64,000 bases of DNA, taken from contig NZ_CP049863.1 of the NCBI RefSeq assembly GCF_011299575.1, positions 1,612,001 through 1,676,000 of the forward strand, given 5' to 3'. This document shows, in pieces, positions 1 through 64,000 of the stretch; the first letter of the stretch is position 1, and the number at the start of each line of letters is the position of its first letter. The DNA comes from Leucobacter viscericola (GTDB taxonomy: Bacteria > Actinomycetota > Actinomycetes > Actinomycetales > Microbacteriaceae). The notes below the pieces were generated by a model, which saw only the letters and a program-made list of their open reading frames with translations, ran no database searches and was not told the origin of the DNA. Position numbers and translations under genes: made by a program.

Positions 1-1818
1 TTTGTCGGCAGCGGGGTCAGGTTTCCTGAGGGGCGCATCTTCGAAGACGTTGCAACCACACCGATTCTCTTCGACAAGGCCTCCTCGTTTGATGTGTTCG
101 CAGATGCGGGGTACTTCTGGCGCAGAACCCCCGGCAGCATCACTCAGACGCTCAGCTCAGCCAAGGCTCACGATCGATTGTGGGCACTTTCGCATATTCA
201 GGAGCACTTCACGGCGCGCGGATCCTCACCCCGTTTGAACGAGGAGCTGGGGTTTGCGATCGTTGACTACAACCTGCGGCGCATATTTTTTGAGTACCCG
301 AAGCACGACGCTGAGACACAGCGTTACATCGCTGAAGAAGTACACAAGATACTAGGACCCGTGTCAGATGAGGCGATTGCGCGAGTGCAGTCCCCTATCG
401 CTGAGTGGGCAATGGTGGCAAAGCATGGCGATGCGGTTGCCCTTGAACAAGCCCTGCAGGCGCCTTCCGGCGCTAAGCCACACCGTCGGGCGCTTCGCTG
501 GCCAACGACGAAGCGCAGCCTTCGAAATCTGATGGTGTATCTGGTGCTCCGACCAGCACTATTTGCGCTCCCGGTGATGAAAAAGACGGCGGTGTTTTCG
601 TCCTACTGGGGAAAGAACTTCTCGCCGTCGTTTGGCCCACCTGCCATCTGTCTCGAGCTGAATCGACAGAATCCGCAGTTTCAGAGCGTGGTATTTGCGG
701 CGGGCGCGGAATATGAGCGCATCCAAACCGAGGTTTCTCGACTGGCCGACCACCCAGACCGGATCCGAGTCGTGCGCAACACCAGCCTCGCGTATTACTA
801 CTACCTGTGGAGAGCGAAGTACCTCTTTAACGACGTGAACTTTCAGCTTGGGTACGGGGCTCAACGGTTTACACAAAAGCGGCGCGGCCAGATTGAGGTG
901 CAGGTCACCCACGGCATTCCCATTAAAAAAATGGGCCTCGATTCGGAGCATGCGATCTCGGCAAAAGGGCGAGCCACTTTTCTTGCACGCACCAGGCGCT
1001 ACGACTACCTCGTCTCAACGAGTCCGTTCGTCGCTGAAACATTCATGAAGTCACACGCGGTGAACGCGCAGGTTCTTGCGACCGGTCTACCGCAGCACGA
1101 TGCGCTCGTGACGCCCCCTCCGGGTGATCAGTCGGCCACGATACGGCAACGGTACGGGCTCGACCCCAAGAAAAGGATCGTGCTGTACGCGCCAACGTTT
1201 CGCAACAAAAAGGGCTCGCGGTTTCCCTGCCTACTCGATGTGCGGGAGATGCAGCGGCAGTTGGGTGATGAGTACCAGCTCGTCATGAAGGTGCACCCCT
1301 TCAACCACACTCAGATGGCCCTGATCGACTTTCAAGAGCTGACCGATTTCGCGCAGGATCCCGCTCCCTCCCCATTTGTGAAGCTCATGGGAGAGGTTCG
1401 TGTTAATCCCGCGTACAGTCCCGCGACGTTGGACCCCGAGGCCTCGCGATCCCGAGCCAATGTTCACAAAATCGGCGGCTCCGTCAACGAACTGATGTCG
1501 GTATCAGACGTGGTGATCTCGGACTACTCATCTCTCATGTTTGGCTACACGCACCTTCGCAAACCGCTGGTGCTGTTTACGCCCGACATCGAGTACTACA
1601 ACGCAACCCGCGGCAGCTACTTCAACGTCGACGAGGTCGCGCCCGGAGCGGTCGCCAAGACGACCACAGAACTCATTGATGCCATTCGACTGAGCTCCGA
1701 CCGTGCGTCCTGGATTGAGCGCTACGACGCTAAGCGCCGAAACTTCGTGGAGCGCTTCCTGTGCTGGGAGCAGGGTGATGCTTCGCGGAAGATTCTTGAG
1801 GAGCTTGGGCTTCTCTAG
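1..1818 (+). CDS. GT2 / CDP-glycerol glycerophosphotransferase fusion (5' partial)
   Basis: The reading frame is open from the first base, so the start lies upstream of the window; 605 residues are visible. Residues 1 to about 110 look like the tail of a GT-A (GT2) domain, with FPEGRIFEDV followed by a YFWRRTPGSIT segment. The rest is a Glyphos_transf (TagB/TagF-type) domain with VLYAPTFR near residue 394, KVHPFNH near 425 and ISDYSSLMFGY near 507. Enzymes of this family transfer glycerol-phosphate or ribitol-phosphate from CDP-alditols onto a growing wall polymer at the cytoplasmic membrane. The fusion suggests alternating sugar and polyol-phosphate addition. It converges on the SLH-protease gene and shares stop-codon bases with it. 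Family assignment is strong; the substrate is unknown. Confidence 0.87.
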   Translation, partial: FVGSGVRFPEGRIFEDVATTPILFDKASSFDVFADAGYFWRRTPGSITQTLSSAKAHDRLWALSHIQEHFTARGSSPRLNEELGFAIVDYNLRRIFFEYPKHDAETQRYIAEEVHKILGPVSDEAIARVQSPIAEWAMVAKHGDAVALEQALQAPSGAKPHRRALRWPTTKRSLRNLMVYLVLRPALFALPVMKKTAVFSSYWGKNFSPSFGPPAICLELNRQNPQFQSVVFAAGAEYERIQTEVSRLADHPDRIRVVRNTSLAYYYYLWRAKYLFNDVNFQLGYGAQRFTQKRRGQIEVQVTHGIPIKKMGLDSEHAISAKGRATFLARTRRYDYLVSTSPFVAETFMKSHAVNAQVLATGLPQHDALVTPPPGDQSATIRQRYGLDPKKRIVLYAPTFRNKKGSRFPCLLDVREMQRQLGDEYQLVMKVHPFNHTQMALIDFQELTDFAQDPAPSPFVKLMGEVRVNPAYSPATLDPEASRSRANVHKIGGSVNELMSVSDVVISDYSSLMFGYTHLRKPLVLFTPDIEYYNATRGSYFNVDEVAPGAVAKTTTELIDAIRLSSDRASWIERYDAKRRNFVERFLCWEQGDASRKILEELGLL

Positions 1819-4466
1819 CCCACGGCTTCGACAAAATTCCTAGAATCCAATTTGGGAAGGTCAGACGGGATCTGAGACTCTGACGCGCTAGATGCAGGAG
1901 CCGTACCACCGCCGTAGAGAGGCAGCCACGCCCCCCAGTCTTTGAGCAGTTGGTCCATCGGCAAATAACAGCCATGTCCGGTTGCGGGCTCATACGCGAC
2001 CATCATTCCCACTGCTCGGACCACCCCATTTTCTGATCGCCAAACAGGCCCGCCGCTATCACCTGGGCGAGTTTGCGCCGTCGAGCAGATTGCAGTGCGT
2101 CCGTACCAAGAAATCTCGCCTGTGATTTTCCCTTCGGTCCATCCAGAAGTGGCACCCATCTTTCCGACCAGGAAGCCTTCAACTTGTCGCGAGCTCGACA
2201 CAACACCCTTAATTTGGCCATTCGTTCCGGGGTACTGCTTTCCCACTGGATCGATCACGATTTGAGGCAACGTTACGCCAGCATATGCAGACATCAATAG
2301 CGAATCGCTCCCATCCGTTGGCTTCTTCGCAGCAACTTTTGCGAAAGGGGCCTGAGTTCCGGAAACTATCTGACCGGTGTTTCCGCAGTGTCCTGCAGTC
2401 ATGATGAAAGTTCCTGAAGTTCCGGCCACGACATAACCACCGGTACATTTGCGACCTGGAAAATTGGTGACGTGGCCCGACAAATAATTGTATTTCAGTG
2501 CATCAGGCTCAGCTCTTACGCGGTAGAGGAACACCGCTGTCGCCTCACGGGTCACCAAGTTTTTGGGCTCGAACAGTGGCTTGCCGCTCGGCTGCTTCGT
2601 ACCGTTCGAAATACCGCTTGAGTGCATCCAAGCAATTTGCTTGTAGAAGGTGTCCGTGGTCTTCACATCCGCAAATGGTGAAACCGCGGGTGCGGGTGCG
2701 GTCGCTTTTTCGGAGCGATACATGAAGGCGGCCATGGCCTCTCGGCTGATGCTGTCGCTGGGCAAAAACAGGGGTTTCTTGCCTGGGCCCTGACTGGTGC
2801 CAGTAGAGATGCCTTCTTTATGCATCCATGCGATCTCGTTATAGAACTTGTCCCCCGGTTGCACGTCCGCAAACGGCGAGGAACTAGGACCTGTGTAGCT
2901 TGCCTTTTTCGCGCGGTACATGAACGCAGCAATCGCCACTCGACTGGTGTTTACTTTCGGCTCAAAGGAGCCGTCCGCGTTTCCGGTGGTAATGCCTGCG
3001 TCCTTCATCCACTTGATCTCTTTGAAGAACCCATAACTTTCAGGCACATCATAGAAGTTAGGACCACGATATACATTGTTCGACTGGGTTATTGGAGCGA
3101 TCCGCGCTGTTTTCCCCTGCTGCGCAACGCGCATTGGAACGATGTCCTCAACATAGGAGCTATTGTCTTTGATAGAGACACCGGAGACCAGAGGGGCAGA
3201 ACCTGCCGCGTTTCCAACGACGCTGATATTAACGAAACTGTTTGACGGTTTCATGCCGTAGAACTTGTTGCCGGAGATATTCACTCCCTTCGTGAGCTTT
3301 TTCTCGGTTACTAGCTGAATCCAAACACCGATTCTTTCGTTAGCACGAAAAGTGTTGCCAGTAACTGTAAGGCCGGCAACAGGACTAAAGTGAAGCGCTC
3401 CATCGTAGGCCGTGCCGCCAACAGGGACCGGGTCGATCACCACATTATTTCTGAAGACGATATTTATCGCTTCGTTAGAAGAACCAGCAAAGTGTTGCCC
3501 TATCGGACTTTGGGCCCACGAAATCACTTTTCCTGAACCGTCACGCGCGGCTTCGAATGTGGAGTTTTCCACCGTAACATTCGTGCTGTGTCGATCAGGC
3601 AAAAAGTAGTTGCCCCCAGCACGCTTTTTAAACAGTCTGTCTAGCCCATAGTTCCAAGCGTTCCCACCGGAGCCTTCTGCGTGTCGGTCGATCTGCACGG
3701 CTTCCGCATAGCGCGCGTGATCCGTCAGTCCCGTAAAATCGGTCCCAGAGCCGTAGCCGATCACCCGTATGTTGTTGATCCTGATGCTATCCGAAGCCAT
3801 CACATCAAAAACGTGTGTTCTAAAGGCCACCGCTCGATCAAATTTCATATCAGTGAATGCAGCATTTTTGACTTGCATAAGGGCGAAGTGGACGCTCCCG
3901 CCAGAACCTCCTGCAGTAAAGGTTCCACCAGTCCATTTCAGGCCCTGACCGAGAGCCGATCCAAATGTCGCCTGGCCCGTAAAGGTAGCCCCAGTGGCGA
4001 TGACCGTTACATTGCTGGCGTATGGCAGTTCAATTACGTCTCCAGTGAGGTTATAGGTCCTTGCAGGCACTGTAATGGTGGCCCCCGCCTGCGCCGAAGC
4101 AAATAGATCCCCCAGGTATTTCAGATCACTGACCGCCTCGGCGGATGCAGTCGGCAGGGGTTCTTCCACCGCCGGTTGAACTGGCTCAGGTTCGCTCGCG
4201 GATTTAGCGGACAGGCTCTCGTCAGATATCTCAGTATTAGATAATTCAGGTTCTGCGTCCTGCCCGGATTCCTCAACTTGGTCTTCAACGAACAAATCTG
4301 ATTCCGGCGGCTGCGGGTCGGCAAGTGCCGGGTTGGGTGTCCCCACTACAACCATAGCTGCGGCCAAGAACGCAATTAACGACACCTTAAGACCTTTGGA
4401 CGAGCTCTTCCTTCGCACTGGCCTGACATTGATCACGCGGACCAAACCGAGACTCGAATTCTCCAT
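1815..4466 (-). CDS. Secreted beta-helix / SLH x3 / trypsin-like serine protease
   Basis: The 883-residue product has a signal peptide (hydrophobic stretch about 27-45, likely cut after PALA near 49) and an acidic linker. A right-handed parallel beta-helix-like region follows (about 115-460, with recurrent asparagine-containing turns such as VTVENSTF, IVFRNNVV and LTVTGNTF). Three SLH-type repeats occupy about 470-650 (FYDVPESYGFFKEIKWM, FADVQPGDKFYNEIAWM, FADVKTTDTFYKQIAWM, each ending near AxFMYR or AVFLYR). The C-terminus (about 660-855) is a chymotrypsin-fold protease with TAGHCG (His693), D721 in the SDSLLM segment and RPGDSGGPV (Ser804). The start is supported by AGGAGAGG upstream of ATG. 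SLH repeats normally bind wall polymer, so this should be a surface-anchored protease. The beta-helix may bind or cleave carbohydrate. Target unknown. Confidence 0.86.
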   Translation of the reverse strand: MENSSLGLVRVINVRPVRRKSSSKGLKVSLIAFLAAAMVVVGTPNPALADPQPPESDLFVEDQVEESGQDAEPELSNTEISDESLSAKSASEPEPVQPAVEEPLPTASAEAVSDLKYLGDLFASAQAGATITVPARTYNLTGDVIELPYASNVTVIATGATFTGQATFGSALGQGLKWTGGTFTAGGSGGSVHFALMQVKNAAFTDMKFDRAVAFRTHVFDVMASDSIRINNIRVIGYGSGTDFTGLTDHARYAEAVQIDRHAEGSGGNAWNYGLDRLFKKRAGGNYFLPDRHSTNVTVENSTFEAARDGSGKVISWAQSPIGQHFAGSSNEAINIVFRNNVVIDPVPVGGTAYDGALHFSPVAGLTVTGNTFRANERIGVWIQLVTEKKLTKGVNISGNKFYGMKPSNSFVNISVVGNAAGSAPLVSGVSIKDNSSYVEDIVPMRVAQQGKTARIAPITQSNNVYRGPNFYDVPESYGFFKEIKWMKDAGITTGNADGSFEPKVNTSRVAIAAFMYRAKKASYTGPSSSPFADVQPGDKFYNEIAWMHKEGISTGTSQGPGKKPLFLPSDSISREAMAAFMYRSEKATAPAPAVSPFADVKTTDTFYKQIAWMHSSGISNGTKQPSGKPLFEPKNLVTREATAVFLYRVRAEPDALKYNYLSGHVTNFPGRKCTGGYVVAGTSGTFIMTAGHCGNTGQIVSGTQAPFAKVAAKKPTDGSDSLLMSAYAGVTLPQIVIDPVGKQYPGTNGQIKGVVSSSRQVEGFLVGKMGATSGWTEGKITGEISWYGRTAICSTAQTRPGDSGGPVWRSENGVVRAVGMMVAYEPATGHGCYLPMDQLLKDWGAWLPLYGGGTAPASSASESQIPSDLPKLDSRNFVEAVG

Positions 4467-4504
4467 TGACCTCTCCTAAAAAGAAGGATTTCCTAATTTA
4501 AAGA

Positions 4505-4532
4505 AGAGTATCACTTCATTGCAAATTAACAA
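4505..4532 (-). promoter_or_regulatory. Candidate promoter of the SLH-protease gene
   Basis: On the minus strand TTGTTA (4527-4532) and TACTCT (4505-4510) are separated by 16 bp. They sit in an unusually AT-rich spacer about 40 bp upstream of the ATG at 4466. The -35 match is partial, so this is only a candidate. Confidence 0.35.
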
Positions 4533-4550
4533 GAAAGTCGAATTGTTAAA

Positions 4551-4570
4551 GCAGAAATCGGCTTTTCTGC
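4551..4570 (-). terminator. Weak hairpin after the 897-residue glycosyltransferase gene
   Basis: GCAGAAA (4551-4557) and TTTCTGC (4564-4570) form a 7-bp stem with a 6-base loop. On the minus strand it is followed by TTTAACAATT rather than a clean T-run. It lies between two minus-strand genes and could attenuate read-through. Confidence 0.3.
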
Positions 4571-4714
4571 AACATTGATACTTGCAAGATTCATTACATC
4601 GCTTCGAACGCCGACCTGAGGCCTCGACTAGCTACAACACCTTCGAAAACGCCTTATGAGTTGCGCGTACCGACAGTTGATCGGTCCAGGCACCTCAGGA
4701 AAAGGCTCTAGGCA

Positions 4715-7408
4715 CTAGACGAGCAGTCCTCTCCTGCGCTGGTCAACATTCAAAGCAGCCTCAATAACACGCTGACTGTTCTTTTGGTCACGATGCAAAA
4801 AGACGCCGTCCAAGCGGCTCAAATATTTCTCTTCCATCTTGAAGCCGCCGTCAATCATCGCCAAGATCTCACGCTTGAGCTCGATAAAGTCGTCCACCAC
4901 AGCACCAGGGGCCGAGGAAGCATAATCGAAGACTCCCTCACCATAGTGATGGGTGCGGAACTCCTCCTGATCCGAATGATCAAGGATGACTGGCTTCCCC
5001 ATGTAAGCGAAATCAAAGAACACGCTCGAGTAATCCGTAATCATCGCCACACTCGAGTTCAATGCGTCTCGATACTTCACAGATCCGGGCCGATGCACTC
5101 GCACCCGATCAGACACAAGCGCGTTGTAATTATCTACGTATGCCGCCATACCCGGGTGCAAAAGCATGTCGATTGAAGCATCTGCAGCCCTCAACGCCTC
5201 AAGGATTTCTGGATCAGAAAGCAACTGCCGCTGCTGCTGGAAGTAAAGGCTCTCCTCGAAGTCATCAATGACCTCATGGCTGCCATCAGGCATGATTCGA
5301 CCTGTGAGCCATGTTCTCCACGTCGGAGCGTAGAGAATACTTCTCTTCTTGCTACCGGCGGATTGATCTTCAAGCAGATCAAAGCGAGAAAAGCCCGTGC
5401 CCAGTACGGTTTCTTCGTCATAAAGCAGACCTTCGCGCAAGGCAAAATGCTCCTCGTGCGCGGTGCCAACTACAACGGCATCAATACTCAGTGGGAGCCG
5501 GTTGAACGTACTCCCAACGTCGTTCATCGTCACACCGTGTTGCAACCAAACAAGCGTTCGATCGAAGAGATCCGCGATCTCCGCGTGCACACGCTTGCCC
5601 CATGGCGACATGAGAGTTGGGGACAAGTGAGAGGTCAGCAGGATTCTGCAATTCACAAAAAGCAGGCGATGCCGAAAGGAGCCGGGTTTCACAATACGCT
5701 TGGTTCGCTTTAGCTCGTTGTACCCCGGTGCCGTTTTGGCGAGAACTAACCAAGTATCGTTCTTCAGATCGGGGCGAGATTCCTGTACGTACCGGAAGAG
5801 CGCTTCGCCATTATCGTCACCGAATCCAGGGCGATCTGTAATCAGAATCGTTCGCTTCTGGGGCTTCGAAAACAGGCGTACTGGAACGAATCGTTTCTCT
5901 TTCCAGAGCAGACGCAAAGTGCTTCTAAGGTTATAGAGTCCTACCTTTGTGTGAGCACGATTTATCCAAAACTCATTACTCTCGGGCAGAAAGCGCATCC
6001 AATACGTCTCTGAAATGCTCTTTCGCGTCGGGTCATATCCACGGAAAGGGCTTTCTCCCCACTGCTTTACATCTGCAACGAAGTGAAGTTCACCAGTTGC
6101 AGTCAGTCGAAACGCGAATCTCCAGCGAGACTCTCGCGACGGGGCCGGGAGAAGGAACTTACGATACTGAGTCTCCGTTGCAATAAACTCACCATCGCGC
6201 TTCGAGAACTCGTTCTTCCCTGAGAACCCTCCGCTGGCCTCAAGAACGTCCCCCGTATCTGAAACCATTACAAGATCAAAGCCGGAGATGAAGTAGTTGA
6301 AGAAGACAGCCTCAATCTCGGCAGCCTCAGGGCGCTTATTGATGCGTCTTACTTGAACAGGGATGGTATCGAGGTGAAACAGCTCATTTTCTCGGTCAAA
6401 AACCATCCCGTCGGCGCCCAGCTGCCAAGGCTGGTCTCGCGTCATGGCCGAGGAAAACATGAAGTGTCTGACCATACTGGTGACCCACGGTGAAGTCTTG
6501 AGGGTCTCTGGGTCGAGGTAGTCAATGAACTCTCGGTAGCTTGCGACTAAGGCTTCATACTCTTCGTCGCTCTCAAAATACTTGCGCCGCATCCTTCCGA
6601 TACGTTGCCTGAGTTCATAAATGATCAGTTCCTTGAGATACCGGGGAGCTTCTTCACCTACGGGTGGGAGAAGCCTTGAGAGCAAGGTAACTGCACTCTG
6701 AAATCCGCTAGCCGTACGAACACTTCTTGCAACTTGATTTGCCCCCGCCACGTGCTGTGTGTATTCGTACTGGACACCTTGCTCACACACGTAGCCGAAG
6801 CGCGGCCCAAACCGAGCAAGAAGCTCAAAGTTAAACAGAGAGTCCTCCGCAGAGAGCATGGAACTATCAAACTTAGCCCCCTCGATATTCTCACGGGGAT
6901 AGAAACTCGCGGCAGAAGACAAGACAAAGTTGCCGGGCTCTTCCAGCAGATCGATTACAGCGTTCTTTTCGGGGAAAAATTCGTACTTTCCATGGCGTCC
7001 ATTCTTCGCGCCGGTCAGCTCAAGCGGGATAGTAATGAACGGCAAGCCCTCGGACGAGTGCCGCTGCCAAAAATCCCAAACTTCCGAAAACACGTTTGGC
7101 GCAAGAAAGTCATCAGGGTCAAAGAAATTCACCAGTTGACCAGTTGCGGCAGCCATGCCCGCGTTTCGAGCGGCAGAAAGCCCCTGATTTGCTTGATCAA
7201 TAACGACAACGTTGTTCGGGTACTTTTCCCTGAAGATCTCGCACTTGCGAAGGCTGCCATCCACACTGCCGTCATTTACGAGAATCAGCTCAATGTGCTC
7301 TTCAAACCCCAAATCCTGCGAGATGATGCTTTCAATGGCCTGATCCATCCATGGTTCTTGGTTGTAGATGCTCATCACAACCGAAAAACGTGGTTGGCCC
7401 GCAGTCAT
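4715..7408 (-). CDS. Bifunctional GT2 glycosyltransferase / CDP-glycerol glycerophosphotransferase
   Basis: This 897-residue cytoplasmic or membrane-peripheral enzyme has an N-terminal GT-A domain (FSVVMSIYNQ at 8-17, NDGSVDGS near 45-52, the DPDD metal-binding motif at 97-100). A middle region of unclear fold follows, then a C-terminal Glyphos_transf domain from about 520 (LQHGVT, ILYAPTWR at 691-698, a LLHPG motif, ITDYSS near 790). The same architecture occurs in the partial gene at 1-1818, so the two are probably successive polymerases or primases of one teichoic-acid-like polymer. AAGGGTGA precedes the ATG. The added sugar and polyol cannot be read from sequence. Confidence 0.88.
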   Translation of the reverse strand: MTAGQPRFSVVMSIYNQEPWMDQAIESIISQDLGFEEHIELILVNDGSVDGSLRKCEIFREKYPNNVVVIDQANQGLSAARNAGMAAATGQLVNFFDPDDFLAPNVFSEVWDFWQRHSSEGLPFITIPLELTGAKNGRHGKYEFFPEKNAVIDLLEEPGNFVLSSAASFYPRENIEGAKFDSSMLSAEDSLFNFELLARFGPRFGYVCEQGVQYEYTQHVAGANQVARSVRTASGFQSAVTLLSRLLPPVGEEAPRYLKELIIYELRQRIGRMRRKYFESDEEYEALVASYREFIDYLDPETLKTSPWVTSMVRHFMFSSAMTRDQPWQLGADGMVFDRENELFHLDTIPVQVRRINKRPEAAEIEAVFFNYFISGFDLVMVSDTGDVLEASGGFSGKNEFSKRDGEFIATETQYRKFLLPAPSRESRWRFAFRLTATGELHFVADVKQWGESPFRGYDPTRKSISETYWMRFLPESNEFWINRAHTKVGLYNLRSTLRLLWKEKRFVPVRLFSKPQKRTILITDRPGFGDDNGEALFRYVQESRPDLKNDTWLVLAKTAPGYNELKRTKRIVKPGSFRHRLLFVNCRILLTSHLSPTLMSPWGKRVHAEIADLFDRTLVWLQHGVTMNDVGSTFNRLPLSIDAVVVGTAHEEHFALREGLLYDEETVLGTGFSRFDLLEDQSAGSKKRSILYAPTWRTWLTGRIMPDGSHEVIDDFEESLYFQQQRQLLSDPEILEALRAADASIDMLLHPGMAAYVDNYNALVSDRVRVHRPGSVKYRDALNSSVAMITDYSSVFFDFAYMGKPVILDHSDQEEFRTHHYGEGVFDYASSAPGAVVDDFIELKREILAMIDGGFKMEEKYLSRLDGVFLHRDQKNSQRVIEAALNVDQRRRGLLV

Positions 7409-7667
7409 AAATCACCCTTCGTAACAAACGCTTCAAGCTTTTTCTCGGCGCTCTCAATGCAGGCGCAAATGCACACAAAAGCTCAGCGCGAATACTTTGG
7501 AACAATTTACCACCAGGTAAGTCCCTGAAACTAAGCCTACCCAATACTCTTGCTTTGAGGGATTGGCGTGTCAGCGATCAAGCAAGAAGACCGCTTTGCT
7601 ACCCTGGAAATTTGTGGATCAAGCGAACCAACAGCAAGCTTGAAGCTCGAGCGAGAGAGACTCACCT

Positions 7668-9095
7668 GTGAGACGATACAGCCACCTGCTGCGATACCCC
7701 CTACTTTTCGGAGCAGCCGCAGTGTTCGTCACACTGTTTTCCTCCACAACCGGACCGTTCAATCCAACATACGGGTTCGACAGTGCTGCTTTCCGTCTTT
7801 TCGGACACGCTCTTGCCGAAGGCATGGCACCCTACGTTGACATTTGGGACCACAAGGGCCCAGGCCTTTTCCTTATCGAATGGCTTGGACAGGTCATTTG
7901 GCCAGGAAGAATCGGGATCTTCATTATCCAGGTTCTCTCGCTGTTCGGAACCCTGCTCTGCCTCGACAGCATCGCCAAGCACTTCATTTCACCGCTACTA
8001 CGAGGCCTTGCCGTAATTATTACGCTCGCTTTCCTCGTGGCTCCCTACCAGGGTGGAAACCTCACCGAGGAATACTCGCTCTTCTTCATCGCACTCGTTT
8101 TGATGCTCCTGACTCGCGAGTGGTGCACAGGAAAGCCACTCGCTCTCATCTGGTTCTCCGTTGCGGGTGCCAGCTTTGCGTTTCTCGCGTTTATTCGAAT
8201 CAATAATGCTGTACCTGTTTTCGCTATTTTCCTGGTCTATTTTGTCTTCGCCCTCATCAAAAAGAAGCGAGTTTGGGTACCGCTTTTGATCTCTCTGGCA
8301 GGCTTTGCAGCGACCACGTTTGCCTTCTTAGCCTGGTTCGCGCTCGCAGGCTCGCTCAGCGAAATGCTCTACGCGGTCTTTACCTTCAACTCGCTGTACA
8401 ACAGCGCCTACCCTTACGACTACAACAGCCTGCTTGGCACCCCGTACGGGATACTTGGCGCATTCGCACTACTCTTGGGCCTCGTTGGCGGAATAGTCGA
8501 TCGCCAAATCCACAAGCGTCAAGAGTGGTTTGCGCTCAGCTGGACAATGGTGGCGCTATCAGGTGCAGTGATGTTCATGAACACAAACGCCTACATGCAC
8601 TACCTGCAGCTTGGCCTACCGATTGTTTTTCTCGGGTCCGTGCTGATCATGCAGGCGGTCAAGAATGAGTCAAAGTTCCTTGTTGCCATCGTTGTCTTAT
8701 TGCTGACGGTACCCATGATGCTCGGTTATGTACACAGAAGCACGGTTTCGCCTGCACCAAAGAATGAAGCCAGCTACGCGGCCGCGGCGGAGCGCATTCT
8801 CGAGTGGATCCCTGAATCAGATCGCAGCCAAGTGTACGGCTGGAACCTTGAACCAAAGTTCTTCTTGATCACAGACACGCTCCCGATTCAGCGTTTCTAT
8901 TTCCTCCAAGACAAGTGGTCTGAAATTGATCCAAAGATCAAGCAAGAAGTTCTGAACTTTGTCTCAGACGAGAAGCCGCGGTGGGTGATCCGGCCGAAAA
9001 CACAGGAACCGATCACCGAGATGCAAAAGCTGCTCGACTCAAACTACGATCTCGTTCACGAGAATAGTTACTTCTACCTCTACGAGCTGAAGTAG
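7668..9095 (+). CDS. GT39/ArnT-like polytopic glycosyltransferase
   Basis: The 475-residue protein has about ten or more hydrophobic segments. The first extracytoplasmic loop holds an acidic GFDSAAFRLFG segment followed by DIWDHKGPG, which is the layout of GT-C enzymes that use polyprenyl-phosphate sugars. The C-terminal ~110 residues (YAAAAERILEWIPE onward) form a soluble domain. It probably decorates a wall glycopolymer on the outer face of the membrane using the lipid-linked sugar made by the adjacent GT2. The start is a GTG with only a weak purine-rich region upstream, so the exact start is uncertain. Confidence 0.72.
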   Translation: MRRYSHLLRYPLLFGAAAVFVTLFSSTTGPFNPTYGFDSAAFRLFGHALAEGMAPYVDIWDHKGPGLFLIEWLGQVIWPGRIGIFIIQVLSLFGTLLCLDSIAKHFISPLLRGLAVIITLAFLVAPYQGGNLTEEYSLFFIALVLMLLTREWCTGKPLALIWFSVAGASFAFLAFIRINNAVPVFAIFLVYFVFALIKKKRVWVPLLISLAGFAATTFAFLAWFALAGSLSEMLYAVFTFNSLYNSAYPYDYNSLLGTPYGILGAFALLLGLVGGIVDRQIHKRQEWFALSWTMVALSGAVMFMNTNAYMHYLQLGLPIVFLGSVLIMQAVKNESKFLVAIVVLLLTVPMMLGYVHRSTVSPAPKNEASYAAAAERILEWIPESDRSQVYGWNLEPKFFLITDTLPIQRFYFLQDKWSEIDPKIKQEVLNFVSDEKPRWVIRPKTQEPITEMQKLLDSNYDLVHENSYFYLYELK

Positions 9096-9104
9096 TTTAG
9101 CGAC

Positions 9105-9899
9105 CTAGGCCGCCGCAGCGGCCTGGCGCTTTACCTTTCGGGTTGGCGCGCCCGGGCGAAGAGATACCTGCCACAGTTCAGCTGCCGCCAAACGGGTGAA
9201 CTGCCGCAGACGCTTGGGCGGCAGCTTGGGCGCGGACACTTGCCCCCACATTGTTCCTGTCTCCTCTGATCCACGTCGCGGGATACTCTCAACAGGGATA
9301 TCAACCGTCACGAACTTTCCACGCGCCTCAGCGAGTGAGAAGTGAACGTGAGGAACAGCTGGGTGTTCGGGAATGGCTTCGATAAGCACCTGTAGAGCTT
9401 CGGGACGGTAAGCCCGCAGAGGTGTATTAACATCCGGCTGCCACTTGCCAGCAGCGGTCGAAATAACTGCCCGCACACAAGCCGTAAGGACTTTTCGGAA
9501 CCATGGGTCGGTGCGATTCTGACGCACACCACGCACGACATCAACGCCGGGCTGAAGCGCTGCAAGCAACTTCGGAAAATCTTCACCAATAAACTGACCG
9601 TCGCCGTCGACATGGATCACAACATCAGGGGCAAGCTCAAGGCCCGCGCGGTATGCAGCCAGGGCAGTCGGCCCGTGACCTCGATTGACAGCTTGGGGCA
9701 CCACTCGCACATCGTCGGTGTCTAGATTCTGAAGAGTAACAACAGTGTTGTCGGTCGACTGATCGTCTGCGATCACAAATACGAGCTCTTCAGCGTGGGG
9801 CTTCAGGTGAGACCGAATTTCTTCAATGAAACCGGGGAGGCCTTCGGCCTCGTTGTAAGCCGGCATTACGACGACGAGACGAGAAACTGACACGACCAT
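9105..9899 (-). CDS. GT2, polyprenyl-phosphate sugar synthase-like
   Basis: Reading from the ATG at 9899 gives 264 residues that open with VVVMPAYNEAEG. The frame extends 12 codons further upstream, but the family begins close to this motif. DDQSTDNT and HVDGDGQF (DxD type) are the nucleotide-sugar and metal-binding motifs of DPM1/undecaprenyl-phosphate sugar synthases. There is no C-terminal transmembrane pair, so membrane association may come through a partner. GtrA proteins often play that role and a gtrA-like gene is divergent next door. Together with the GT39-like gene these could form a lipid-carrier glycosylation module. Confidence 0.8.
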   Translation of the reverse strand: MVVSVSRLVVVMPAYNEAEGLPGFIEEIRSHLKPHAEELVFVIADDQSTDNTVVTLQNLDTDDVRVVPQAVNRGHGPTALAAYRAGLELAPDVVIHVDGDGQFIGEDFPKLLAALQPGVDVVRGVRQNRTDPWFRKVLTACVRAVISTAAGKWQPDVNTPLRAYRPEALQVLIEAIPEHPAVPHVHFSLAEARGKFVTVDIPVESIPRRGSEETGTMWGQVSAPKLPPKRLRQFTRLAAAELWQVSLRPGAPTRKVKRQAAAAA

Positions 9900-9925
9900 C
9901 CTAAAGTTCATATAGGTGTTGCGCA

Positions 9926-9961
9926 TTAGACGCACTTGAAATCAAGTGTAGACTATTGAGG
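9926..9961 (+). promoter_or_regulatory. Leaderless promoter with embedded palindrome for the gtrA-like gene
   Basis: A -10 TAGACT (9949-9954) lies 6 bases before the GTG start at 9961, so the transcript should begin at or next to the start codon. No Shine-Dalgarno sequence is present. A weak -35 (TTAGAC, 9926-9931) is 17 bp upstream. The spacer is almost filled by a perfect inverted repeat, CACTTGA-AA-TCAAGTG (9933-9948), a good candidate operator between two divergent genes. Confidence 0.5.
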
Positions 9962-10458
9962 TGCCTCAAATATCGCAGCGGTTGAAACAGGTCGCTAAAG
10001 TTGGCGTCAAGTTCCTCATCGTCGGTGGAATCAGCACCCTTATTGAGGTCGCCGCGTTCAATCTCCTGTTGTTTGCCGCGGGCTGGGACCTCGTTCCCGC
10101 CAAGATTGCCGCCTCGTTAATCGCGCTCATCAATGCTTACTTTGGCAACAGGGAGTGGGCTTTCCGTCATCGTGAACGCCGTCAACGAACCGATGAAGTC
10201 GTTCGATTTCTCATCGTTAACCTGCTCTGCACCGGTCTTGGTGCCGCCTTGGTGTGGATCGGCGTTGAAGCTGCCGCACTGATACTCAACCGCGAGATCG
10301 GGCCTTACATCACCAACTTCGTGAACCTGGCCAGCATCGTCGTCGTGGTTCTCGTACGGTTCCTGTTTTACAACCGTTTTGTTTTCAGGCCCGGACAGCC
10401 GAAGACAGGACAGCAATCCGGCAAGCTAGACCTTCAAGCCGCAGAGACCGCGAGCTGA
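9961..10458 (+). CDS. GtrA-like four-helix membrane protein
   Basis: The 165-residue product has four hydrophobic segments. Signature features of the GtrA family (PF04138) are VGGISTLIEVAAFNLL in helix 1, NAYFGNREWAF after helix 2 and a C-terminal RFLFYNRFVF. Family members help move or use polyprenyl-phosphate sugars at the membrane and usually sit beside a DPM-like GT2, as here. Translation starts at a GTG that appears leaderless. The role in this organism is inferred from family and neighbourhood. Confidence 0.85.
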   Translation: MPQISQRLKQVAKVGVKFLIVGGISTLIEVAAFNLLLFAAGWDLVPAKIAASLIALINAYFGNREWAFRHRERRQRTDEVVRFLIVNLLCTGLGAALVWIGVEAAALILNREIGPYITNFVNLASIVVVVLVRFLFYNRFVFRPGQPKTGQQSGKLDLQAAETAS

Positions 10459-10610
10459 CCTTCCCCAAGGAAGTTGAGTAGCAAATACCTCGTCAATTCA
10501 CTACATTCGTGAATCACGGGTACCCTGGTCTAGGAGTTTGACTTTCAGGGAGTTATGTTGCGTCTATTGTGTTGCCCGGTTTTTCATCCGGTTATTAACG
10601 GGAAAAATTC

Positions 10611-12659
10611 TTGAAGCTCACGCGACCCCTCACCGCGACGGCCGGGGCACTCACAGTTCTTGCGCTCCTGATTAGCGGCTCTGGCTTCCAGGCCACGGCC
10701 GCATTCGCCACGGAAGCGGAGGGGCCAACTTCCTCCGCCGACCCGGAACCGACGCCTGCTCCGAGCGACAAGCCAGAGGCTCCTGAAGTAACACCCGGAC
10801 CCACCGCCACTCCCTCACCGAGCCCAACAGCGGCCCCCGAAGAGACTCCCCCACCAACACCCTCGGCCGATCCCGAACCGCTCACCGCCAGTGCAACTGC
10901 TGCACCAATCACACAGTGCAATAGCAAATTTATGAGCATTCGAGACGGTGGCTGGCTGTTCCCCGGCATCGCCTACAAGGGTAACTTCGCCGATCCGTTC
11001 GTGCTGCCGGTCAAGGAGGCGGGCGGGACGGTCTACTACGCCTTTGCAACCAACACCTCACAGCGCAACCTTCCCGTCATGAAGAGCACGGATCTCAAGA
11101 CGTGGAGCGTCATCTCCTACACTTCCAACTCCGGGTGGGCCGAGAGCAGATGCCTGTCCGACTACGACCCGCTCGATGACACGGCGATTCCCGCCGAGAT
11201 TCGTCAGTACAACTACAACGTCCAGTGGAAACCCGAGACGAACTACTTCCCCAATCAGGTCGAAGCCTGGCTCAACGTCGACGGCCTCGTCTCCGCTCGA
11301 CCCAGTTGGGCAGCGTGGGTACCGCAGGCAGGTCCGGGTGCGCTCGGTTGGCGCACACAAGAAACCTGGGCCCCGGGGGTCGCGTATTTCAACGGAAAGT
11401 ATCACGCGTACATGTCGGTCCGTGCAAACGGTACCTCCGATCGCTTCTGCATCGGACTAGCAACCTCCACAAATCCGGGCGGACCCTACCGATACATCAG
11501 TGGTAACTCTGCTGTCGTTTGCCCCACCGACTACCTCAACGGCGTGATCGATCCTGAGCCCGTCAATTATGGCGGCAAGTGGTACCTGCTTTGGAAGAGC
11601 GAGTACTCTCCTGGCAAGGCGCAGGGCCTGCACGCCCAAGAAATCGATGTCACGACGGGCCGGCTCAAAGCGGGAACCAAAAAGGTCGACCTGCTGTATC
11701 GCGACACTTCTGCCACGACCTGGGAACATCACGCAATCGAGAACCCCTCCATGGCGACCATCGGTGGCACAACCTATCTGTTCTACGCGGGCGGCGAGTT
11801 CTGGGCAAAGCCCGGCACCAACAGCAACTACGCCACCGGCTATGCGGTCTGCCCAAAGGGCCCCACAGCACCCTGCAAACGCCCCTCCGGAGACAACCGG
11901 CTGCTCGGCAGCTTGGGGAGCGTTCAAGGGCCCGGCGGCGGCAGTGCATTCCAGGCTGCTGACGGAACTTGGAAGTTCGCGTATCACGCCTACACACAGG
12001 GTGGAGACCCAGATACGAGGCAGCTGCGGATTGCCAACATCTACCGCTGGCAGGCTGGCCAAATCTCGATCTCAGACGGCGCAAAAGCTCGCTTTGCCGA
12101 CGTGCCCGCTCACTACAAGTTCGCCTCGCAGATCGGATGGCTGGCGAACAAGGGCATCACAACCGGCAATAAGGACGGCAACTTCCTCCCCCAGACGTCC
12201 ACAACTCGATCCGACATGGCGGCCTTCCTCTACCGCTACGCGGGATCCCCGGCCTATACCCCCAAGGGGGCCGAGCCGTTCGCGGACGTGAGTAAAAAGA
12301 ACAACAAGTTCTACAAAGAGATCCGCTGGATGCACGCGATGGGTCTCTCCACCGGCAGCAGAAACCCCAACGGTGGCAAGGCCCTCTACAAACCCGGTGA
12401 TGCCATCAGCCGCGAGGCCATGGCTGCGTTCCTCTACAGGCTAAGCCGCACCAAGAACTACACCCCCAAGGGCAAAGAGCCGCTTCTCGACGTGAACCGC
12501 CAGTCGAAGTTCTACCGTGAGATTCGGTGGATGTACGACAACAAAATCACCACGGGCTACAGCCAGGGAAACGGAACCTACGTCTTCGACGAGAAGGGCA
12601 ACACCAACCGCGATGCGTTCGCTGCATTCCTGCAGCGCTACGACTCGAAGTTCGGGTAG
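10611..12659 (+). CDS. Secreted GH43-type glycoside hydrolase with three SLH repeats
   Basis: The 682-residue product has a signal peptide (about 1-34), a Pro/Thr-rich linker (about 40-95), a five-bladed GH43-type propeller (about 115-485) and three SLH-type repeats (about 495-680: FADVPAHYKFASQIGWL, FADVSKKNNKFYKEIRWM, LLDVNRQSKFYREIRWM). The expected catalytic trio is visible: Asp128 in FADPFV, Asp314 in VIDPEPV and Glu377 in AIENPS. GH43 enzymes cut arabinan, xylan or related furanosides, so a wall or host polysaccharide is a plausible target. The start is TTG preceded by GGGA. Its 3' end overlaps the convergent CHAP gene by 22 bp. Confidence 0.85.
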   Translation: MKLTRPLTATAGALTVLALLISGSGFQATAAFATEAEGPTSSADPEPTPAPSDKPEAPEVTPGPTATPSPSPTAAPEETPPPTPSADPEPLTASATAAPITQCNSKFMSIRDGGWLFPGIAYKGNFADPFVLPVKEAGGTVYYAFATNTSQRNLPVMKSTDLKTWSVISYTSNSGWAESRCLSDYDPLDDTAIPAEIRQYNYNVQWKPETNYFPNQVEAWLNVDGLVSARPSWAAWVPQAGPGALGWRTQETWAPGVAYFNGKYHAYMSVRANGTSDRFCIGLATSTNPGGPYRYISGNSAVVCPTDYLNGVIDPEPVNYGGKWYLLWKSEYSPGKAQGLHAQEIDVTTGRLKAGTKKVDLLYRDTSATTWEHHAIENPSMATIGGTTYLFYAGGEFWAKPGTNSNYATGYAVCPKGPTAPCKRPSGDNRLLGSLGSVQGPGGGSAFQAADGTWKFAYHAYTQGGDPDTRQLRIANIYRWQAGQISISDGAKARFADVPAHYKFASQIGWLANKGITTGNKDGNFLPQTSTTRSDMAAFLYRYAGSPAYTPKGAEPFADVSKKNNKFYKEIRWMHAMGLSTGSRNPNGGKALYKPGDAISREAMAAFLYRLSRTKNYTPKGKEPLLDVNRQSKFYREIRWMYDNKITTGYSQGNGTYVFDEKGNTNRDAFAAFLQRYDSKFG

Positions 12660-14077
12660 GAATCGGAATCCTCCGCCCTGCCGTAGTCCTTCAGCCCAAG
12701 ATGTAGCTCAAACCGCTCCTGAGCGTCTTCGACTCCGTTCGCGTTCTCGTCGGAAAGGAGTATGCGGTCAGTTTTCTTTGAGTTCTTCGCAGCGACGCTG
12801 AAGCCTGCTCGATCCCCCACCACCTCGACACTGAGGGAGGATCCGAGGTCCGCTTTCGTTGGCTCGTAAGTCTTTGCGGTTGCGCCCGCAATATCGATAC
12901 CGTTGCGCTTCCACTGATACTGCACGTTCGTGGGAGCAGGCTTCCATCCGGCAACACTCGCCGTGAGCTTCCCGCCGACCATCGCCGTGCCTTCCACGAC
13001 GGGGGCAGCGGCCTTCGAGAACGAATCCTTGATGTCTTTGATGTGGATGTATCCCTGGAACTCATTCGAGTCAACTACGCGGGAATGATAAGCACCGCCC
13101 CAACCATAGTTGTACTCCTCGATCACAATCTTGCCCTTACCGAGCACCTTTGCGACCCAGGCAACGTGACCGAACTCTGAGGCGTCCCGGTAGTTCGGCC
13201 CGCTCCACGCGACAGCTCCGACCTCTGGCACATTATCCACGCGGATCCCGACACTTCTCGCGGAGTCAGCCCACTGCCCGGCGTTGCCCCATCGAGCCAC
13301 CCCAAGATACTGGTTCGAGAAAGGAACGCCGTTCGCGGTGTTCAGTCGCCACGCAACAAACGAGGTGCACTGCCGGTACGCAAAGTTCCACCTGTCCCAA
13401 ACGCTGGCCGCGCCGCTGTAGGGCCAGGGCAGATTGCGGTAGTAGCTGGGATAGTTATCGCCGATGATCTTGCCTCGCAGTGCTCCAAGATTCATGACGA
13501 TGGGGCTGTCGAAGATGCCGCCCGACGGCCTAACCGTTTCTAGCCCCGGAGAATCCGAGGTGTTCTGCGGTGTTGGCGGTGCAACCGGCGGTGCCGCAGG
13601 AGGAGCCGGAGTGGGACCGGGATGAGGTTTTGGATCAGCCTTCGGGCCTGGCTTTGGTTTTGGCGTCGGGTTCGGTTTGGGATCCGGCTTCGGTTTCGGT
13701 GTCGGATCGGGCTTTGGCGTCGGAGTCGGCGGGGCCGGAGGGTCCGGGGTCGGAGTCGGTGTTGGCGTAGGGTCAGGTGTGGGTGTTGTCTCCGGGGGCG
13801 AGCTCGGATCCGTTGGCTCGGGCGGTGTTGGGTTGGGATCGACACTCGGCGTCTCAGCCGGAACTGTACCTGGCTCCGTCACCCCACCAGCAGGGTCGGT
13901 GACTGCACCAGGCTCCTCGCCAGGACTTCCCGAGGATCCTTGCTCAAGTGCTAGCTCGGCGGCGTCCCCGGTTTCTGCCGTTGCCCTCGATGGTGTCCCC
14001 AAGCCACTTGCCACCAGCGAAGCGGCGAGAACGCTCGATAGCACTGCCCCAACCAACGGTCGACTGAACGATCTCAT
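12638..14077 (-). CDS. Secreted CHAP-domain peptidoglycan amidase/endopeptidase, no SLH
   Basis: The start chosen is the ATG at 14077, which has AAGGGGGA just upstream; an in-frame ATG 8 codons earlier lacks such a site. The 479-residue protein has a signal peptide, a long Pro/Thr/Lys-rich linker (about 50-170) and a CHAP domain with Cys237 (RQCTSFVAW) and His304 (EFGHVAWV). One Ig-like module (about 360-440) and a short Asp/Asn-rich tail (DENANGVEDAQE) follow. CHAP domains hydrolyse peptidoglycan cross-bridges or stems. The CHAP and first Ig modules closely match those of the larger paralogue at 15955-19455, but the propeller and SLH repeats are missing. Wall attachment must therefore differ. 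Confidence 0.86.
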   Translation of the reverse strand: MRSFSRPLVGAVLSSVLAASLVASGLGTPSRATAETGDAAELALEQGSSGSPGEEPGAVTDPAGGVTEPGTVPAETPSVDPNPTPPEPTDPSSPPETTPTPDPTPTPTPTPDPPAPPTPTPKPDPTPKPKPDPKPNPTPKPKPGPKADPKPHPGPTPAPPAAPPVAPPTPQNTSDSPGLETVRPSGGIFDSPIVMNLGALRGKIIGDNYPSYYRNLPWPYSGAASVWDRWNFAYRQCTSFVAWRLNTANGVPFSNQYLGVARWGNAGQWADSARSVGIRVDNVPEVGAVAWSGPNYRDASEFGHVAWVAKVLGKGKIVIEEYNYGWGGAYHSRVVDSNEFQGYIHIKDIKDSFSKAAAPVVEGTAMVGGKLTASVAGWKPAPTNVQYQWKRNGIDIAGATAKTYEPTKADLGSSLSVEVVGDRAGFSVAAKNSKKTDRILLSDENANGVEDAQERFELHLGLKDYGRAEDSDSYPNFES

Positions 14078-14192
14078 AGGTCCCCCTTGTCCTGGGTTCA
14101 ATTAAGCACAAATCTCAGTCGATAGCTACCCCTTGCAAAGACTGATGTGTGTGCTGTTTTTGACCCAGTGACTCGTGGGAATCTCGCAGAAG

Positions 14193-15944
14193 CTAGTGCT
14201 CCATACGGTAGATAAACGCCGCCATTGCTCCACGTGAAACGTTGTCCCGCGGAAGGTAAGCCGGTTTGCCCGAGGGCTGTCTATTGCCGGTCGAGTACTT
14301 CACCGCGTACATCCAGGTGATCTCGCGGTAGAACTTGTCACTTGGCTTCACATCCGCAAACGGCGAGACCTTAGGAGCCGTGTACTTTGCCCCCTTGTAT
14401 CGGTACAAAAACGCAGCCATGGCCGAGCGTGAAACTGGATCCTTCGGCGCAAATTTTGGCTTACCGCTCGGCTGCCTGGTGCCGGTTGAGTAGCCCTTCG
14501 CGTACATCCAGGTGATCTGTCGATAGAAGGTGTCGCTTGGCTTCACATCTACAAACGGTGAGACGGCCGGGGGTGTGAAGTTCGCACCCTCGAGACGGTA
14601 CAGGAACGCTGCCATGGCTTCTCGAGAGATCGAGGCATACGGCTGGTAAATGACACCTCGCCCGTCATCGGTCTTGAATCCACCGCTGAGGCCGCTGGTG
14701 CCCATCCACTCGATCTCTTTAAAGAACTTCTGTGTCTCAGGCACGTCCGCGAAGAAAGTGTTCGGGGATCCGAACCACTGCTTGTAGTACTGGTAGAAGT
14801 TGCGGTTGCCATAGGAAGAGCAGCCATCACCCTCGCCCCATCCGGCGTTGAGTGCGGCATCGTTCGGACGGTAGGGCGTGTAGGTGTACAGGGTCGCCGT
14901 CGCGAGGTTTTGAATGTAGACCTGGGAGGTTCCACAGCCCCTGTTCGGGTTCCACAGAATCGTGTTGAAGCGCCCCGGGTTGTAGTTCATGCCGTTCTGA
15001 GCCGTGTATCGCTTCAAGTGCCAGGCTGCGAAGTAGACCTGGTTTGCAAAGCCGGCACTACCCGCATCACAGTTCGCCGAGTTTCCTGGTCCGCTGTCAG
15101 GGCAGTTTGCTCCCGTGGCGTAATCAAACTGCCGCACGGTTGGCCAGGTGTCGGTGACGAGGCTCTGTTCTTTTTGGAGGATCACCAGGAGCACACGGGG
15201 GTTGATCCCGCAGGATCGCGCGACCCTTGCAATGATCGTCGCCGATGATTCGGCAGAGTTGCTCCCCTGGTAGGCGCTGCAATAGGCATTAGCCGCGCGA
15301 GTGGGTGAAGAAAACGCCGCGTCTTTCAAACAGCGGCTCGCGACAACCGTGCTGCCAAAGGGCGTTCCGGGGGTCCTGCCGGGGTTGCCAATTGTGCAGC
15401 GCCCCTCACCCGTGGCAGCCATTCGCTGGTTGAGGAAGGTCTGGATCTGGGCCGCCGACATCGAGTCGCCCTTATAGAAGTTCGTGTCGGAAATAATGTA
15501 ACCGGGCTTAAAACCCGCCGCCAGCGAAGACGTAGAAAAAGCACGTGCCTGGGGAATCGCTCCCGCAGCTGCAGCCTCGATTTTCTCGTTCTCCTCAGCT
15601 GTTCTCGGTTCAGTCTGAAACCCGTCGGGGTTCGTTTCGCTCGGTACATCCTGGTTCTCCGGCGCGACGGGTTCAGCGCTAGGAACATCAGACTGCGGCT
15701 GTTCGGTAGTGGGATCAGCTGGAGTCTCAGTCGCGGGGACAGCGGGATCCGCGGGATCCTCTGTCACGGGAGCAGCAGGGTCGGCGGACTCTTCTGGCGC
15801 GGGCGCGGGTGACTCTTGGGCCCCCGTGTTCGTGTCAGAAGCAGTGCCACTTTCAGCATTCGCAACGCCCCCGGGAACGAGCACCCCAATGACGAGTCCC
15901 CCGGCGAGCAAGGCGATCGAGAATTTCTTCAGTATCGCAAGCAT
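14193..15944 (-). CDS. Secreted lysozyme-like protein with three SLH repeats
   Basis: The 583-residue product has a signal peptide (about 1-30), a Pro/Glu/Asp-rich linker (31-120), a central Cys-containing domain (about 140-395) and three SLH-type repeats (about 398-580). The central domain contains NPRVLLVILQKEQSLV, a lytic-transglycosylase/lysozyme-like helix in which Glu259 could be catalytic, and several paired cysteines (Cys183, 205, 222, 245, 281, 292, 337, 375). That points to an extracellular, disulphide-bonded fold. Peptidoglycan hydrolysis is inferred from this motif and the CHAP neighbour, not proven. It starts 10 bp after the stop of the upstream CHAP-propeller gene, so the two are probably co-transcribed. 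Confidence 0.75.
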   Translation of the reverse strand: MLAILKKFSIALLAGGLVIGVLVPGGVANAESGTASDTNTGAQESPAPAPEESADPAAPVTEDPADPAVPATETPADPTTEQPQSDVPSAEPVAPENQDVPSETNPDGFQTEPRTAEENEKIEAAAAGAIPQARAFSTSSLAAGFKPGYIISDTNFYKGDSMSAAQIQTFLNQRMAATGEGRCTIGNPGRTPGTPFGSTVVASRCLKDAAFSSPTRAANAYCSAYQGSNSAESSATIIARVARSCGINPRVLLVILQKEQSLVTDTWPTVRQFDYATGANCPDSGPGNSANCDAGSAGFANQVYFAAWHLKRYTAQNGMNYNPGRFNTILWNPNRGCGTSQVYIQNLATATLYTYTPYRPNDAALNAGWGEGDGCSSYGNRNFYQYYKQWFGSPNTFFADVPETQKFFKEIEWMGTSGLSGGFKTDDGRGVIYQPYASISREAMAAFLYRLEGANFTPPAVSPFVDVKPSDTFYRQITWMYAKGYSTGTRQPSGKPKFAPKDPVSRSAMAAFLYRYKGAKYTAPKVSPFADVKPSDKFYREITWMYAVKYSTGNRQPSGKPAYLPRDNVSRGAMAAFIYRMEH

Positions 15945-15954
15945 AGGTTACAGC

Positions 15955-18900
15955 CTACCCGTTGGTCTCCATACGGTACAGGAACGCTGCCATCGCCTCA
16001 CGCGACACCGGGTCCTTCGGAGAGTACACGGGCTTCCCGTGGGGCTGTCGTGTGCCGGTTGAAAGACCCGAGGAATACATCCATGAAATCTCTCGATAGA
16101 AACGATGATTCGTCGGCACATCGGCGAACGGTGAGGTCTTGGGTGGCGTGTATCCCTTCGGCGCTTCGAGCCTGTACAGGAACGCCGCCATCGCCTCACG
16201 CGACACCGGAGTCTTCGGGTCGTAGCGGGCTCCTGCCGCAGTTCGGGTGCCGGTCGAGAGCCCGGTCTCCCCCATCCAGGCAATCTGCCGGTAGAACCCA
16301 TAATTCGCGGGAACGTCGATAAACGGCGATGCTGCCGGCGGTTTCCATGTTTTGAGCGCATCAAGGCGGTACAGAAACGCGGCCATTGCTTCTCGGCTAA
16401 CCGCGGTTTTGGGCCCGTAGACCGCGCCCTGCGGGGTCCTAGTTCCCGTTGAAAGTCCGGTCTGGTGCATCCAGGCGATCTGCCGGTAGAACTTGTGAGT
16501 CACCGGTACATCAATAAATGGAGACTTCGCGGGCGCGGGCGGGGCCCCTTTCAGCTTGACATGGGCAGACGTGCGCGAAGCGGTATCGTAGGCAGCTTTA
16601 GAGCCGGTGACGGTCACCGTAAGGCGACGCCCGGCATCCGCGCTCGACAGCTTGTAGCTGGCGCTCGTCGCGCCCTGAATTGGGGATCCGTTGCGGTTCC
16701 ACTGGTATTTCAGCTGAACCGGGGCGGGGCCCCAGTTGCCGACCTTTGTCTGCAGAACCGATCCTGCTCGCAGTTGCCCCTCAATCGTGGGCGTCGGGGC
16801 CTGCAGTACACCGGGCGCGACAACAAACTCCTTCGACCGCTGCTGCGATGCCGCGTAACCGAGCTTCGACCCCGTCACCCCAAAGGACAGCTTCGTCCCA
16901 AGATCATCGGGGGTGATTGCATAGTTGGTTGAGGTCGCCCCACTCACGACCTTTCCGTCGCGGTACCACTGCATTTTGAGCTTTACCGGCCGCGGCTGCC
17001 AGCTGCCGGCGGCGCCACTAATCTGCTGCCCGACCCGCACCGAGCCGGTGACGCCCGGCACTGGCCGGCTGCTCAGCGTCTGGATGTTCATGCTTCGAGG
17101 GTGACTATCAACCCGCCAGCCACCAGCGGTGTACCCCAGGTTATTCAGGGGGGAGGTCGCGGCAGCAAACTTGCTGCCGGTGTTGTAGGCGATTCGCACA
17201 CCGCCGTTTCCAAACCCAACGATGTCCGCGCGGCCATCACCGTTTACATCGGTCACCATCCGCGGGTGGCGGTCGAGCTGCCAGTTTGGCTTGCCGTTGT
17301 TCAGGGCACCAAACTCACTCGACCACCAGGTCCCGGCTCCAAACTTCGCTCCCGTACTCAGCGCGACCATCACTCCGGATTCACCGAAGCCAACAATGTC
17401 GGCGCGGCCATCACCGTTAACGTCGGCGAGTACACGAGGATGTTGCCCAGTCTGCCAGCCCTTTGCGGTGCCGAAATTGTCACTCCATCGAACGGGGGCT
17501 TTGAACCCTGATCCCGTGTTGATCGCCGCATAGACACCGTCGTCTTTGAAACCAACAACGTCGGGCAGGCCGTCGCCGTTCACATCCGCAAGCATGCGCG
17601 GATGGCTTTCCATGCGCCAACCGCTGTTGTATCCGAAGCCCGTCGACCACTGCTTCGGGGCGGCGAAGCTCTTGCCGGTGCTGAGGGCGACCGAGACACC
17701 CGAGTTCGAGAATCCGACGATGTCCAACTTGCCGTCACCGTTTACATCGATCAAGTAGCGGGGGTGTCGATCCACGCGCCACCCCGCGGTCGCCCCAAAC
17801 TCATTGCTCCATTTCTGCTCGGGACCGAAACCGCTTCCCGTGTTCAAGGCAACATACACACCAGTTTCACCAAACCCAACGATGTCGGGCAACCCGTCAC
17901 CGTTAATGTCGGCGAGGGTGCGCGGGTGTTTATCGACTTGCCATCCCAGGTCAACACCGAAACCTTCGCCCCAGCGTTTCGGCGCGGCAAACCCGCTACC
18001 CGTACTGGTAGCCACATACACACCACTGTTTGCGAAGCCAACAACGTCAGATTTGCCGTCACCGTTCACATCAACAAGCGTGCGCGGGTTGCGCAGCGGC
18101 GACCACCCGTTGTTTGCACCGAAACCCGCCACCCACTGTTTCATCGGGCCGAGACCGGTCTTTGTGTTGAGCGCGACCTGCACACCGTCGACACCAAAGC
18201 CCACAACGTCGGGAAGGCCGTCGCCGTTCACGTCCGAGTTCCACGGCAACATCTCCGTGGTGTCGTCAAGACCGTCACCGTCCGAGTCAATCATCAGCAC
18301 CGCGGAGGTCGCCGCCGAAACCTTGGTTTCCGCTCGATAACCTGCTCGGCTCCCGGTCACTGCGACGGTGATGGTTTGTGCGCGGTCCGTCATCGTCGGG
18401 GTGTAGGTACTCGCGGTTGCTCCCGCGATCGCAACACCGTTCCGCTGCCACTGATAGCGCAGCCCCGTCACTGCGGGTGTCCAGCCTGCAAGGTTCGCCG
18501 TGAGTTTACTTCCGACAACTGCGGCACCACTGATGGTGGGAGTCGTCGTTTTTACGAACGAGTTCGCAAGGTCTTTGATGTGAATGTACCCCTGAAAATC
18601 ACCCGGCCAGATTGTTCGGGTACCGTAGGCACCCGCCCACCCGTTGTTGTATTCCTCAATGACAATCTGGCCGCTGTCGAGCACCTGCGCTACCCATGCG
18701 ACGTGCCCAAACTCCGAGGCACCCTTGTACCAGGGGCCGCTCCAGGCGACCGCCCCAACCTCGGGGGTACTGTCAACGCGCACACCAACGGCGCGAGCCG
18801 AATCTGCCCACTGCCCGGCATCACCCCACCGGGTCAAGCCGAGGTACTGGTTTGAAAACGGCACACCGTTAGCGCTGTTGAGGCGCCAAGCCACAAACGA

Positions 18901-19455
18901 TGTGCACTGCCGGTAGGCGAAGTTCCACTCGTCCCAGATGTAGGCGCCATTGGGGTATGGCCAGGGCAGGTTTCTGTATTTCGCCGGGTAGTTGTCACCG
19001 ATGATGGATCCACGCAGCTCGCTGGCCATGGCCCGGCTCGACAAACCACCGAGCACCTGGTCATCGGGCGCTTCCTCTGCTGGTCGCGCAGACGCCGGCC
19101 CTGGTGAGTTCGACGCGAGCCCACCATTGGGTCCGCGGGGTTCGTCTCCCTCGGGTGTGGGCTCGGGAGCGGGCGTGGTCGGCGGCGTCGGCTCAGCAGT
19201 TGGCGGATCCGTCGGCTCAGTCGTCGGAGGTGCTACTGGCGGATCAGTCGGCTCGGGATCGCCAGCGCCCGGATCCTGTGTCACATTCGACGGCTCCGTG
19301 CCGGTACCCGGATCCTGATCATTATTCAGCGAATTCAGGATCGCGGGCGACTCGGCTGCGGCCTCGGTTGTTGCGCCGAGAGGCACCACAAATAGCGACG
19401 ACACCAGCGCTGTTGCAAGCGCCACCGTCACTACCGATCGACCAAAGCCTGACAT
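15955..19455 (-). CDS. Secreted CHAP / FG-GAP propeller / Ig-like / SLH x3 protein
   Basis: From the ATG at 19455 (GGGGGAG upstream) the product is 1,166 residues. In order: signal peptide; Pro/Thr-rich linker; CHAP domain (Cys184 in RQCTSFVAW, His251 in EFGHVAWV); Ig-like module (about 305-390); seven FG-GAP/VCBS units, each with a calcium-binding D(V/I)NGDGxxDxVGF motif (about 405-785), which should close as a seven-bladed propeller; two further Ig-like modules (about 795-970); three SLH-type repeats (about 978-1160). The parts suggest a wall-anchored peptidoglycan hydrolase with a ligand-binding propeller. It heads an apparent two-gene unit with the lysozyme-like SLH gene. Confidence 0.87.
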   Translation of the reverse strand: MSGFGRSVVTVALATALVSSLFVVPLGATTEAAAESPAILNSLNNDQDPGTGTEPSNVTQDPGAGDPEPTDPPVAPPTTEPTDPPTAEPTPPTTPAPEPTPEGDEPRGPNGGLASNSPGPASARPAEEAPDDQVLGGLSSRAMASELRGSIIGDNYPAKYRNLPWPYPNGAYIWDEWNFAYRQCTSFVAWRLNSANGVPFSNQYLGLTRWGDAGQWADSARAVGVRVDSTPEVGAVAWSGPWYKGASEFGHVAWVAQVLDSGQIVIEEYNNGWAGAYGTRTIWPGDFQGYIHIKDLANSFVKTTTPTISGAAVVGSKLTANLAGWTPAVTGLRYQWQRNGVAIAGATASTYTPTMTDRAQTITVAVTGSRAGYRAETKVSAATSAVLMIDSDGDGLDDTTEMLPWNSDVNGDGLPDVVGFGVDGVQVALNTKTGLGPMKQWVAGFGANNGWSPLRNPRTLVDVNGDGKSDVVGFANSGVYVATSTGSGFAAPKRWGEGFGVDLGWQVDKHPRTLADINGDGLPDIVGFGETGVYVALNTGSGFGPEQKWSNEFGATAGWRVDRHPRYLIDVNGDGKLDIVGFSNSGVSVALSTGKSFAAPKQWSTGFGYNSGWRMESHPRMLADVNGDGLPDVVGFKDDGVYAAINTGSGFKAPVRWSDNFGTAKGWQTGQHPRVLADVNGDGRADIVGFGESGVMVALSTGAKFGAGTWWSSEFGALNNGKPNWQLDRHPRMVTDVNGDGRADIVGFGNGGVRIAYNTGSKFAAATSPLNNLGYTAGGWRVDSHPRSMNIQTLSSRPVPGVTGSVRVGQQISGAAGSWQPRPVKLKMQWYRDGKVVSGATSTNYAITPDDLGTKLSFGVTGSKLGYAASQQRSKEFVVAPGVLQAPTPTIEGQLRAGSVLQTKVGNWGPAPVQLKYQWNRNGSPIQGATSASYKLSSADAGRRLTVTVTGSKAAYDTASRTSAHVKLKGAPPAPAKSPFIDVPVTHKFYRQIAWMHQTGLSTGTRTPQGAVYGPKTAVSREAMAAFLYRLDALKTWKPPAASPFIDVPANYGFYRQIAWMGETGLSTGTRTAAGARYDPKTPVSREAMAAFLYRLEAPKGYTPPKTSPFADVPTNHRFYREISWMYSSGLSTGTRQPHGKPVYSPKDPVSREAMAAFLYRMETNG

Positions 19456-19491
19456 GACTCCCCCAGAGTTCCTAACGTTCAACGATCCGGT

Positions 19492-20346
19492 TTATCGATC
19501 CCCGGGCAGCCCCCGCCCGATGAACCCGCGGAAAAGCACACGTTTCACACCCGCGGGCATTAAACGGTACGCCCCTTTCATGAGAACGTTGCGCGCGTAC
19601 TGCGCACGGGTCACAAACCCCATCCGAAGCAGTTCACGCTGCAGTTTCCACTCGGTGCGAGCCTCGGCCCAGCCACCGCGGCGAACAAAGGCACCGGATC
19701 CCACCCGATAGCTCAGCAGCGGTTCCGCAATGTTCTCGACCCTCGCTCCATCAGCGATGAGCTGCACCCCCAGCCAGTAGTCCTCCATCTTGCCAAAGGG
19801 CTGGTAACGCCCGACGCGGTCGAGCGCGGCGAGACGGTACATCATCGTGGGGTGATTGAAAGGGTTGTGGGTACGCGCGTGGTCCCTGATGCGCTCCGGC
19901 CCGACGGGCGGAACACGAATCGCGCTCGGAGAGGCTGGGTCCTGTTCAAACTCCTGCATACCCGTGCCGACCAGGTCGTACCCCTGCTCGATCATCTCCC
20001 ACTGCCGTGCAAAGCGTTCGGGGCTTGAGACGTCGTCCGCGTCCATGCGGGCGACAACGGGGTAGGTGCACGCATCGAGACCCGCGTTCAGAGCCTCAGT
20101 GAGGCCCCGGTTCTCAGATAGACGGATCAGCCGCACCGGAATGGGGCTCTCGGCTTCGATACGCTCGAGCTCCGCGGCGAGCGCCTCCGGAACCGGGCCA
20201 TCCTGCACAATCACGGCCTCGGCCGGTTTCAGCGTCTGCTGATCCACCGAACTCTCGAAGGCAAGACGCAGATACTCGGCATTATCGCCAGCGTATACGG
20301 GCAGCAGGAGGGAGAAGTTCGCCTGGGGTGTTTGTGATGCAGGCAT
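19492..20346 (-). CDS. GT2 family glycosyltransferase (AmsE-like)
   Basis: The 284-residue enzyme opens with FSLLLPVYAGDNAEYL and carries VQDGPVPE, LSENRGLTEALNAGL and the metal-binding ARMDADDVSSPERF segment, all typical of GT-A glycosyltransferases that add sugars to surface polysaccharides. No transmembrane segment is evident. It lies between the SLH surface proteins and a second GT2 gene on the same strand. Donor and acceptor sugars are unknown. Confidence 0.84.
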   Translation of the reverse strand: MPASQTPQANFSLLLPVYAGDNAEYLRLAFESSVDQQTLKPAEAVIVQDGPVPEALAAELERIEAESPIPVRLIRLSENRGLTEALNAGLDACTYPVVARMDADDVSSPERFARQWEMIEQGYDLVGTGMQEFEQDPASPSAIRVPPVGPERIRDHARTHNPFNHPTMMYRLAALDRVGRYQPFGKMEDYWLGVQLIADGARVENIAEPLLSYRVGSGAFVRRGGWAEARTEWKLQRELLRMGFVTRAQYARNVLMKGAYRLMPAGVKRVLFRGFIGRGLPGDR

Positions 20347-20379
20347 AATGCTCTAGCGTACCCGCTGAATATGAATCGA

Positions 20380-21357
20380 CTACCTTGCGTCGAGCTTCGA
20401 CAGGCGTTCGATCTCGTACATGACATCAACGGGCACACCCGCGTCACGCAGCACGTCACGCGTCAGCCGCGGAGAAGTACGCCAGCCATCACGCCAGCCC
20501 CGCTTCAGGCAGTCCCGCAGCTGGGCCCGGTCTTCCGACGCGCGGAAGGTGCGAATCCAACGCCTCGCGGTGGCGGCGGAGTACAGCAGTTTCTCCCACC
20601 CCTGCAGTGCACGACTGCAGCGGAACACCCAGAGTTTATTGCGCACCTCATAAAAGAAACGGGGACCAGGATCCTGGTCGCTTGAGCCGCGTTTCACCGT
20701 CTTGTGAGTGACGACCGACCCGGGTACGTACAGACCACGGGCACCCCGCAGCAGGCGGGCGGAGTATTCAAAGTCGTCGTTCCACAGGAAGTAGTCGGCG
20801 AGAGGCAGGCCGAGTTCGCGCACCCGCGGTGCCCTCAGAAACGCCGAAACAAAGGAGATCGAACGAATCTCCATGCCACCAGCTTGGGCGGCACGACGGC
20901 GTTCGCGTTCACCAGCACGAATCTTCGCTTTGGGCGTGTTCATGGGGTGATCTTGCTCGTCGGTCCAGATGACCCGAGACCCCATGACGGCCAGGTCGTC
21001 TTGCCCCGTGCTGCGATAGCGCTTGTGCGCTTCAAGTGCTCCCGAGAGTGCGTCGGGGCCGGGAACGGTGTCATCGTCCATCACCCAGACCCAGTCGATC
21101 CCGTCTTCGGCAACGGCCGCGGCTATCCCTACCGCAAACCCACCGGCACCGCCGGTATTCTCGGTTAACTGGATAAAGCGTGCGCGCTCGCCCCACTCCT
21201 CAAGCAGGTGCTCGGCTTCTTCGCCGATTCCGCCGTCAGACGCGTTATCGACCACCACCAAACGGTCAACCGGTCTGCTCTGTGCGGCGAGCGCACGCAG
21301 CGACTCTTGCAGCAGTTCTCGCCGGTTGTACGCCACCAATACGGCGGTTACGCGCAT
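20380..21357 (-). CDS. GT2 family glycosyltransferase (rhamnosyl/galactofuranosyl-transferase-like)
   Basis: The 325-residue product has AVLVAYNRRELLQESL, VVDNASDGG and WVMDDDTVPGPDAL, the DDD motif of GlfT-like and rhamnosyltransferase-like GT2 enzymes. FLWNDDFEYSARLL supplies the downstream catalytic acid region. GGGAGAG sits 8-14 bases before the ATG. A galE gene is nearby, so galactose or galactofuranose transfer is possible, but no mutase gene (glf) is in the window. The specific sugar is not established. Confidence 0.84.
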   Translation of the reverse strand: MRVTAVLVAYNRRELLQESLRALAAQSRPVDRLVVVDNASDGGIGEEAEHLLEEWGERARFIQLTENTGGAGGFAVGIAAAVAEDGIDWVWVMDDDTVPGPDALSGALEAHKRYRSTGQDDLAVMGSRVIWTDEQDHPMNTPKAKIRAGERERRRAAQAGGMEIRSISFVSAFLRAPRVRELGLPLADYFLWNDDFEYSARLLRGARGLYVPGSVVTHKTVKRGSSDQDPGPRFFYEVRNKLWVFRCSRALQGWEKLLYSAATARRWIRTFRASEDRAQLRDCLKRGWRDGWRTSPRLTRDVLRDAGVPVDVMYEIERLSKLDAR

Positions 21358-21442
21358 GCGAACACTCTCCCATCAAGACAAATTGGCCTCGCCTAGTCTA
21401 CGTTGCTCGCGAAGGAGACCACTCGCTCACGGCTCGCGCCCC

Positions 21443-23077
21443 TCAACCCGCGGCGGTAACCTGCGACCCGTGCGCCCACATCTTGGCGTAGAAGCTCACC
21501 GAGCGGGACTTCACCACGTCAAGGTATTCGTCTGAGTCAAGATCCAGAATCGATCCTGCCGGCACATCTTGTTCCTTCACAAGCGCGGAAACCCCTATGC
21601 CTGCTCGGTGATCCTTGATGTTGAGGCCAACAAGCTCCAGAAGCGTTGGATACATGCTGAGCTGGTCGATTTCTTCGCGCGCGAACTTCACGCCTCCTGG
21701 AACCCACACTCGATTGAAAATGGTGCGGTCATCCCGGTCCTTCAGCTCGTCCCAGTAGGTGCCACCCTCAACGTTCATCTTCCGATGATCGCCCATGACA
21801 ACAACGGTGGTGTCGTCCAGGTATCCCTGCTTGTCCATGTAGCCAACAAACCCCGCCACCTGCTCCATGGAACAGAAGGTAATCGAGGTGAGTTCCTTTT
21901 TGGTGTCTACATCGCAGTAGTCGAAGACGTGTATCGGTTCGTGACTGTCAAGCGTCAGCATTGTGAGGTTGAAGGGATCGCCAGCGTCGTGCAGCTCCTT
22001 CACCTTTTCTTTTGCGTGCTCGAACAGGCGACGATCGGAGAGCCCCCATTCTGCGCGGGTTTCTGTCTCTCCCTCGCTCACCCAATCTTCCAGGCCGTAG
22101 ACCTCGTCGTAACCGTGACCGGATAGGAACTGATCCTTGCCAGCGAAGCTTGCGTTCGCTCCCCCGAGAAAAACGTTGTGGTATCCCTCGTCCTTCAGCA
22201 CGTCTCCCAGGCAGTCGGCACCTGGAAGGAAGCGATCAAGCTGGTGATCCTGATCGCCGAGAAGGTTCAGGTCATCGTTATCCGCGTTTGAGGTCGCGGT
22301 GCGCAGCGGGATCCCGCACTGCGTTCCCACGATCCCTGCCATCGTCCAGCCGCCACCCTCGTAGGTGTCTAGCTTTGGAACAGTCGCCCAACCAGATGTC
22401 GCCGTCTGAACGGGGGCAAGCATGTTCTTCTCAAACACCTTGTCGTCAGTGAAGGTGTCTTCGATGGACTCAAGATAGATCAGCACGAGATTGTTCTTGC
22501 CTTTTGCGGCGCCAGAACCAGAATCACCTTTCGCGCCGACGCTCACAACTGAGCCGCCATCGGAGTGACCCGGCTCTACCTTCGGAGCTTTGTAGAAATC
22601 GGCGAGTGTCGTTCCCAGCGTTTTCTCTCGAATTGAGGCCTGTATGTAGTCGACCGCGCCAATCGTGTCCCCGAACAATGTCGCACCGCCCAGAGGCAGA
22701 ATGACGGCGAGCGCAATGGCAACACCTCTAAACAACCGGGTTCGCAGGGTGGTGAACCACGCCTTGGAACGCAGGCCGCGCCGCAGCATTTCGACAACGA
22801 CAGCCAATGCGAGTGTGATGGCCACGGGAACCACAATGATGGCCGCAACCGCTCCAGCAACGAGCGCATCTCCGCCCGCACCCTCACCACCGCCGTTCAT
22901 GTTGCTTAGCAGCTGATCAACGGAGATGACACCAAAGGTACGCCGCACCCAGAGTGCCGCTCCGGTAAAAATGGTGCCAACAGCAACGAGCACCCAGAAT
23001 CCAACGATTCCGGCAGCCCACAGCCTACGTTTCGGGCTGACCGACTCTGCAGTCAATTCTTCTTCCACCTTTATCAC
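21443..23077 (-). CDS. MdoB/LtaS-like membrane phosphoglycerol transferase (sulfatase fold)
   Basis: The 544-residue product has three transmembrane helices (about 21-43, 71-96, 114-137) followed by an extracellular sulfatase-fold domain. Expected active-site elements are YLESIEDTF (Glu203), EGGGWTMAGIVGTQCG (probable nucleophile Thr245) and VVVMGDHRKMN (metal-binding Asp/His). This family moves phosphoglycerol from phosphatidylglycerol onto glycolipids, glucans or wall polymers outside the membrane. It begins 20 bp after the LCP gene stop, so the two are likely co-transcribed. It resembles E. coli OpgB more than a classical LtaS. The acceptor is unknown. Confidence 0.83.
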   Translation of the reverse strand: MIKVEEELTAESVSPKRRLWAAGIVGFWVLVAVGTIFTGAALWVRRTFGVISVDQLLSNMNGGGEGAGGDALVAGAVAAIIVVPVAITLALAVVVEMLRRGLRSKAWFTTLRTRLFRGVAIALAVILPLGGATLFGDTIGAVDYIQASIREKTLGTTLADFYKAPKVEPGHSDGGSVVSVGAKGDSGSGAAKGKNNLVLIYLESIEDTFTDDKVFEKNMLAPVQTATSGWATVPKLDTYEGGGWTMAGIVGTQCGIPLRTATSNADNDDLNLLGDQDHQLDRFLPGADCLGDVLKDEGYHNVFLGGANASFAGKDQFLSGHGYDEVYGLEDWVSEGETETRAEWGLSDRRLFEHAKEKVKELHDAGDPFNLTMLTLDSHEPIHVFDYCDVDTKKELTSITFCSMEQVAGFVGYMDKQGYLDDTTVVVMGDHRKMNVEGGTYWDELKDRDDRTIFNRVWVPGGVKFAREEIDQLSMYPTLLELVGLNIKDHRAGIGVSALVKEQDVPAGSILDLDSDEYLDVVKSRSVSFYAKMWAHGSQVTAAG

Positions 23078-23097
23078 TCGCTGATCAACCAGCGATT

Positions 23098-24507
23098 CTA
23101 CTCCGAGTCTTTCTTGGGAGGAGAGGCCTGTGCGATTCCGTCAGCCGTGAGCTGCCTGATCACGTCAAAGTCCGGCGCATCGGGCTCGACCGCTGGCGGA
23201 ACTAGCTCGACGTTCACGATGTCGTGTTCGCGGGACTTGCTAGCAAGATCTACGAACCTGCCCAGCATCGATTCGGGAATATCGGTCTCAATGAGCTGAG
23301 TTCCCGCAGCCGCAATACCCTGGAACTTAAGAAGCACGTTCGTGGGGTTCATCTGGGAGAGGATCGCGGCCTGCAGCTCGCGCTGTCGCTGCATGCGATC
23401 GTAGTCGCCACCGCTCGAGCCGTATCGCGACCGCGCATACCACTGCGCTTGGAATCCGTTGAGGTGCTGCTTACCTGGTTCGATCCAGCCATCCTCGTTC
23501 ACCACTTCACCACTATACGGATCGACCCCGCCACCAATGGGCAGTCGTTCTTTGACGTCCATGGTGACCCCACCGAGCGCGTCAATCAGATCAGCAAAGC
23601 CGTCCATGTTGAGCAGCACGTAGAACTGAATCTTGAGCCCCAAAGCACCCTCAACGGCCTCACGGGTCGCCTCGATGCCTGGCGAGGAGTCGTGTTTTTT
23701 GGCGTTCGGGTAGAGCTCGGGGTAGAACAGCTCTGCCTCAGCGTAGATACCGTTCAAGATGCAACGACCGACCTGGCAGCCGCCGTAGTCGCCAAACTCG
23801 TTCGGGCCAACGCCGAACCCGTTCGGATGCATTTCGGCCATGGGTGATCCCTCGGCGAATGGCGTGCCTTCAAGCTCACGAGGCACGCCAATAATGGCGG
23901 CCTGCCCTGTCTCGGCATCAACACTAATGACGGAGATGCTGTCGGGGCGCAGCCCCTCACGATCCGCTCCAGCATCGGTGCCCAGCAGCAAGAAGTTATA
24001 GCGCCCGTCGACCGGCGCAACAGCGGGGGCACTGCCAAAAATGTCGCTGAGCGCACCGCGACCGGCCGCGACCGATGTTCCGGCCCAGGCGGCACCAACC
24101 GCGGGAACAAGCGTCAGGATCACGGAGAGAATGGCAACCGGCATTTTCCAGTTGGGCTGCACCCGTCGAAGCCGCGTGAGACCCAGGGTGTTGAGCCCAA
24201 GAAGCACCCACAGCACGGCATAGGCAAATAGCGCCCACTGCAGAATGAGCAGCACCCAACTGTTCGTAAAAATGGTGAGTGTTGCGACTCGCGCGAACAT
24301 CAGCCCCAGAATCGAGGCGATACCCACCACGAGCAGAACGATCGTGGCGGTCAACCCGAAACGCCCGAGCTTGCGGTTACCCGAGAGCAGCTGCGCGCTT
24401 CCGGGCAACAAAAACCCGAGCACAACAAGCCAGCGCGCTCGCTTGCTCATGAGCGGCGGCGAGTTTAAGTCTGGGTTACGAAGCGGCCGCTCAAGATCAA
24501 GAGTCAC
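23098..24507 (-). CDS. LytR-CpsA-Psr (LCP) family wall-polymer ligase
   Basis: The start is taken as the GTG at 24507, whose GTGA overlaps the galE stop and implies translational coupling; this gives 469 residues. Several hydrophobic segments (about 20-130) precede the LCP domain. That domain has FLLLGTDAGADREGLRPDS, DAETGQAAIIGVPRE and a late YARSRYGSSGGDYDRMQRQ with the conserved Arg/Asp residues that bind pyrophosphate-polyprenyl lipid. LCP enzymes attach teichoic acids or arabinogalactan to peptidoglycan. The location between galE and a phosphoglycerol transferase fits that final step. Confidence 0.88.
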   Translation of the reverse strand: MTLDLERPLRNPDLNSPPLMSKRARWLVVLGFLLPGSAQLLSGNRKLGRFGLTATIVLLVVGIASILGLMFARVATLTIFTNSWVLLILQWALFAYAVLWVLLGLNTLGLTRLRRVQPNWKMPVAILSVILTLVPAVGAAWAGTSVAAGRGALSDIFGSAPAVAPVDGRYNFLLLGTDAGADREGLRPDSISVISVDAETGQAAIIGVPRELEGTPFAEGSPMAEMHPNGFGVGPNEFGDYGGCQVGRCILNGIYAEAELFYPELYPNAKKHDSSPGIEATREAVEGALGLKIQFYVLLNMDGFADLIDALGGVTMDVKERLPIGGGVDPYSGEVVNEDGWIEPGKQHLNGFQAQWYARSRYGSSGGDYDRMQRQRELQAAILSQMNPTNVLLKFQGIAAAGTQLIETDIPESMLGRFVDLASKSREHDIVNVELVPPAVEPDAPDFDVIRQLTADGIAQASPPKKDSE

Positions 24508-25517
24508 GCGGTATAACCTCCCGGATTCGACGACTGCCAGGCCCAGGAGTCGCGGCAGGCCTCTGCGAGTGATCGTGAGGTGCGCCAATTCAGTTCGCGG
24601 TTTGCCTTCTCAGGATTCGCGACGACCTCTGCAACATCACCCGGACGCGCGTCGACGACAGCGTAGGGAATTGGCTGGCCCGAAGCCTGCTCAAACGCAC
24701 GCACCACTTCAAGCACACTCGAGCCCGTGCCAGAACCAAGGTTGTAGCTGGCCACACCAACGGCGGAATTGTTCAGTGCGGCAACGTGCCCTTCGGCAAG
24801 GTCCATCACGTGAATGTAGTCACGCACGCCGGTGCCATCGGGGGTCGGATAGGTGTCGCCGAAGACGCTCAGCTCTTTCCGTTTACCAACGGCAACCTGG
24901 GCAATAAAGGGCATGAGGTTGTTCGGGATCCCTGAGGGATCCTCACCGATGCGCCCTGAGGGGTGCGCCCCCACCGGGTTGAAGTAGCGCAGCAGAACGG
25001 CCTCAAGCTCGGGCCAGGCAAGCTGCGTGTCGCGAATAATCTGCTCGTTCATAAACTTCGACCAGCCGTAGGGGTTAGTCAGGCCAACACCGACACGATG
25101 CAGCTCATCTTGGGGAACGTATTCGGGGTCACCGTAGACCGTCGCGGAAGAGCTGAAGACAAGTTTTGTCACGCCCCGGTCGCGCATAATGTCGAGCAGC
25201 GCAAGGGTGGAATCGATATTGACGCGATAGTACTTCGTGGGCATGGCGACCGACTCGCCAACTGACTTGAGCCCCGCGAGGTGGATCACGGCGTCAAACT
25301 CAACATCTTTGAGGGCCTCAGCTGCGCGTTCGCGATCCGCGAGGTCGACCTCGATAAGCGCGACACTCCGACCGCTCAGTTTTTCCACGCGGCGTACCGC
25401 CTCGGGGTTGCTGTTCGAGAAGTCATCGAGAATAACAACGTCGTGTCCCTGGTCCAAGAGCACGAGGGCGGTGTGGGAGCCGATGTATCCGGCTCCACCT
25501 GTAAGCAATACACGCAT
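24504..25517 (-). CDS. galE: UDP-glucose 4-epimerase
   Basis: The 337-residue SDR-family enzyme interconverts UDP-glucose and UDP-galactose. MRVLLTGGAGYIGSHT is the NAD-binding Gly-rich loop, ATVYGDPE supplies the Ser/Thr region and NPYGWSKF the catalytic YxxxK. The ATG at 25517 is preferred to an in-frame ATG 17 codons upstream because the family begins with this motif. A -10-like TACGCT sits 7 bases before it with no ribosome-binding site, suggesting a leaderless message. It heads a unit with the LCP gene and probably the phosphoglycerol transferase, supplying UDP-Gal for the wall polymer. Confidence 0.95.
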   Translation of the reverse strand: MRVLLTGGAGYIGSHTALVLLDQGHDVVILDDFSNSNPEAVRRVEKLSGRSVALIEVDLADRERAAEALKDVEFDAVIHLAGLKSVGESVAMPTKYYRVNIDSTLALLDIMRDRGVTKLVFSSSATVYGDPEYVPQDELHRVGVGLTNPYGWSKFMNEQIIRDTQLAWPELEAVLLRYFNPVGAHPSGRIGEDPSGIPNNLMPFIAQVAVGKRKELSVFGDTYPTPDGTGVRDYIHVMDLAEGHVAALNNSAVGVASYNLGSGTGSSVLEVVRAFEQASGQPIPYAVVDARPGDVAEVVANPEKANRELNWRTSRSLAEACRDSWAWQSSNPGGYTA

Positions 25518-25524
25518 GGGTACC

Positions 25525-25530
25525 AGCGTA
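25525..25530 (-). promoter_or_regulatory. Leaderless -10 element of galE
   Basis: TACGCT lies exactly 7 bases upstream of the galE ATG on the minus strand and no Shine-Dalgarno sequence is visible. No good -35 was found, so this is a moderate-to-weak call. Confidence 0.4.
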
Positions 25531-25686
25531 CTTTGTTTGAGCCGTGGACTCCCCGAATGCTTGGGCAATCGTCACATTTCTATTTCGTCCTTGACTTCGC
25601 AGGGCATAAGTTCAGGCTTTGCACACTCTGACTCATAGAATGATCTGGGACCGTTCTAGAGTACGAATTATCGATGGGAGAAGTAC

Positions 25687-26784
25687 GTGGCAACACTCAC
25701 TCTCATCGCAGAACCTTTCCCCGACTGGGAAGCGCCGGTACATGCCGCAGCTGCGAGAGATCTCATGGGAGCTTTGGCAACCACGGCACCGCGCAGTTGC
25801 AGTACCCGGTATCTGATGGCCAAGGGATCAACCGATCCTCACTTCACGTCACCGCTTATTCGCTCTGAATATCTACCGTTCCGATCGACCATGCTGCCGC
25901 TGCTGTGGCAAAACGGCGCAACGGCCAGGCCGCTCGACGGTGAGTTTGTGCACTCCATCACGCCGATGGTTCCGCTGCGCTCCCACGGCGACGACGACGG
26001 AACCCAAACCTCGGTCACCATTACCCACAGCATCGCCTGGGACGCCCCGGCGATCCTCGGCAACTCTCAGGCCCGCCTGTACCGCGCTTTCGTGCGGCGA
26101 GCCGTAAAGCTGGCGGACGTACTTTTCACCCCCACCCACGCAACCGCTCGGGTGCTGCAGGAGCAGTTTGGTTCCGACCTTCCGGTTCAGGTTTTGCAGC
26201 TTGGGGCACCCTCGGAGTACCTGCGCCCGGACGACGCGATCGAGCGCCGTGCCGCTCTCGGGGTACCCGATCACTACGCGGTCACAACCGCCACCTCAAG
26301 CGAAGACGGCCGCCTCAGCTGGATTATTGATGCGCTGCGCGCCGATCCCGCGCTCCCCAGCGTGGTGGTGCTCGAGGGGCTGGATCCGGCCGCGAGTGCA
26401 ACCGAACAGCCAAGCATCCCCGAGGAGCTTCAGCACCGCGTGGTTTTCGTGACACCTCGTGACCTCACGGACGTTGGCGCAGTGCTGAGCGGTGCTTCGC
26501 TTCTGCTGCAGCCACAGGCCTACGTCGGCACGGGCTATACCCTGCTCGGCGCACTCACCGGATCTGTTCCGGTGCTGCACTCGGGTCACCCGGCCGCAGA
26601 AGAACTCGTGCTTGATGCGGGCCTGGCAGCAACCTCGGCGGGAGAATTTGCGGCCGAGTTCAGCAGACTGTTCCGTGACCCCAACTCGCTCACCAAGCTG
26701 GCGGTTCTCGCCCGCGACCGTAGCCGCGGCTTCGGTTGGAACGGTGCGGCCTGGCAGCTCTGGGAAGCCCACGCCAACATGTAG
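25687..26784 (+). CDS. GT-B-fold glycosyltransferase
   Basis: The 365-residue protein starts at GTG. It has the overall layout of a GT1/GT4 enzyme: an N-terminal Rossmann half (TLIAEPFPDWEAPVHAAAARDL), HSIAWDAPAIL, a VLFTPTHATARVL segment and a C-terminal nucleotide-sugar half with YVGTGYTLLGALTGSVPVLHS followed by HPAAEELV. The usual E-x7-E signature is only partly recognisable. It is divergent from galE and belongs by position to the polysaccharide locus. Substrate unknown. Confidence 0.68.
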   Translation: MATLTLIAEPFPDWEAPVHAAAARDLMGALATTAPRSCSTRYLMAKGSTDPHFTSPLIRSEYLPFRSTMLPLLWQNGATARPLDGEFVHSITPMVPLRSHGDDDGTQTSVTITHSIAWDAPAILGNSQARLYRAFVRRAVKLADVLFTPTHATARVLQEQFGSDLPVQVLQLGAPSEYLRPDDAIERRAALGVPDHYAVTTATSSEDGRLSWIIDALRADPALPSVVVLEGLDPAASATEQPSIPEELQHRVVFVTPRDLTDVGAVLSGASLLLQPQAYVGTGYTLLGALTGSVPVLHSGHPAAEELVLDAGLAATSAGEFAAEFSRLFRDPNSLTKLAVLARDRSRGFGWNGAAWQLWEAHANM

Positions 26785-26821
26785 CGACTGAGGTTCTGCG
26801 CAGACATCTGCATCGCAGAAC

Positions 26822-28027
26822 CTAGGCGTCGACGCTGCCGATGCCACCCCTGCTTTTCGCCTGCACCCACTCGAGCGTCCCTGAAATCAGGATCGCGGCA
26901 GCCACCATTGCCACGGTCCCAGCCCAGCCCGCGGCAACAAATGCGAGACCACCGACCCAACCCAGCACACTCGAGCCCGCGTAGTACGCGAGGTTGTAGA
27001 GCGGCGGGGCCTGGCTCGCGCCCGAAAGTCCCGCTGTGCGTCGCCCGATAAGCCCACTCGCAATGGAGTGCGCCCCGAAGAACCCTCCGGTAAACAGCAC
27101 GAGCCCCACGACAATTGCCGCGAGTGGCTCGGTGAGGGTGAGCAGTAGCCCCAGCAGCATCACAGTAAGACTCGCCAGCATCACCGCGACCGGTGCGATT
27201 CGGCGCGCGATCCGCCACACCAGGTTTGATGCGACGGCTCCCGCGAGGTACGCAAGAAAAAGCCACGAGATCTGCAGGGTCGAAAGGGCGTAGGGATCTT
27301 GCTCCAGGCGAAACGCGAGCATGTTGTACGCGGCAACAAAACCACCCATCAACAGGAACGCTTGCAACACCAGCACCAATACGGCCGGGTTGCGCAGGTT
27401 GGCGAGCAGAGCCCTCGGCAAGGGCGTTGTACGTGGCAGCGGCACCGCGGTCTTAGGAATCAAGACGATGAATGCGATCGTCGCAGCGGCCGCGAGCAGC
27501 GCAACCGCGGCGAGCCCAAAGCGCCAGCTCACGGGATCCGCGAGCGACCCCGCAACAACTCGACCAATGAGCCCACCGAACGTAGTGCCCGCGACGTAGC
27601 CACCCACCGCCGCGCCGAGCGAGCGTGGACTCACCGTCTCAGCGAGGGTTGTCACCGCGAGGGCGGGAAGCCCACCCAGGGCGATGCCCTCGATCCCGCG
27701 CAGCACAATCATGGTTTCGAAGTTTGGTGCAAACGGAACCAGCAGGCCGAGGATCATCGCCGCCGCCGCGGCCCAGCGGATCGTTGTGATTCGGCCAAGG
27801 TGGTCGGAGAGCCGCGCCCACGGCAGCACCCCGAGTGCGACCCCAATGGTGGTCGCACCGATGATCCACGAGATGGATCCAGCACCCGTCTCGAATTCGC
27901 GCGCAATCTGGGGCAGCAGTCCCTGCGGCGAATACATCTGCGCAAAGGTTGCGAGCCCCGCGCAGAAGAGTGCGATGAGCGCGCGCCGATACTCGGGAGT
28001 ACCCCGATCTGCGCGCGGGTCTGACAC
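26822..28027 (-). CDS. MFS transporter, 12-TM
   Basis: The start is set at the GTG at 28027, one base after the purE stop; the longer upstream frame is Arg/Pro-rich and lies inside purE. The 401-residue protein has about twelve hydrophobic segments and the MFS loop motif LPWARLSDHLGRITTIRW between helices 2 and 3, resembling YnfM/AraJ-type exporters. It is probably co-transcribed with purE. The substrate is unknown and no purine link is required by the sequence. Confidence 0.85.
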   Translation of the reverse strand: MSDPRADRGTPEYRRALIALFCAGLATFAQMYSPQGLLPQIAREFETGAGSISWIIGATTIGVALGVLPWARLSDHLGRITTIRWAAAAAMILGLLVPFAPNFETMIVLRGIEGIALGGLPALAVTTLAETVSPRSLGAAVGGYVAGTTFGGLIGRVVAGSLADPVSWRFGLAAVALLAAAATIAFIVLIPKTAVPLPRTTPLPRALLANLRNPAVLVLVLQAFLLMGGFVAAYNMLAFRLEQDPYALSTLQISWLFLAYLAGAVASNLVWRIARRIAPVAVMLASLTVMLLGLLLTLTEPLAAIVVGLVLFTGGFFGAHSIASGLIGRRTAGLSGASQAPPLYNLAYYAGSSVLGWVGGLAFVAAGWAGTVAMVAAAILISGTLEWVQAKSRGGIGSVDA

Positions 28028-28028
28028 C

Positions 28029-28568
28029 TTAGTTGCTGGGTGAGGCCGTGTCGCTGGCAGTCGCCTCGACGCGTGCCTTGAGCGCCGTGTTTTTCTCCTC
28101 GACAACAGCGGTGAGCTCGGCCGCGTAGGCGTCAAGCTGCGCAGAGATTCCGCGATCCTGCGCCCCAAGAATGCGAGCGGCAAGCAACCCTGCGTTCTTC
28201 GCACCGCCAATTGAAACGGTAGCGACGGGGATGCCCCCCGGCATTTGCACAATCGACAGCAGCGAATCGAGCCCGTCGAGTTTTGCGAGCGGCACGGGCA
28301 CCCCGATAACGGGCAGTGTGGTCATTGAGGCAACCATGCCCGGCAGGTGGGCGGCTCCGCCCGCTCCCGCGATAATCACTTTGAGCCCGCGATCAGCGGC
28401 TTCGCGAGCGTAGCTGACCATCTTGTCTGGGGTGCGGTGGGCACTCACAACCTCAACCTCGTGTGCGATACCGAAATCTCGCAGCACCTGGACCGCGTCG
28501 GCCATCACGTTGAAGTCGGAATCCGAGCCCATGATCACTCCCACGAGGGGCACTGCACTGTTGGTCAT
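28029..28568 (-). CDS. purE: 5-(carboxyamino)imidazole ribonucleotide mutase
   Basis: The 179-residue product carries the class I PurE signatures [23 protein letters not shown] and [13 protein letters not shown], and it rearranges N5-CAIR to CAIR in purine biosynthesis. About 20 residues of low-similarity tail follow the core. The start ATG at 28568 lacks a Shine-Dalgarno sequence, and a TACGAT -10 element lies 7 bases upstream, so the mRNA is likely leaderless. purK lies about 500 bp away, divergent, with an XRE regulator gene between them. Confidence 0.96.
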
Positions 28569-28575
28569 GGTTTAT

Positions 28576-28581
28576 ATCGTA
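28576..28581 (-). promoter_or_regulatory. Leaderless -10 element of purE
   Basis: TACGAT is 7 bases upstream of the purE ATG on the minus strand, with no ribosome-binding site between them. The -35 is not obvious. Confidence 0.4.
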
Positions 28582-28651
28582 TCCGGGCATTGCAGTGGGG
28601 AGTGACGCGGGGGTTTCGGGTGCGCCGGTGAGTGTCAAAGTAAGTCAAATT

Positions 28652-28707
28652 TGTACTGTACTTTTCTGTACACATCTTTTCTTCACTGGACCTTTATTAC
28701 TTAGGTC
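28652..28707. promoter_or_regulatory. Repeated TGTAC and GACCT-N9-AGGTC elements upstream of the XRE gene
   Basis: The spacer between purE and the XRE gene holds three TGTAC units (28652-28656, 28657-28661, 28667-28671) followed by an inverted repeat GACCT-N9-AGGTC (28689-28693 and 28703-28707). Both are plausible binding sites for the small XRE regulator encoded 16-50 bp downstream. No experiment or known consensus supports this. Confidence 0.35.
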
Positions 28708-28722
28708 AAGCAATCTAGTGCG

Positions 28723-29034
28723 ATGACCAAGACAAAATCCGTCGCGGCGATCGAAATAGGTCGCCGTATTCGTGAAGCGCGTCAAAAACTTGGTATTTCG
28801 CGGGAGGATCTGAGCGAGCTCTCCGAGATGGAGACCACCAGCATAGGCCGCATCGAAAGGGGCGAGTCAAGCCCTGCGGTGCAATCAATTGTTCGTCTTG
28901 CCTTTGCACTGGAGACGGATCCCGGCCAGTTCATCTCCGGCATCACACCCGACGCCTATGCGCCACCATCGCACCAGCTGAAGGTTCGAGACCTCATTCG
29001 CCAGCGCAGAGAACAGTTCGGCAATGGTGGCTAG
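28723..29034 (+). CDS. XRE-family helix-turn-helix regulator
   Basis: The 103-residue protein contains a single HTH_3 domain at about 10-67 (GRRIREARQKLGISREDLSELSEM, IGRIERGESSPAVQSIVRLA), followed by a short tail with no effector domain. It sits between divergent purE and purK on the purK strand, with a 36-bp gap to purK. It may share the purK transcript or regulate its own intergenic region. The target and any link to purines are unproven. Confidence 0.86.
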   Translation: MTKTKSVAAIEIGRRIREARQKLGISREDLSELSEMETTSIGRIERGESSPAVQSIVRLAFALETDPGQFISGITPDAYAPPSHQLKVRDLIRQRREQFGNGG

Positions 29035-29070
29035 CCATTTCGCCACCGCGCGATAAGGCAGAATAGGTAC

Positions 29071-30228
29071 ATGGGCGAACTGGGCACGAACCGCAGCAGC
29101 ATCCGAGTGGGCGTCATCGGAGGCGGGCAGCTCGCCCGTATGATGGTGCCCCCGGCAACCCACCTGGGTCTGGGCATCAGCGTTCTCGCCGAGGTCGAGG
29201 GCTCGAGCGCCGCGAGAGCAGCCGACGCCGTGGGCGACTACCGCGATCCCGAAACGGTCTATGCCTTCGCCGACACCGTCGACGTGGTCACATTCGATCA
29301 CGAGCACGTACCGCAAGAGATTCTGCTTGAACTTGAGCGCCGCGGCAAGGCAGTGCACCCGAGGCCCGGTGCGCTGCAGTTCGCCCAGGACAAGATCCTT
29401 ATGCGCCAAAAGCTCGAAGAGCTGGGTGTCCCGGTGCCAAGCTGGGCAGCCGTCGCCGATGAGGTTGAACTCAAGGCCTTCATTGACGCCCATGGCGGTC
29501 GCGCCGTGGTCAAGACGGCCCGCGGTGGCTACGACGGCAAGGGTGTGCGATTGGTGTCGGATGCCAGCGAGGTTCGCGACTGGTTTACCGCTCTCGCTGA
29601 GGATGCGCGTGGCGGTCACTTGCTCGCTGAAGAACTCGTAGATTTCACGCGCGAGCTCTCCCAGCTGGTCGCGCGCCGCCCGAGTGGCGAAACACGCACA
29701 TGGCCCGTGGTTGAGACGATCCAGCGCGATGGTGTGTGCGCCGTGGTGTTGGCGCCGGCGCCGGTTGCTGATCCCGCAACCCTCGATGAGGCCGCCCGCA
29801 TCGGCGCGGTTGTTGCCGAGGGGGTTGGGGTTACCGGAGTGCTCGCTGTCGAGATGTTCGAGGCCCGCGATGGCAGGGTGCTCGTGAACGAGCTTGCCAT
29901 GCGGCCGCACAATTCGGGCCATTTCTCGATCGAAGGATCCGTGACGAGCCAGTTCGAGCAGCACCTACGCGCTGTCGCGGACCTACCGCTCGGCGACACC
30001 TCGATGACGGCCCCCGCCGCAGTCATGGTGAACGTGCTTGGTGGACCAGTCGAGGGGCCGATGCCCGTGCGCTACGCCGCAGCTCTTGCGGCGCACCCCC
30101 GCGCGAAGTTCCACAGCTACGACAAAACACCGCGGCCGGGCCGCAAAGTGGGCCACGTGACGGTGACGGGCGAGGATCTCGAGACCGTGCGCGCCGCAGC
30201 GCAGGCCGCGGCTGACGAGTTTAACTAG
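29071..30228 (+). CDS. purK: N5-carboxyaminoimidazole ribonucleotide synthase
   Basis: The 385-residue ATP-grasp enzyme makes N5-CAIR from AIR, bicarbonate and ATP, the step before PurE. Visible signatures are GVIGGGQLARMM at the N-terminus, FDHEHVP, KTARGGYDGKG (ATP-binding loop) and NELAMRPHNSGHFSIEGSVTSQF (metal/ATP site). It lies 36 bp after the XRE gene. A CAGAAT box 6 bases before the ATG hints at a separate leaderless start. Its 3' end nearly abuts the convergent marR gene, with 3 bp between them. Confidence 0.96.
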   Translation: MGELGTNRSSIRVGVIGGGQLARMMVPPATHLGLGISVLAEVEGSSAARAADAVGDYRDPETVYAFADTVDVVTFDHEHVPQEILLELERRGKAVHPRPGALQFAQDKILMRQKLEELGVPVPSWAAVADEVELKAFIDAHGGRAVVKTARGGYDGKGVRLVSDASEVRDWFTALAEDARGGHLLAEELVDFTRELSQLVARRPSGETRTWPVVETIQRDGVCAVVLAPAPVADPATLDEAARIGAVVAEGVGVTGVLAVEMFEARDGRVLVNELAMRPHNSGHFSIEGSVTSQFEQHLRAVADLPLGDTSMTAPAAVMVNVLGGPVEGPMPVRYAAALAAHPRAKFHSYDKTPRPGRKVGHVTVTGEDLETVRAAAQAAADEFN

Positions 30229-30231
30229 CGG

Positions 30232-30777
30232 CTACTCGGCCGCCGGGCGGGCGCAGCGGCTCGCCGGGCTGTCGGCCCCCGCGGGCGCTGCACCGTTGAA
30301 TCGATGCAGCGCCTCATTCAGAGACGCGAGCTCTTCGAGCCGCCACCCCTGGAACCGCTCCTGATAATCGTGCGAGGTGTGCGCGTGCAGCTCCTCGATC
30401 GCGGTCTGCGCCGCGAGACTCGCCGTGAGCAACACAACTCGCCGATCCTCAGCGGCCGCCTCGGCCTCAATGAGACCGAACTCCCGCAACTTCGTTACCT
30501 GCCGACTCACTACGGCCTTGTCCATGCCGAGCAGCTGACTCAGCTGGGTCGCGGTAATCGGCCCCTTTCGCAGGATCGTCTGCAGCACCATGATGCCCAC
30601 CCCCTTGAGCTCGGGGTGAACCTCCTCCGCGTAGCGTGCCCAGCGCGTGCGGGCGAAGGCAAACACCTGAGAGAACTCGGCGATAATCTCGGAGATCAGT
30701 TCGTCACCCTGTGCGGGGTGGTTCGGGATCGCCGATGCTTCAGGGGCTTCCGGTGGCATCACGGGCTGCTGCGACAT
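30232..30777 (-). CDS. MarR-family repressor of the adjacent efflux pump
   Basis: The 181-residue protein has a winged-helix core at about 45-140 (GVGIMVLQTILRKGPITATQLSQLLGMDKAVVSRQVTKL, then a wing with EDRRVVLLT). The N-terminal Pro/Glu-rich extension and Ala-rich tail are poorly conserved. It starts 8 bp after the stop of the DHA2 pump gene and is the second gene of that operon. Twin palindromes at the operon promoter are its likely operators, so autoregulation with ligand-induced release is the expected logic. Confidence 0.88.
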   Translation of the reverse strand: MSQQPVMPPEAPEASAIPNHPAQGDELISEIIAEFSQVFAFARTRWARYAEEVHPELKGVGIMVLQTILRKGPITATQLSQLLGMDKAVVSRQVTKLREFGLIEAEAAAEDRRVVLLTASLAAQTAIEELHAHTSHDYQERFQGWRLEELASLNEALHRFNGAAPAGADSPASRCARPAAE

Positions 30778-30785
30778 ACTAAATC

Positions 30786-32501
30786 CTAACGCGCCGGCGT
30801 ATCTGGAGCGTACGCATCAACACGGGGCGGCTCAGGAACCAGGGCTCCGTCGAACTCGATTCCCACTTCTTCGCTCGGAGCGATTCCGGAGGCACTGGAT
30901 CCTGCGCCAACTGCTGCGGCATCGGACGCCGCGCGCTGTTCCGCGAGCTTCTCGGCGTTGCTCTTGTCGCTCAGCGGGATGTTTGGCAGCAGGGCAATCG
31001 CGATGATCGCAACAATCGCGACTGGCGAGGCGGCGAGAAAGACGTTGCCAATCCCGTGACCATAAGCGCTCTCAACCACGATGCGAATAGGATCCGGCAG
31101 TTCGGCAATCTTCGGGATCGTACCGCCCGCGAGCTTATCTGCACCGACCAGTTGCTCAGGGCTGAGCTTACCGAGTCCGTCCTTAATGTACTGAACAACC
31201 AGGTTGGCGAGCATCGCGCCCATCGCAGACATGCCGGCGGTACCGCCAATGGTGCGGAAGAAGGTGACGGCGGAGCTCGCAACACCCAACTCATGCGGGT
31301 TCACCGTGTTCTGCACCACCAGAACCAGGTTCTGCATGCACATACCGACACCAGCACCGAGCACAAACATCGCGACGCCAACAAACAGGAAAGAGGTGTC
31401 GTAGCGCAGCTGGCCCATCATAAATAGGCCCACCAGCATGATGACGGATCCCGAAACCATGTAGCGCTTCCACTTGCCGGTGCGGGTGATGATCTGCCCG
31501 ACGAGCGTTGAAGCGAGCAGCACACCCGCCATCATCGGGATCGTGAGCAACCCGGACTCGGTTGGAGTCTTGCCACGCGCGAGCTGCATGTACTGCCCCA
31601 GGAACACCGAGGTGCCAAACATCGCAAGACCGACCGCGATGCTGGCAATGACGGCCATGGTGAAGGTGCGATTCTTGAACAGGGTCATTGGAATCAGCGG
31701 TTCTTCAGCCCGCAGCTCAACAAAGACGGCCGCCACGAGCAGCAGCACGCCGCCACCAACCATGAGGGCGGTCTGCCATGACCACCAGTCAAACTCGGTG
31801 CCACCAAGGGTGACCCAGATCAGCAGGCTCGCAAAACCGAGTGAGATAAAGGTCGCACCGAGGTAGTCGATCTTGATCTTGCGCTTTTCGGTGTGCAGGT
31901 GCAGTGTGCGCTGTAGCACGATGATCGCGATGATCGCGATGGGAGCTGCGACGTAGAAGTTCCAGCGCCAACCGAGTGTGTCGGTGATGGTGCCGCCGAG
32001 CAGCGGGCCACCGACCGTCGAGATCGCCATGATCGCACCCATGATGCCCATGTACTTGCCACGCTCACGCGGGCTAATGATTTCGGCGAGCACGATCTGA
32101 CCGAGGGCACCGAGGCCACCAGCTCCGAGGCCCTGGAGTACGCGGAAGGCGATGAGCCAGGAGGGCTCCTGTGCGGTGCCGGCGAGTGCCGATCCAACCG
32201 TGAACAGGATCAGCGAGAGCTGCAGCAGCACCTTCTTGCTGGTGAGGTCGGCGAGCTTGCCCCAGATTGGCGTGGAGATCGCCGATGCGAGCATGGTGCC
32301 GGTTACAACCCAGGTGAAGGCCGCCTGATTGCCGTTGATGTCGGCGATGATGATCGGCATCGACGTGCCGACGACCGTCATGGAGAGCATTGATACGGCC
32401 ATGCTCATGAAGAGGCCGGTGAGCGCGAGGTTCTTGGCGCGACCGGTGAGGAGGCCCTCGACGGGCATCTTCTTTGGTGGTTTGATCTGAGTCTGGGACA
32501 T
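30786..32501 (-). CDS. DHA2-family (EmrB/QacA-like) 14-TM drug:proton antiporter
   Basis: The start is placed at the ATG at 32501 because the promoter lies between it and the longer in-frame ATG at 32579. The resulting protein is 571 residues with about fourteen hydrophobic segments. DHA2 motifs are present: PIWGKLADLTSKK in the loop after helix 2 and VLQGLGAGGLGALGQIVLAE in helices 4-5. A ~60-residue Ala/Pro-rich cytoplasmic tail follows. It is the first gene of a pump-marR operon and probably exports hydrophobic toxic compounds. The spectrum is unknown. Confidence 0.9.
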   Translation of the reverse strand: MSQTQIKPPKKMPVEGLLTGRAKNLALTGLFMSMAVSMLSMTVVGTSMPIIIADINGNQAAFTWVVTGTMLASAISTPIWGKLADLTSKKVLLQLSLILFTVGSALAGTAQEPSWLIAFRVLQGLGAGGLGALGQIVLAEIISPRERGKYMGIMGAIMAISTVGGPLLGGTITDTLGWRWNFYVAAPIAIIAIIVLQRTLHLHTEKRKIKIDYLGATFISLGFASLLIWVTLGGTEFDWWSWQTALMVGGGVLLLVAAVFVELRAEEPLIPMTLFKNRTFTMAVIASIAVGLAMFGTSVFLGQYMQLARGKTPTESGLLTIPMMAGVLLASTLVGQIITRTGKWKRYMVSGSVIMLVGLFMMGQLRYDTSFLFVGVAMFVLGAGVGMCMQNLVLVVQNTVNPHELGVASSAVTFFRTIGGTAGMSAMGAMLANLVVQYIKDGLGKLSPEQLVGADKLAGGTIPKIAELPDPIRIVVESAYGHGIGNVFLAASPVAIVAIIAIALLPNIPLSDKSNAEKLAEQRAASDAAAVGAGSSASGIAPSEEVGIEFDGALVPEPPRVDAYAPDTPAR

Positions 32502-32536
32502 CGGAGGCGTGGGGTCCTTTGGCGTGCGTGAATTTA

Positions 32537-32552
32537 GTTGACGAAGATCAAC
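32537..32552. promoter_or_regulatory. MarR-type operator, promoter-proximal copy
   Basis: GTTGA-N6-TCAAC palindrome covering the -10 side of the pump promoter. It matches the inverted partner at 32565-32580 in 15 of 16 bases, and the two centres are 28 bp apart. Repressor bound here should occlude RNA polymerase. Confidence 0.7.
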
Positions 32553-32579
32553 TATAGGTAGTTGGTTGATCTTTGTCAA
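32551..32579 (-). promoter_or_regulatory. Sigma-70-type promoter of the pump-marR operon
   Basis: On the minus strand TTGACA (32574-32579) and TATAGT (32551-32556) are separated by exactly 17 bp, a near-consensus vegetative promoter. Transcription would begin near 32544, about 43 bases before the ATG at 32501. Both boxes overlap GTTGA-N6-TCAAC palindromes. Confidence 0.8.
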
Positions 32580-32580
32580 C
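32565..32580. promoter_or_regulatory. MarR-type operator, -35-overlapping copy
   Basis: GTTGATCTTTGTCAAC palindrome that contains the -35 TTGACA of the pump promoter on the opposite strand. It is the inverted near-identical partner of 32537-32552. Confidence 0.7.
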
Positions 32581-32614
32581 TAATGCGCGCGGTGGCTCCT
32601 CGCTGAGCGATGCC

Positions 32615-33307
32615 CTACGCTGCGACGTGCATCTGTTCCATGCTCAACGAGGCTGACACCATGATGGGCAAGTGATCCGAAGTGCCACGCTGCAGGGTGC
32701 GCACACTCTCAATATCAAGCCCGGAGGAGGTTGCAAAGTCGAAGTGCCCGCGGAACATCTTGTAGCGGGTGTAGGTGCGCTTGTCACTCAGGCTGAGCTC
32801 GTAGCCGTGATCCCGCATTTCCAGGTCGAGCCGCCCCTTAAACACCGGATAGTTGTAATCACCGACCATTAGCGCGGGCAGCCCCGGCCCCAATTGGCGC
32901 AACTCGCCGAGTGCGGCGTGAATCTGGTGGCGGCGCAACGAGTTCAGCGCGGTGAGAGGCGCGGCATGAAATGATGCTGCGACAAAGTCGCGTGAGTTCT
33001 CGCGATCGTGCAATCGGACCCCGAGCAGGCGCTCGTGCGCGGGGGCGAGCAACCTGTCGTGCAGCGACTTCTTGAGCTGGAACGTGTGCGCAGCGTGCGC
33101 CTGGAACCGTTCTTCGCGCACGTACATCGCGAGACCGAGTCGGTTGCGTTCGGTCGCGTGCACCAAGCTCAGGTGGCCAAGGCGAGCTGGCAGCGCTACG
33201 GCTTCAGCCTCCTGCAGACACAAGATGTCGACTCCGTGCACCTCAGCCAACTCACCAATCTCAGTGACGGCACGGTTCTTACGCAGGTTATAGCTGACGA
33301 TCTTCAC
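32615..33307 (-). CDS. Endonuclease/exonuclease/phosphatase (EEP) family protein
   Basis: The 230-residue protein shows the EEP-fold markers: IVSYNLRKN with the first Asn, LCLQEAEAV with the metal-binding Glu, VGDYNYPVF in place of GDFN, and a final SDHLPIMV with the catalytic Asp-His pair. It could hydrolyse phosphodiesters in DNA, RNA, phospholipid or small molecules. No signal peptide is apparent, so it is probably cytoplasmic. It is a stand-alone gene between the FHA gene and the efflux operon, and its substrate cannot be inferred. Confidence 0.82.
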   Translation of the reverse strand: MKIVSYNLRKNRAVTEIGELAEVHGVDILCLQEAEAVALPARLGHLSLVHATERNRLGLAMYVREERFQAHAAHTFQLKKSLHDRLLAPAHERLLGVRLHDRENSRDFVAASFHAAPLTALNSLRRHQIHAALGELRQLGPGLPALMVGDYNYPVFKGRLDLEMRDHGYELSLSDKRTYTRYKMFRGHFDFATSSGLDIESVRTLQRGTSDHLPIMVSASLSMEQMHVAA

Positions 33308-33426
33308 TCGGGTCCTCTCAGCGGGGAAGCGTCGTTCGACACCAACAGCAGCCTACGCCCCAAACACTGGGCTGTGGCCAGTTTGCACGGGATCTCTGAG
33401 CTACCGCACAGCTGCGGGCGCGCCGA

Positions 33427-35292
33427 CTAGCTGATCGAGCGCAGTCGCACCTCGAGCGTGCCGACGATCAGGCGATCGGTGACCGTGGAGGCTTGTCCTG
33501 CCTCAAGCTGCGTCGAGTTACCGAGGTTATCGAACACCGCGACCCCGTTGGTTGAGTTGAGGTCTTCGATGGTCCAGGCGTCTCCCTCACGGCGCATGCG
33601 CGCGTGAGTCTTCGACATCGTTCGGGTCGGGTCCGCAATCTGCAGAGCCGTGGTTCCCTCGAGCGCCTGCGGCTTACGTCCGATCACAACGTCATCTCCC
33701 AGCAGCTCGAGCACTTCCCCGTCGGGCAACTCAAGGCCCCATCGGGTTTGCCGCGATACAACGACGGTGTGGTCGAGCTCGTCGCCGTCCGGTTGCTGCG
33801 TCGGCGCGGGCGTTGGTGTTGGGGTCGGCGTTGCCATCGGCGCTGGCGCTGGCGCTGGCGCTGGCGCTGGCGCTGGCGCTGGCGCTGGCGCTGGCGCTGG
33901 CGCGACGGGCGGGCGGGACGTTTCGAAGATGGTCGGCACTTCTGGTTCCAGAACCGGGGCCACAGGGTCTGGGGTCTGGACGGGCGGAGTGACTGACGCC
34001 ACGGGCTCAGAGGCTCGTAACGGCTCGGGCGAGGGTGCGGGTGCCTCAGGTGCAGCGGCAACCGGCTCGGGAGCAACAGGCATCACTGAGGGCGCCGGTA
34101 ATACCAGAGGGGTTATGGAGTTTGCCGGATCAATGACTCCACGGGGTTCTTCCGCTTCGACACTCGGTGCGGCGGTGACCGCGGTGGCTTCGAGGGGCGG
34201 CTCGGGTTCGACCGACGGCCACGAGTACAGCTCCTGCGGCGGAGACGACACTCCCAAAGGAGCATCACCGTGTTGAGGAGCACCCTCTGAAGCCAGACGC
34301 TCGAAGGCCCCCTCCGTTGTATTACTGAAACCCCAGTTGTTCTCGGGAGCGGACTCAACAGGCTGAACAGGCTGCTGGGAAAAGGTGGGCTGCTGGAACG
34401 TTACGGGAGGCACCGCGGGCGCGGGTGGTAGCGCGACGGGAGGCTGCGCCAATTGAGGCTGCTCCGGCTGCGGATATCCGGGCGGCTGAGACGCCGGCGC
34501 CGACTGAACACCCTGGTGCTGTGCGTATGGATCTTCGAAGGTCTGCGGCTGTTCGACAGGCGCTACCTGCCATGCCGGATCAAGTTGTTCCCCATACACA
34601 GGCTGCGCGGCAAAACCGGGCTGCCCTGCGGCACCGGGGTACTCAACGGGCGCGGGCTGCCAAGGATTGCCTTGATGCGCTGGAACCCCTGAGGGATCAG
34701 CCTGCACCTGCGGCACACCCTGCCATCCTCCAGCGATCGGATCCTGCTGCACAGAGGGCATCCCCTGCCAACCGCCAACATTCGGATCTGCCTGATACGC
34801 GGGCTGATACCCGTTGTTCGACACATAGGATCCCGGCTGACCGTAACCGTCGGGTCCCACGGCGTATGGCAACTGCCCACCGTGTGCGCTGGCCTGACCA
34901 GGCTGCGCATAGGCAGAATCTCCGATGTGATTCGCGAGCATCATCGCCCACACTGGCGGAAGTAGCGCGCCCAGCACCGTGAACCCGGTGCCCTTGCCGT
35001 GCTCTGAGTTGATGCGGTGAATCGCCATGATCGTGACAACCAGCGTCACGATGCCGAGACCCGGCACAAACGCGAGCAGCACGATCCACCCGGGCAGATC
35101 ACCGCGCTGGATGAGCTGCCACTGGTTCCACACGGGAATCCATCCGTGCGACGAGGGCAATCCCAACTTTGGAAAAAGCTTCGAAAGCGACCACAGGTAC
35201 CAGACGTAGTAACCGAGAACAACCACGGTCCAGATCACAGAAACAATGAGCAGTCCACCGCCCAAAGCAGCTCCAGCAGTCCCGTCGTTCAT
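33427..35292 (-). CDS. Membrane protein with DUF5684-like N-terminus, Pro-rich linker and C-terminal FHA domain
   Basis: The 621-residue product has three N-terminal hydrophobic segments (about 11-33, 66-90, 103-120) with a GWIPVWNQWQL loop, a very long Pro/Gln/Ala-rich cytoplasmic linker and an FHA domain at about 530-620. Phosphothreonine-binding residues are visible in VVIGRKPQ, RTMSKTHARM and DLNSTNGV. LDHTVVVSRQ, just before the FHA domain, resembles the phospho-switch threonine of FHA regulators. The linker contains about 11 Ala-Pro units encoded by a perfect 6-bp repeat. It ends the kinase/phosphatase cluster and is a likely reader of kinase output at the membrane. Confidence 0.82.
   Translation of the reverse strand: MNDGTAGAALGGGLLIVSVIWTVVVLGYYVWYLWSLSKLFPKLGLPSSHGWIPVWNQWQLIQRGDLPGWIVLLAFVPGLGIVTLVVTIMAIHRINSEHGKGTGFTVLGALLPPVWAMMLANHIGDSAYAQPGQASAHGGQLPYAVGPDGYGQPGSYVSNNGYQPAYQADPNVGGWQGMPSVQQDPIAGGWQGVPQVQADPSGVPAHQGNPWQPAPVEYPGAAGQPGFAAQPVYGEQLDPAWQVAPVEQPQTFEDPYAQHQGVQSAPASQPPGYPQPEQPQLAQPPVALPPAPAVPPVTFQQPTFSQQPVQPVESAPENNWGFSNTTEGAFERLASEGAPQHGDAPLGVSSPPQELYSWPSVEPEPPLEATAVTAAPSVEAEEPRGVIDPANSITPLVLPAPSVMPVAPEPVAAAPEAPAPSPEPLRASEPVASVTPPVQTPDPVAPVLEPEVPTIFETSRPPVAPAPAPAPAPAPAPAPAPAPAPMATPTPTPTPAPTQQPDGDELDHTVVVSRQTRWGLELPDGEVLELLGDDVVIGRKPQALEGTTALQIADPTRTMSKTHARMRREGDAWTIEDLNSTNGVAVFDNLGNSTQLEAGQASTVTDRLIVGTLEVRLRSIS
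33841..33900. repeat. Perfect (CGCTGG)10 hexanucleotide repeat
   Basis: Ten uninterrupted copies of CGCTGG encode alternating Ala-Pro in the linker of the FHA protein. Such repeats are prone to slippage; unit gain or loss would keep the frame and change linker length. Confidence 0.95.
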
Positions 35293-35449
35293 GCGCTACT
35301 CTCTCTCGTTACCCCGCACGTTATGCCCCCAGCTACTTAACTCTGCCACGAAACCGCCGTGGCTCATAGCTGGCGCCAAATTTCTTCCGCTTGGCGGGCA
35401 GTAAGCCCCGCCCTAAAGCCTCGGCGAACCCGCACAGCAACTCACTCGC

Positions 35450-35986
35450 CTATCCAAACGCAAGCAGCGATACACCCCAGAGACCTGCACCAACAACAAT
35501 GGCAACGACCGCACCACCTCCGAGTGCAAGCAATCGAAATCGCCGGTTCTGCTTTGCTATCGAGGGCAGCCCCTCCCGTTGAGCTGGAACGATATATGCT
35601 CCAGCGGGAGGCGGTCCGATCCGCGCATCGAGGGCAGCCCCATCACCCGAGACGTCAACAGCTGTCTCAGCTTTTGCACCGTAGACAACCGGCATGCCCT
35701 GCCGCACACCGCTCTTGGGCAGCGTGTGCTCCGTCTGCGGAAACGGTGACTCTCGAACTCTGCGGTGCGGGTCGAGAGGCGGTTTGAACATGAGGTTGGC
35801 GAGATCCTTTGGGATCTCTACCGCCGGCTCTTCAACTGGCAGGCCGACTGCGGGGCGACGAGGCGTTGCCACAACCGCGGTCGAGTCTTCAACGACCGGG
35901 GGCGACACAACGACCGTTTCATCCCCGGAGGGATTCCCGGGAACAACAACGGTCTCGTCGACTTCTTGTCCTTCGTCGCCCGACAT
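35450..35986 (-). CDS. Small tail-anchored membrane protein with DETVVV motifs
   Basis: I do not recognise a family for this 178-residue protein. Its N-terminus is acidic and has two DETVVV motifs (about residues 10-15 and 22-27) plus AVVATPRR near 37-44. The middle is Pro-rich, and one hydrophobic segment at about 151-176 should anchor it with the N-terminus in the cytoplasm. Its ATG overlaps the phosphatase stop (TGATG), so translation is coupled. The repeated acidic-Thr-Val motif resembles Ser/Thr-kinase substrate sites read by FHA domains. The proposed role as a phospho-scaffold is inference. Confidence 0.75.
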   Translation of the reverse strand: MSGDEGQEVDETVVVPGNPSGDETVVVSPPVVEDSTAVVATPRRPAVGLPVEEPAVEIPKDLANLMFKPPLDPHRRVRESPFPQTEHTLPKSGVRQGMPVVYGAKAETAVDVSGDGAALDARIGPPPAGAYIVPAQREGLPSIAKQNRRFRLLALGGGAVVAIVVGAGLWGVSLLAFG

Positions 35987-36807
35987 CAGGCTCTCCTCGT
36001 CGGCAGGGTCACGGTCAGTGTCTTATCGGCCTGCGAAGTCTCCGGTGCGGAGGTGTCAGATCCAACATGCCAAGCTTTGCCACCGGCAAGCACATCCACC
36101 ACAATCACCGTGATGTTGTCACGGCCTCCAGCTTCGTTCGCGCGCTGCACCAGTTCCTCTGCGACAGCCTCCGATCGGCCGCCCATCGTAAGGGTCGCAC
36201 GCAATTGCTCGTCATCAAGTTCAGTGGTGAGGCCATCAGAACAAATCAGGATCCTCGCACCGGTTTCGACCGGCAGCAACCAGGTATCTGCGGCACTATC
36301 GATTGAGCCGAGTGCGCGCGTAATGATATTGCGCGGTGGCAGCTTCCTGCTTTCGACTCCCCCGGTGATCGCCTGCTCGATAAGGGAATGATCAACCGTC
36401 AGCTGACGCAGCTCAGCTCCGCGATGCAGATATACCCGCGAGTCACCGACATTGAGCACCAACCAGAAGAGCTCCTGTTCGTGCTCTACAAGCACCACGC
36501 CGGTGAGGGTGCAGCCGGCGCCACGCTCGCGACCAAGGGCTACTTGATCCACGGCCCCCCGCGCGGCTTCGAGCGCCTCGTTCACCGTTCGCACCGAGGA
36601 ACGTTCGCCCGGCCGTATCCACTGCGCAAAGGCGGCCACCGCTGCCTGGCTTGCAAGGTCACCCGCCTCGTGCCCACCCATGCCGTCAGCCACGATGAAA
36701 CAGGGCATCTCGGCAAGCGCAGAGTCTTCGTTCACAGCCCGTCGTCGCCCAGGATCCGTGCGCATCGCGACGCTCAGCTCGAGTTCAAGCTCACCCATTG
36801 ACATCAT
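35986..36807 (-). CDS. PP2C-family Ser/Thr protein phosphatase
   Basis: The 273-residue protein contains RRAVNEDSALAE, FIVADGMGGHEAGD, LNVGDSRVYLH, LICSDGLTTEL and GGRDNITVIVV, the metal-binding Asp motifs of bacterial PPM/PstP phosphatases. It has no transmembrane segment, unlike mycobacterial PstP. It should reverse phosphorylation by the kinase at the head of the same gene run. Its start overlaps the stop of the transglutaminase-like gene by 4 bp, and its stop overlaps the next start by 1 bp. Confidence 0.92.
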   Translation of the reverse strand: MMSMGELELELSVAMRTDPGRRRAVNEDSALAEMPCFIVADGMGGHEAGDLASQAAVAAFAQWIRPGERSSVRTVNEALEAARGAVDQVALGRERGAGCTLTGVVLVEHEQELFWLVLNVGDSRVYLHRGAELRQLTVDHSLIEQAITGGVESRKLPPRNIITRALGSIDSAADTWLLPVETGARILICSDGLTTELDDEQLRATLTMGGRSEAVAEELVQRANEAGGRDNITVIVVDVLAGGKAWHVGSDTSAPETSQADKTLTVTLPTRRA

Positions 36808-39356
36808 CGTTGCATCTCCATCGGCTTGGCTTGACTGCTGTTCGGCGTCGATTCAAGCGCCCGTTTGGAGCCGCGCCTCCCGCGCAGTTGCACCCCAAAA
36901 GAGGCGAGCGAATAGCGCATACCCAATCGCCTCCAGAAGCTCAGACCGCTTAGCCGCGAGTCAATTTCACCGTCAATAACTTGCCACAGCTGCTGCGCGG
37001 TTTCAGGAGCTATTCCTTCAGGAGCATACACTGCACGATCAACAGTCCATGAGATCCAATCACCCGAGTCGACACCCAGGGACGCCATAATCTCTCGCCT
37101 CGTACCGATCTGTGACACGCGCACCCCAGAATCGGCATAGGTGTCGAGCAGTTCGTTCCAGGCTCCGAGCGCTTGCACCTCTGCCGCCGCGGCTCCCCTG
37201 CGGTATCGGCTGCGTGCACGCTTTACGACAGGAATGAACAGCACGAGAAGAGCCAAAAGCGCCAGCGCCGCGAGGCTCAAACCCACGACTCTTAAGACCG
37301 GCCACAGGGCGCTGAGGCCCTCGGTGTTCTTATTATCGGAGTTTGTGGTGTCTGAATCACTCGTGCCAACCGGAGGGTCGCTCTCGGTCGCGTCGCGCTC
37401 TTCGGGAACCGTCGGAAACTCGGGCAATAGCTCGCCCTCTTCCAGGGTGCTCGGTGGTGTTTCCACCTGCGGTGTGACGTCGAGAGGAGCCCACACACCA
37501 TCGGCCCCACGGACCTCAACCCAGGCCGCAACGTTATCCCCCGTGCACTCGGCCTTGCACGCTGGAATCCCCGGCACACCCGCTTTATCGCCGCCCAGCC
37601 GCACACCCAACACAACCCTGGAGTCAAAACCCATTGCCCGCGCAATAAGGGCTGCGGCCGTCGCGAACTGCTCGTCATCACCGATACCGGCAACCAGCAT
37701 GCTCTCGCTCGGCCGATCTCCCGCGGCGGTTTCCTGGTCGTTGAGCTGCTTAAACACCTGCTCGATGCGGGCAATTGAGTGCCCACCCGGGCTCGTCATA
37801 AAGGAGGTGTTGTACTCGCTGGCGAGCGCACGCACCCACTCGCCTTCGCCGTCTTCATCGGAAAGAGAGTGACTGAGATAGCCGCGATCCCGCAATCGTT
37901 TGATCGCCTCGGTTAGTCCCTGGCCGTCTGAGGGCAGCTGCTGTGCGCGCAGCCAGTGATCGAGTTCTGGGGTGCTCTCTAGGTCGATGAGAGGATCAGG
38001 GTGAGCGGGATCAGCCCCGAGCTTCGCATCGGCGGAGACCGCCATATCGGCTGTATAGCTGTCGCCTGGTCGCAACCCCGCTGCCGTTGGTACCGCCACG
38101 GCCCCCTGCAGCTCACGATTCACATAAAAGCTGTCTGCGAGCGCGCCCGCCCGCTTGCCTCCAAAGGCAGGCGGTCCGGCTAGGGGCATCGCAAGGGGCA
38201 CCCAGATGCCGCTGTAACCGTCATCGATCTTTACGCTGACTCGGCTCGAGTCGGCGAGCGGTTCCCCACTCGGAAACCGCGTAAAGCGACCAGCGGTAGC
38301 GGTGTCGCCGACGGTAAAATCAACGCCGTCATAGTGATCAAGCACCGCAATCCGCAATCGTGACGGGAGCTTCCCGGAGCTCGAAACCTCAAAGATTGGG
38401 GCGGCCAACAGCGCATCCCGCTTCCACACGCGGTAGCTGGCGAGCGGGCTGGTCTGCTCGCGCACAACGATCTCAGGATCAATCGCGTCTCTCGCAACGC
38501 TGCGAGTTCCACCATCGAGCACGGGAACCAGCGCGACCCCCGCAAACAACGCAATACCCACCAGCAACGCACCAACCAGCCCGCGCGCAATCGCGTTGCG
38601 CCGCACGGACCCGGCACCGGGAAGTGGACCCGAGGGCATGTCGGCCCATGCCTCGCGCCCAAGTCTGAGCGAAGCACGGCGAGCGATCCCAGACGACCAG
38701 GCCACCCATATCGCACACACGCAGCACGCTACCAGCCACAGCGCGAGCTCACGCGGGGCCGGAATTGTGAGGGGGCCAAGTGCTGTGGGCTCACTTACGT
38801 TTGAGGAACCGAATACCGCACCAAAGAGAACAGGGAGCAGCACCGGTGCGGCGGCAAAGGGAGCCCACCGGCCGCCCTTCAGCGTGAGCGCCACGATGGC
38901 GGCAACGGAAACCAAGGTTGTAACAAATAGGGGCACGAGTACCGTTTGATACGACCCAACAGGCAGGGTGAGCGTGAGCAGTTGCTTCCATCCCAGGGCG
39001 ACAGCTGCGAGGCTATCGCCAACACCTCGCAAGATCTCCCTCGGCCCGCCGCCCAGTGCGCTTGGTACCGCGAGCGGCACGACTGAAACCAGAAACGCAA
39101 CAATCAAGGCGACGACCGTTAGGCTGCCCCACCTGAAGCGCTTTCCGGCCCACACTACACAAAACGTGATCACGCCAGAGCCACCAACAACCCACCACAG
39201 CTGATCTGTCAGATAGATGGGTTCGGCGGCGAGTCCACCGAGCACAACCGTCGCGAGACTCAGCAGGGCTGCGCCAAGGGTCAGCCCCGCTGGCACTCGT
39301 GTCGCGCGCCCACGCGAGCCGCGTCGCTGGCTCGCACGCGTTCTCGCGGCGCTCAT
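36804..39356 (-). CDS. Transglutaminase-like (TgpA-type) membrane protein, catalytically degenerate
   Basis: The 850-residue protein has an N-terminal block of about six transmembrane segments (about 25-275), an extracellular region with a transglutaminase-core-like domain (about 550-630), a linker, one more transmembrane segment near 690 and a cytoplasmic tail. In active enzymes the core reads C-x-x-F-A, then H-A-W, then D. Here these positions are Asp561 (GDDEQFA), Ala610 (VAAWVEV) and Asp626 (LDVTP), so the Cys and His are missing. It cannot use the usual chemistry and may bind peptides or peptidoglycan. It is coupled by a 4-bp overlap to DUF58 and corresponds to tgm of the bifidobacterial cluster. 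Confidence 0.85.
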   Translation of the reverse strand: MSAARTRASQRRGSRGRATRVPAGLTLGAALLSLATVVLGGLAAEPIYLTDQLWWVVGGSGVITFCVVWAGKRFRWGSLTVVALIVAFLVSVVPLAVPSALGGGPREILRGVGDSLAAVALGWKQLLTLTLPVGSYQTVLVPLFVTTLVSVAAIVALTLKGGRWAPFAAAPVLLPVLFGAVFGSSNVSEPTALGPLTIPAPRELALWLVACCVCAIWVAWSSGIARRASLRLGREAWADMPSGPLPGAGSVRRNAIARGLVGALLVGIALFAGVALVPVLDGGTRSVARDAIDPEIVVREQTSPLASYRVWKRDALLAAPIFEVSSSGKLPSRLRIAVLDHYDGVDFTVGDTATAGRFTRFPSGEPLADSSRVSVKIDDGYSGIWVPLAMPLAGPPAFGGKRAGALADSFYVNRELQGAVAVPTAAGLRPGDSYTADMAVSADAKLGADPAHPDPLIDLESTPELDHWLRAQQLPSDGQGLTEAIKRLRDRGYLSHSLSDEDGEGEWVRALASEYNTSFMTSPGGHSIARIEQVFKQLNDQETAAGDRPSESMLVAGIGDDEQFATAAALIARAMGFDSRVVLGVRLGGDKAGVPGIPACKAECTGDNVAAWVEVRGADGVWAPLDVTPQVETPPSTLEEGELLPEFPTVPEERDATESDPPVGTSDSDTTNSDNKNTEGLSALWPVLRVVGLSLAALALLALLVLFIPVVKRARSRYRRGAAAAEVQALGAWNELLDTYADSGVRVSQIGTRREIMASLGVDSGDWISWTVDRAVYAPEGIAPETAQQLWQVIDGEIDSRLSGLSFWRRLGMRYSLASFGVQLRGRRGSKRALESTPNSSQAKPMEMQR

Positions 39357-40717
39357 GCAGACACCCCTCGCAGCATGAGCTGGGGCAGATCACCCAGCGC
39401 ACCAACGGTGAACAGTGTGCACACGTCAAGCAGACGCGACGCGGGATCAGCGAGCACCTCGCAACGAATCGCCAGCACAGTTACGTCTTCGGGGAAGGAG
39501 GCGGCAGCTCTGCGCAGCCTCGTAGGATCGGGGATCGAACCGGTCACGATCACCACGATAGACAGCGGGCGTCGTGACTCAGCGAGCCCCCTCGCCAGCC
39601 GCTCAATTGGCAGCGCTTCTTCTGCAACCTCAAGCTCTGCCCAGGCATCGAGCAGTTGTGAGAGTGTCTGCGATGGCAGCTCTTCGAGACCATCGATGCT
39701 CGGCCGAAGCCGACCCGGCGACCACTGGGAAGCCACAAAACTCTCGCGTGCCTCACGCACCGCCTGCATCGACACCGATGCTGCAACGCTCACCCCCAGT
39801 TCAAACTCTTCGTCGCTCGCGTATTCGGTTCGATTTGCATCGAACAGGATCGCCGACCGCGCCGTCTGCGATTCCTCGTATTGGCGCACCATAAGCGTGC
39901 CGGTCTTTGCCGTTGATTTCCAGTGCACGTGGCGCATTGCATCGCCTTGCACGTATTCACGCACCGCGTGAAACGAGAGATCTGAGTCGGTCAGACGCCT
40001 ACTGGCCGCTCCGTCAAGATCCCGAACAAGCCCCGCAGTACCAGGAGGCAGAAATACCGTGCGCGGGTGCACGTGAATGAGGTGGCGATCTCGCCACGTA
40101 AGTTTGCGCTGCATTAAGCCGAGGGGATCCCGCCGCGACAGCGTCATCGGGCCAACCTCGATCACTCCACGCGCGGTTGCTGCGACCGCGGCGGGAACAA
40201 CCACGCTGCCTTGCGGGCTAATGAAGGGGATCGGAATCCTCCGCAGTGCCTCTCCCACGGGCATCTCCGCGGTCGCAGGAAGCGCGGGGCGAGCACTCGA
40301 GTTCTCTACCTCGATCGACAGGTTGACCGCACCACCCGCGACGACACGCATGCGATCCACCACGATTCTGATGAGGTACGCACGGCTGCCGAGCAAAAAT
40401 GGGAGCCCGACGAGCAGCAGAACCGCACCCACGATTGCAACGAACCAGGCCTCAACCCAGTTCAGGGTCGCTCCGAGAATCGCAGCTGTCGCCGTGGCAA
40501 AGATGACGAACCAGCCCGTGGGCGTGATCGTTCGTGTGACGCGTCGCCACAGTCGCGATAGCTGTCGCCGGTTTCGTCGCCACCAGCGTTTCAGGCGCCG
40601 CTTACCCGACCCAGCCTTGGCAACGCCTCGGCCGGTATCTTGCAGTTGGGTCGTGCCGAAGGTACGACTGCGTGTGCCAGTGCGTGAGAGCGGCGCACGC
40701 GACGTGTCTTTGTTCAC
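39353..40717 (-). CDS. DUF58-domain membrane protein
   Basis: The 454-residue product has two N-terminal transmembrane helices (about 48-90) and a DUF58 region recognised by SRRLTDSDLSFHAVREYVQGD followed by MRHVHWKSTAKTGTLMVRQYE, with a von Willebrand A-like domain after it (ILFDANRTEY). DUF58 proteins work with MoxR AAA ATPases in envelope or complex-assembly tasks that remain poorly defined. GTGA couples its start to the moxR stop, and ATGA couples its stop to the transglutaminase-like gene. Confidence 0.9.
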   Translation of the reverse strand: MNKDTSRAPLSRTGTRSRTFGTTQLQDTGRGVAKAGSGKRRLKRWWRRNRRQLSRLWRRVTRTITPTGWFVIFATATAAILGATLNWVEAWFVAIVGAVLLLVGLPFLLGSRAYLIRIVVDRMRVVAGGAVNLSIEVENSSARPALPATAEMPVGEALRRIPIPFISPQGSVVVPAAVAATARGVIEVGPMTLSRRDPLGLMQRKLTWRDRHLIHVHPRTVFLPPGTAGLVRDLDGAASRRLTDSDLSFHAVREYVQGDAMRHVHWKSTAKTGTLMVRQYEESQTARSAILFDANRTEYASDEEFELGVSVAASVSMQAVREARESFVASQWSPGRLRPSIDGLEELPSQTLSQLLDAWAELEVAEEALPIERLARGLAESRRPLSIVVIVTGSIPDPTRLRRAAASFPEDVTVLAIRCEVLADPASRLLDVCTLFTVGALGDLPQLMLRGVSA

Positions 40718-41733
40718 GCGACGCCGTTCTCCTGCGGTGGAGTGATGTCGAGCAGGATCTGGCCGATGATCTGCTGAGCGGTAACACCGTCAAACTCGGC
40801 CTCGGGCTCCAGCACGAGACGGTGGGCGAGCACGGGCATCGCGAGATCCCGAATATCGTCTGGAGTGACATAGTGGCGCCCGTTTGCCAGCGCCCAGGCA
40901 GAGGCGAGGCGCACAAGCGCGAGGGTGCCGCGGACGCTCGCGCCCAGGCGCACTTCGCCCGCACGACGCGTGGCTTCGATGAGCCGCACAGCGTAGTCGG
41001 CGACGAGTGGGCTCACGTGCACCTTACGAACAAAGTCCTGCGCCTGCGTAATAGTGTTTGTTGTGACGACCGGCTTGAGGGGGGCGTTGCCAGAGCGATC
41101 ACCCTGCAGAATGCGCACCATGGCGGCCTCATCGGGGTAGCCGATTGAGGTCTTGATCATGAAACGATCGAGCTGAGCCTCGGGCAGACGGTAAGTGCCT
41201 GCCTGCTCGACCGGGTTTTGGGTCGCGATCACGAGGAACGGACTGCCGACATCGTGTGTTTTGCCATCGATCGTGACGTGACCCTCCTCCATTACCTCAA
41301 GCAGCGCCGACTGAGTCTTTGGGCTCGCGCGGTTGATCTCGTCGGCGAGCACGATGTTCGCGAAGATGGGGCCTGCGTGAAACTCGAACACACCAGCTCG
41401 CTGATCGAACACTGAGACCCCGGTGACGTCACCCGGCAAGAGATCAGGTGTGAACTGAATACGAGACGACGTGCCCTGCACGACCTGACCCAGCGCGCGG
41501 GCCAAAGCGGTCTTGCCCGTTCCGGGAACATCCTCGAGCAACACGTGACCGCCAGCGAGCACACTCGCCAACACCAGCTCGATGACACGACGCTTGCCGT
41601 GAATCGTCTGTTCGATCGCGCCAGCGCACGCGCGGAACACCTGAGCCACCCACTGGGTTTGGTCGGCGGATAGCGCCTCTTGATGCCCGGGGGCAACGGC
41701 AGCCTGGGTTGCGGCAGGTGCTTGAAGGTTCAT
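40714..41733 (-). CDS. MoxR-family AAA+ ATPase
   Basis: The 339-residue AAA_3 ATPase has Walker A EDVPGTGKTALAR, Walker B IVLADEINRASPKTQSALLEVMEE, a sensor region IATQNPVEQ and a C-terminal lid domain. MoxR proteins are thought to act as chaperones for vWA-containing partners such as the adjacent DUF58 protein. AGAGGAA precedes the ATG. It lies 63 bp downstream of the giant Ig/FN3 gene in the same direction. Confidence 0.93.
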   Translation of the reverse strand: MNLQAPAATQAAVAPGHQEALSADQTQWVAQVFRACAGAIEQTIHGKRRVIELVLASVLAGGHVLLEDVPGTGKTALARALGQVVQGTSSRIQFTPDLLPGDVTGVSVFDQRAGVFEFHAGPIFANIVLADEINRASPKTQSALLEVMEEGHVTIDGKTHDVGSPFLVIATQNPVEQAGTYRLPEAQLDRFMIKTSIGYPDEAAMVRILQGDRSGNAPLKPVVTTNTITQAQDFVRKVHVSPLVADYAVRLIEATRRAGEVRLGASVRGTLALVRLASAWALANGRHYVTPDDIRDLAMPVLAHRLVLEPEAEFDGVTAQQIIGQILLDITPPQENGVA

Positions 41734-41796
41734 GCGTTCCTCTGTGTGTGAGTTGATGGGGTATTGGTCCAGACAATCACGTCGGAACCCCCTTGC

Positions 41797-44700
41797 TTAG
41801 GGTGTGTAGCAAACATTGAGAGTCACCGAAGCGAGCGATTTAAAAGGGGAGGTTGGATCTTGCCAGCTCACCTCGAGCGGGATCGTGCTTCCATCTGGCG
41901 TACCCTTCGTGACTTTGGCATATGGAGCGGCCGCAGCTGAGATGTTTAACAGGCCCCTCAGCGCTTCGGGCGTTGCCGGCGGTCGCGCCTCGGAGTAACA
42001 AACGGCAGGAGAGTTGGGAACACTAATGCGCACCGCAGTTGGAGTTTCAGCAGGCTCAACGGCCACCCAGTTCGAACAGGTTCCCACGTCGAGCGGGTCG
42101 ATACACTGACGGACCTTTATGTTCTGCTCCAAAACTTCGGGATCAAGTTCAAAGCTCGTCGGTCCGCGACCATTGATCTGATACTGAATTTCCGTTGCTC
42201 CGTCAGTCTTGGTGAGGTCTGGAGCTACGGCATCGTAGTTTGCTGTTGTTTTGCCAGGGTCTTGAGTGGATGCCTCTGAACTCACGGCGTAATGAAGGTC
42301 GCCGCTCGGTGCTGGCATCGCGTCCCCAAGCCGCACTGGGCTGCTTGTCATGGAGGAGACCCCGAATGCACTACTCGCGCACACCTTGGCCCAGTACTCC
42401 CGGCGCGCACTCAAACCGGTGTATGCGGGCCCACCGCCGCGGGAGGCCGAGCAGGCAGGTTCGTTTCCGCCGGTTCGCGCAATTCCATAGCTGTAGGTCA
42501 CTTTTTCGGTGAGGTGAGCACCAGATTCCGGTGTGAAACTTATTTTGGCGGATGTCGCAGAGTCGCTGGTTAAGGCTACAGAGTCCAATCTCGGTGCGCC
42601 GATGACGGTCACCTCAACCGGTGTCGCAGTGCCCGATGCCGATGCGCCACCGATCTTCGGAATTTCTATGTTTGTGTTGGGGGTTACGCTCAAAGTCATG
42701 GGTCCTGCGCTGAGATCCGAGATGTCAGTCTTACCGCTTGACCCATCAATGACCACCGCCTCGTCTCGACCCGGAACGCCAATAGATATCGATCCCGTGT
42801 CACTTGAACCTGTCACGGTCACCCGCACACCGCCGAGATCTGAGCGGGTATTGCCAGGATTCTCAAGCGGGGTCGCAACTGCCTTGGTAATTTCTGGAGT
42901 CTTATAGGCCCACGCGGTTACAATGCTCGAGGGCGCTGATCCGCCAATCCCATTGTGCGCAGTAGCGCTAAATTCATGCTTTTCGCCGTTCTTAAGCCCC
43001 GTCACTACGCACGTATACGACGAGCCCGCCGCTTCCTGCGTGCAGTTCGTGTTTCCGACGCCTCTTGCCGAAACTGACGCGCCGGTGACCTCAGGGTGTG
43101 CCTGTCCGCCAAGCACAACCGAAAGTGTCACGCTGGTGGCATCGAATGCAGTCTGCGTAATGCTCGTCGGTGCTTCTGGAACCCCCGCGGCGTCAAACTC
43201 GATCGACCCGGTACCCTTACGTCCCTGGCTGTCGAGCACAGTGAACCCTACGGTGCAGGTGCCCCCGACGATCCGATCAGCTGCCCAGGCAACCGACACA
43301 CCAGCGTCGCCAACTCTGGAGAAGCTGCCGACCTGGCAGGATCCCGCGCTAATCGAATCCAACTTCAATCCGCCGCCGCTCTTGCCTGCAAATGGATCGT
43401 GTTCGTTCGGAAGCCCGATGAGGGTTGTGCCGCATTCGGCACCAACACGGCATCTGAGTTGCACTGATCCACCCTTCGGCAGATCGCGTGGCGCCTCCCC
43501 AACACGGAGAGTCAGCGTCGCACGAGATTCACCGGCACCGGTCGCCGCGATTGACACAAACTCTTGGCTTCCGGTGCGAGCGTCGGCGCGCGCAGTGACC
43601 TTAACTGCAGCACCATTCTCCGTCACTTCAAATAGGGTGCCGGTTCCGGTGCGGCTAAAGCGCAGCTTCGATACATCTCCGTCGCGGCCGCCGGGCCACG
43701 ACACCATGTCAGTCAGCTGGATCGTTTCCGTTGCGCCCGGCATGATGGTGCGGGTCAGAGGGTTGAGCTGGACCTCGGGTATACGCGGCGCAATATTGAT
43801 CGGAACGGGAAGGTTAGTCCAAGTCTTCTGGCCGACGAGTCGCACCGCGATCAGACAGGTGTCGTTCCAAGGCGCCTCTTTACCCGCGGTGTACCGCACG
43901 GTGTTATTTGAGACCGCTGAGCAGCTCGCTTGACCGCGACTCACGTCGAAGGCCGTCTGACGGAGCTCTGCGCGATCCGCAGTCCCGAGATCCACGAGGT
44001 CTTGCAGCTTCACCTCGACCGACTTATCTTCGTCAACGCTTACCGGTTTCATTCCGGCTTTGAGAGTGAGACGCAGTTCATCGAGGGGCGGCACCATCAA
44101 GAATCCGTAGCTCGACACTTCTGCACCGGTGATGTCTTTGCCTGTGACCTTAAACACCACAAGATCACCGTCGGGATTGTATTGCCCGCTGATCTTGCTA
44201 CCCGAGACGCGGTAATCTTTCGCGTTACTCCCCCAGAGCGAGAGCTTCAGCGTGGAAGGATCTCCTGTTGTCCAGCGCACCTTATCGGTGATGACATCAA
44301 CGCCACCGCCAGAGAGCGCGGCGCGATCTCGAACGTTCAACACGGTGTCGTCGACCGTCGGCGCCTGGGCTCCAACACGTTCAGAGGTCTGCACGACGAT
44401 CAGACCTTCGGCCGTGCTCGAGCTCGCCGATGACTTGACGATGTAGCGATACGAGACGATGCCGATGTTTTTATCGGAGCTGACCGAAACGCGCCCCTTC
44501 TTCATCTGCGAAAGATCCACGCGCCCCATGAGTTTTTTGTACTCGGAGCTCTGTTTGCCGCCGGGAACGTTTGGCTCAACCGACACGATGCTCAGCTTGC
44601 CGTGGGCGGGGTCAATGTCGTTATCGAGCGGGCGGATAACTGCGGGTTCGGTGCTGCCCGGCACCATCCTCACATAGTCAGTGGCGGCAATCGGCGCGCT

Positions 44701-47700
44701 GTTTTCTTGTTTTGCGCCCATCACAATGATGCGCAATTTGCCCTTTGCCGTGGCCCCAAAGTCGTCGCGAACAGTGTAATCAACTATTTGCTGACTCTGC
44801 TTGGCTGTGCTTGAGGCGGTAATTGAGATTCTCGAGTTAACCGTGGCCAGGCTCGCTGTGATTTGCGGATCATCGGGCGACGCAACGTCGACGAGACGAA
44901 CTCGATCACCGTCGGGGTCGACTCCCGAGAGTGGCACACGAACCTCGGTTTGCTCGCCGGGGGCAACCCTGGCGGTAATCGCCCGAGGTTGCGGGTCTCG
45001 GTTCGATCCCTTGGGAAGCACCGTCACAAAAACTGAGCCGACATCACTCTTTTCGGGAGAGCTGGCGCCATAGGTCGTGTAGCTGAGACGGTAGGTGCCC
45101 GGTTTGCTTGGCGCAAGGTAGCGGAGCACGTTGCCGGAGGCGAATGCCAGTTCACCCTTCGCGCCGGAACCGGTCACTGATGGATGCAGCAGCAATCGAT
45201 CGCCCGGTGGCGCGATGTCGTTATCGAGTACCCGAATGTCAGAGATGGATCCGGCGCGCACCGTCGCGTTGTCAGCGACCGCGATGGCGCCGGAGTCTCC
45301 CGACTCCGGTACTTGGAACACGGTCAACCTGCCCTGAGTCTGCGCGGCGCCCTCCGTAACAGTCAGATCAACCGCTCCGATACGACCGGGGCCACCATCT
45401 TGAGTGCTACCGGCGACTCGCACCTTGGAGTGCTCGACCACATCGGCACGAAGCTCTCCGTCGACAACGTCGGCCGCGCTCACGGCAAGCGCTCGTCCAT
45501 TCGCTCCCGGCACGGCATTGAGAATCTCGACTGTTGAATCAGCGAGCGGACGAACAAACGCACGCAGCGGTGGAAGCGCGAGCGGAGCCCCGGCAGGGGT
45601 TGCTGTCACACGAATGACCCCGGTGACTTCACCACCCGTCATGGTGTCACGAATATTAAGCGCCAGTGTTGTGCTGCCGGGTTCGCTCGCGTTGACCTCC
45701 ACGGTTCCCGAAGCGAGTTGCGGAGTGACGGCCAGTTTGTCGCTGCCACCCTGCACCGTGGCGTTGGTGAGCGTGTACGAGCCAGATCCTCCCGCGACCT
45801 TCAACAGCGGCTGGAGCACCGTCTGCTCACCAACCTGCACGGTTGCGGCGGTATCAGTAAACTCTGCCGGAGCATCCGGCTGCACAGACAGCTGCAGGAC
45901 TCGCTGCTTCGACTGGCCTCGATCATCAGTGACCGTGACCCGGAGTATCACCTCGGCTGCGCCAGCGTTCGGGTCGGTGTGCCGGACGGCCAACCTGCCG
46001 TCGTCGGTAACGATTGCCCGGACGGGATCCTGCGGGTTGACTACCTCTGCTCCCGACAGCATCATGACGTCACCCTCGGGGTCGACCCACCCCTCAAGAA
46101 TCGGGTAGACCAGGGTCCCTCCGGGCGCGATAGGAGGCACCCGCCACTCGCGCTGGCAGCCTTCAACCGGGCACCATTCGGGAGCAGTGTTGACCTCATC
46201 GGGCATGACCGTGAGGGTAACCGTCGCGGTATTCGACGAGAGCCCGCCGTCCGTGATGTGATAGGTAAACGTTGCCGAGCCGGAAGCGCCGGGCGCCGTC
46301 TGCACGGTGAGTGATTGCCCGTCCGGCATCAGCTGCAGGGTGCCAAACTCCGCGGGTAGCGGTGACTCGCTAAGCGATTCAGGAACGATCGTGAGCACGT
46401 CTCGTTTGTTCGGATCAAAGTCATTGAGCAGCACCGGCAGCGGTGCTGGTTGTCCCGCGCGCACGCCAAACGCATCGTCGACGGCTGTCGGCGGAACCTG
46501 CTCGGTCACCTCGTCAACAACGACGGTGCCCTCGTTCTGCTTGGGTGGGTCTGAAATGTTCCACTGTGAAAGCGGGATCAGCTTGCCCTCGGGCAGAGTC
46601 CACAACATTCCCCTGCGTGTCTCGCTGAGAACCACACGTTCTCCGTTGGAGCGGAAGACAGGATCGAGGTCCCCTGGATCACGCACTGAATCGTCAAACT
46701 GCAACGGTTTTGTGTCACCGTCAGCCCAGAGCTGACCGCTGCTCTGCCCCAGCCAGGCCGCGTACATCTTGCCGCCGACCTCAAACGGCTGTGCCGGAGT
46801 TCCCGTGGCCTCAGCCACACGCTTGGAGCTACCGTTCTTCGAGACCTGCCACAGACCACCGGTGTCCGCAACAACCGCGGGCTCCCCCGACGAGTCACTG
46901 CTCGCCTGCAACCTAGCGGTGCCCTCAAGCTTCAGCTTGGCCTCACCCGCGCCTCGGCGCCACAAAAGTCCCTGCTCTTCGTCGAGCAGCACCCAGTCGT
47001 CTCCGACGAGCGTGAGTTGGGGGTCTTTGACTCCCTTCGCAGACTCGGGGAGTGCGTCGGTGTCTCCCTTCGCCTCGCCGCTCGCTGCGTCAAAGCGGCG
47101 CACGGCGTTCTCGGCAGATGAGTACAGTGCGACCTCACCCGCTGCCGAGACCGCGATTGCATCGGCCTGGTAGTCCTGTTTGTCGGACTTTTTAGTCGTG
47201 GATTTTTCAGCTTTGCCCTCGGAAAGGGGTGTGATGGCTCTCAGCGAAGAGAGCCGAGTGCTGAGGTCTTCGGCGGCGAGCTTGGCACCGGCAGCATCTG
47301 CGGCATCGGATCCTGCGCTGTCAGACCCGTCCGTAAGCTCACCTACGTACGCCACTCCCGACTCCGTCAAAACACCAACAAAACGGCCCGAACCAACAAG
47401 CTTTCGTGTGCCATCTGGCATACGAACGGCTGCGGCACCCTCGCGCTCAGCTGAAGGGTTCGAATCGGTCGCGGCGTTTGCCGTATCAGTCGAGTTCGCG
47501 ACGGTCTGCGCGCTGCCGCCCGACGAGCTCTCGCCACTCGCCTTTGCTTCATCACCAAAGTCGGTCGGGTTCGATGCGTCAATGGGCCAGGCCCGGCCAT
47601 TGCCGTTCGAGAACACCACGCCACGCCCACCCGATTGCAGCAGGCCGCTCGGCTCAGCCACCTTACGCACAATGTCGAGCTCACCTGTGTCGGTGTTCAC

Positions 47701-47907
47701 GCGGGCATACTGGCCGTCGTCTCGCGCAACCCACACGCCCGCTTCTTCTCGCGGGGTCTCCCTGGCGTCGTAACCACTGGCGATGACCGCGATGGTCGAC
47801 ACGAGAGCAAGTGTGACTCCACCCGCGATCCACAGACGTGCGTTCTTTGCGCGCGCGGCGTCAGCGGTTCGGGATCGGCGCGCTCCTGCAGCTTGCGGCT
47901 TGTTCAC
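41797..47907 (-). CDS. Giant single-pass membrane protein with Ig-like and FN3-like repeats
   Basis: The GTG at 47907 is chosen because GTGA overlaps the kinase stop; it yields 2,036 residues. A basic cytoplasmic N-terminus of about 23 residues and one transmembrane helix (about 24-45) precede a very large extracellular part. Residues about 50-460 contain recurring WxxxxG strands (GLLWRRG, GLWQVSKNG, GMLWTLPEG) that look propeller-like. Tandem Ig/cadherin-like modules with APxAxxDxxxV and VLxNDxDP motifs follow (about 480-1500), then FN3-like modules to the C-terminus. It matches the fn3 member of the bifidobacterial PFNA cluster and may be an adhesin or extracellular sensor coupled to the kinase. 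Domain boundaries are approximate. Confidence 0.85.
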   Translation of the reverse strand: MNKPQAAGARRSRTADAARAKNARLWIAGGVTLALVSTIAVIASGYDARETPREEAGVWVARDDGQYARVNTDTGELDIVRKVAEPSGLLQSGGRGVVFSNGNGRAWPIDASNPTDFGDEAKASGESSSGGSAQTVANSTDTANAATDSNPSAEREGAAAVRMPDGTRKLVGSGRFVGVLTESGVAYVGELTDGSDSAGSDAADAAGAKLAAEDLSTRLSSLRAITPLSEGKAEKSTTKKSDKQDYQADAIAVSAAGEVALYSSAENAVRRFDAASGEAKGDTDALPESAKGVKDPQLTLVGDDWVLLDEEQGLLWRRGAGEAKLKLEGTARLQASSDSSGEPAVVADTGGLWQVSKNGSSKRVAEATGTPAQPFEVGGKMYAAWLGQSSGQLWADGDTKPLQFDDSVRDPGDLDPVFRSNGERVVLSETRRGMLWTLPEGKLIPLSQWNISDPPKQNEGTVVVDEVTEQVPPTAVDDAFGVRAGQPAPLPVLLNDFDPNKRDVLTIVPESLSESPLPAEFGTLQLMPDGQSLTVQTAPGASGSATFTYHITDGGLSSNTATVTLTVMPDEVNTAPEWCPVEGCQREWRVPPIAPGGTLVYPILEGWVDPEGDVMMLSGAEVVNPQDPVRAIVTDDGRLAVRHTDPNAGAAEVILRVTVTDDRGQSKQRVLQLSVQPDAPAEFTDTAATVQVGEQTVLQPLLKVAGGSGSYTLTNATVQGGSDKLAVTPQLASGTVEVNASEPGSTTLALNIRDTMTGGEVTGVIRVTATPAGAPLALPPLRAFVRPLADSTVEILNAVPGANGRALAVSAADVVDGELRADVVEHSKVRVAGSTQDGGPGRIGAVDLTVTEGAAQTQGRLTVFQVPESGDSGAIAVADNATVRAGSISDIRVLDNDIAPPGDRLLLHPSVTGSGAKGELAFASGNVLRYLAPSKPGTYRLSYTTYGASSPEKSDVGSVFVTVLPKGSNRDPQPRAITARVAPGEQTEVRVPLSGVDPDGDRVRLVDVASPDDPQITASLATVNSRISITASSTAKQSQQIVDYTVRDDFGATAKGKLRIIVMGAKQENSAPIAATDYVRMVPGSTEPAVIRPLDNDIDPAHGKLSIVSVEPNVPGGKQSSEYKKLMGRVDLSQMKKGRVSVSSDKNIGIVSYRYIVKSSASSSTAEGLIVVQTSERVGAQAPTVDDTVLNVRDRAALSGGGVDVITDKVRWTTGDPSTLKLSLWGSNAKDYRVSGSKISGQYNPDGDLVVFKVTGKDITGAEVSSYGFLMVPPLDELRLTLKAGMKPVSVDEDKSVEVKLQDLVDLGTADRAELRQTAFDVSRGQASCSAVSNNTVRYTAGKEAPWNDTCLIAVRLVGQKTWTNLPVPINIAPRIPEVQLNPLTRTIMPGATETIQLTDMVSWPGGRDGDVSKLRFSRTGTGTLFEVTENGAAVKVTARADARTGSQEFVSIAATGAGESRATLTLRVGEAPRDLPKGGSVQLRCRVGAECGTTLIGLPNEHDPFAGKSGGGLKLDSISAGSCQVGSFSRVGDAGVSVAWAADRIVGGTCTVGFTVLDSQGRKGTGSIEFDAAGVPEAPTSITQTAFDATSVTLSVVLGGQAHPEVTGASVSARGVGNTNCTQEAAGSSYTCVVTGLKNGEKHEFSATAHNGIGGSAPSSIVTAWAYKTPEITKAVATPLENPGNTRSDLGGVRVTVTGSSDTGSISIGVPGRDEAVVIDGSSGKTDISDLSAGPMTLSVTPNTNIEIPKIGGASASGTATPVEVTVIGAPRLDSVALTSDSATSAKISFTPESGAHLTEKVTYSYGIARTGGNEPACSASRGGGPAYTGLSARREYWAKVCASSAFGVSSMTSSPVRLGDAMPAPSGDLHYAVSSEASTQDPGKTTANYDAVAPDLTKTDGATEIQYQINGRGPTSFELDPEVLEQNIKVRQCIDPLDVGTCSNWVAVEPAETPTAVRISVPNSPAVCYSEARPPATPEALRGLLNISAAAAPYAKVTKGTPDGSTIPLEVSWQDPTSPFKSLASVTLNVCYTP

Positions 47908-49046
47908 CCCACACCACCCCAAAGTGCCCACACAACCGCACCAATTCCGGCGACGCATGCCAGAGCGATACCCGCACCAATCAGCCCGGCACGCATTGGT
48001 GACGCTGGTCGATCCAGCACGATACCGTCTGAATCCATGCCCCGCTTCTCAGCCAGTGCTGCCGCGCGTGCTTCGGCCCGTGTCTGGCGTCCAGCTACCG
48101 TGCTCACGACCGGGCCGCGTGTACCCGCCTGAACGGCCTCAGATCGGGGCAGCCATGATTCTGAAACCACCTCAAGCGGAGTCACATCGAAACCGTAGAT
48201 CCGCTGCAGTCCCTGCAGGGCTTCACCGAACTGAGCCATCGAGGCAAAGCGCTCTTGCGGGTTCTTTCGTAGGGCGTGCGAAATCAGCTCGTCAAAGGGC
48301 TCGTAGCCTTGCGCTCCAGGTATCGCGGGATACACAGCCTTGGTGATGCGCTCGGTGAGTTTAGACCTGGTGTTCTGCGTCTTGTCGGCGAGCTCAAAGG
48401 GCGAACGACCGGCTGCGAACGAGTACAGTGTCGCACCCAGCGACCACACTTCACTCGCGACGTTACCCGTGGTCTGCAGCTGCACAACCTCGGGCGCCGA
48501 CCACGGGATCGACATCGCAACCTCGCCGTCGCCAAACTCTTGACGACCAATCACCTGCGAAATACCGAAGTCGGAGAGCACCGGCCTGCCAAGCGTCGTG
48601 AGGAGAACGTTTGAGGGCTTAATATCGCGATGTAGCACCCCTGCTTTGTGGGCGGTTTCGAGAGCACCGGCGATCCTCACCCCGGCGTCTAGAACATCAC
48701 GAAGTGGCGCAGGACTTCCTTTTGTACGGGCGCCCATAGATTCGGGGCAGTATTCCATCGCAAGGTAGGGCAGGCCGTCAAGTGAGATGCTTGCCTGATA
48801 GATCGACACGACCGAGGGATGGCTGCTAAGTCTCGCCATCACATCGGCTTCACTCTCGAAGACCTCGCGCAGCTGCGTTGCCGCCGCGATCGTGTTGCTC
48901 GTTGGGTTGAGCACCTTCACCGCGACAACCCGACGCGGCATATCTTGCTCATACAGGTACACCTGAGCGAACCCCCCAGAACCCAGGGGGCGAACATAGC
49001 TGAAGCCCGGGATCGCGGGCACGCTGGCGGCAGAGCGCTCAGCCAC
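47904..49046 (-). CDS. Membrane-anchored Ser/Thr protein kinase without PASTA domains
   Basis: The 380-residue kinase has the Gly-rich loop LGSGGFAQVY, Lys44 in VAVKVL, catalytic HRDIKPSN (Asp141) and DFG (159-161) with an SIPWSAPEVVQ activation segment. A juxtamembrane linker is followed by one C-terminal transmembrane helix (about 350-375) and almost nothing outside. Sensing must therefore come from partners, plausibly the giant Ig/FN3 protein translated from the next, overlapping gene. It resembles Pkb2 of Bifidobacterium by context. The GTG start at 49046 lacks a convincing ribosome-binding site and could be off by a few codons. Confidence 0.9.
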   Translation of the reverse strand: MAERSAASVPAIPGFSYVRPLGSGGFAQVYLYEQDMPRRVVAVKVLNPTSNTIAAATQLREVFESEADVMARLSSHPSVVSIYQASISLDGLPYLAMEYCPESMGARTKGSPAPLRDVLDAGVRIAGALETAHKAGVLHRDIKPSNVLLTTLGRPVLSDFGISQVIGRQEFGDGEVAMSIPWSAPEVVQLQTTGNVASEVWSLGATLYSFAAGRSPFELADKTQNTRSKLTERITKAVYPAIPGAQGYEPFDELISHALRKNPQERFASMAQFGEALQGLQRIYGFDVTPLEVVSESWLPRSEAVQAGTRGPVVSTVAGRQTRAEARAAALAEKRGMDSDGIVLDRPASPMRAGLIGAGIALACVAGIGAVVWALWGGVG

Positions 49047-49260
49047 GAGACATGACCGACGTGGCGCGCCGGAGGGGGGAAAGGGGTACCAATATCATCT
49101 CGACTCATCCTAAACCGAAGCACTGACAACCGCATATTCGATGCACAGGTTTCAGCGGGGTCGCCCCGCAAATCAGCCGGTGCCTGCACGCCTGCCGGTT
49201 CAATATCGCCGCTTCGAACCGGCCGGCGTGCCAGTACCGGCAGAGATGCTGCATAAAACA

Positions 49261-49294
49261 AAAACGGCCCCCTGCCAGAGCAGGGGGCCGTTTT
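49261..49294 (-). terminator. Intrinsic terminator after rplA
   Basis: A perfect 15-bp stem (49261-49275 with 49280-49294, core ACGGCCCCCTGC) and a 4-base loop lie 11 bp after the rplA stop. On the minus strand it is followed by TTGTTTTATG. It separates the ribosomal operon from the kinase cluster. Confidence 0.9.
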
Positions 49295-49305
49295 AAGTGG
49301 TGCGA

Positions 49306-49995
49306 TTACAGGCCGCTGACATCCAGGGGGATGCCGGGGCCGAAGGTCGTCGAAACGGCGCCCTTCTGCACGTACTTGCCCTTGGCCGAAGACGGCTTCA
49401 GACGTGAGATCTCGTCGAGCACCGAGTTGATGTTGTCGGTGAGCTGCTCAGCGGTGAACGACGCCTTGCCCACGATGAAGTGAACGTTAGCGTGCTTGTC
49501 AACGCGGAACTCGATCTTGCCACCCTTGATGTCGGTTACGGCCTTGGCCGGATCCGGGGTAACGGTGCCGGTCTTGGGGTTCGGCATGAGGCCACGGGGA
49601 CCAAGCACCTTACCCAGACGGCCAACCTTGCCCATGAGCTCGGGGGTCGAAACAGCCGAATCGAAATCGGTGTAGCCTGCGCCAACCTTCTCGATCAGCT
49701 CGTCGCCACCAACCTCGTCAGCACCAGCTGCAAGAGCTGCCTCAGCTGCAGCACCGGTTGCGAACACGATAACGCGTGCGGTCTTGCCGGTACCGTGGGG
49801 CAGGCTGACGGTGCCGCGCACCATCTGGTCTGCCTTGCGGGGATCCACACCAAGCTTGACTGCAACCTCAACGGTTGAGTCAGTCTTGGTTGAACCGGTC
49901 TCCTTCGCCAGGGCGACAGCCTCAGCGGGAGTGTAAAACTTATCTTCGCCGATCTTTGCGGCGGCGGCGCGGTACGCCTTTGACTTCTGTGCCAT
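49306..49995 (-). CDS. rplA: 50S ribosomal protein L1
   Basis: The 229-residue protein begins [15 protein letters not shown] and contains [25 protein letters not shown] and the family signature [19 protein letters not shown]1 forms the L1 stalk of the large subunit and in many bacteria represses its own operon by binding the L11-L1 leader. It follows rplK after 11 bp and ends at a strong terminator. Confidence 0.98.
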
Positions 49996-50006
49996 GTCCG
50001 TTGCCC

Positions 50007-50435
50007 TTACTCGACCGTGATGCCCATGGAGCGAGCGGTGCCCGCGATGATCTTCGACGCTGCGTCGATGTCGTTCGCGTTCAGATCAGCCTTCTTCTGC
50101 TCGGCGATCTGGCGAACCTGCTCAGCAGTAACCTTCGCAACCTTAACGGTGTGAGGGGTGCCGGAGCCCTTCTGCACGCCAGCTGCCTTCTTCAGGAGCT
50201 CAGCTGCCGGAGGAGTCTTGAGCACGAACGTGAACGAGCGATCCTCGTACACCGTGATCTCGACGGGCACGACGTTGCCGCGCTGGGATTCTGTAGCCGC
50301 GTTGTACGCCTTGCAGAACTCCATGATGTTGACGCCGTGCTGACCCAGCGCGGGACCCACGGGGGGTGCCGGGTTGGCAGCGCCGGCTGCGATCTGAAGC
50401 TTGATCAGACCGGTAACCTTCTTGGCTTTAGCCAT
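50007..50435 (-). CDS. rplK: 50S ribosomal protein L11
   Basis: The 142-residue protein starts at the ATG at 50435, which has AAAGGA upstream; the longer in-frame extension has no family similarity. It shows [34 protein letters not shown], spread over about residues 12-45, and an RSMGITVE end typical of L11. It belongs to the GTPase-associated centre of the 50S subunit. It is separated from nusG by a terminator and a repeat-rich spacer, so it must have its own promoter. Confidence 0.98.
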
Positions 50436-50646
50436 GATTGTTTCCTTTCGATTCGAAGCTGCACCCTGCGGCGCAGTTCTCCCACCTCTCCGGCCGATCC
50501 GAAGCGTGGTGTGGTTCGCGCCATTCCCGAAAGAAGCCGCAAACCAAATAAGCATACCTGAGTTCTGCCGATCCTGCACGTGCGGGTTCTGGGCCGAGCC
50601 CGGTCCCGCCGCCCCGGCCCACTACCCTGCCACCCCACCAGCCTCG

Positions 50647-50697
50647 CCCGCCACCCACCAACCCGCCACCCGCCAACCCGCCACCCGCCACCCGCCA
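50647..50697. repeat. Seven-unit CCCGCCA tandem array
   Basis: Seven 7-bp units (six CCCGCCA and one CCCACCA) occur with single A spacers after units 2, 4 and 7. They lie in the nusG-rplK spacer and do not code for a recognisable protein. Confidence 0.85.
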
Positions 50698-50710
50698 ACC
50701 CCGTTTTCGG

Positions 50711-50754
50711 GTCGGTTTCTGGCACTAAACCGCGTTTTTTTACCAGAAACTGAC
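50711..50754. repeat. Palindromic element, degenerate copy
   Basis: This copy shares a 17-base block (50716-50732, TTTCTGGCACTAAACCG) and the right-arm block TACCAGAAACTGAC with the element at 62143-62202, at identical spacing. Several inner pairs are lost because of a T-run (50735-50741). It lies about 120 bp downstream of the nusG terminator. Confidence 0.8.
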
Positions 50755-50876
50755 TCCAACTCGGAGAGGGGGTGGGGCCAGTGGGTCAGAGAGGGCGGGG
50801 TCGGAGAGGGTTGGGGTCGAAACGCCCCCGGGCAGGCCAGGCCAGGCCAGGGCCGGGACCAGACACCCCAAAAACA

Positions 50877-50904
50877 CAAAAGCCCCGCCGAAGCGGGGCT
50901 TTTG
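50877..50904 (-). terminator. Intrinsic terminator after nusG
   Basis: A 12-bp stem (CAAAAGCCCCGC at 50877-50888 with its complement at 50893-50904) closes on a TTCG loop on the minus strand and is followed by TGTTTTT. It begins 11 bp after the nusG stop. Confidence 0.9.
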
Positions 50905-50914
50905 CAAAGAACTA

Positions 50915-51736
50915 CTAGACCATCTTGGTGACCTGGTCGAAGCTGAGCTCGACCGGGGTCTCGCGCTCGAAGAGCGACACCAGCACGGTGAGCTTGCCCG
51001 CTGCGGGGTTGATCTCACTGATCGTGCCAGGCAGGCCCTCGAAGGAGCCCGACTTGATGGTGATGGTTTCGCCGATCTCGAAGTCGATCTCGACGTTGCC
51101 CGCGGCAGCGGCGGTCGCAGCTGCACTGCCCTTGGCAGTCGCTGCGGGCTCGAGCTCGACGGTGCTCTTCAGCATCTCGAAGGCCTCGTTCAGGCGCAGC
51201 GGCACGGGGTTGTGGGCGTTGCCAACAAAGCCGGTAACACCGGGGGTGTGGCGAACGACAGACCAGGTGCTCTCGGTCAGGTTCATACGAACGAGCACGT
51301 AACCGGGGATCCGCACGCGGGTCACCATCTTGCGCTGGCCGTTCTTGACCTCCATGACCTCTTCCATGGGAACCTGGATCTCATAGATGTCGTCAACGGC
51401 ACCCATGGTCTCGCGGCGGTTCCAGAGGTTGGACTTCACCTTGCGCTCGTAACCGGCGTAGGTGTGGATCACAAACCACTTACCGGGACGACGGCGCAGA
51501 TCTTTCTTGAAAGCCTTGTAGGGGTCCTCAGCCGAGTCGATTTCAGCCTCAACCTCGGCCTCTTCTTCAGCTTCCTCGTCAACGATCGCGTTGGCGGCGG
51601 CCTCGGCCTCTTCGGCATTGTCGATGTCGAGAGCATCTTCTACAGCAGCGTCGACAACCGGGTCGGTGCCGTGCGCCAGCGCATCAAGCGCGGCGTCGAG
51701 GTCAGCCTCGGGATTCATGCTGTTATCGCTCGTCAT
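50915..51736 (-). CDS. nusG: Transcription termination/antitermination factor NusG
   Basis: The 273-residue protein has an acidic N-terminal extension of about 75 residues usual in actinobacteria. The NGN domain follows (WFVIHTYAGYERKVKSNL, RVRIPGYVLVRMNLTESTW, TPGVTGFVGN), then a KOW domain at the C-terminus (GETITIKSGSFEGLPGTI). It binds RNA polymerase and links it to ribosomes or Rho. It follows secE by 80 bp on the same strand and ends in a terminator. Confidence 0.98.
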   Translation of the reverse strand: MTSDNSMNPEADLDAALDALAHGTDPVVDAAVEDALDIDNAEEAEAAANAIVDEEAEEEAEVEAEIDSAEDPYKAFKKDLRRRPGKWFVIHTYAGYERKVKSNLWNRRETMGAVDDIYEIQVPMEEVMEVKNGQRKMVTRVRIPGYVLVRMNLTESTWSVVRHTPGVTGFVGNAHNPVPLRLNEAFEMLKSTVELEPAATAKGSAAATAAAAGNVEIDFEIGETITIKSGSFEGLPGTISEINPAAGKLTVLVSLFERETPVELSFDQVTKMV

Positions 51737-51816
51737 CTGATTTTCATGCCTTTGCTTTGCTTAAGATTCGAAACGCGTAAGGTTCGGGATCCGGGCCGTT
51801 TAGACCCAGAGAACAA

Positions 51817-52092
51817 TTAGCCGAGTGGCGACCCGAAGAGGAACAGGGTGAACCAGCCAAAGGCCTGATCCAGCACCCAGACGAGCGCCATCATGACAAC
51901 AACGAACGCGAGCACCACAAGCGTGTAGTTGATGAGCTCTTTGCGGGTCGGGGTAACGACCTTCTTCAGCTCAGCAATAACCTGCTGAATGAACAGGATG
52001 ATGCGCCCAAACCAGCTCCGCTTTGCGGCACTGTCTGCTTTGGCGCGCTCGACAAGCCCGCCGCCGCTCTCGTCGACCTCGCTGCTGCTCAC
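51817..52092 (-). CDS. secE: Preprotein translocase subunit SecE
   Basis: The 91-residue protein starts at GTG with GAAAGGA upstream. It has a charged N-terminus, the conserved amphipathic FIQQVIAELKKVVTPTRKEL segment and a single transmembrane helix (about 58-80). SecE clamps SecY in the Sec channel. Position between tRNA-Trp and nusG is the standard bacterial arrangement. Confidence 0.97.
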   Translation of the reverse strand: MSSSEVDESGGGLVERAKADSAAKRSWFGRIILFIQQVIAELKKVVTPTRKELINYTLVVLAFVVVMMALVWVLDQAFGWFTLFLFGSPLG

Positions 52093-52144
52093 TAGATTGT
52101 CCTTTCACATTGTCCCGACTGGTGCTGTAGGCACCAGCCGGGAG

Positions 52145-52220
52145 TGGCAGGGCGGACAGGACTCGAACCTGCAACCTGCGGTTTTGGAGACCGCTGCTCT
52201 ACCAATTGAGCCACCGCCCT
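52145..52220 (-). tRNA. tRNA-Trp (CCA anticodon)
   Basis: The minus strand folds as a cloverleaf. The acceptor stem AGGGCGG pairs with CCGCCCT, the D-arm holds GGCTCAATTGGTAGAGC, the anticodon arm GCGGT-CTCCAAA-ACCGC reads CCA for Trp, and the T-arm holds GGTTCGAGTCC. The discriminator is G and a CCA end is encoded (52145-52147). Confidence 0.97.
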
Positions 52221-52386
52221 TCGGAATTTAACCTCCAGCCTTCCGTAGCCTTTAGGCATAGGAAATTCTGGCAGAAGTCAACTACCTCGCAATACTCTAC
52301 GTGATCCTGAACGGCTTGTCTAACCCGGCTGCGACAAGCATCAAACTCTCAGCGACCCCAAAACCCGCCACAACCCTGTTGTGTCG

Positions 52387-52399
52387 TAGGCTTGGAGGG
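52387..52399 (+). promoter_or_regulatory. Leaderless -10 element of the aminotransferase gene
   Basis: TAGGCT (52387-52392) is 6 bases upstream of the GTG start. A GGAGGG run abuts the GTG with no spacer and so cannot act as a normal ribosome-binding site. This supports a leaderless mRNA. Confidence 0.45.
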
Positions 52400-53601
52400 T
52401 GAGCAACATTTCCCGCCTTTCGAAGAAGATCGCTGCCATCGCCGAGTCGGCAACCCTGAAGGTTGACGCCAAAGCAAAGGCTCTCCAGGCCGAAGGCCGC
52501 CCAGTCATCAGTTACGCCGCCGGTGAACCAGATTTTTCAACGCCAGCGAACATCGTTGACGCGGCGAGAAAAGCACTTGATGACCCCAAGAACTTCCGTT
52601 ACACAGCCGCGGCGGGTCTGCCCGAACTCAAGAAGGCAATCGCAGAGAAGACCGCGCGCGATTCGGGTTGGGCCGTCGATCCTTCCCAGGTGATCGTGAC
52701 CAACGGCGGCAAGCAGGCCGTCTACGAGGCCTTCCAGTCGCTGCTCGATCCGGGCGACGAGGTGCTGCTGCCAGCGCCATACTGGACCACCTATCCCGAG
52801 GCGATTCAGCTTGCCGACGGAGTTGCCGTCGAGGTGTTCGCGGGCGCCGATCAGGGCTACAAGGTTACGGTCGATCAGCTTGAGGCCGCCCGCACCGAGC
52901 GCACCAAGGTGCTGCTCTTTGTGTCGCCTTCAAACCCGACCGGCGCTGTCTACTCCGCAGAAGAGACCCGTGCCATTGGCGAGTGGGCAGTCGAAAAGGG
53001 CCTCTGGGTCGTTGCCGACGAGATCTACCAGAACCTCACTTACGACGGCGTGCGCGCCGTTTCGATCGTTGAAGCCGCTCCGGCGATTCAGGATCGGGCC
53101 GTACTCGTCAATGGTGTCGCCAAGACCTACGCAATGACCGGCTGGCGACTCGGCTGGATGGTTGGCCCCGCAGACATCGTCAAGGGCGCCTCAAACCTGC
53201 AGTCGCACCTCACCTCGAACATCAACAACATTGCGCAGCGCGCAGCCATCGAGGCACTCACTGGCCCGCAGCAGCCCATCGAAGACATGCGTCTCGCCTT
53301 CGATCGCCGCCGCAAGGTGATTGTCGCAGAGCTGAGCAAGGTTCCCGGATTCAATTGCCCCACCCCCGAGGGCGCGTTCTACGCTTACGTTGACGTGACC
53401 GAGGCCCTCGGCAAGAGCTACGGCGGGGTCACTCCCACGACCTCACTCGAGCTGGCTGACCTGATCCTGTCAGAGGCCGAAGTTGCCGCGGTACCGGGCG
53501 AGGCCTTTGGCCCAAGCGGTTACCTGCGCTTCAGCTACGCGCTCGGTGACGAGGCACTGCTCGAGGGCATCAAGCGCGTTCAGAAGCTGCTCGGGGCCTA
53601 G
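52399..53601 (+). CDS. Class I pyridoxal-phosphate aminotransferase (aspartate aminotransferase type)
   Basis: The 400-residue enzyme has [58 protein letters not shown] and [17 protein letters not shown], where the Lys forms the PLP Schiff base, plus LRFSYA with the carboxylate-binding Arg. This pattern matches type I-gamma (AspC-like) aminotransferases converting aspartate and 2-oxoglutarate to oxaloacetate and glutamate. Related branches use other amino acids. It is transcribed away from secE and shares a bidirectional terminator with tetR. Confidence 0.9.
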
Positions 53602-53624
53602 GTTCAGGATCGAGCCAGCCCTGC

Positions 53625-53658
53625 ACAAAAGCCGCCTCCTAACGGGGGCGGCTTTTGT
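53625..53658. terminator. Bidirectional terminator between aminotransferase and tetR genes
   Basis: A 15-bp stem (core ACAAAAGCCGCC with GGCGGCTTTTGT) closes on a TAAC loop. T-rich flanks in both directions suit the two convergent genes. Confidence 0.9.
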
Positions 53659-53673
53659 CATTCTGGGGATCGG

Positions 53674-54231
53674 CTAGCGATCCCGAAGCACCTGGTCCAG
53701 CACGGCATCGACCGGCTGATCCGGGTGGAACAGCAGCCAGTCAAGGCAGGCCCCAGCAAGCGCTCCAAAGAATGCGGCACCGGCAGTCTCAGTGATCTGT
53801 GACTCCGGGGTCGCGGGGTGCGCCGCCCGCAGCACGTCGCGGTAGCGCACCACCACCGATGCTCGAGCGAGCACCATCGTGTCTGCCCAGGCGCGATCAG
53901 TGCGGAAGATCTCAGACGCCATGAGCTTTGCGAGGTCGAGATTCTCACGGAGCGTCTCCAGGGTGGCTGCGGCGACCACCCTCGGCAGCGTGTCCGGGGC
54001 ACCACCAGCGCCCTCACGCGCCGCATCAATTGCCCCGGCAAGCCGCTCGAACCCGTCCCGCATCACCTCTTCGAACAGTGCGTCCTTCGAAGCAAAGTTG
54101 TAATAGAGGCTGCCCTTCGCGACCCCCGCGGTCTCCGCAATCAGGTCCATCGACGCGCCGCTGATTCCGTACTGGGCAGCAACGGCCACCGCCGCGTTAG
54201 TGATGAGCTGCTTCGTGTTCACACGTGCCAT
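53674..54231 (-). CDS. TetR-family regulator
   Basis: The 185-residue protein has an N-terminal HTH (ITNAAVAVAAQYGISGASMDLIAETAGVAKGSLYYNFASKDALF) and a helical ligand-binding domain with a TetR_C-type TLETLRENLDLAKL segment. GAGGATAGGA precedes the ATG. It is the last gene of an ABC ATPase-YhgE/Pip permease-tetR run and probably represses it through the palindrome at 57176-57189. Confidence 0.9.
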   Translation of the reverse strand: MARVNTKQLITNAAVAVAAQYGISGASMDLIAETAGVAKGSLYYNFASKDALFEEVMRDGFERLAGAIDAAREGAGGAPDTLPRVVAAATLETLRENLDLAKLMASEIFRTDRAWADTMVLARASVVVRYRDVLRAAHPATPESQITETAGAAFFGALAGACLDWLLFHPDQPVDAVLDQVLRDR

Positions 54232-54273
54232 GGTCCTATCCTCTCGTGTTTATGCGAGGGTCGCTGACCCCGC

Positions 54274-56421
54274 CTAAATCGCGAGCTCGGGGTGCAGCCG
54301 CTTCATCGTCCACACCTTCTGGCTGCGAGCGGAAGCGGCGCTGAGCGCGAGCGATCCAAGCAGAACCGCGAACATCACCGCAAGCGCCACCCAGAACCTA
54401 TAGTCAACGCCTCCCCCAATCATCTGCCGCAGCCCGTCAACAACGTACGAGGCCGGCATGAACGGGTGCAGCGCCTGGAAGAATCCGGGTGTGGTCTCGA
54501 CGGGGTAAGTTCCCCCGGACGAGGAGAGCTGCAGCATCAGCAGCACAAGACTCACCACGCGACCTGTTGCGGTGCCAAGAAGCACGATAAACATTTGCTG
54601 CAGCGCGAGGAACGCGAAGGTCACAAGCAGCATAAACAGCGACATGCCAAGCCAGTGCGCGGGCCGGATCCCGATCCCGAATACGAGCACGGCCATCATG
54701 ATGGCAACCTGCCCAACACCAATGATCGCGGCGGGCCAGAAGCCCGCGAGCACCGTGCGCAGCCCAGAGGTGTTTGTGGCGAGAGGGCGTCGCGGCATGG
54801 CGTGCAGGATCAGCCAGGTAATGAGTGCACCCACGAACGTCGCTAGTGCAATGAAGAACGGGGCGAAGCCCTCACCAAACCCTTGAACAGGGTTCTCCGT
54901 GGTCTCGTGCAGCTCGACGGGTGCCGCCATCGTGGTGGCGATGCGATCTGTTTGACCGCTCGCAAAGCTCGGGGCCTCTTTGGCGCCATCGCTGAGCTTC
55001 GTGGCGAAGGTGTCGGAACCCTCATGCAGCTTGGTGGCCCCCTCGGCGAGCTGGGTTGATCCCGCATCCGCCTTCTTTGCCCCCTCACTAAGCTTCGCGG
55101 TTCCGGGAACCAACTCGCTGGACTTGGACGCGAGTGTGTTCGCCCCCGTCGCCGCGGTACCGAGCTTGGAGGAGAGCGTGGCATTGCCGTCGGACACCGT
55201 CTGCGCACCCGTGGCGAGCTGCGCAAGCCCACCAGAAAGATTGGCCGCTCCGGTCGAAGCCTCTGCGGTCTTCGAATTAAGCGTTGTCGTGGCCTGGCTT
55301 AGCCCGGAGAGCCCCTCGCTGAGCGTGCTCGCGGAGGTTGCGGCGGTGCCCGCTCCTGTCTGCAACGCACTTGCTCCCTGCGCGAGTGCGCCGAGAGACG
55401 ACCCCTTCCCCGCAAACGCCGCGTCCAACTGAGCGAGCGTCATGTCGGGGTTTGCCGCTGCGAGTTGAGCGATCAGCCCCGTGCCCTGCGCAACACTCTC
55501 AGCACCCGCAGCAAGATTGCCTATGCCCGTCGAGAGCTGCGCACCACCCGCAGCGGCCTCCCCCGTTTTGGTGTTGAGCGTCGAGACGCCCTCGCTGAGC
55601 GCGGTCATGCCCTCGCTCAGCGCCGTGGCGCCTGTTGAGGCCTCACTGGTCTTGCTGGCAAGCTCTGCGCTGCCCGACGCGAGTGTTGCGCTGCCGGTTG
55701 TCGCCTCGCCGAGGCCGTTCGCAAGTGTGTTGACTCCCGCCGCCAGCTGAGGGGCACTATCCGCGAGTTGAGACGTTCCCTCAGAGAAGTCACCGAGTCC
55801 TGCGCTGAGTTTGCCGCTCGCCTGCTCAAGCGCTGCAGAACCATCGTTGAGTTTGTCAGCCGCCTTCGCAGCATCGCGAGTACCGTCACTGAGCTTCTCA
55901 ACCCCCACAAGCACCTGTTCAGCAGCCGTGCGGGTGGTCGTTTCGGCAACCGCATCTCGCAGCTGCACCATTGCCTGTTTGCCGAGGGTGGATGCAAGGA
56001 AGGAGTTATTGTCGTTGTACACCACATCGATCTGCCCGGCTTTGGGATCATCTTGAAGCCCGGCCAGCGTTGCCGAGAAATCAGCCGGGATGGTCACCGA
56101 AAAGTAGACATCACCGTCTGACACCCGCTCAGCCGCCTCCTTGGCGTTTGTGGTCTGCCAGTCGAGGTCGCCGCCATCGAGCAGTTCATGAACGACGTCA
56201 GCGCCGGCAGAAAGCTCTCCGCCATCCGGCTTCTCTGCTGGTTTATCGAGATTCACGATCGCAACAGGTAGCCGATCCATGTTGTCGGTTGGCGCCCAGA
56301 ATGCCCAGAGGTAGAGGGCTCCATAGATAAGCGGAATGAACAGCAGCACCGCAATGGCGATCTTGGGGAGGGTGCCCTTGCGAAAGCGGCCGAGCTCGGT
56401 TCCGGTGGTAAAAAGTGACAT
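54274..56421 (-). CDS. YhgE/Pip-family ABC-2-type membrane protein
   Basis: Starting at the ATG at 56421 the protein has 715 residues. One N-terminal transmembrane helix (PKIAIAVLLFIPLIYGALYLWAF region, about 20-43) is followed by VAIVNLDKPAEK, the YhgE/Pip signature. A long extracytoplasmic region (about 130-480) is made of heptad-like LSxGxxxLAxG/ASxGAxxL repeats likely to form a helical or coiled stalk. Five to six C-terminal transmembrane helices follow (about 490-700). The family includes phage-infection proteins and ABC-2 exporters. It sits 40 bp after an ATPase gene and 42 bp before tetR. Substrate unknown. Confidence 0.88.
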   Translation of the reverse strand: MSLFTTGTELGRFRKGTLPKIAIAVLLFIPLIYGALYLWAFWAPTDNMDRLPVAIVNLDKPAEKPDGGELSAGADVVHELLDGGDLDWQTTNAKEAAERVSDGDVYFSVTIPADFSATLAGLQDDPKAGQIDVVYNDNNSFLASTLGKQAMVQLRDAVAETTTRTAAEQVLVGVEKLSDGTRDAAKAADKLNDGSAALEQASGKLSAGLGDFSEGTSQLADSAPQLAAGVNTLANGLGEATTGSATLASGSAELASKTSEASTGATALSEGMTALSEGVSTLNTKTGEAAAGGAQLSTGIGNLAAGAESVAQGTGLIAQLAAANPDMTLAQLDAAFAGKGSSLGALAQGASALQTGAGTAATSASTLSEGLSGLSQATTTLNSKTAEASTGAANLSGGLAQLATGAQTVSDGNATLSSKLGTAATGANTLASKSSELVPGTAKLSEGAKKADAGSTQLAEGATKLHEGSDTFATKLSDGAKEAPSFASGQTDRIATTMAAPVELHETTENPVQGFGEGFAPFFIALATFVGALITWLILHAMPRRPLATNTSGLRTVLAGFWPAAIIGVGQVAIMMAVLVFGIGIRPAHWLGMSLFMLLVTFAFLALQQMFIVLLGTATGRVVSLVLLMLQLSSSGGTYPVETTPGFFQALHPFMPASYVVDGLRQMIGGGVDYRFWVALAVMFAVLLGSLALSAASARSQKVWTMKRLHPELAI

Positions 56422-56461
56422 TCGGGATCTTCGATTCGTGTTGAAGCGGTTGGAGTTGGGG

Positions 56462-57148
56462 CTACAGCTCAATGAGCGCTGGAGGCTCACTTGCAAAGTG
56501 CATCGCGTCTGCGGGATCGGTTGTGGCGAGAACCACCCGAATTCCGGTCGCCGCGAGGGCAGTCAGCCGGTCAGCTACGAGTTGGCGATCGGCCGAGCTT
56601 CGCAGCTCATCGAAATCATCGATGACGAGCATCTGTGGCGATTCTGTCAGGGCGAGAGCGATGCGCAGCAGCATCTCGTCGGCGGGCACGAGATCCTGAA
56701 CAAGAGTGTCTGCTGCGGGCTGCGCAAGATCTCCAAATGCCCGGGCGAGCAGCTCGCGCGCCGCAGCGGGCGTAACTTTGGGCGTGCGCTGATACCAGGG
56801 CGAAACCCAGGCAAGGCGCTCGCGCAGGGTCGCGGATACCGTGGCCGTCGGCTCAAGCGCGTCAATGTCAGCGAAGCCCGCGATTCCGATGCGGCGACGC
56901 ATCTCAGCCAAGCGAGTGGTACCCAAGACCTCGGCCGATCCCAAGCTCAGCCGCATGCGACCGGCCAGCACGAGCAGCAGCGCTGTCCGCCCGCTGCCGC
57001 GGGATCCACAGATCATGGTGATGGCGCTGTCGCTTTCCACTGCGAGGGGGCCGAAGACCGCGCCGCGGGGGCCGTTCACCACGGCGTCTTCCAGACGAAG
57101 GGTGCGTTTGGATCTCTGCGCGAGATCCTCGAAAAATGCTGTCTGCAC
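56462..57148 (-). CDS. Atypical ABC-type ATPase partner of the YhgE/Pip protein
   Basis: The 228-residue protein has the ABC-ATPase layout but altered motifs. The P-loop reads GSRGSGRT, with Arg where Lys is normal, and Walker B is MLVIDDFDEL, with Asp instead of the catalytic Glu. No LSGGQ signature is visible; LVPADEMLLRIALAL occupies that position. An H-loop-like residue is absent from VVLATTDPAD. It may bind nucleotide weakly or act structurally. It is the first gene of the TetR-regulated operon, about 30 bp after its operator and promoter. Confidence 0.78.
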   Translation of the reverse strand: MQTAFFEDLAQRSKRTLRLEDAVVNGPRGAVFGPLAVESDSAITMICGSRGSGRTALLLVLAGRMRLSLGSAEVLGTTRLAEMRRRIGIAGFADIDALEPTATVSATLRERLAWVSPWYQRTPKVTPAAARELLARAFGDLAQPAADTLVQDLVPADEMLLRIALALTESPQMLVIDDFDELRSSADRQLVADRLTALAATGIRVVLATTDPADAMHFASEPPALIEL

Positions 57149-57175
57149 TGCGTCCTGGCTTTCCTGAGTTTTTGT

Positions 57176-57189
57176 ACCGACCAGTCAGT
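57176..57189. promoter_or_regulatory. TetR-type operator of the ABC-YhgE-tetR operon
   Basis: ACCGAC-CA-GTCAGT is a near-perfect palindrome (5 of 6 paired positions) of the kind bound by many actinobacterial TetR regulators. It overlaps the proposed -10 by three bases and lies 28 bp before the ATPase start. Confidence 0.65.
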
Positions 57190-57216
57190 TTAAAACTATT
57201 TTCGAGATTACGTCAA
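57187..57216 (-). promoter_or_regulatory. Promoter of the ABC-YhgE-tetR operon
   Basis: On the minus strand TTGACG (57211-57216) and TAAACT (57187-57192) are 18 bp apart, in an AT-rich stretch. The -10 abuts the TetR-type palindrome. Confidence 0.6.
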
Positions 57217-57250
57217 CCCCGCGGGAATAGATTTCAAGATCCCGTGTTAC

Positions 57251-57274
57251 ATTTACATGCACACGCATATAGAT
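57251..57274. promoter_or_regulatory. MarR-type operator over the flavin monooxygenase promoter
   Basis: ATTTACATGC-ACAC-GCATATAGAT is an inverted repeat with 8 of 10 paired positions. It contains a -10-like TATAGA (57268-57273) and ends one base before GAGGAG, the ribosome-binding site. Its half-site closely resembles the perfect palindrome in front of the second marR gene at 62094-62118. Confidence 0.6.
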
Positions 57275-57284
57275 GAGGAGCATC

Positions 57285-58475
57285 ATGGAATTCGGAATCT
57301 TCTCGGTTAGCGACATCACCCGCGATCCGATCACTGGCGAGACGCCCAGCGAAGCGGAGCGCATCAAAGCAACCGTGCAGATCGCGCGCAAAGCGGAAGA
57401 GGTCGGTCTCGACGTCTTCGCGATCGGCGAGCACCACAACCCGCCATTCTTCTCGTCAACACCGACGACCCTGCTCGCCTACATCGCCGCGCAAACGAGC
57501 ACGCTGAAGCTGAGCACCTCGACCACTCTCATCACCACAAATGACCCGGTGAGGATCGCCGAAGAGTACGCGATGCTGCAGCACCTTGCAGACGGTCGCA
57601 TGGATCTGATGCTCGGCCGCGGCAACACGGCACCCGTCTACCCCTGGTTCGGCAAAGACATTCGCAGCGCACTTCCGCTCGCACTCGAAAACTACAACCT
57701 GCTGCACCGGCTGTGGCGTGAAGACGTAGTCGACTGGGAAGGCAACTTCCGCACGCCACTACAGGGCTTCACTTCAACGCCGCGCCCGCTCGATGACGTG
57801 CCCCCGTTCGTGTGGCACGGCTCGATCCGCACCCCCGAAATCGCCGAGCAGGCAGCCTTCTACGGTGACGGCTTCTTCGCCAACCACCTGTTCGCACCGT
57901 CGGAGCACTTCCTGCGGCTCGTGCGCTTCTACCGGGAACGCTACGAGTTCCACGGCCACGGCACGCAGAAGCAGGCCATCGTTGGGCTCGGCGGGCAGGC
58001 GTTCATTGCGAAGAAATCGCAGGATGCGGTTGACGGCTTCCGCCCCTACTTCAACGAGGCACCCGTTTACGGCCACGGCCCGCGCATGGAAGACTTCACG
58101 CAGCAAACACCACTCACCGTCGGCAGTCCCCAAGAGGTCATCGACAAGACTCTTGGGTTCCGCGAGACGTTTGGCGATTACCAGCGCCAGATGTTCCTGA
58201 TCGACCACGCCGGGCTGCCCCTCAAGACCGTGCTTGAGCAGCTCGATCTGCTGGGAGAAGAAGTCGTGCCCGTACTGCGGCGCGAGCTCGAAGCGCTGCG
58301 GGATCCCGGAACGCCCGACACCCCGTCACACGCTTCGCGGGTCCAGGCCAAGTACGGCGACGAAGCACCGCGTCAGCCGCGACCGAACGCGAACCGCGGC
58401 GACAACGTGACCGGTGGCTCCCCGTATCAAGACACAGCAGCCAAAACGGGTGCGGCCTTTGGGCTCGGTGGATAG
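57285..58475 (+). CDS. FMN-dependent luciferase-like monooxygenase (CE1758-type)
   Basis: The 396-residue protein starts at the ATG at 57285, 4 bases after GAGGAG. It has the LLM fold signatures FGIFSVSD, VFAIGEHHNPPF, LKLSTSTTLITTNDPVRIAEEYAML, LGRGNTAPVYPWFG and QQTPLTVGSPQEVIDKTL. Such enzymes oxidise organic substrates using reduced FMN from a partner reductase. A CE1759-type FMN reductase gene lies two genes downstream, which fits. The C-terminal ~50 residues are polar and probably disordered. The substrate is unknown. Confidence 0.9.
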   Translation: MEFGIFSVSDITRDPITGETPSEAERIKATVQIARKAEEVGLDVFAIGEHHNPPFFSSTPTTLLAYIAAQTSTLKLSTSTTLITTNDPVRIAEEYAMLQHLADGRMDLMLGRGNTAPVYPWFGKDIRSALPLALENYNLLHRLWREDVVDWEGNFRTPLQGFTSTPRPLDDVPPFVWHGSIRTPEIAEQAAFYGDGFFANHLFAPSEHFLRLVRFYRERYEFHGHGTQKQAIVGLGGQAFIAKKSQDAVDGFRPYFNEAPVYGHGPRMEDFTQQTPLTVGSPQEVIDKTLGFRETFGDYQRQMFLIDHAGLPLKTVLEQLDLLGEEVVPVLRRELEALRDPGTPDTPSHASRVQAKYGDEAPRQPRPNANRGDNVTGGSPYQDTAAKTGAAFGLGG

Positions 58476-58485
58476 GCTGCCGACC

Positions 58486-58938
58486 ATGGGAACCAACACT
58501 CGCATTGATGTTCGCCTCGCAAACGAGGCGTGGGAGGCGCTGATGACGGCGCACGCAACCCTCATGGGGCGCTACGCCGCTGAAGACATGTGGAGCGAAG
58601 CAACGGTCTCCGAGTACGACGTGCTCTACACACTCGCAAAGGGCGGGAGACCGATGCGGATCAGCGAGATCCAGCAGGGGGTGCTGCTCAGCCAGCCTGC
58701 TCTCTCACGCGCGGTGGATCGGCTCGTCACTCGCGGGCTGCTGTCTCGCTGCCCTGATGCGACCGACGGCCGTGCCGTGCAGGTCGCCCTCACGGAGGAA
58801 GGCATTCGCGTGCAGCGCGAGGTCGGGAGGGCCCACGCAAAAAGCGTTGCCCGCGACGTGGGCGGCGAACTGACTGAGGCGGAGATGCGGGAGCTGCAGC
58901 GGCTGTGCAAAAAACTTCTCGGCTCTCAGAACACATAA
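58486..58938 (+). CDS. MarR-family regulator of the flavin monooxygenase operon
   Basis: From the ATG at 58486 (10 bp after the monooxygenase stop) the product has 150 residues. The winged helix contains VSEYDVLYTLAKGGRPMRISEIQQGVLLSQPALSRAVDRLVTRG and a DATDGRAVQVALTEEG wing. It lies inside the operon and is the obvious candidate to bind the palindrome at 57251-57274. The longer in-frame start at 58414 lies inside the upstream gene and is less likely. Confidence 0.88.
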   Translation: MGTNTRIDVRLANEAWEALMTAHATLMGRYAAEDMWSEATVSEYDVLYTLAKGGRPMRISEIQQGVLLSQPALSRAVDRLVTRGLLSRCPDATDGRAVQVALTEEGIRVQREVGRAHAKSVARDVGGELTEAEMRELQRLCKKLLGSQNT

Positions 58939-58949
58939 AGGACTTCAAA

Positions 58950-59612
58950 ATGACCACTATCAAAACACTCGCCGTGGTGACCGCGGGCACGAGTGATCCC
59001 TCTACGACGACGATGCTCGCGAGCCAAGCGGCCGGTCGTGTCGCCGTACTTGCCGCCGAGCAGGGTGTCGAGATTCAGACTCGCATGATCGATCTGCGGG
59101 CCCTGGCAAACGACATCACCTCCGCTCTCGTGGCGCAACACATCTCCCCAGACCTGCAGAACGCGATCGACGTGCTGCGTGACGCCGACGCCGTGATCGC
59201 TTCGACTCCGGTGTACAAAGCGGGGGCGAGCGGACTGTTTACCGCGTTCTTCCAGGTGCTCGACAACGACCTGCTCATCGGCACCCCGGTGCTGCTCGCT
59301 GCGACTGCAGGCAGCGACCGGCACGCGCTCGTGATCGACGACCAGCTGCGTGGGCTCTTCGCTTACCTGCGCACGATCACCGTGCCGACTTCGCTGTTTG
59401 CCTCCCCCGACGACTGGAATGGCAGCGACCTTAGCAAGCGCGTGGATCGCGCTGCGACAGAGCTCGTAGTGCTCGTTGTCGCTGGGTTCCGCTCGACCGT
59501 GCGTGACGATGCGTGGGGCGCATACCAGCACTCCTACGGCAGCGCCGGCGGATCTGAACTTGGCATCGATCTCGACACCGAACTGATGCGCATGGCGACC
59601 GGTGGTCGGTAG
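58950..59612 (+). CDS. NAD(P)H-dependent FMN reductase (CE1759-type)
   Basis: The start at 58950 follows AAAGGAC by 7 bases and gives 220 residues. The flavodoxin-like fold shows TLAVVTAGTSDPSTT, VIASTPVYKAGASGLFTAFFQVLD and LLAATAGSDRHALVIDDQLRGLFAYL. It should supply reduced FMN to the monooxygenase encoded two genes upstream. Being 11 bp from marR, it is the third gene of the operon. Confidence 0.88.
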   Translation: MTTIKTLAVVTAGTSDPSTTTMLASQAAGRVAVLAAEQGVEIQTRMIDLRALANDITSALVAQHISPDLQNAIDVLRDADAVIASTPVYKAGASGLFTAFFQVLDNDLLIGTPVLLAATAGSDRHALVIDDQLRGLFAYLRTITVPTSLFASPDDWNGSDLSKRVDRAATELVVLVVAGFRSTVRDDAWGAYQHSYGSAGGSELGIDLDTELMRMATGGR

Positions 59613-59752
59613 CCCACCCCGGTAACGACTAGAATTGCGGCGGGGAGTGGTGTGTTGACCGTAAATCTTCCCCAGAACTTTTTCGTTTGACTCTCGCGAC
59701 CCAGGTGCATTCAGCACTCACTTTTTAGTACACATATCTCGAGGCCTACGAA

Positions 59753-60214
59753 ATGACACAAAACCTTCAGCCCGGCAATCCGGCAGAGCAGCAGCCCGAA
59801 GCGGCCCCCGCCACGTCAGCGCCACAGTTCGCACAGCCCGTGCAGCCCGTGCAGCCAGCCCAGCCCGCGCCGTCCTACCCGCAGGCACCGCAGATGCAGG
59901 CACCACAGATGCAGCAGCCCCAGCAGGGCGCTCCTACTCCTGCTTGGGCATCGGGACCGCTTACCAAGGGCAAGTCCACGATGACGACCAGCATCATCTC
60001 CATTGTTGCTGGCGCGATCTCGCTGTTCCTGTTCGGCGCAATCGCGGGAACCGTGGCTGTTCTGAGCGGCATCAGCGTGCTCATTCAGCTTTCAAAAGCA
60101 AAGCGTGCTGGTGCACCCTCCCAGGGCGGTGCACTCGCCATGGCGATCATCGGCATCTGCCTCGGAGCGCTCGGCCTTATCGGCGTCATCTTCACGTTGA
60201 TGGTGCTTTACTAG
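59753..60214 (+). CDS. DUF4190-type small membrane protein
   Basis: The 153-residue protein has a Pro/Gln-rich cytoplasmic N-terminus (about 1-70, with QPVQPVQPAQPA and repeated QMQ units). Two transmembrane helices follow (about 80-105 and 125-150) around a basic LSKAKRAGAPSQGG loop, the DUF4190 pattern. The role of the family is unknown. It has its own upstream spacer of 140 bp and converges on the MFS gene. Confidence 0.75.
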   Translation: MTQNLQPGNPAEQQPEAAPATSAPQFAQPVQPVQPAQPAPSYPQAPQMQAPQMQQPQQGAPTPAWASGPLTKGKSTMTTSIISIVAGAISLFLFGAIAGTVAVLSGISVLIQLSKAKRAGAPSQGGALAMAIIGICLGALGLIGVIFTLMVLY

Positions 60215-60233
60215 GCCCGACTCCATTGGCCTA

Positions 60234-60268
60234 GCGATCGCCGCCTAAGCGTCTCCGGCGGCGATCGC
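60234..60268. terminator. Strong GC hairpin at the DUF4190/MFS convergence
   Basis: Perfect 12-bp arms GCGATCGCCGCC (60234-60245) and GGCGGCGATCGC (60257-60268) flank an 11-base loop. The MFS stop codon lies in the stem-loop. There is no T-run, so termination efficiency is uncertain. Confidence 0.55.
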
Positions 60269-61537
60269 CTGGGCCTCCCCCTCAGTGGTTTCGTGAGGCC
60301 GTCCAATGTGGGCGAGATGGTGGCCCGCGATCCCGAGCATCACAATCGCAACAACGACAGCCGCTGCACCGACCCAGTACGGAACGGGGGCACCGAACGA
60401 CTCGGCGATGGGCCCCGCAACCGCCGGGGCGATTGCACCACCCAGGAAGCGCACACCGGAGTAGGTCGACGAGGCCACGTTGCGTGGCAGATCCGTCGCC
60501 TCCATCACTGCCTCGGTAAGCGCGGTGTTGAGCACACCGAGCAGCAGTCCACTAACGATGACAACCGCGATCAGACCGGACAGCACGTCAGCGAGCAATC
60601 CCAGCAGCACGAGACACACGGTCAACGCGGTCAGCATGGTGAACAGCACCGGGCGCAGGCCGAAGCGGCGGGTCAGGATCGGCGCGACGAGCACCGAGGT
60701 GATCGCGAGAGCCAGACCCCAGCCGAAGAATACCAGGCCTAGTTCGTGCGCTCCGAAGTCGAGGCCCGCGGCCTTGGCGGCCGCTGCCAGCGGGTACGGG
60801 CTGTAGGCGAGCAGCACAAAGAAGCCAAAGTTGTAGAAGAAGGCGACGATAGCGAGACCGCGCAGCGCAGGGTTTCGCAGGGCACGGAAGCTCGCAAAGA
60901 TCGAGACGTGCTGTGGCTTGGGAGCGTCTTTAGGCTGGCGCAGCAGGGCGATGATCGCAATGAGTGCAACGCACATGAGCGCGGCGGTTCCGAAGAACGG
61001 GCCTCGCCATGAAATTTCTCCGAGCAGTCCACCGATGAGTGGCCCAACAGCGAGGCCGATCCCGAGCGCGGCCTCGTAGAGCACAATCGCCTGGCGCGAG
61101 CCACCGGAGGCCGCTCCCACGATCGCGGCGAGTGCCGTTGAGATGAAGAGCGCGTTACCGAGCCCCCAACCGGCGCGGAAGCCGATGATCGCGTCGACCG
61201 AACCCGCGGAACCCGCGAGCGCTGCAAACACAACAACCAGCACGAGACCGGCGAGCAGAGTCTTCTTCACACCAATGCGGCCCGACACCCAGCTCGTGAA
61301 GAACATCGCGATGCCGGTGATGAAGAGGTAGCTCGTAAAGAGCAGCATCGTCTCGCTCGGGCTCGCGCCCAGTTCGTTGCTGATGGCTGGCAGGATCGGA
61401 TCCACAAGCCCAATACCCATAAACGACACCGCACACGCGAAACCGATCGCCCAGACGGCGGTCGGTTGGCGCAGGATCGAGGGTCGGCGCGCGGGTGCTG
61501 CGGTTGCGCTTGGTTTGGGATCGGTGATGGTGCTCGT
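60245..61537 (-). CDS. MFS transporter lacking a canonical start codon
   Basis: The protein has twelve predicted transmembrane segments and the MFS loop motif WVSGRIGVKKTLLAG. No ATG, GTG or TTG occurs in frame between the marR stop and a GTG at 61429, which would start inside helix 1 (VSFMGIGLVDPILPAIS). An AAGGAG ribosome-binding site (61543-61548) lies 5 bases before ACG at 61537, after which the frame reads STITDPKPSA, a normal cytoplasmic leader. I therefore place the start at ACG, giving 430 residues. If initiation fails there, the gene is impaired. It is probably regulated by the upstream marR. Confidence 0.72.
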   Translation of the reverse strand, partial: TSTITDPKPSATAAPARRPSILRQPTAVWAIGFACAVSFMGIGLVDPILPAISNELGASPSETMLLFTSYLFITGIAMFFTSWVSGRIGVKKTLLAGLVLVVVFAALAGSAGSVDAIIGFRAGWGLGNALFISTALAAIVGAASGGSRQAIVLYEAALGIGLAVGPLIGGLLGEISWRGPFFGTAALMCVALIAIIALLRQPKDAPKPQHVSIFASFRALRNPALRGLAIVAFFYNFGFFVLLAYSPYPLAAAAKAAGLDFGAHELGLVFFGWGLALAITSVLVAPILTRRFGLRPVLFTMLTALTVCLVLLGLLADVLSGLIAVVIVSGLLLGVLNTALTEAVMEATDLPRNVASSTYSGVRFLGGAIAPAVAGPIAESFGAPVPYWVGAAAVVVAIVMLGIAGHHLAHIGRPHETTEGEAQAIAAGDA

Positions 61538-61588
61538 GATGACTCCTTGGTCGTGATTGTTTCTAAGTTTGGGTGGAGATCTGTGCGT

Positions 61589-62056
61589 TTAGACTTGCTC
61601 GCTCAGGCCCAGCATGATTTCGGCGGCACGATCGAGCGCTCTGCGATCCTGCTCGGAGAGCTCAACGAGAAGCGGCACGATGCGCTCGGCCATGGAGTGC
61701 CGATAGTTATTGAGGGCTTCTTCACCCGCCGGGGTAATGACCACCAGCGTCGCGCGGCCGTCCTCGGGATCGGGGCTGCGATCTACCCAGCCCTCGCCAG
61801 CGAGTCGGTTAACGAGCGCGGTCATGGTTGGTTGGGCGACTCGCTGCTGCGCTGCGAGTTCACTGACCCGCGCTGAGCCCTGCTCTGCAAGGTCGGCGAG
61901 CACGCGCCAGGCTACGGAGGAGTAGGTGATGCCGGGCACACGGGCGACCATTCGGGTGAAACGCGCGGCTGAGCGGATGAGCTCGAGCGCGGTGTTGTCG
62001 AGCGTACCGTCGCTGAGCGCGGCCGAGCGGTCGGTCTCCCCGCGTTGATCCTGCAC
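61589..62056 (-). CDS. MarR-family regulator
   Basis: The GTG at 62056 has AGGAGG 4 bases upstream and gives 155 residues; a GTG 12 codons earlier lacks one. The winged helix is visible in YSSVAWRVLADLAEQGSARVSELAAQQRVAQPTMTALVNRLAGEG and a DPEDGRATLVVITPAG wing. A perfect 11-bp palindrome lies 38 bp upstream. It is followed in the same frame by an MFS gene, so an autoregulated marR-efflux pair is likely. Confidence 0.88.
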   Translation of the reverse strand: MQDQRGETDRSAALSDGTLDNTALELIRSAARFTRMVARVPGITYSSVAWRVLADLAEQGSARVSELAAQQRVAQPTMTALVNRLAGEGWVDRSPDPEDGRATLVVITPAGEEALNNYRHSMAERIVPLLVELSEQDRRALDRAAEIMLGLSEQV

Positions 62057-62093
62057 GATGCCTCCTGAAGTCTGCGAAGGCAACGCTAGCACA

Positions 62094-62118
62094 ATTTACA
62101 TAGCCTCGCTATGTAAAT
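62094..62118. promoter_or_regulatory. MarR-type operator upstream of marR-MFS
   Basis: ATTTACATAGC-CTC-GCTATGTAAAT is a perfect inverted repeat with 11-bp arms, 38 bp before the marR start. This strongly suggests autorepression. Confidence 0.75.
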
Positions 62119-62142
62119 GGGTTTGAGCACGTCCCCGCAACA

Positions 62143-62202
62143 GTTCGGGGGTCAGTTTCTGGCACTAAACCGTGGTTTAGTACCAGAAACTGACCCCCGA
62201 AC
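62143..62202. repeat. Long palindromic element, intact copy
   Basis: Two 29-bp arms (62143-62171 and 62174-62202) pair at 28 of 29 positions around a GT centre; the core reads TTTCTGGCACTAAACCG on the left arm. A degenerate copy lies at 50711-50754. It is 80 bp downstream of the NCS1 permease stop and 24 bp beyond the MarR operator. It may act as a terminator or be a mobile palindromic repeat. Confidence 0.9.
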
Positions 62203-62283
62203 CAGAGGATGTGGTTTGGAAACCGAGGGGCGCTTGGCGGCCAACTCACGCAGGGGTGGCACGGACTCCAGCCCGAGCGTTCA

Positions 62284-63747
62284 CTACTCCCGAGCAAACA
62301 CAACTGCGTGGGCGCCCGTTGCCAGCTTGTCAGCGGCGGCAGCCTCACGCTCGGCCGCCAGGTCGATCGTGCGACCCAGCAGCAGATACACGAGGCCTGA
62401 AACGATCAATCCAACGAACAGTGCAATGTCGGCTCCACCCAAAACCTGCGCCACGGGCCCGACATACCAGGCGGTCACGGCAAACGGCACCATCGCAATG
62501 AGACCCGCGGCATAGGCCACCATGCCACGCCAACCCCAGTTTCCGTAGAGCCCGCCCGGTCGAAAGATCTCAGAAATCACGTAGTGCCCGCGCCGCACAA
62601 AGAAGTAGTCAACGAGGTTCACTGAGGTCCAGGGCACGAGCACGTACAGCAAGATGACGAGGAAGCTGCCGAAGCTATCGAGGAAGGCTCCCGTGCTCAG
62701 CACCGAACCCACGAATGCAATGGCCGCGATCAGGCTGGTCGCGATGATCCTGACAGCCCTCGTTGGTCGTAGAGGTCGCACGGAGTCCGCAACAGTGATC
62801 AGCTCCATGGCAGCCGCATAGATGTTGACGGTAATCACGGCGACCAGACCAGGCAAGGCGGCAATAAGCAGCATGTTGCCCGAACCCGGCAGGACTCGCT
62901 CGGCAAGATCCCGCACCGCACCAATCGGATCCGACGCTGCAAACGTCGCAGCAACAAATGCACCAAGAAGCATGAGCCAGGAGGCTCCAACAAAGATCCC
63001 ACTGTAGGTGTAGAACAGCGCGCGGCCTGGCTTAGTCTCTGGTGGTAGGTAGCGTGAGTAGTCGGAGACGTAGGGCGCCCATCCGAGCGCGTAGGCCGCC
63101 GCGGCACCAAACTGCACCAGAAACGACACCCAGGTGAAGCTCGTAAAGCTGAACTGGTCGGCGGGAAGGGGCACAAGCACAATCGCGGCAACGGTGAGCA
63201 CACCGAACGTCAGTAGAAACAGCCAGGTCAGCCACTTCTGGGTGCGGTGAATCCAGTGGTAACCAAAGATCGCGAGCATCAGCGCAAGGGCACTAATAAT
63301 GAAGTACCAGAGGGCGTTGACATCAACACCGGTCACCTTCACCAGAATCTCGGCACCGAGCATCTGATTGAACATGTTGAAACCGACCAGGCTAAACACC
63401 ACGATGAGGCAGATGAGGGCGACCCCACGATACCCGAACTGCGCGCGGGACTGGATCATCTGCGGCAGGCCAAGCTGCGGCCCTTGCGCGGAGTGGAAGG
63501 CAGTAAAGACTGTGCCGACAGCAACACCGAGCAGGATCGCGAGCGCAGAGACTGCAAATGAGCCGCCCAACGCGGCGCCCAGCATTCCCGTGGCGAGCGT
63601 TGTGATGTTTGCGTTCGACATGAACCACAGCGAGAAGAGGCTCTTCGGTGAGCCGCTCCTCTCGTTGAGCGGCACCCACTCGATCGAACGCGATTCAATG
63701 AGCGGTCCTCGATCTTGCAGGTCTTCAGCGAGTGTGGAGTTCGCCAT
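62284..63747 (-). CDS. NCS1-family nucleobase:cation symporter
   Basis: From the ATG at 63747 (GAAAGGGA upstream) the product is 487 residues with about twelve transmembrane helices. NCS1 features include the N-terminal SLWFMSNANITTLATGMLG, a GPQLGLPQMIQSRAQFGYRG loop, FNMFNQMLGAE and SDYSRYLPPET. Relatives carry cytosine, uracil, allantoin or purines with H+ or Na+. The exact substrate is not readable. It stands alone on its strand, with the palindromic repeat downstream. Confidence 0.9.
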   Translation of the reverse strand: MANSTLAEDLQDRGPLIESRSIEWVPLNERSGSPKSLFSLWFMSNANITTLATGMLGAALGGSFAVSALAILLGVAVGTVFTAFHSAQGPQLGLPQMIQSRAQFGYRGVALICLIVVFSLVGFNMFNQMLGAEILVKVTGVDVNALWYFIISALALMLAIFGYHWIHRTQKWLTWLFLLTFGVLTVAAIVLVPLPADQFSFTSFTWVSFLVQFGAAAAYALGWAPYVSDYSRYLPPETKPGRALFYTYSGIFVGASWLMLLGAFVAATFAASDPIGAVRDLAERVLPGSGNMLLIAALPGLVAVITVNIYAAAMELITVADSVRPLRPTRAVRIIATSLIAAIAFVGSVLSTGAFLDSFGSFLVILLYVLVPWTSVNLVDYFFVRRGHYVISEIFRPGGLYGNWGWRGMVAYAAGLIAMVPFAVTAWYVGPVAQVLGGADIALFVGLIVSGLVYLLLGRTIDLAAEREAAAADKLATGAHAVVFARE

Positions 63748-63986
63748 GGGATCCCTTTCGTCACGCTTCACGCCCCTGCATCGGCGCAGGGACTCGCGTC
63801 CAATCCCCGAGGTTAGGCGCAAGACCCCTACAGCACCAGGCGGTGCTTTCCTCTACAATCCATCGCTTTTATCTATACCGGAAATCTGGTGCGATACGGG
63901 GTACAGACGCGGGGAATGTGTGATCCTATGAGCGGGTGCTTCTTTGGAGACCCGCCCTAATCGTGCAAGCCGAGACAGGTGATGAA

Positions 63987-64000
63987 GTGACAAACACCCT
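63987..64000 (+). CDS. Possible start of a divergent gene (3' truncated)
   Basis: AGGTGATGAA precedes a GTG at 63987 and the frame stays open to the window end (only four full codons visible). A hairpin with GCGGGT/ACCCGC arms lies about 30 bp upstream. This may be a gene divergent from the NCS1 permease but cannot be confirmed here. Confidence 0.25.

Follow-up and report, generated by a model that had tools for sequence, protein, structure and literature searches.

Our analyses indicate that Leucobacter viscericola probably anchors its SLH-domain proteins, in a CsaB-dependent manner, to a pyruvylated and likely teichoic-acid-like polymer whose sugar is other than ManNAc, and that part of this system is encoded by a locus of ~42 kb (G000:C1 about 1596.6–1638.8 kb, G000 being the genome studied here). 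In the pathway suggested by the protein families, GT2-Glyphos_transf fusions and GT2 enzymes would assemble, on a lipid carrier, a teichoic-acid-like chain of glycosylated polyol-phosphate, a CsaB-like enzyme would transfer ketal-pyruvate from PEP onto a sugar of that chain, an ABC-2 exporter pair would carry the polymer out, and an LCP ligase would attach it to peptidoglycan. Secreted proteins with triple SLH repeats, four encoded here and ~36 elsewhere, would then use SLH-Arg43 and SLH-Gly29 to hold the pyruvylated sugar, by analogy with Sap and SpaA. Passages of three published sources describe how SLH proteins of Firmicutes, including Sap of B. anthracis and SpaA/SlhA of P. alvei, are held with the help of CsaB on a secondary cell wall polymer that carries pyruvate, and also describe linkage of csaB to SLH genes in P. 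alvei (PMC6801904, PMC6081394, PMC5817068), an arrangement that the Leucobacter locus resembles.

The window, by which we mean the whole stretch of DNA that was analysed (64,000 nucleotides), holds part of the locus in its first 27 kb, with the following features.

1..1818, + strand: C-terminal part of a GT2-Glyphos_transf fusion (799 aa; start 581 bases before the window; profile search)
1815..4466, − strand: secreted-type protein with three internal SLH repeats; beta-helix-like part below the Pfam cut-off; C-terminal chymotrypsin-like motifs by eye
4715..7408, − strand: GT2-Glyphos_transf fusion (Pfam profile search)
7668..9095, + strand: 475-aa protein, hydrophobic by eye, no Pfam family; membrane glycosyltransferase as a guess
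9105..9935, − strand: GT2 glycosyltransferase (profile search)
9961..10458, + strand: GtrA-family membrane protein (profile search)
10611..12659, + strand: GH43 protein with three C-terminal SLH repeats (profile search)
12638..14101, − strand: CHAP protein without SLH (profile search)
14193..15944, − strand: P583N protein, an N-terminal domain without Pfam family plus three C-terminal SLH repeats
15955..19482, − strand: CHAP and FG-GAP protein with three C-terminal SLH repeats
19492..20346, − strand: GT2 glycosyltransferase (profile search)
20380..21357, − strand: GT2 glycosyltransferase (profile search)
21443..23077, − strand: MdoB/LtaS-like phosphoglycerol transferase, sulfatase fold family (profile search)
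23098..24588, − strand: LCP-family ligase (profile search)
24504..25568, − strand: galE, UDP-glucose 4-epimerase (meets the galE equivalog cut-off)
25687..26784, + strand: GT1-type glycosyltransferase (weak match, below the Pfam cut-off)

Profile searches matched each of the polymer genes that a sequence-only reading of the window had named, that is, the MdoB-like transferase (1.1e-50 to MdoB phosphoglycerol transferase I, short of the equivalog cut-off), the LCP ligase, galE and the glycosyltransferases. The two GT2-CDP-glycerol-transferase fusions of that reading were also confirmed, one of them beginning before the window. On its own, 94–1818 gives a Glyphos_transf match only (Pfam); the full reading frame, of 799 aa, starts before the window at G000:C1:1611419, and because the extended frame begins with GT2 (first 194 codons, 2.3e-35) we count it as a fusion too. 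Two further GT2-Glyphos_transf fusions lie directly outside the window. The parts expected of wall teichoic acid biosynthesis, namely a Glyphos_transf polymerase (TagF/TarL-type), an ABC-2 exporter pair (TagGH-type) and an LCP ligase, are all present by profile search; the locus departs from that pathway in the fusion of GT2 domains to the polymerases, the added pyruvyltransferase and the SLH genes.

That no csaB-like gene is visible in the window is true, but reflects where the window, which runs from 1612001, was cut. A search of the genome found a single PF04230 pyruvyltransferase gene, G000:C1:1607429–1608952, 3.0 kb before the window; this csaB-like gene stands beside two fusion polymerases, and both it and another fusion precede the fusion at 1..1818 on the same strand. 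The best NCBIfam match of the encoded protein is CsaB (TIGR03609, 3.7e-16). However, it differs from the Firmicutes enzyme in its length of about 500 aa and in scoring far under the equivalog cut-off (59.3 versus 213.1 bits). Its structure model matched general GT-B folds only, and its sequence had no match in the PDB.

Three SLH repeats are found in each of the four secreted proteins (1815–4466, 10611–12659, 14193–15944 and 15955–19482), as had been proposed, although in 1815–4466 they are internal (residues 471–651 of 883) and not at the end; in 15955–19482 the Pfam SLH match is marginal (20.1 bits versus a cut-off of 20.8). A profile built from the four proteins (A1) matches the SLH domain of Sap in the PDB (1.3e-8), and the top 15 PDB hits for the AlphaFold model of 14193–15944 are all Sap or SpaA SLH structures, several of them complexes with pyruvylated ligands. 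SLH-Arg43 and SLH-Gly29, which contact the pyruvylated ligand in the Firmicutes system, are each kept in 119/119 repeats of the genome (119 of 121 repeats aligned, two short rows having been dropped, with the register taken from alignment to Sap). In contrast, SLH-Trp13, which stacks on the sugar in that system, occurs in none of these 119 repeats and in none of the 170 repeats of the other loci examined, and the genome repeats have a different invariant Trp seven residues after its position.

As for the enzymes proposed to be displayed in this way, GH43 and CHAP were matched. The putative protease at 1815–4466 has chymotrypsin-like motifs (TAGHC, GDSGGP) in the stretch after the SLH repeats, recognized by eye, and no protease family reached E 0.001 in the Pfam search. 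The label "lysozyme-like" for 14193–15944 was not borne out: the protein has no catalytic match in Pfam or NCBIfam, goose lysozyme was matched at a probability of only 0.14, and comparison of the AlphaFold model with the PDB supported no hydrolase fold for the N-terminal domain.

Co-occurrence of SLH proteins with the polymerases was dropped as evidence, PF04464 polymerases being near-universal in the genus (53 of 54 genomes); it is therefore csaB, not the polymerases, that co-varies with SLH. Within the genus, PF04230 was found in 13/13 SLH-rich genomes and in 9/41 others. These counts are not independent: the P583N tree shows only about three changes in SLH-richness, too few for an independent-pairs test to reach significance. 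Across the order, where 13 candidates were scored for many genomes and "rich" therefore stands for at least five SLH matches among those listed, PF04230 was found in all 27 SLH-rich genomes, in 51 of 56 SLH-positive genomes and in 109 of 192 SLH-negative ones. Because this base rate is high, presence at order level is weak when taken alone, and we therefore analysed the clade of CsaB-like proteins (~500 residues) and its distance to SLH sequences. Of the 21 clade-positive genomes of the order that also have SLH, 15 have a clade member within 10 kb of an SLH sequence, where 2.2–2.6 would be expected. Since many earlier regions had been picked for visible csaB–SLH closeness, this count took in all 26 clade-positive genomes of the order (one region, in G420, ends at a contig edge); the null was calculated from the matches or first-look candidates and repeated with larger numbers for most genomes. 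The clade was delimited on a quick tree (19 submitted loci were without a row and 10 weaker PF04230 matches were left out), and membership was scored on at most six candidates per genome, so that some members may be missed. Scored in this way, 11 of the 27 SLH-rich genomes have no clade match and five clade-positive genomes have no SLH, and among the rows examined, PF04230 falls solely outside the clade in the SLH-rich genomes G030, G086, G368 and G374.

Further evidence comes from orthologues of the P583N protein. Its SLH-anchored form occurs in 11 genomes, all of them PF04230-positive. Among the 34 other orthologues that are complete, LGFP is present in 31 and CWB2 in 4; both are repeat families unrelated to SLH. 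In G296 and G316 csaB and SLH are present in the genome, yet the P583N anchor is non-SLH. Together, the neighbouring csaB, the co-occurrence, the csaB–SLH linkage and this exchange of anchors favour the proposal that the locus specifies both an SLH ligand and its clients, and we infer that the polymer of the window locus is the ligand. Four SLH genes within 17.7 kb are more than expected by chance; they are, however, only four of about 40, there being 41 SLH ORFs in the whole genome.

With SLH-Trp13 missing and no match to a UDP-GlcNAc 2-epimerase, the sugar of the polymer is probably not ManNAc. The search for the epimerase, which would supply UDP-ManNAc as in the Firmicutes system, gave no PF02350 match in the genome, while a control search was positive in 11 of 14 genomes. 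Our guess for the pyruvylated sugar is galactose or GalNAc, because galE lies in the locus and the teichoic acids of Brevibacterium and Nocardiopsis contain pyruvylated GalNAc, according to a section of a review (PMC6801904).

CsaB-dependent anchoring could be real and the acceptor some other wall polymer, such as the product of a second Glyphos locus (a tandem Glyphos gene at G000:C1:587–589 kb), the polymer genes near csaB merely sharing a surface island with it. The existence of that second locus and the near-universal polymerases of the genus fit such an arrangement, as do families f2, f7 and f53, in which csaB adjoins SLH and the stretch fetched around it has no Glyphos gene, making a teichoic-acid acceptor less likely there. 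We nevertheless consider it unlikely, given that a Glyphos gene lies within 10 kb of csaB in all 10 named Leucobacter loci (28 of 57 named loci overall) and at ~1.2 kb in G000. It is less likely still that the target of the SLH domains is peptidoglycan or an anionic polymer free of pyruvate, with the csaB modification serving another purpose. The missing Trp13, the five SLH-positive genomes of the order without PF04230 and the csaB-clade genes of SLH-free genomes, apparently including Brevibacterium and Isoptericola, would suit such binding; the invariance of Arg43 and Gly29, csaB–SLH linkage in five families and the confinement of SLH-anchored P583N to PF04230-positive genomes argue against it. 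Least of all do we favour a surface-gene island in which polymer, csaB and SLH genes were transferred together horizontally with no functional tie, which we regard as very improbable. The G+C content is locally low (0.52–0.54 at 2–10 kb versus 0.58–0.65 in most of the remaining window) and the independent origins in the genus are few, but csaB lies close to SLH genes amid different neighbours in f1, f2, f7, f50 and f53, the P583N anchor is exchanged, and the SLH genes are mostly scattered round the chromosome.

The preferred reading, anchoring to a pyruvylated teichoic-acid-like polymer, thus shares with the Firmicutes system its SLH triples of the Sap/SpaA fold, its two ligand-contacting residues and a PF04230 enzyme nearest to CsaB, and differs from it in the tryptophan, the sugar supply and the CDP-glycerol-transferase fusions. 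Pyruvylated teichoic acids are themselves known from actinobacteria (Nocardiopsis and Brevibacterium iodinum), and the relevant section of a review assigns no function to the pyruvate on them (PMC6801904). Glyphos genes lie beside csaB in several genera, and B. iodinum ATCC 49514 has a related csaB (37% identity over residues 2–408), which sits among housekeeping genes, outside any teichoic acid cluster; unlike the Leucobacter locus, the 12 Brevibacterium loci examined have no SLH match.

More tentatively, and with somewhat less than even confidence, we suggest that the SLH ligand of Micrococcales in general may be a teichoic acid pyruvylated on a non-ManNAc sugar, that the CsaB-like clade may have co-evolved with an SLH subtype that lost Trp13 and gained a new invariant Trp, and that orthologous wall proteins may switch between SLH and LGFP/CWB2 along with the pyruvylated polymer. 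A pairing of polymer and anchored protein known from Bacillus would here probably involve a different sugar, and one wall protein carrying SLH or LGFP in related species offers a natural experiment on the exchange of anchors. The locus predicts a purpose for the pyruvate, a gene to remove as a test and a ligand chemistry unlike that of Bacillus; if the prediction is true, an actinobacterial wall chemistry that has so far been unexplained would gain a testable job.

The sequence-only reading saw no csaB-like gene in the window, and this holds for the window itself, but a search of the whole L. viscericola genome (G000; one contig, C1, of 3,697,133 bases, of which the window is 1612001-1676000) revealed a single PF04230 polysaccharide pyruvyltransferase gene, the ORF at G000:C1:1607429-1608952, 3.0 kb upstream of the window start. 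The best NCBIfam model for the predicted protein is CsaB (3.7e-16); because the score of 59.3 bits falls far under the equivalog cut-off of 213.1, the protein is CsaB-like, and not CsaB by the NCBIfam equivalog rule. AlphaFold gives it a confident, GT-B-like model (mean pLDDT 92), and its closest named relatives come from Leucobacter. Csa​B-like coding sequence is preceded by a GT2 gene and followed, on the same strand, by two fusion polymerases; upstream of csaB and the GT2 gene lie two genes without a family, an ABC-2 exporter pair, a third fusion, an acyltransferase gene and a LicD/methyltransferase-like gene. The exporter ATPase of this locus (L011:7444-8685, minus strand) ends in an LGFP repeat; in other species this module takes the place of SLH on orthologues of the protein encoded at 14193-15944.

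Within the window, Pfam and NCBIfam confirmed the enzyme content ascribed to 1-26,784. Both of the GT2-CDP-glycerol-transferase fusions described there are real, namely 4715-7408 and a 799-aa fusion whose C-terminal part is the ORF 94-1818, whose frame opens at G000:C1:1611419 and whose codons 1-194 encode GT2; two additional fusions lie upstream (G000:C1:1598719-1601385 and G000:C1:1609036-1611480). The four proteins said to end in three SLH repeats do each contain three, but in 1815-4466 the repeats are internal. No SLH repeats were found in the CHAP protein 12638-14101, which neighbors the CHAP protein 15955-19482; the N-terminal parts of the two are closely alike by eye, and SLH is present on one only. 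The G+C content is 0.52-0.54 at 2001-10000 versus 0.58-0.65 across most of the remaining window, as if the former had been acquired. A separate cluster at 33427-49046 encodes FHA, PP2C-like phosphatase, transglutaminase, DUF58 and MoxR-type AAA proteins, a 2053-aa Big_9/fn3 protein and a Ser/Thr kinase.

Co-occurrence of the SLH genes with the polymerases, which had been suggested as a test, proved uninformative because PF04464 polymerases are present in 53 of the 54 genomes of the genus sample. In that sample, a search with profile A1, built from the four window proteins, detected SLH triples in 21 genomes, with at least five matches (hereafter SLH-rich) in 13. PF04230 was present in all 13 SLH-rich genomes versus 9 of the 41 others (Fisher 4.5e-7, relatedness ignored); SLH-richness changes three times on the tree of P583N, the N-terminal domain of 14193-15944, and the genus counts therefore amount to about three events. 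Across the order (248 genomes, 56 SLH-positive and 192 SLH-negative), PF04230 occurred in 51/56 SLH-positive versus 109/192 SLH-negative genomes and in all 27 with five or more reported SLH matches, which represent nine families; it was not found in five SLH-positive genomes (G213, G257, G391, G497 and G533). Among 296 genomes of the class, searched with the SLH model PF00395, eight were SLH-positive: PF04230 was present in all five with at least nine matches and absent from the three with one or two.

When 61 PF04230 rows were placed in a quick tree, the SLH-linked proteins of five families (f1, f2, f7, f50 and f53) fell into one 33-row clade (SH-aLRT 98), two rows of which come from SLH-negative genomes. 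Outside this CsaB-like clade were the Leucobacter rows of SLH-free G329, G335, G344 and G346, and also rows of SLH-rich G030, G086, G368 and G374. When the 248 order genomes were searched with A3, an alignment of homologues of the G000 csaB, 26 matched with E of at most 2e-35, and the following match was at 6e-13; the 26 comprise 16/27 SLH-rich, 5/29 SLH-poor and 5/192 SLH-negative genomes. In 15 of the 21 SLH-positive clade genomes, SLH sequence lay no more than 10 kb from the csaB match, with a gap of less than 160 bases in eight, versus 2.2 expected from random SLH placement (2.6 with larger SLH numbers), and none of 1,000,000 simulations reached 15 linked genomes under either null. The other six are G373, G420 (region ends at contig end), G458 (14.8 kb), G460, G510 (10.1 kb) and G520. 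Of 57 named csaB loci, 28 have a Glyphos_transf (PF04464) gene and 10 have an SLH gene within 10 kb.

Genes within 10 kb of csaB in the named loci, by genus
Leucobacter: Glyphos_transf in 10/10 loci, SLH in 6/10
Demequina: Glyphos_transf in 8/9 loci, SLH in 1/9
Brevibacterium: Glyphos_transf in 2/12 loci, SLH in 0/12

Several Leucobacter species share the gene order csaB, GT2-Glyphos_transf, P583N plus SLH, CHAP plus SLH. SLH genes likewise lie near csaB in Aeromicrobium piscarium (L304) and Sinomonas susongensis (L320).

P583N itself was found in 51 of the 54 genus genomes. Of these, 11 have SLH as the C-terminal anchor of the P583N protein, all of them PF04230-positive and SLH-rich, and no SLH was found on this protein in the remaining 40. 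Pfam, run on 34 of the 40 (six cut or fragmentary ones were left out), identified LGFP in 31, CWB2 in 4 and SLH in 0. The anchor type changes twice on the domain tree, and the precomputed Pfam labels of named homologues are consistent with such a swap. G296 and G316 are SLH-rich and PF04230-positive, yet have a non-SLH anchor on P583N; csaB therefore does not force SLH. The domain (residues about 131-395) is without a Pfam family; many of its Cys residues are invariant, and a Lys-Glu-Gln is conserved.

Further SLH proteins were indeed present in the genome: 37 SLH ORFs besides the window's four. The resulting 41 ORFs were counted as 40 genes because two overlapping ORFs look like one broken gene (G000:C1:2866003-2870542, L233; different frames, the second with an SLH triple). 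Pfam, run on 30 of the 37, identified reprolysin-like metalloproteases, a second GH43, a rhamnosidase, an M1 peptidase, HtaA, leucine-rich repeats, RCC1 repeats, an invasin-type domain and Ig-like domains. By count, the SLH surface proteome (L209-L237, L012) includes six leucine-rich-repeat, four RCC1 and four reprolysin-like metalloprotease proteins, together with an HtaA haem-protein domain and an invasin-type domain.

In SpaA of P. alvei, SLH residues Trp13, Gly29 and Arg43 help to bind pyruvylated ligand (PMC6081394). With the register taken from alignment to Sap, SLH-Gly29 and SLH-Arg43 are invariant across 119 G000 repeats (two short rows of 121 were dropped). The SLH-Trp13 place holds Trp in 0/119, Lys in 76 and Ser in 21; Phe comes next in 117, and an invariant Trp stands seven residues further on. 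In 83 repeats from f2, f7, f50 and f53, Trp13 is likewise absent, and Gly29 is found in 83, Arg43 in 82 (one gap) and the later Trp in 77. For 14193-15944, the SLH part of the AlphaFold model is confident, and its 15 best PDB matches are Sap or SpaA SLH structures, several of them complexes with pyruvylated ligands. Taken together, the invariant Gly29 and Arg43, the absent Trp13 and the Sap/SpaA-like predicted fold suggest that the pyruvate contact is kept and the sugar contact changed; since no PF02350 epimerase was found in the G000 genome, no known route to UDP-ManNAc is apparent.

The principle of csaB-SLH anchoring is already known: the P. alvei cluster contains csaB, tagA, tagO and two SLH genes, and csaB mutants of B. 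anthracis do not retain SLH proteins (PMC6801904). According to the same source, CsaB-like sequences occur mainly in Firmicutes and Cyanobacteria, and in searches of open-licence literature we found no report of a csaB-SLH tie in Micrococcales. Teichoic acids of B. iodinum VKM Ac-2106 bear pyruvate on mannitol and GalNAc (PMC6801904), and B. iodinum ATCC 49514, which may be a different strain, has a related csaB (37% identity) among housekeeping genes. Because a species with pyruvylated teichoic acids thus has a related csaB, teichoic acid is a plausible, not proven, pyruvate acceptor. A chaperonin (Cpn60) gene immediately precedes csaB in ATCC 49514 (L303, 8119-11563); a 530-aa ORF precedes csaB in most mapped Brevibacterium loci, and its identity was established for L303 alone.

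What is new here is the extension of the csaB-SLH tie to Micrococcales, with CDP-glycerol-transferase loci, together with a CsaB-like clade whose proteins are about 500 residues long, an SLH subtype that lacks Trp13 and the anchor swap. The analysis establishes the gene content, the position of csaB just outside the window, the co-occurrence and linkage with SLH, the anchor swap, the SLH residue pattern and the lack of a PF02350 match; that the polymer would be made and pyruvylated as proposed, the sugar it would carry and its binding by SLH modules are what we infer.
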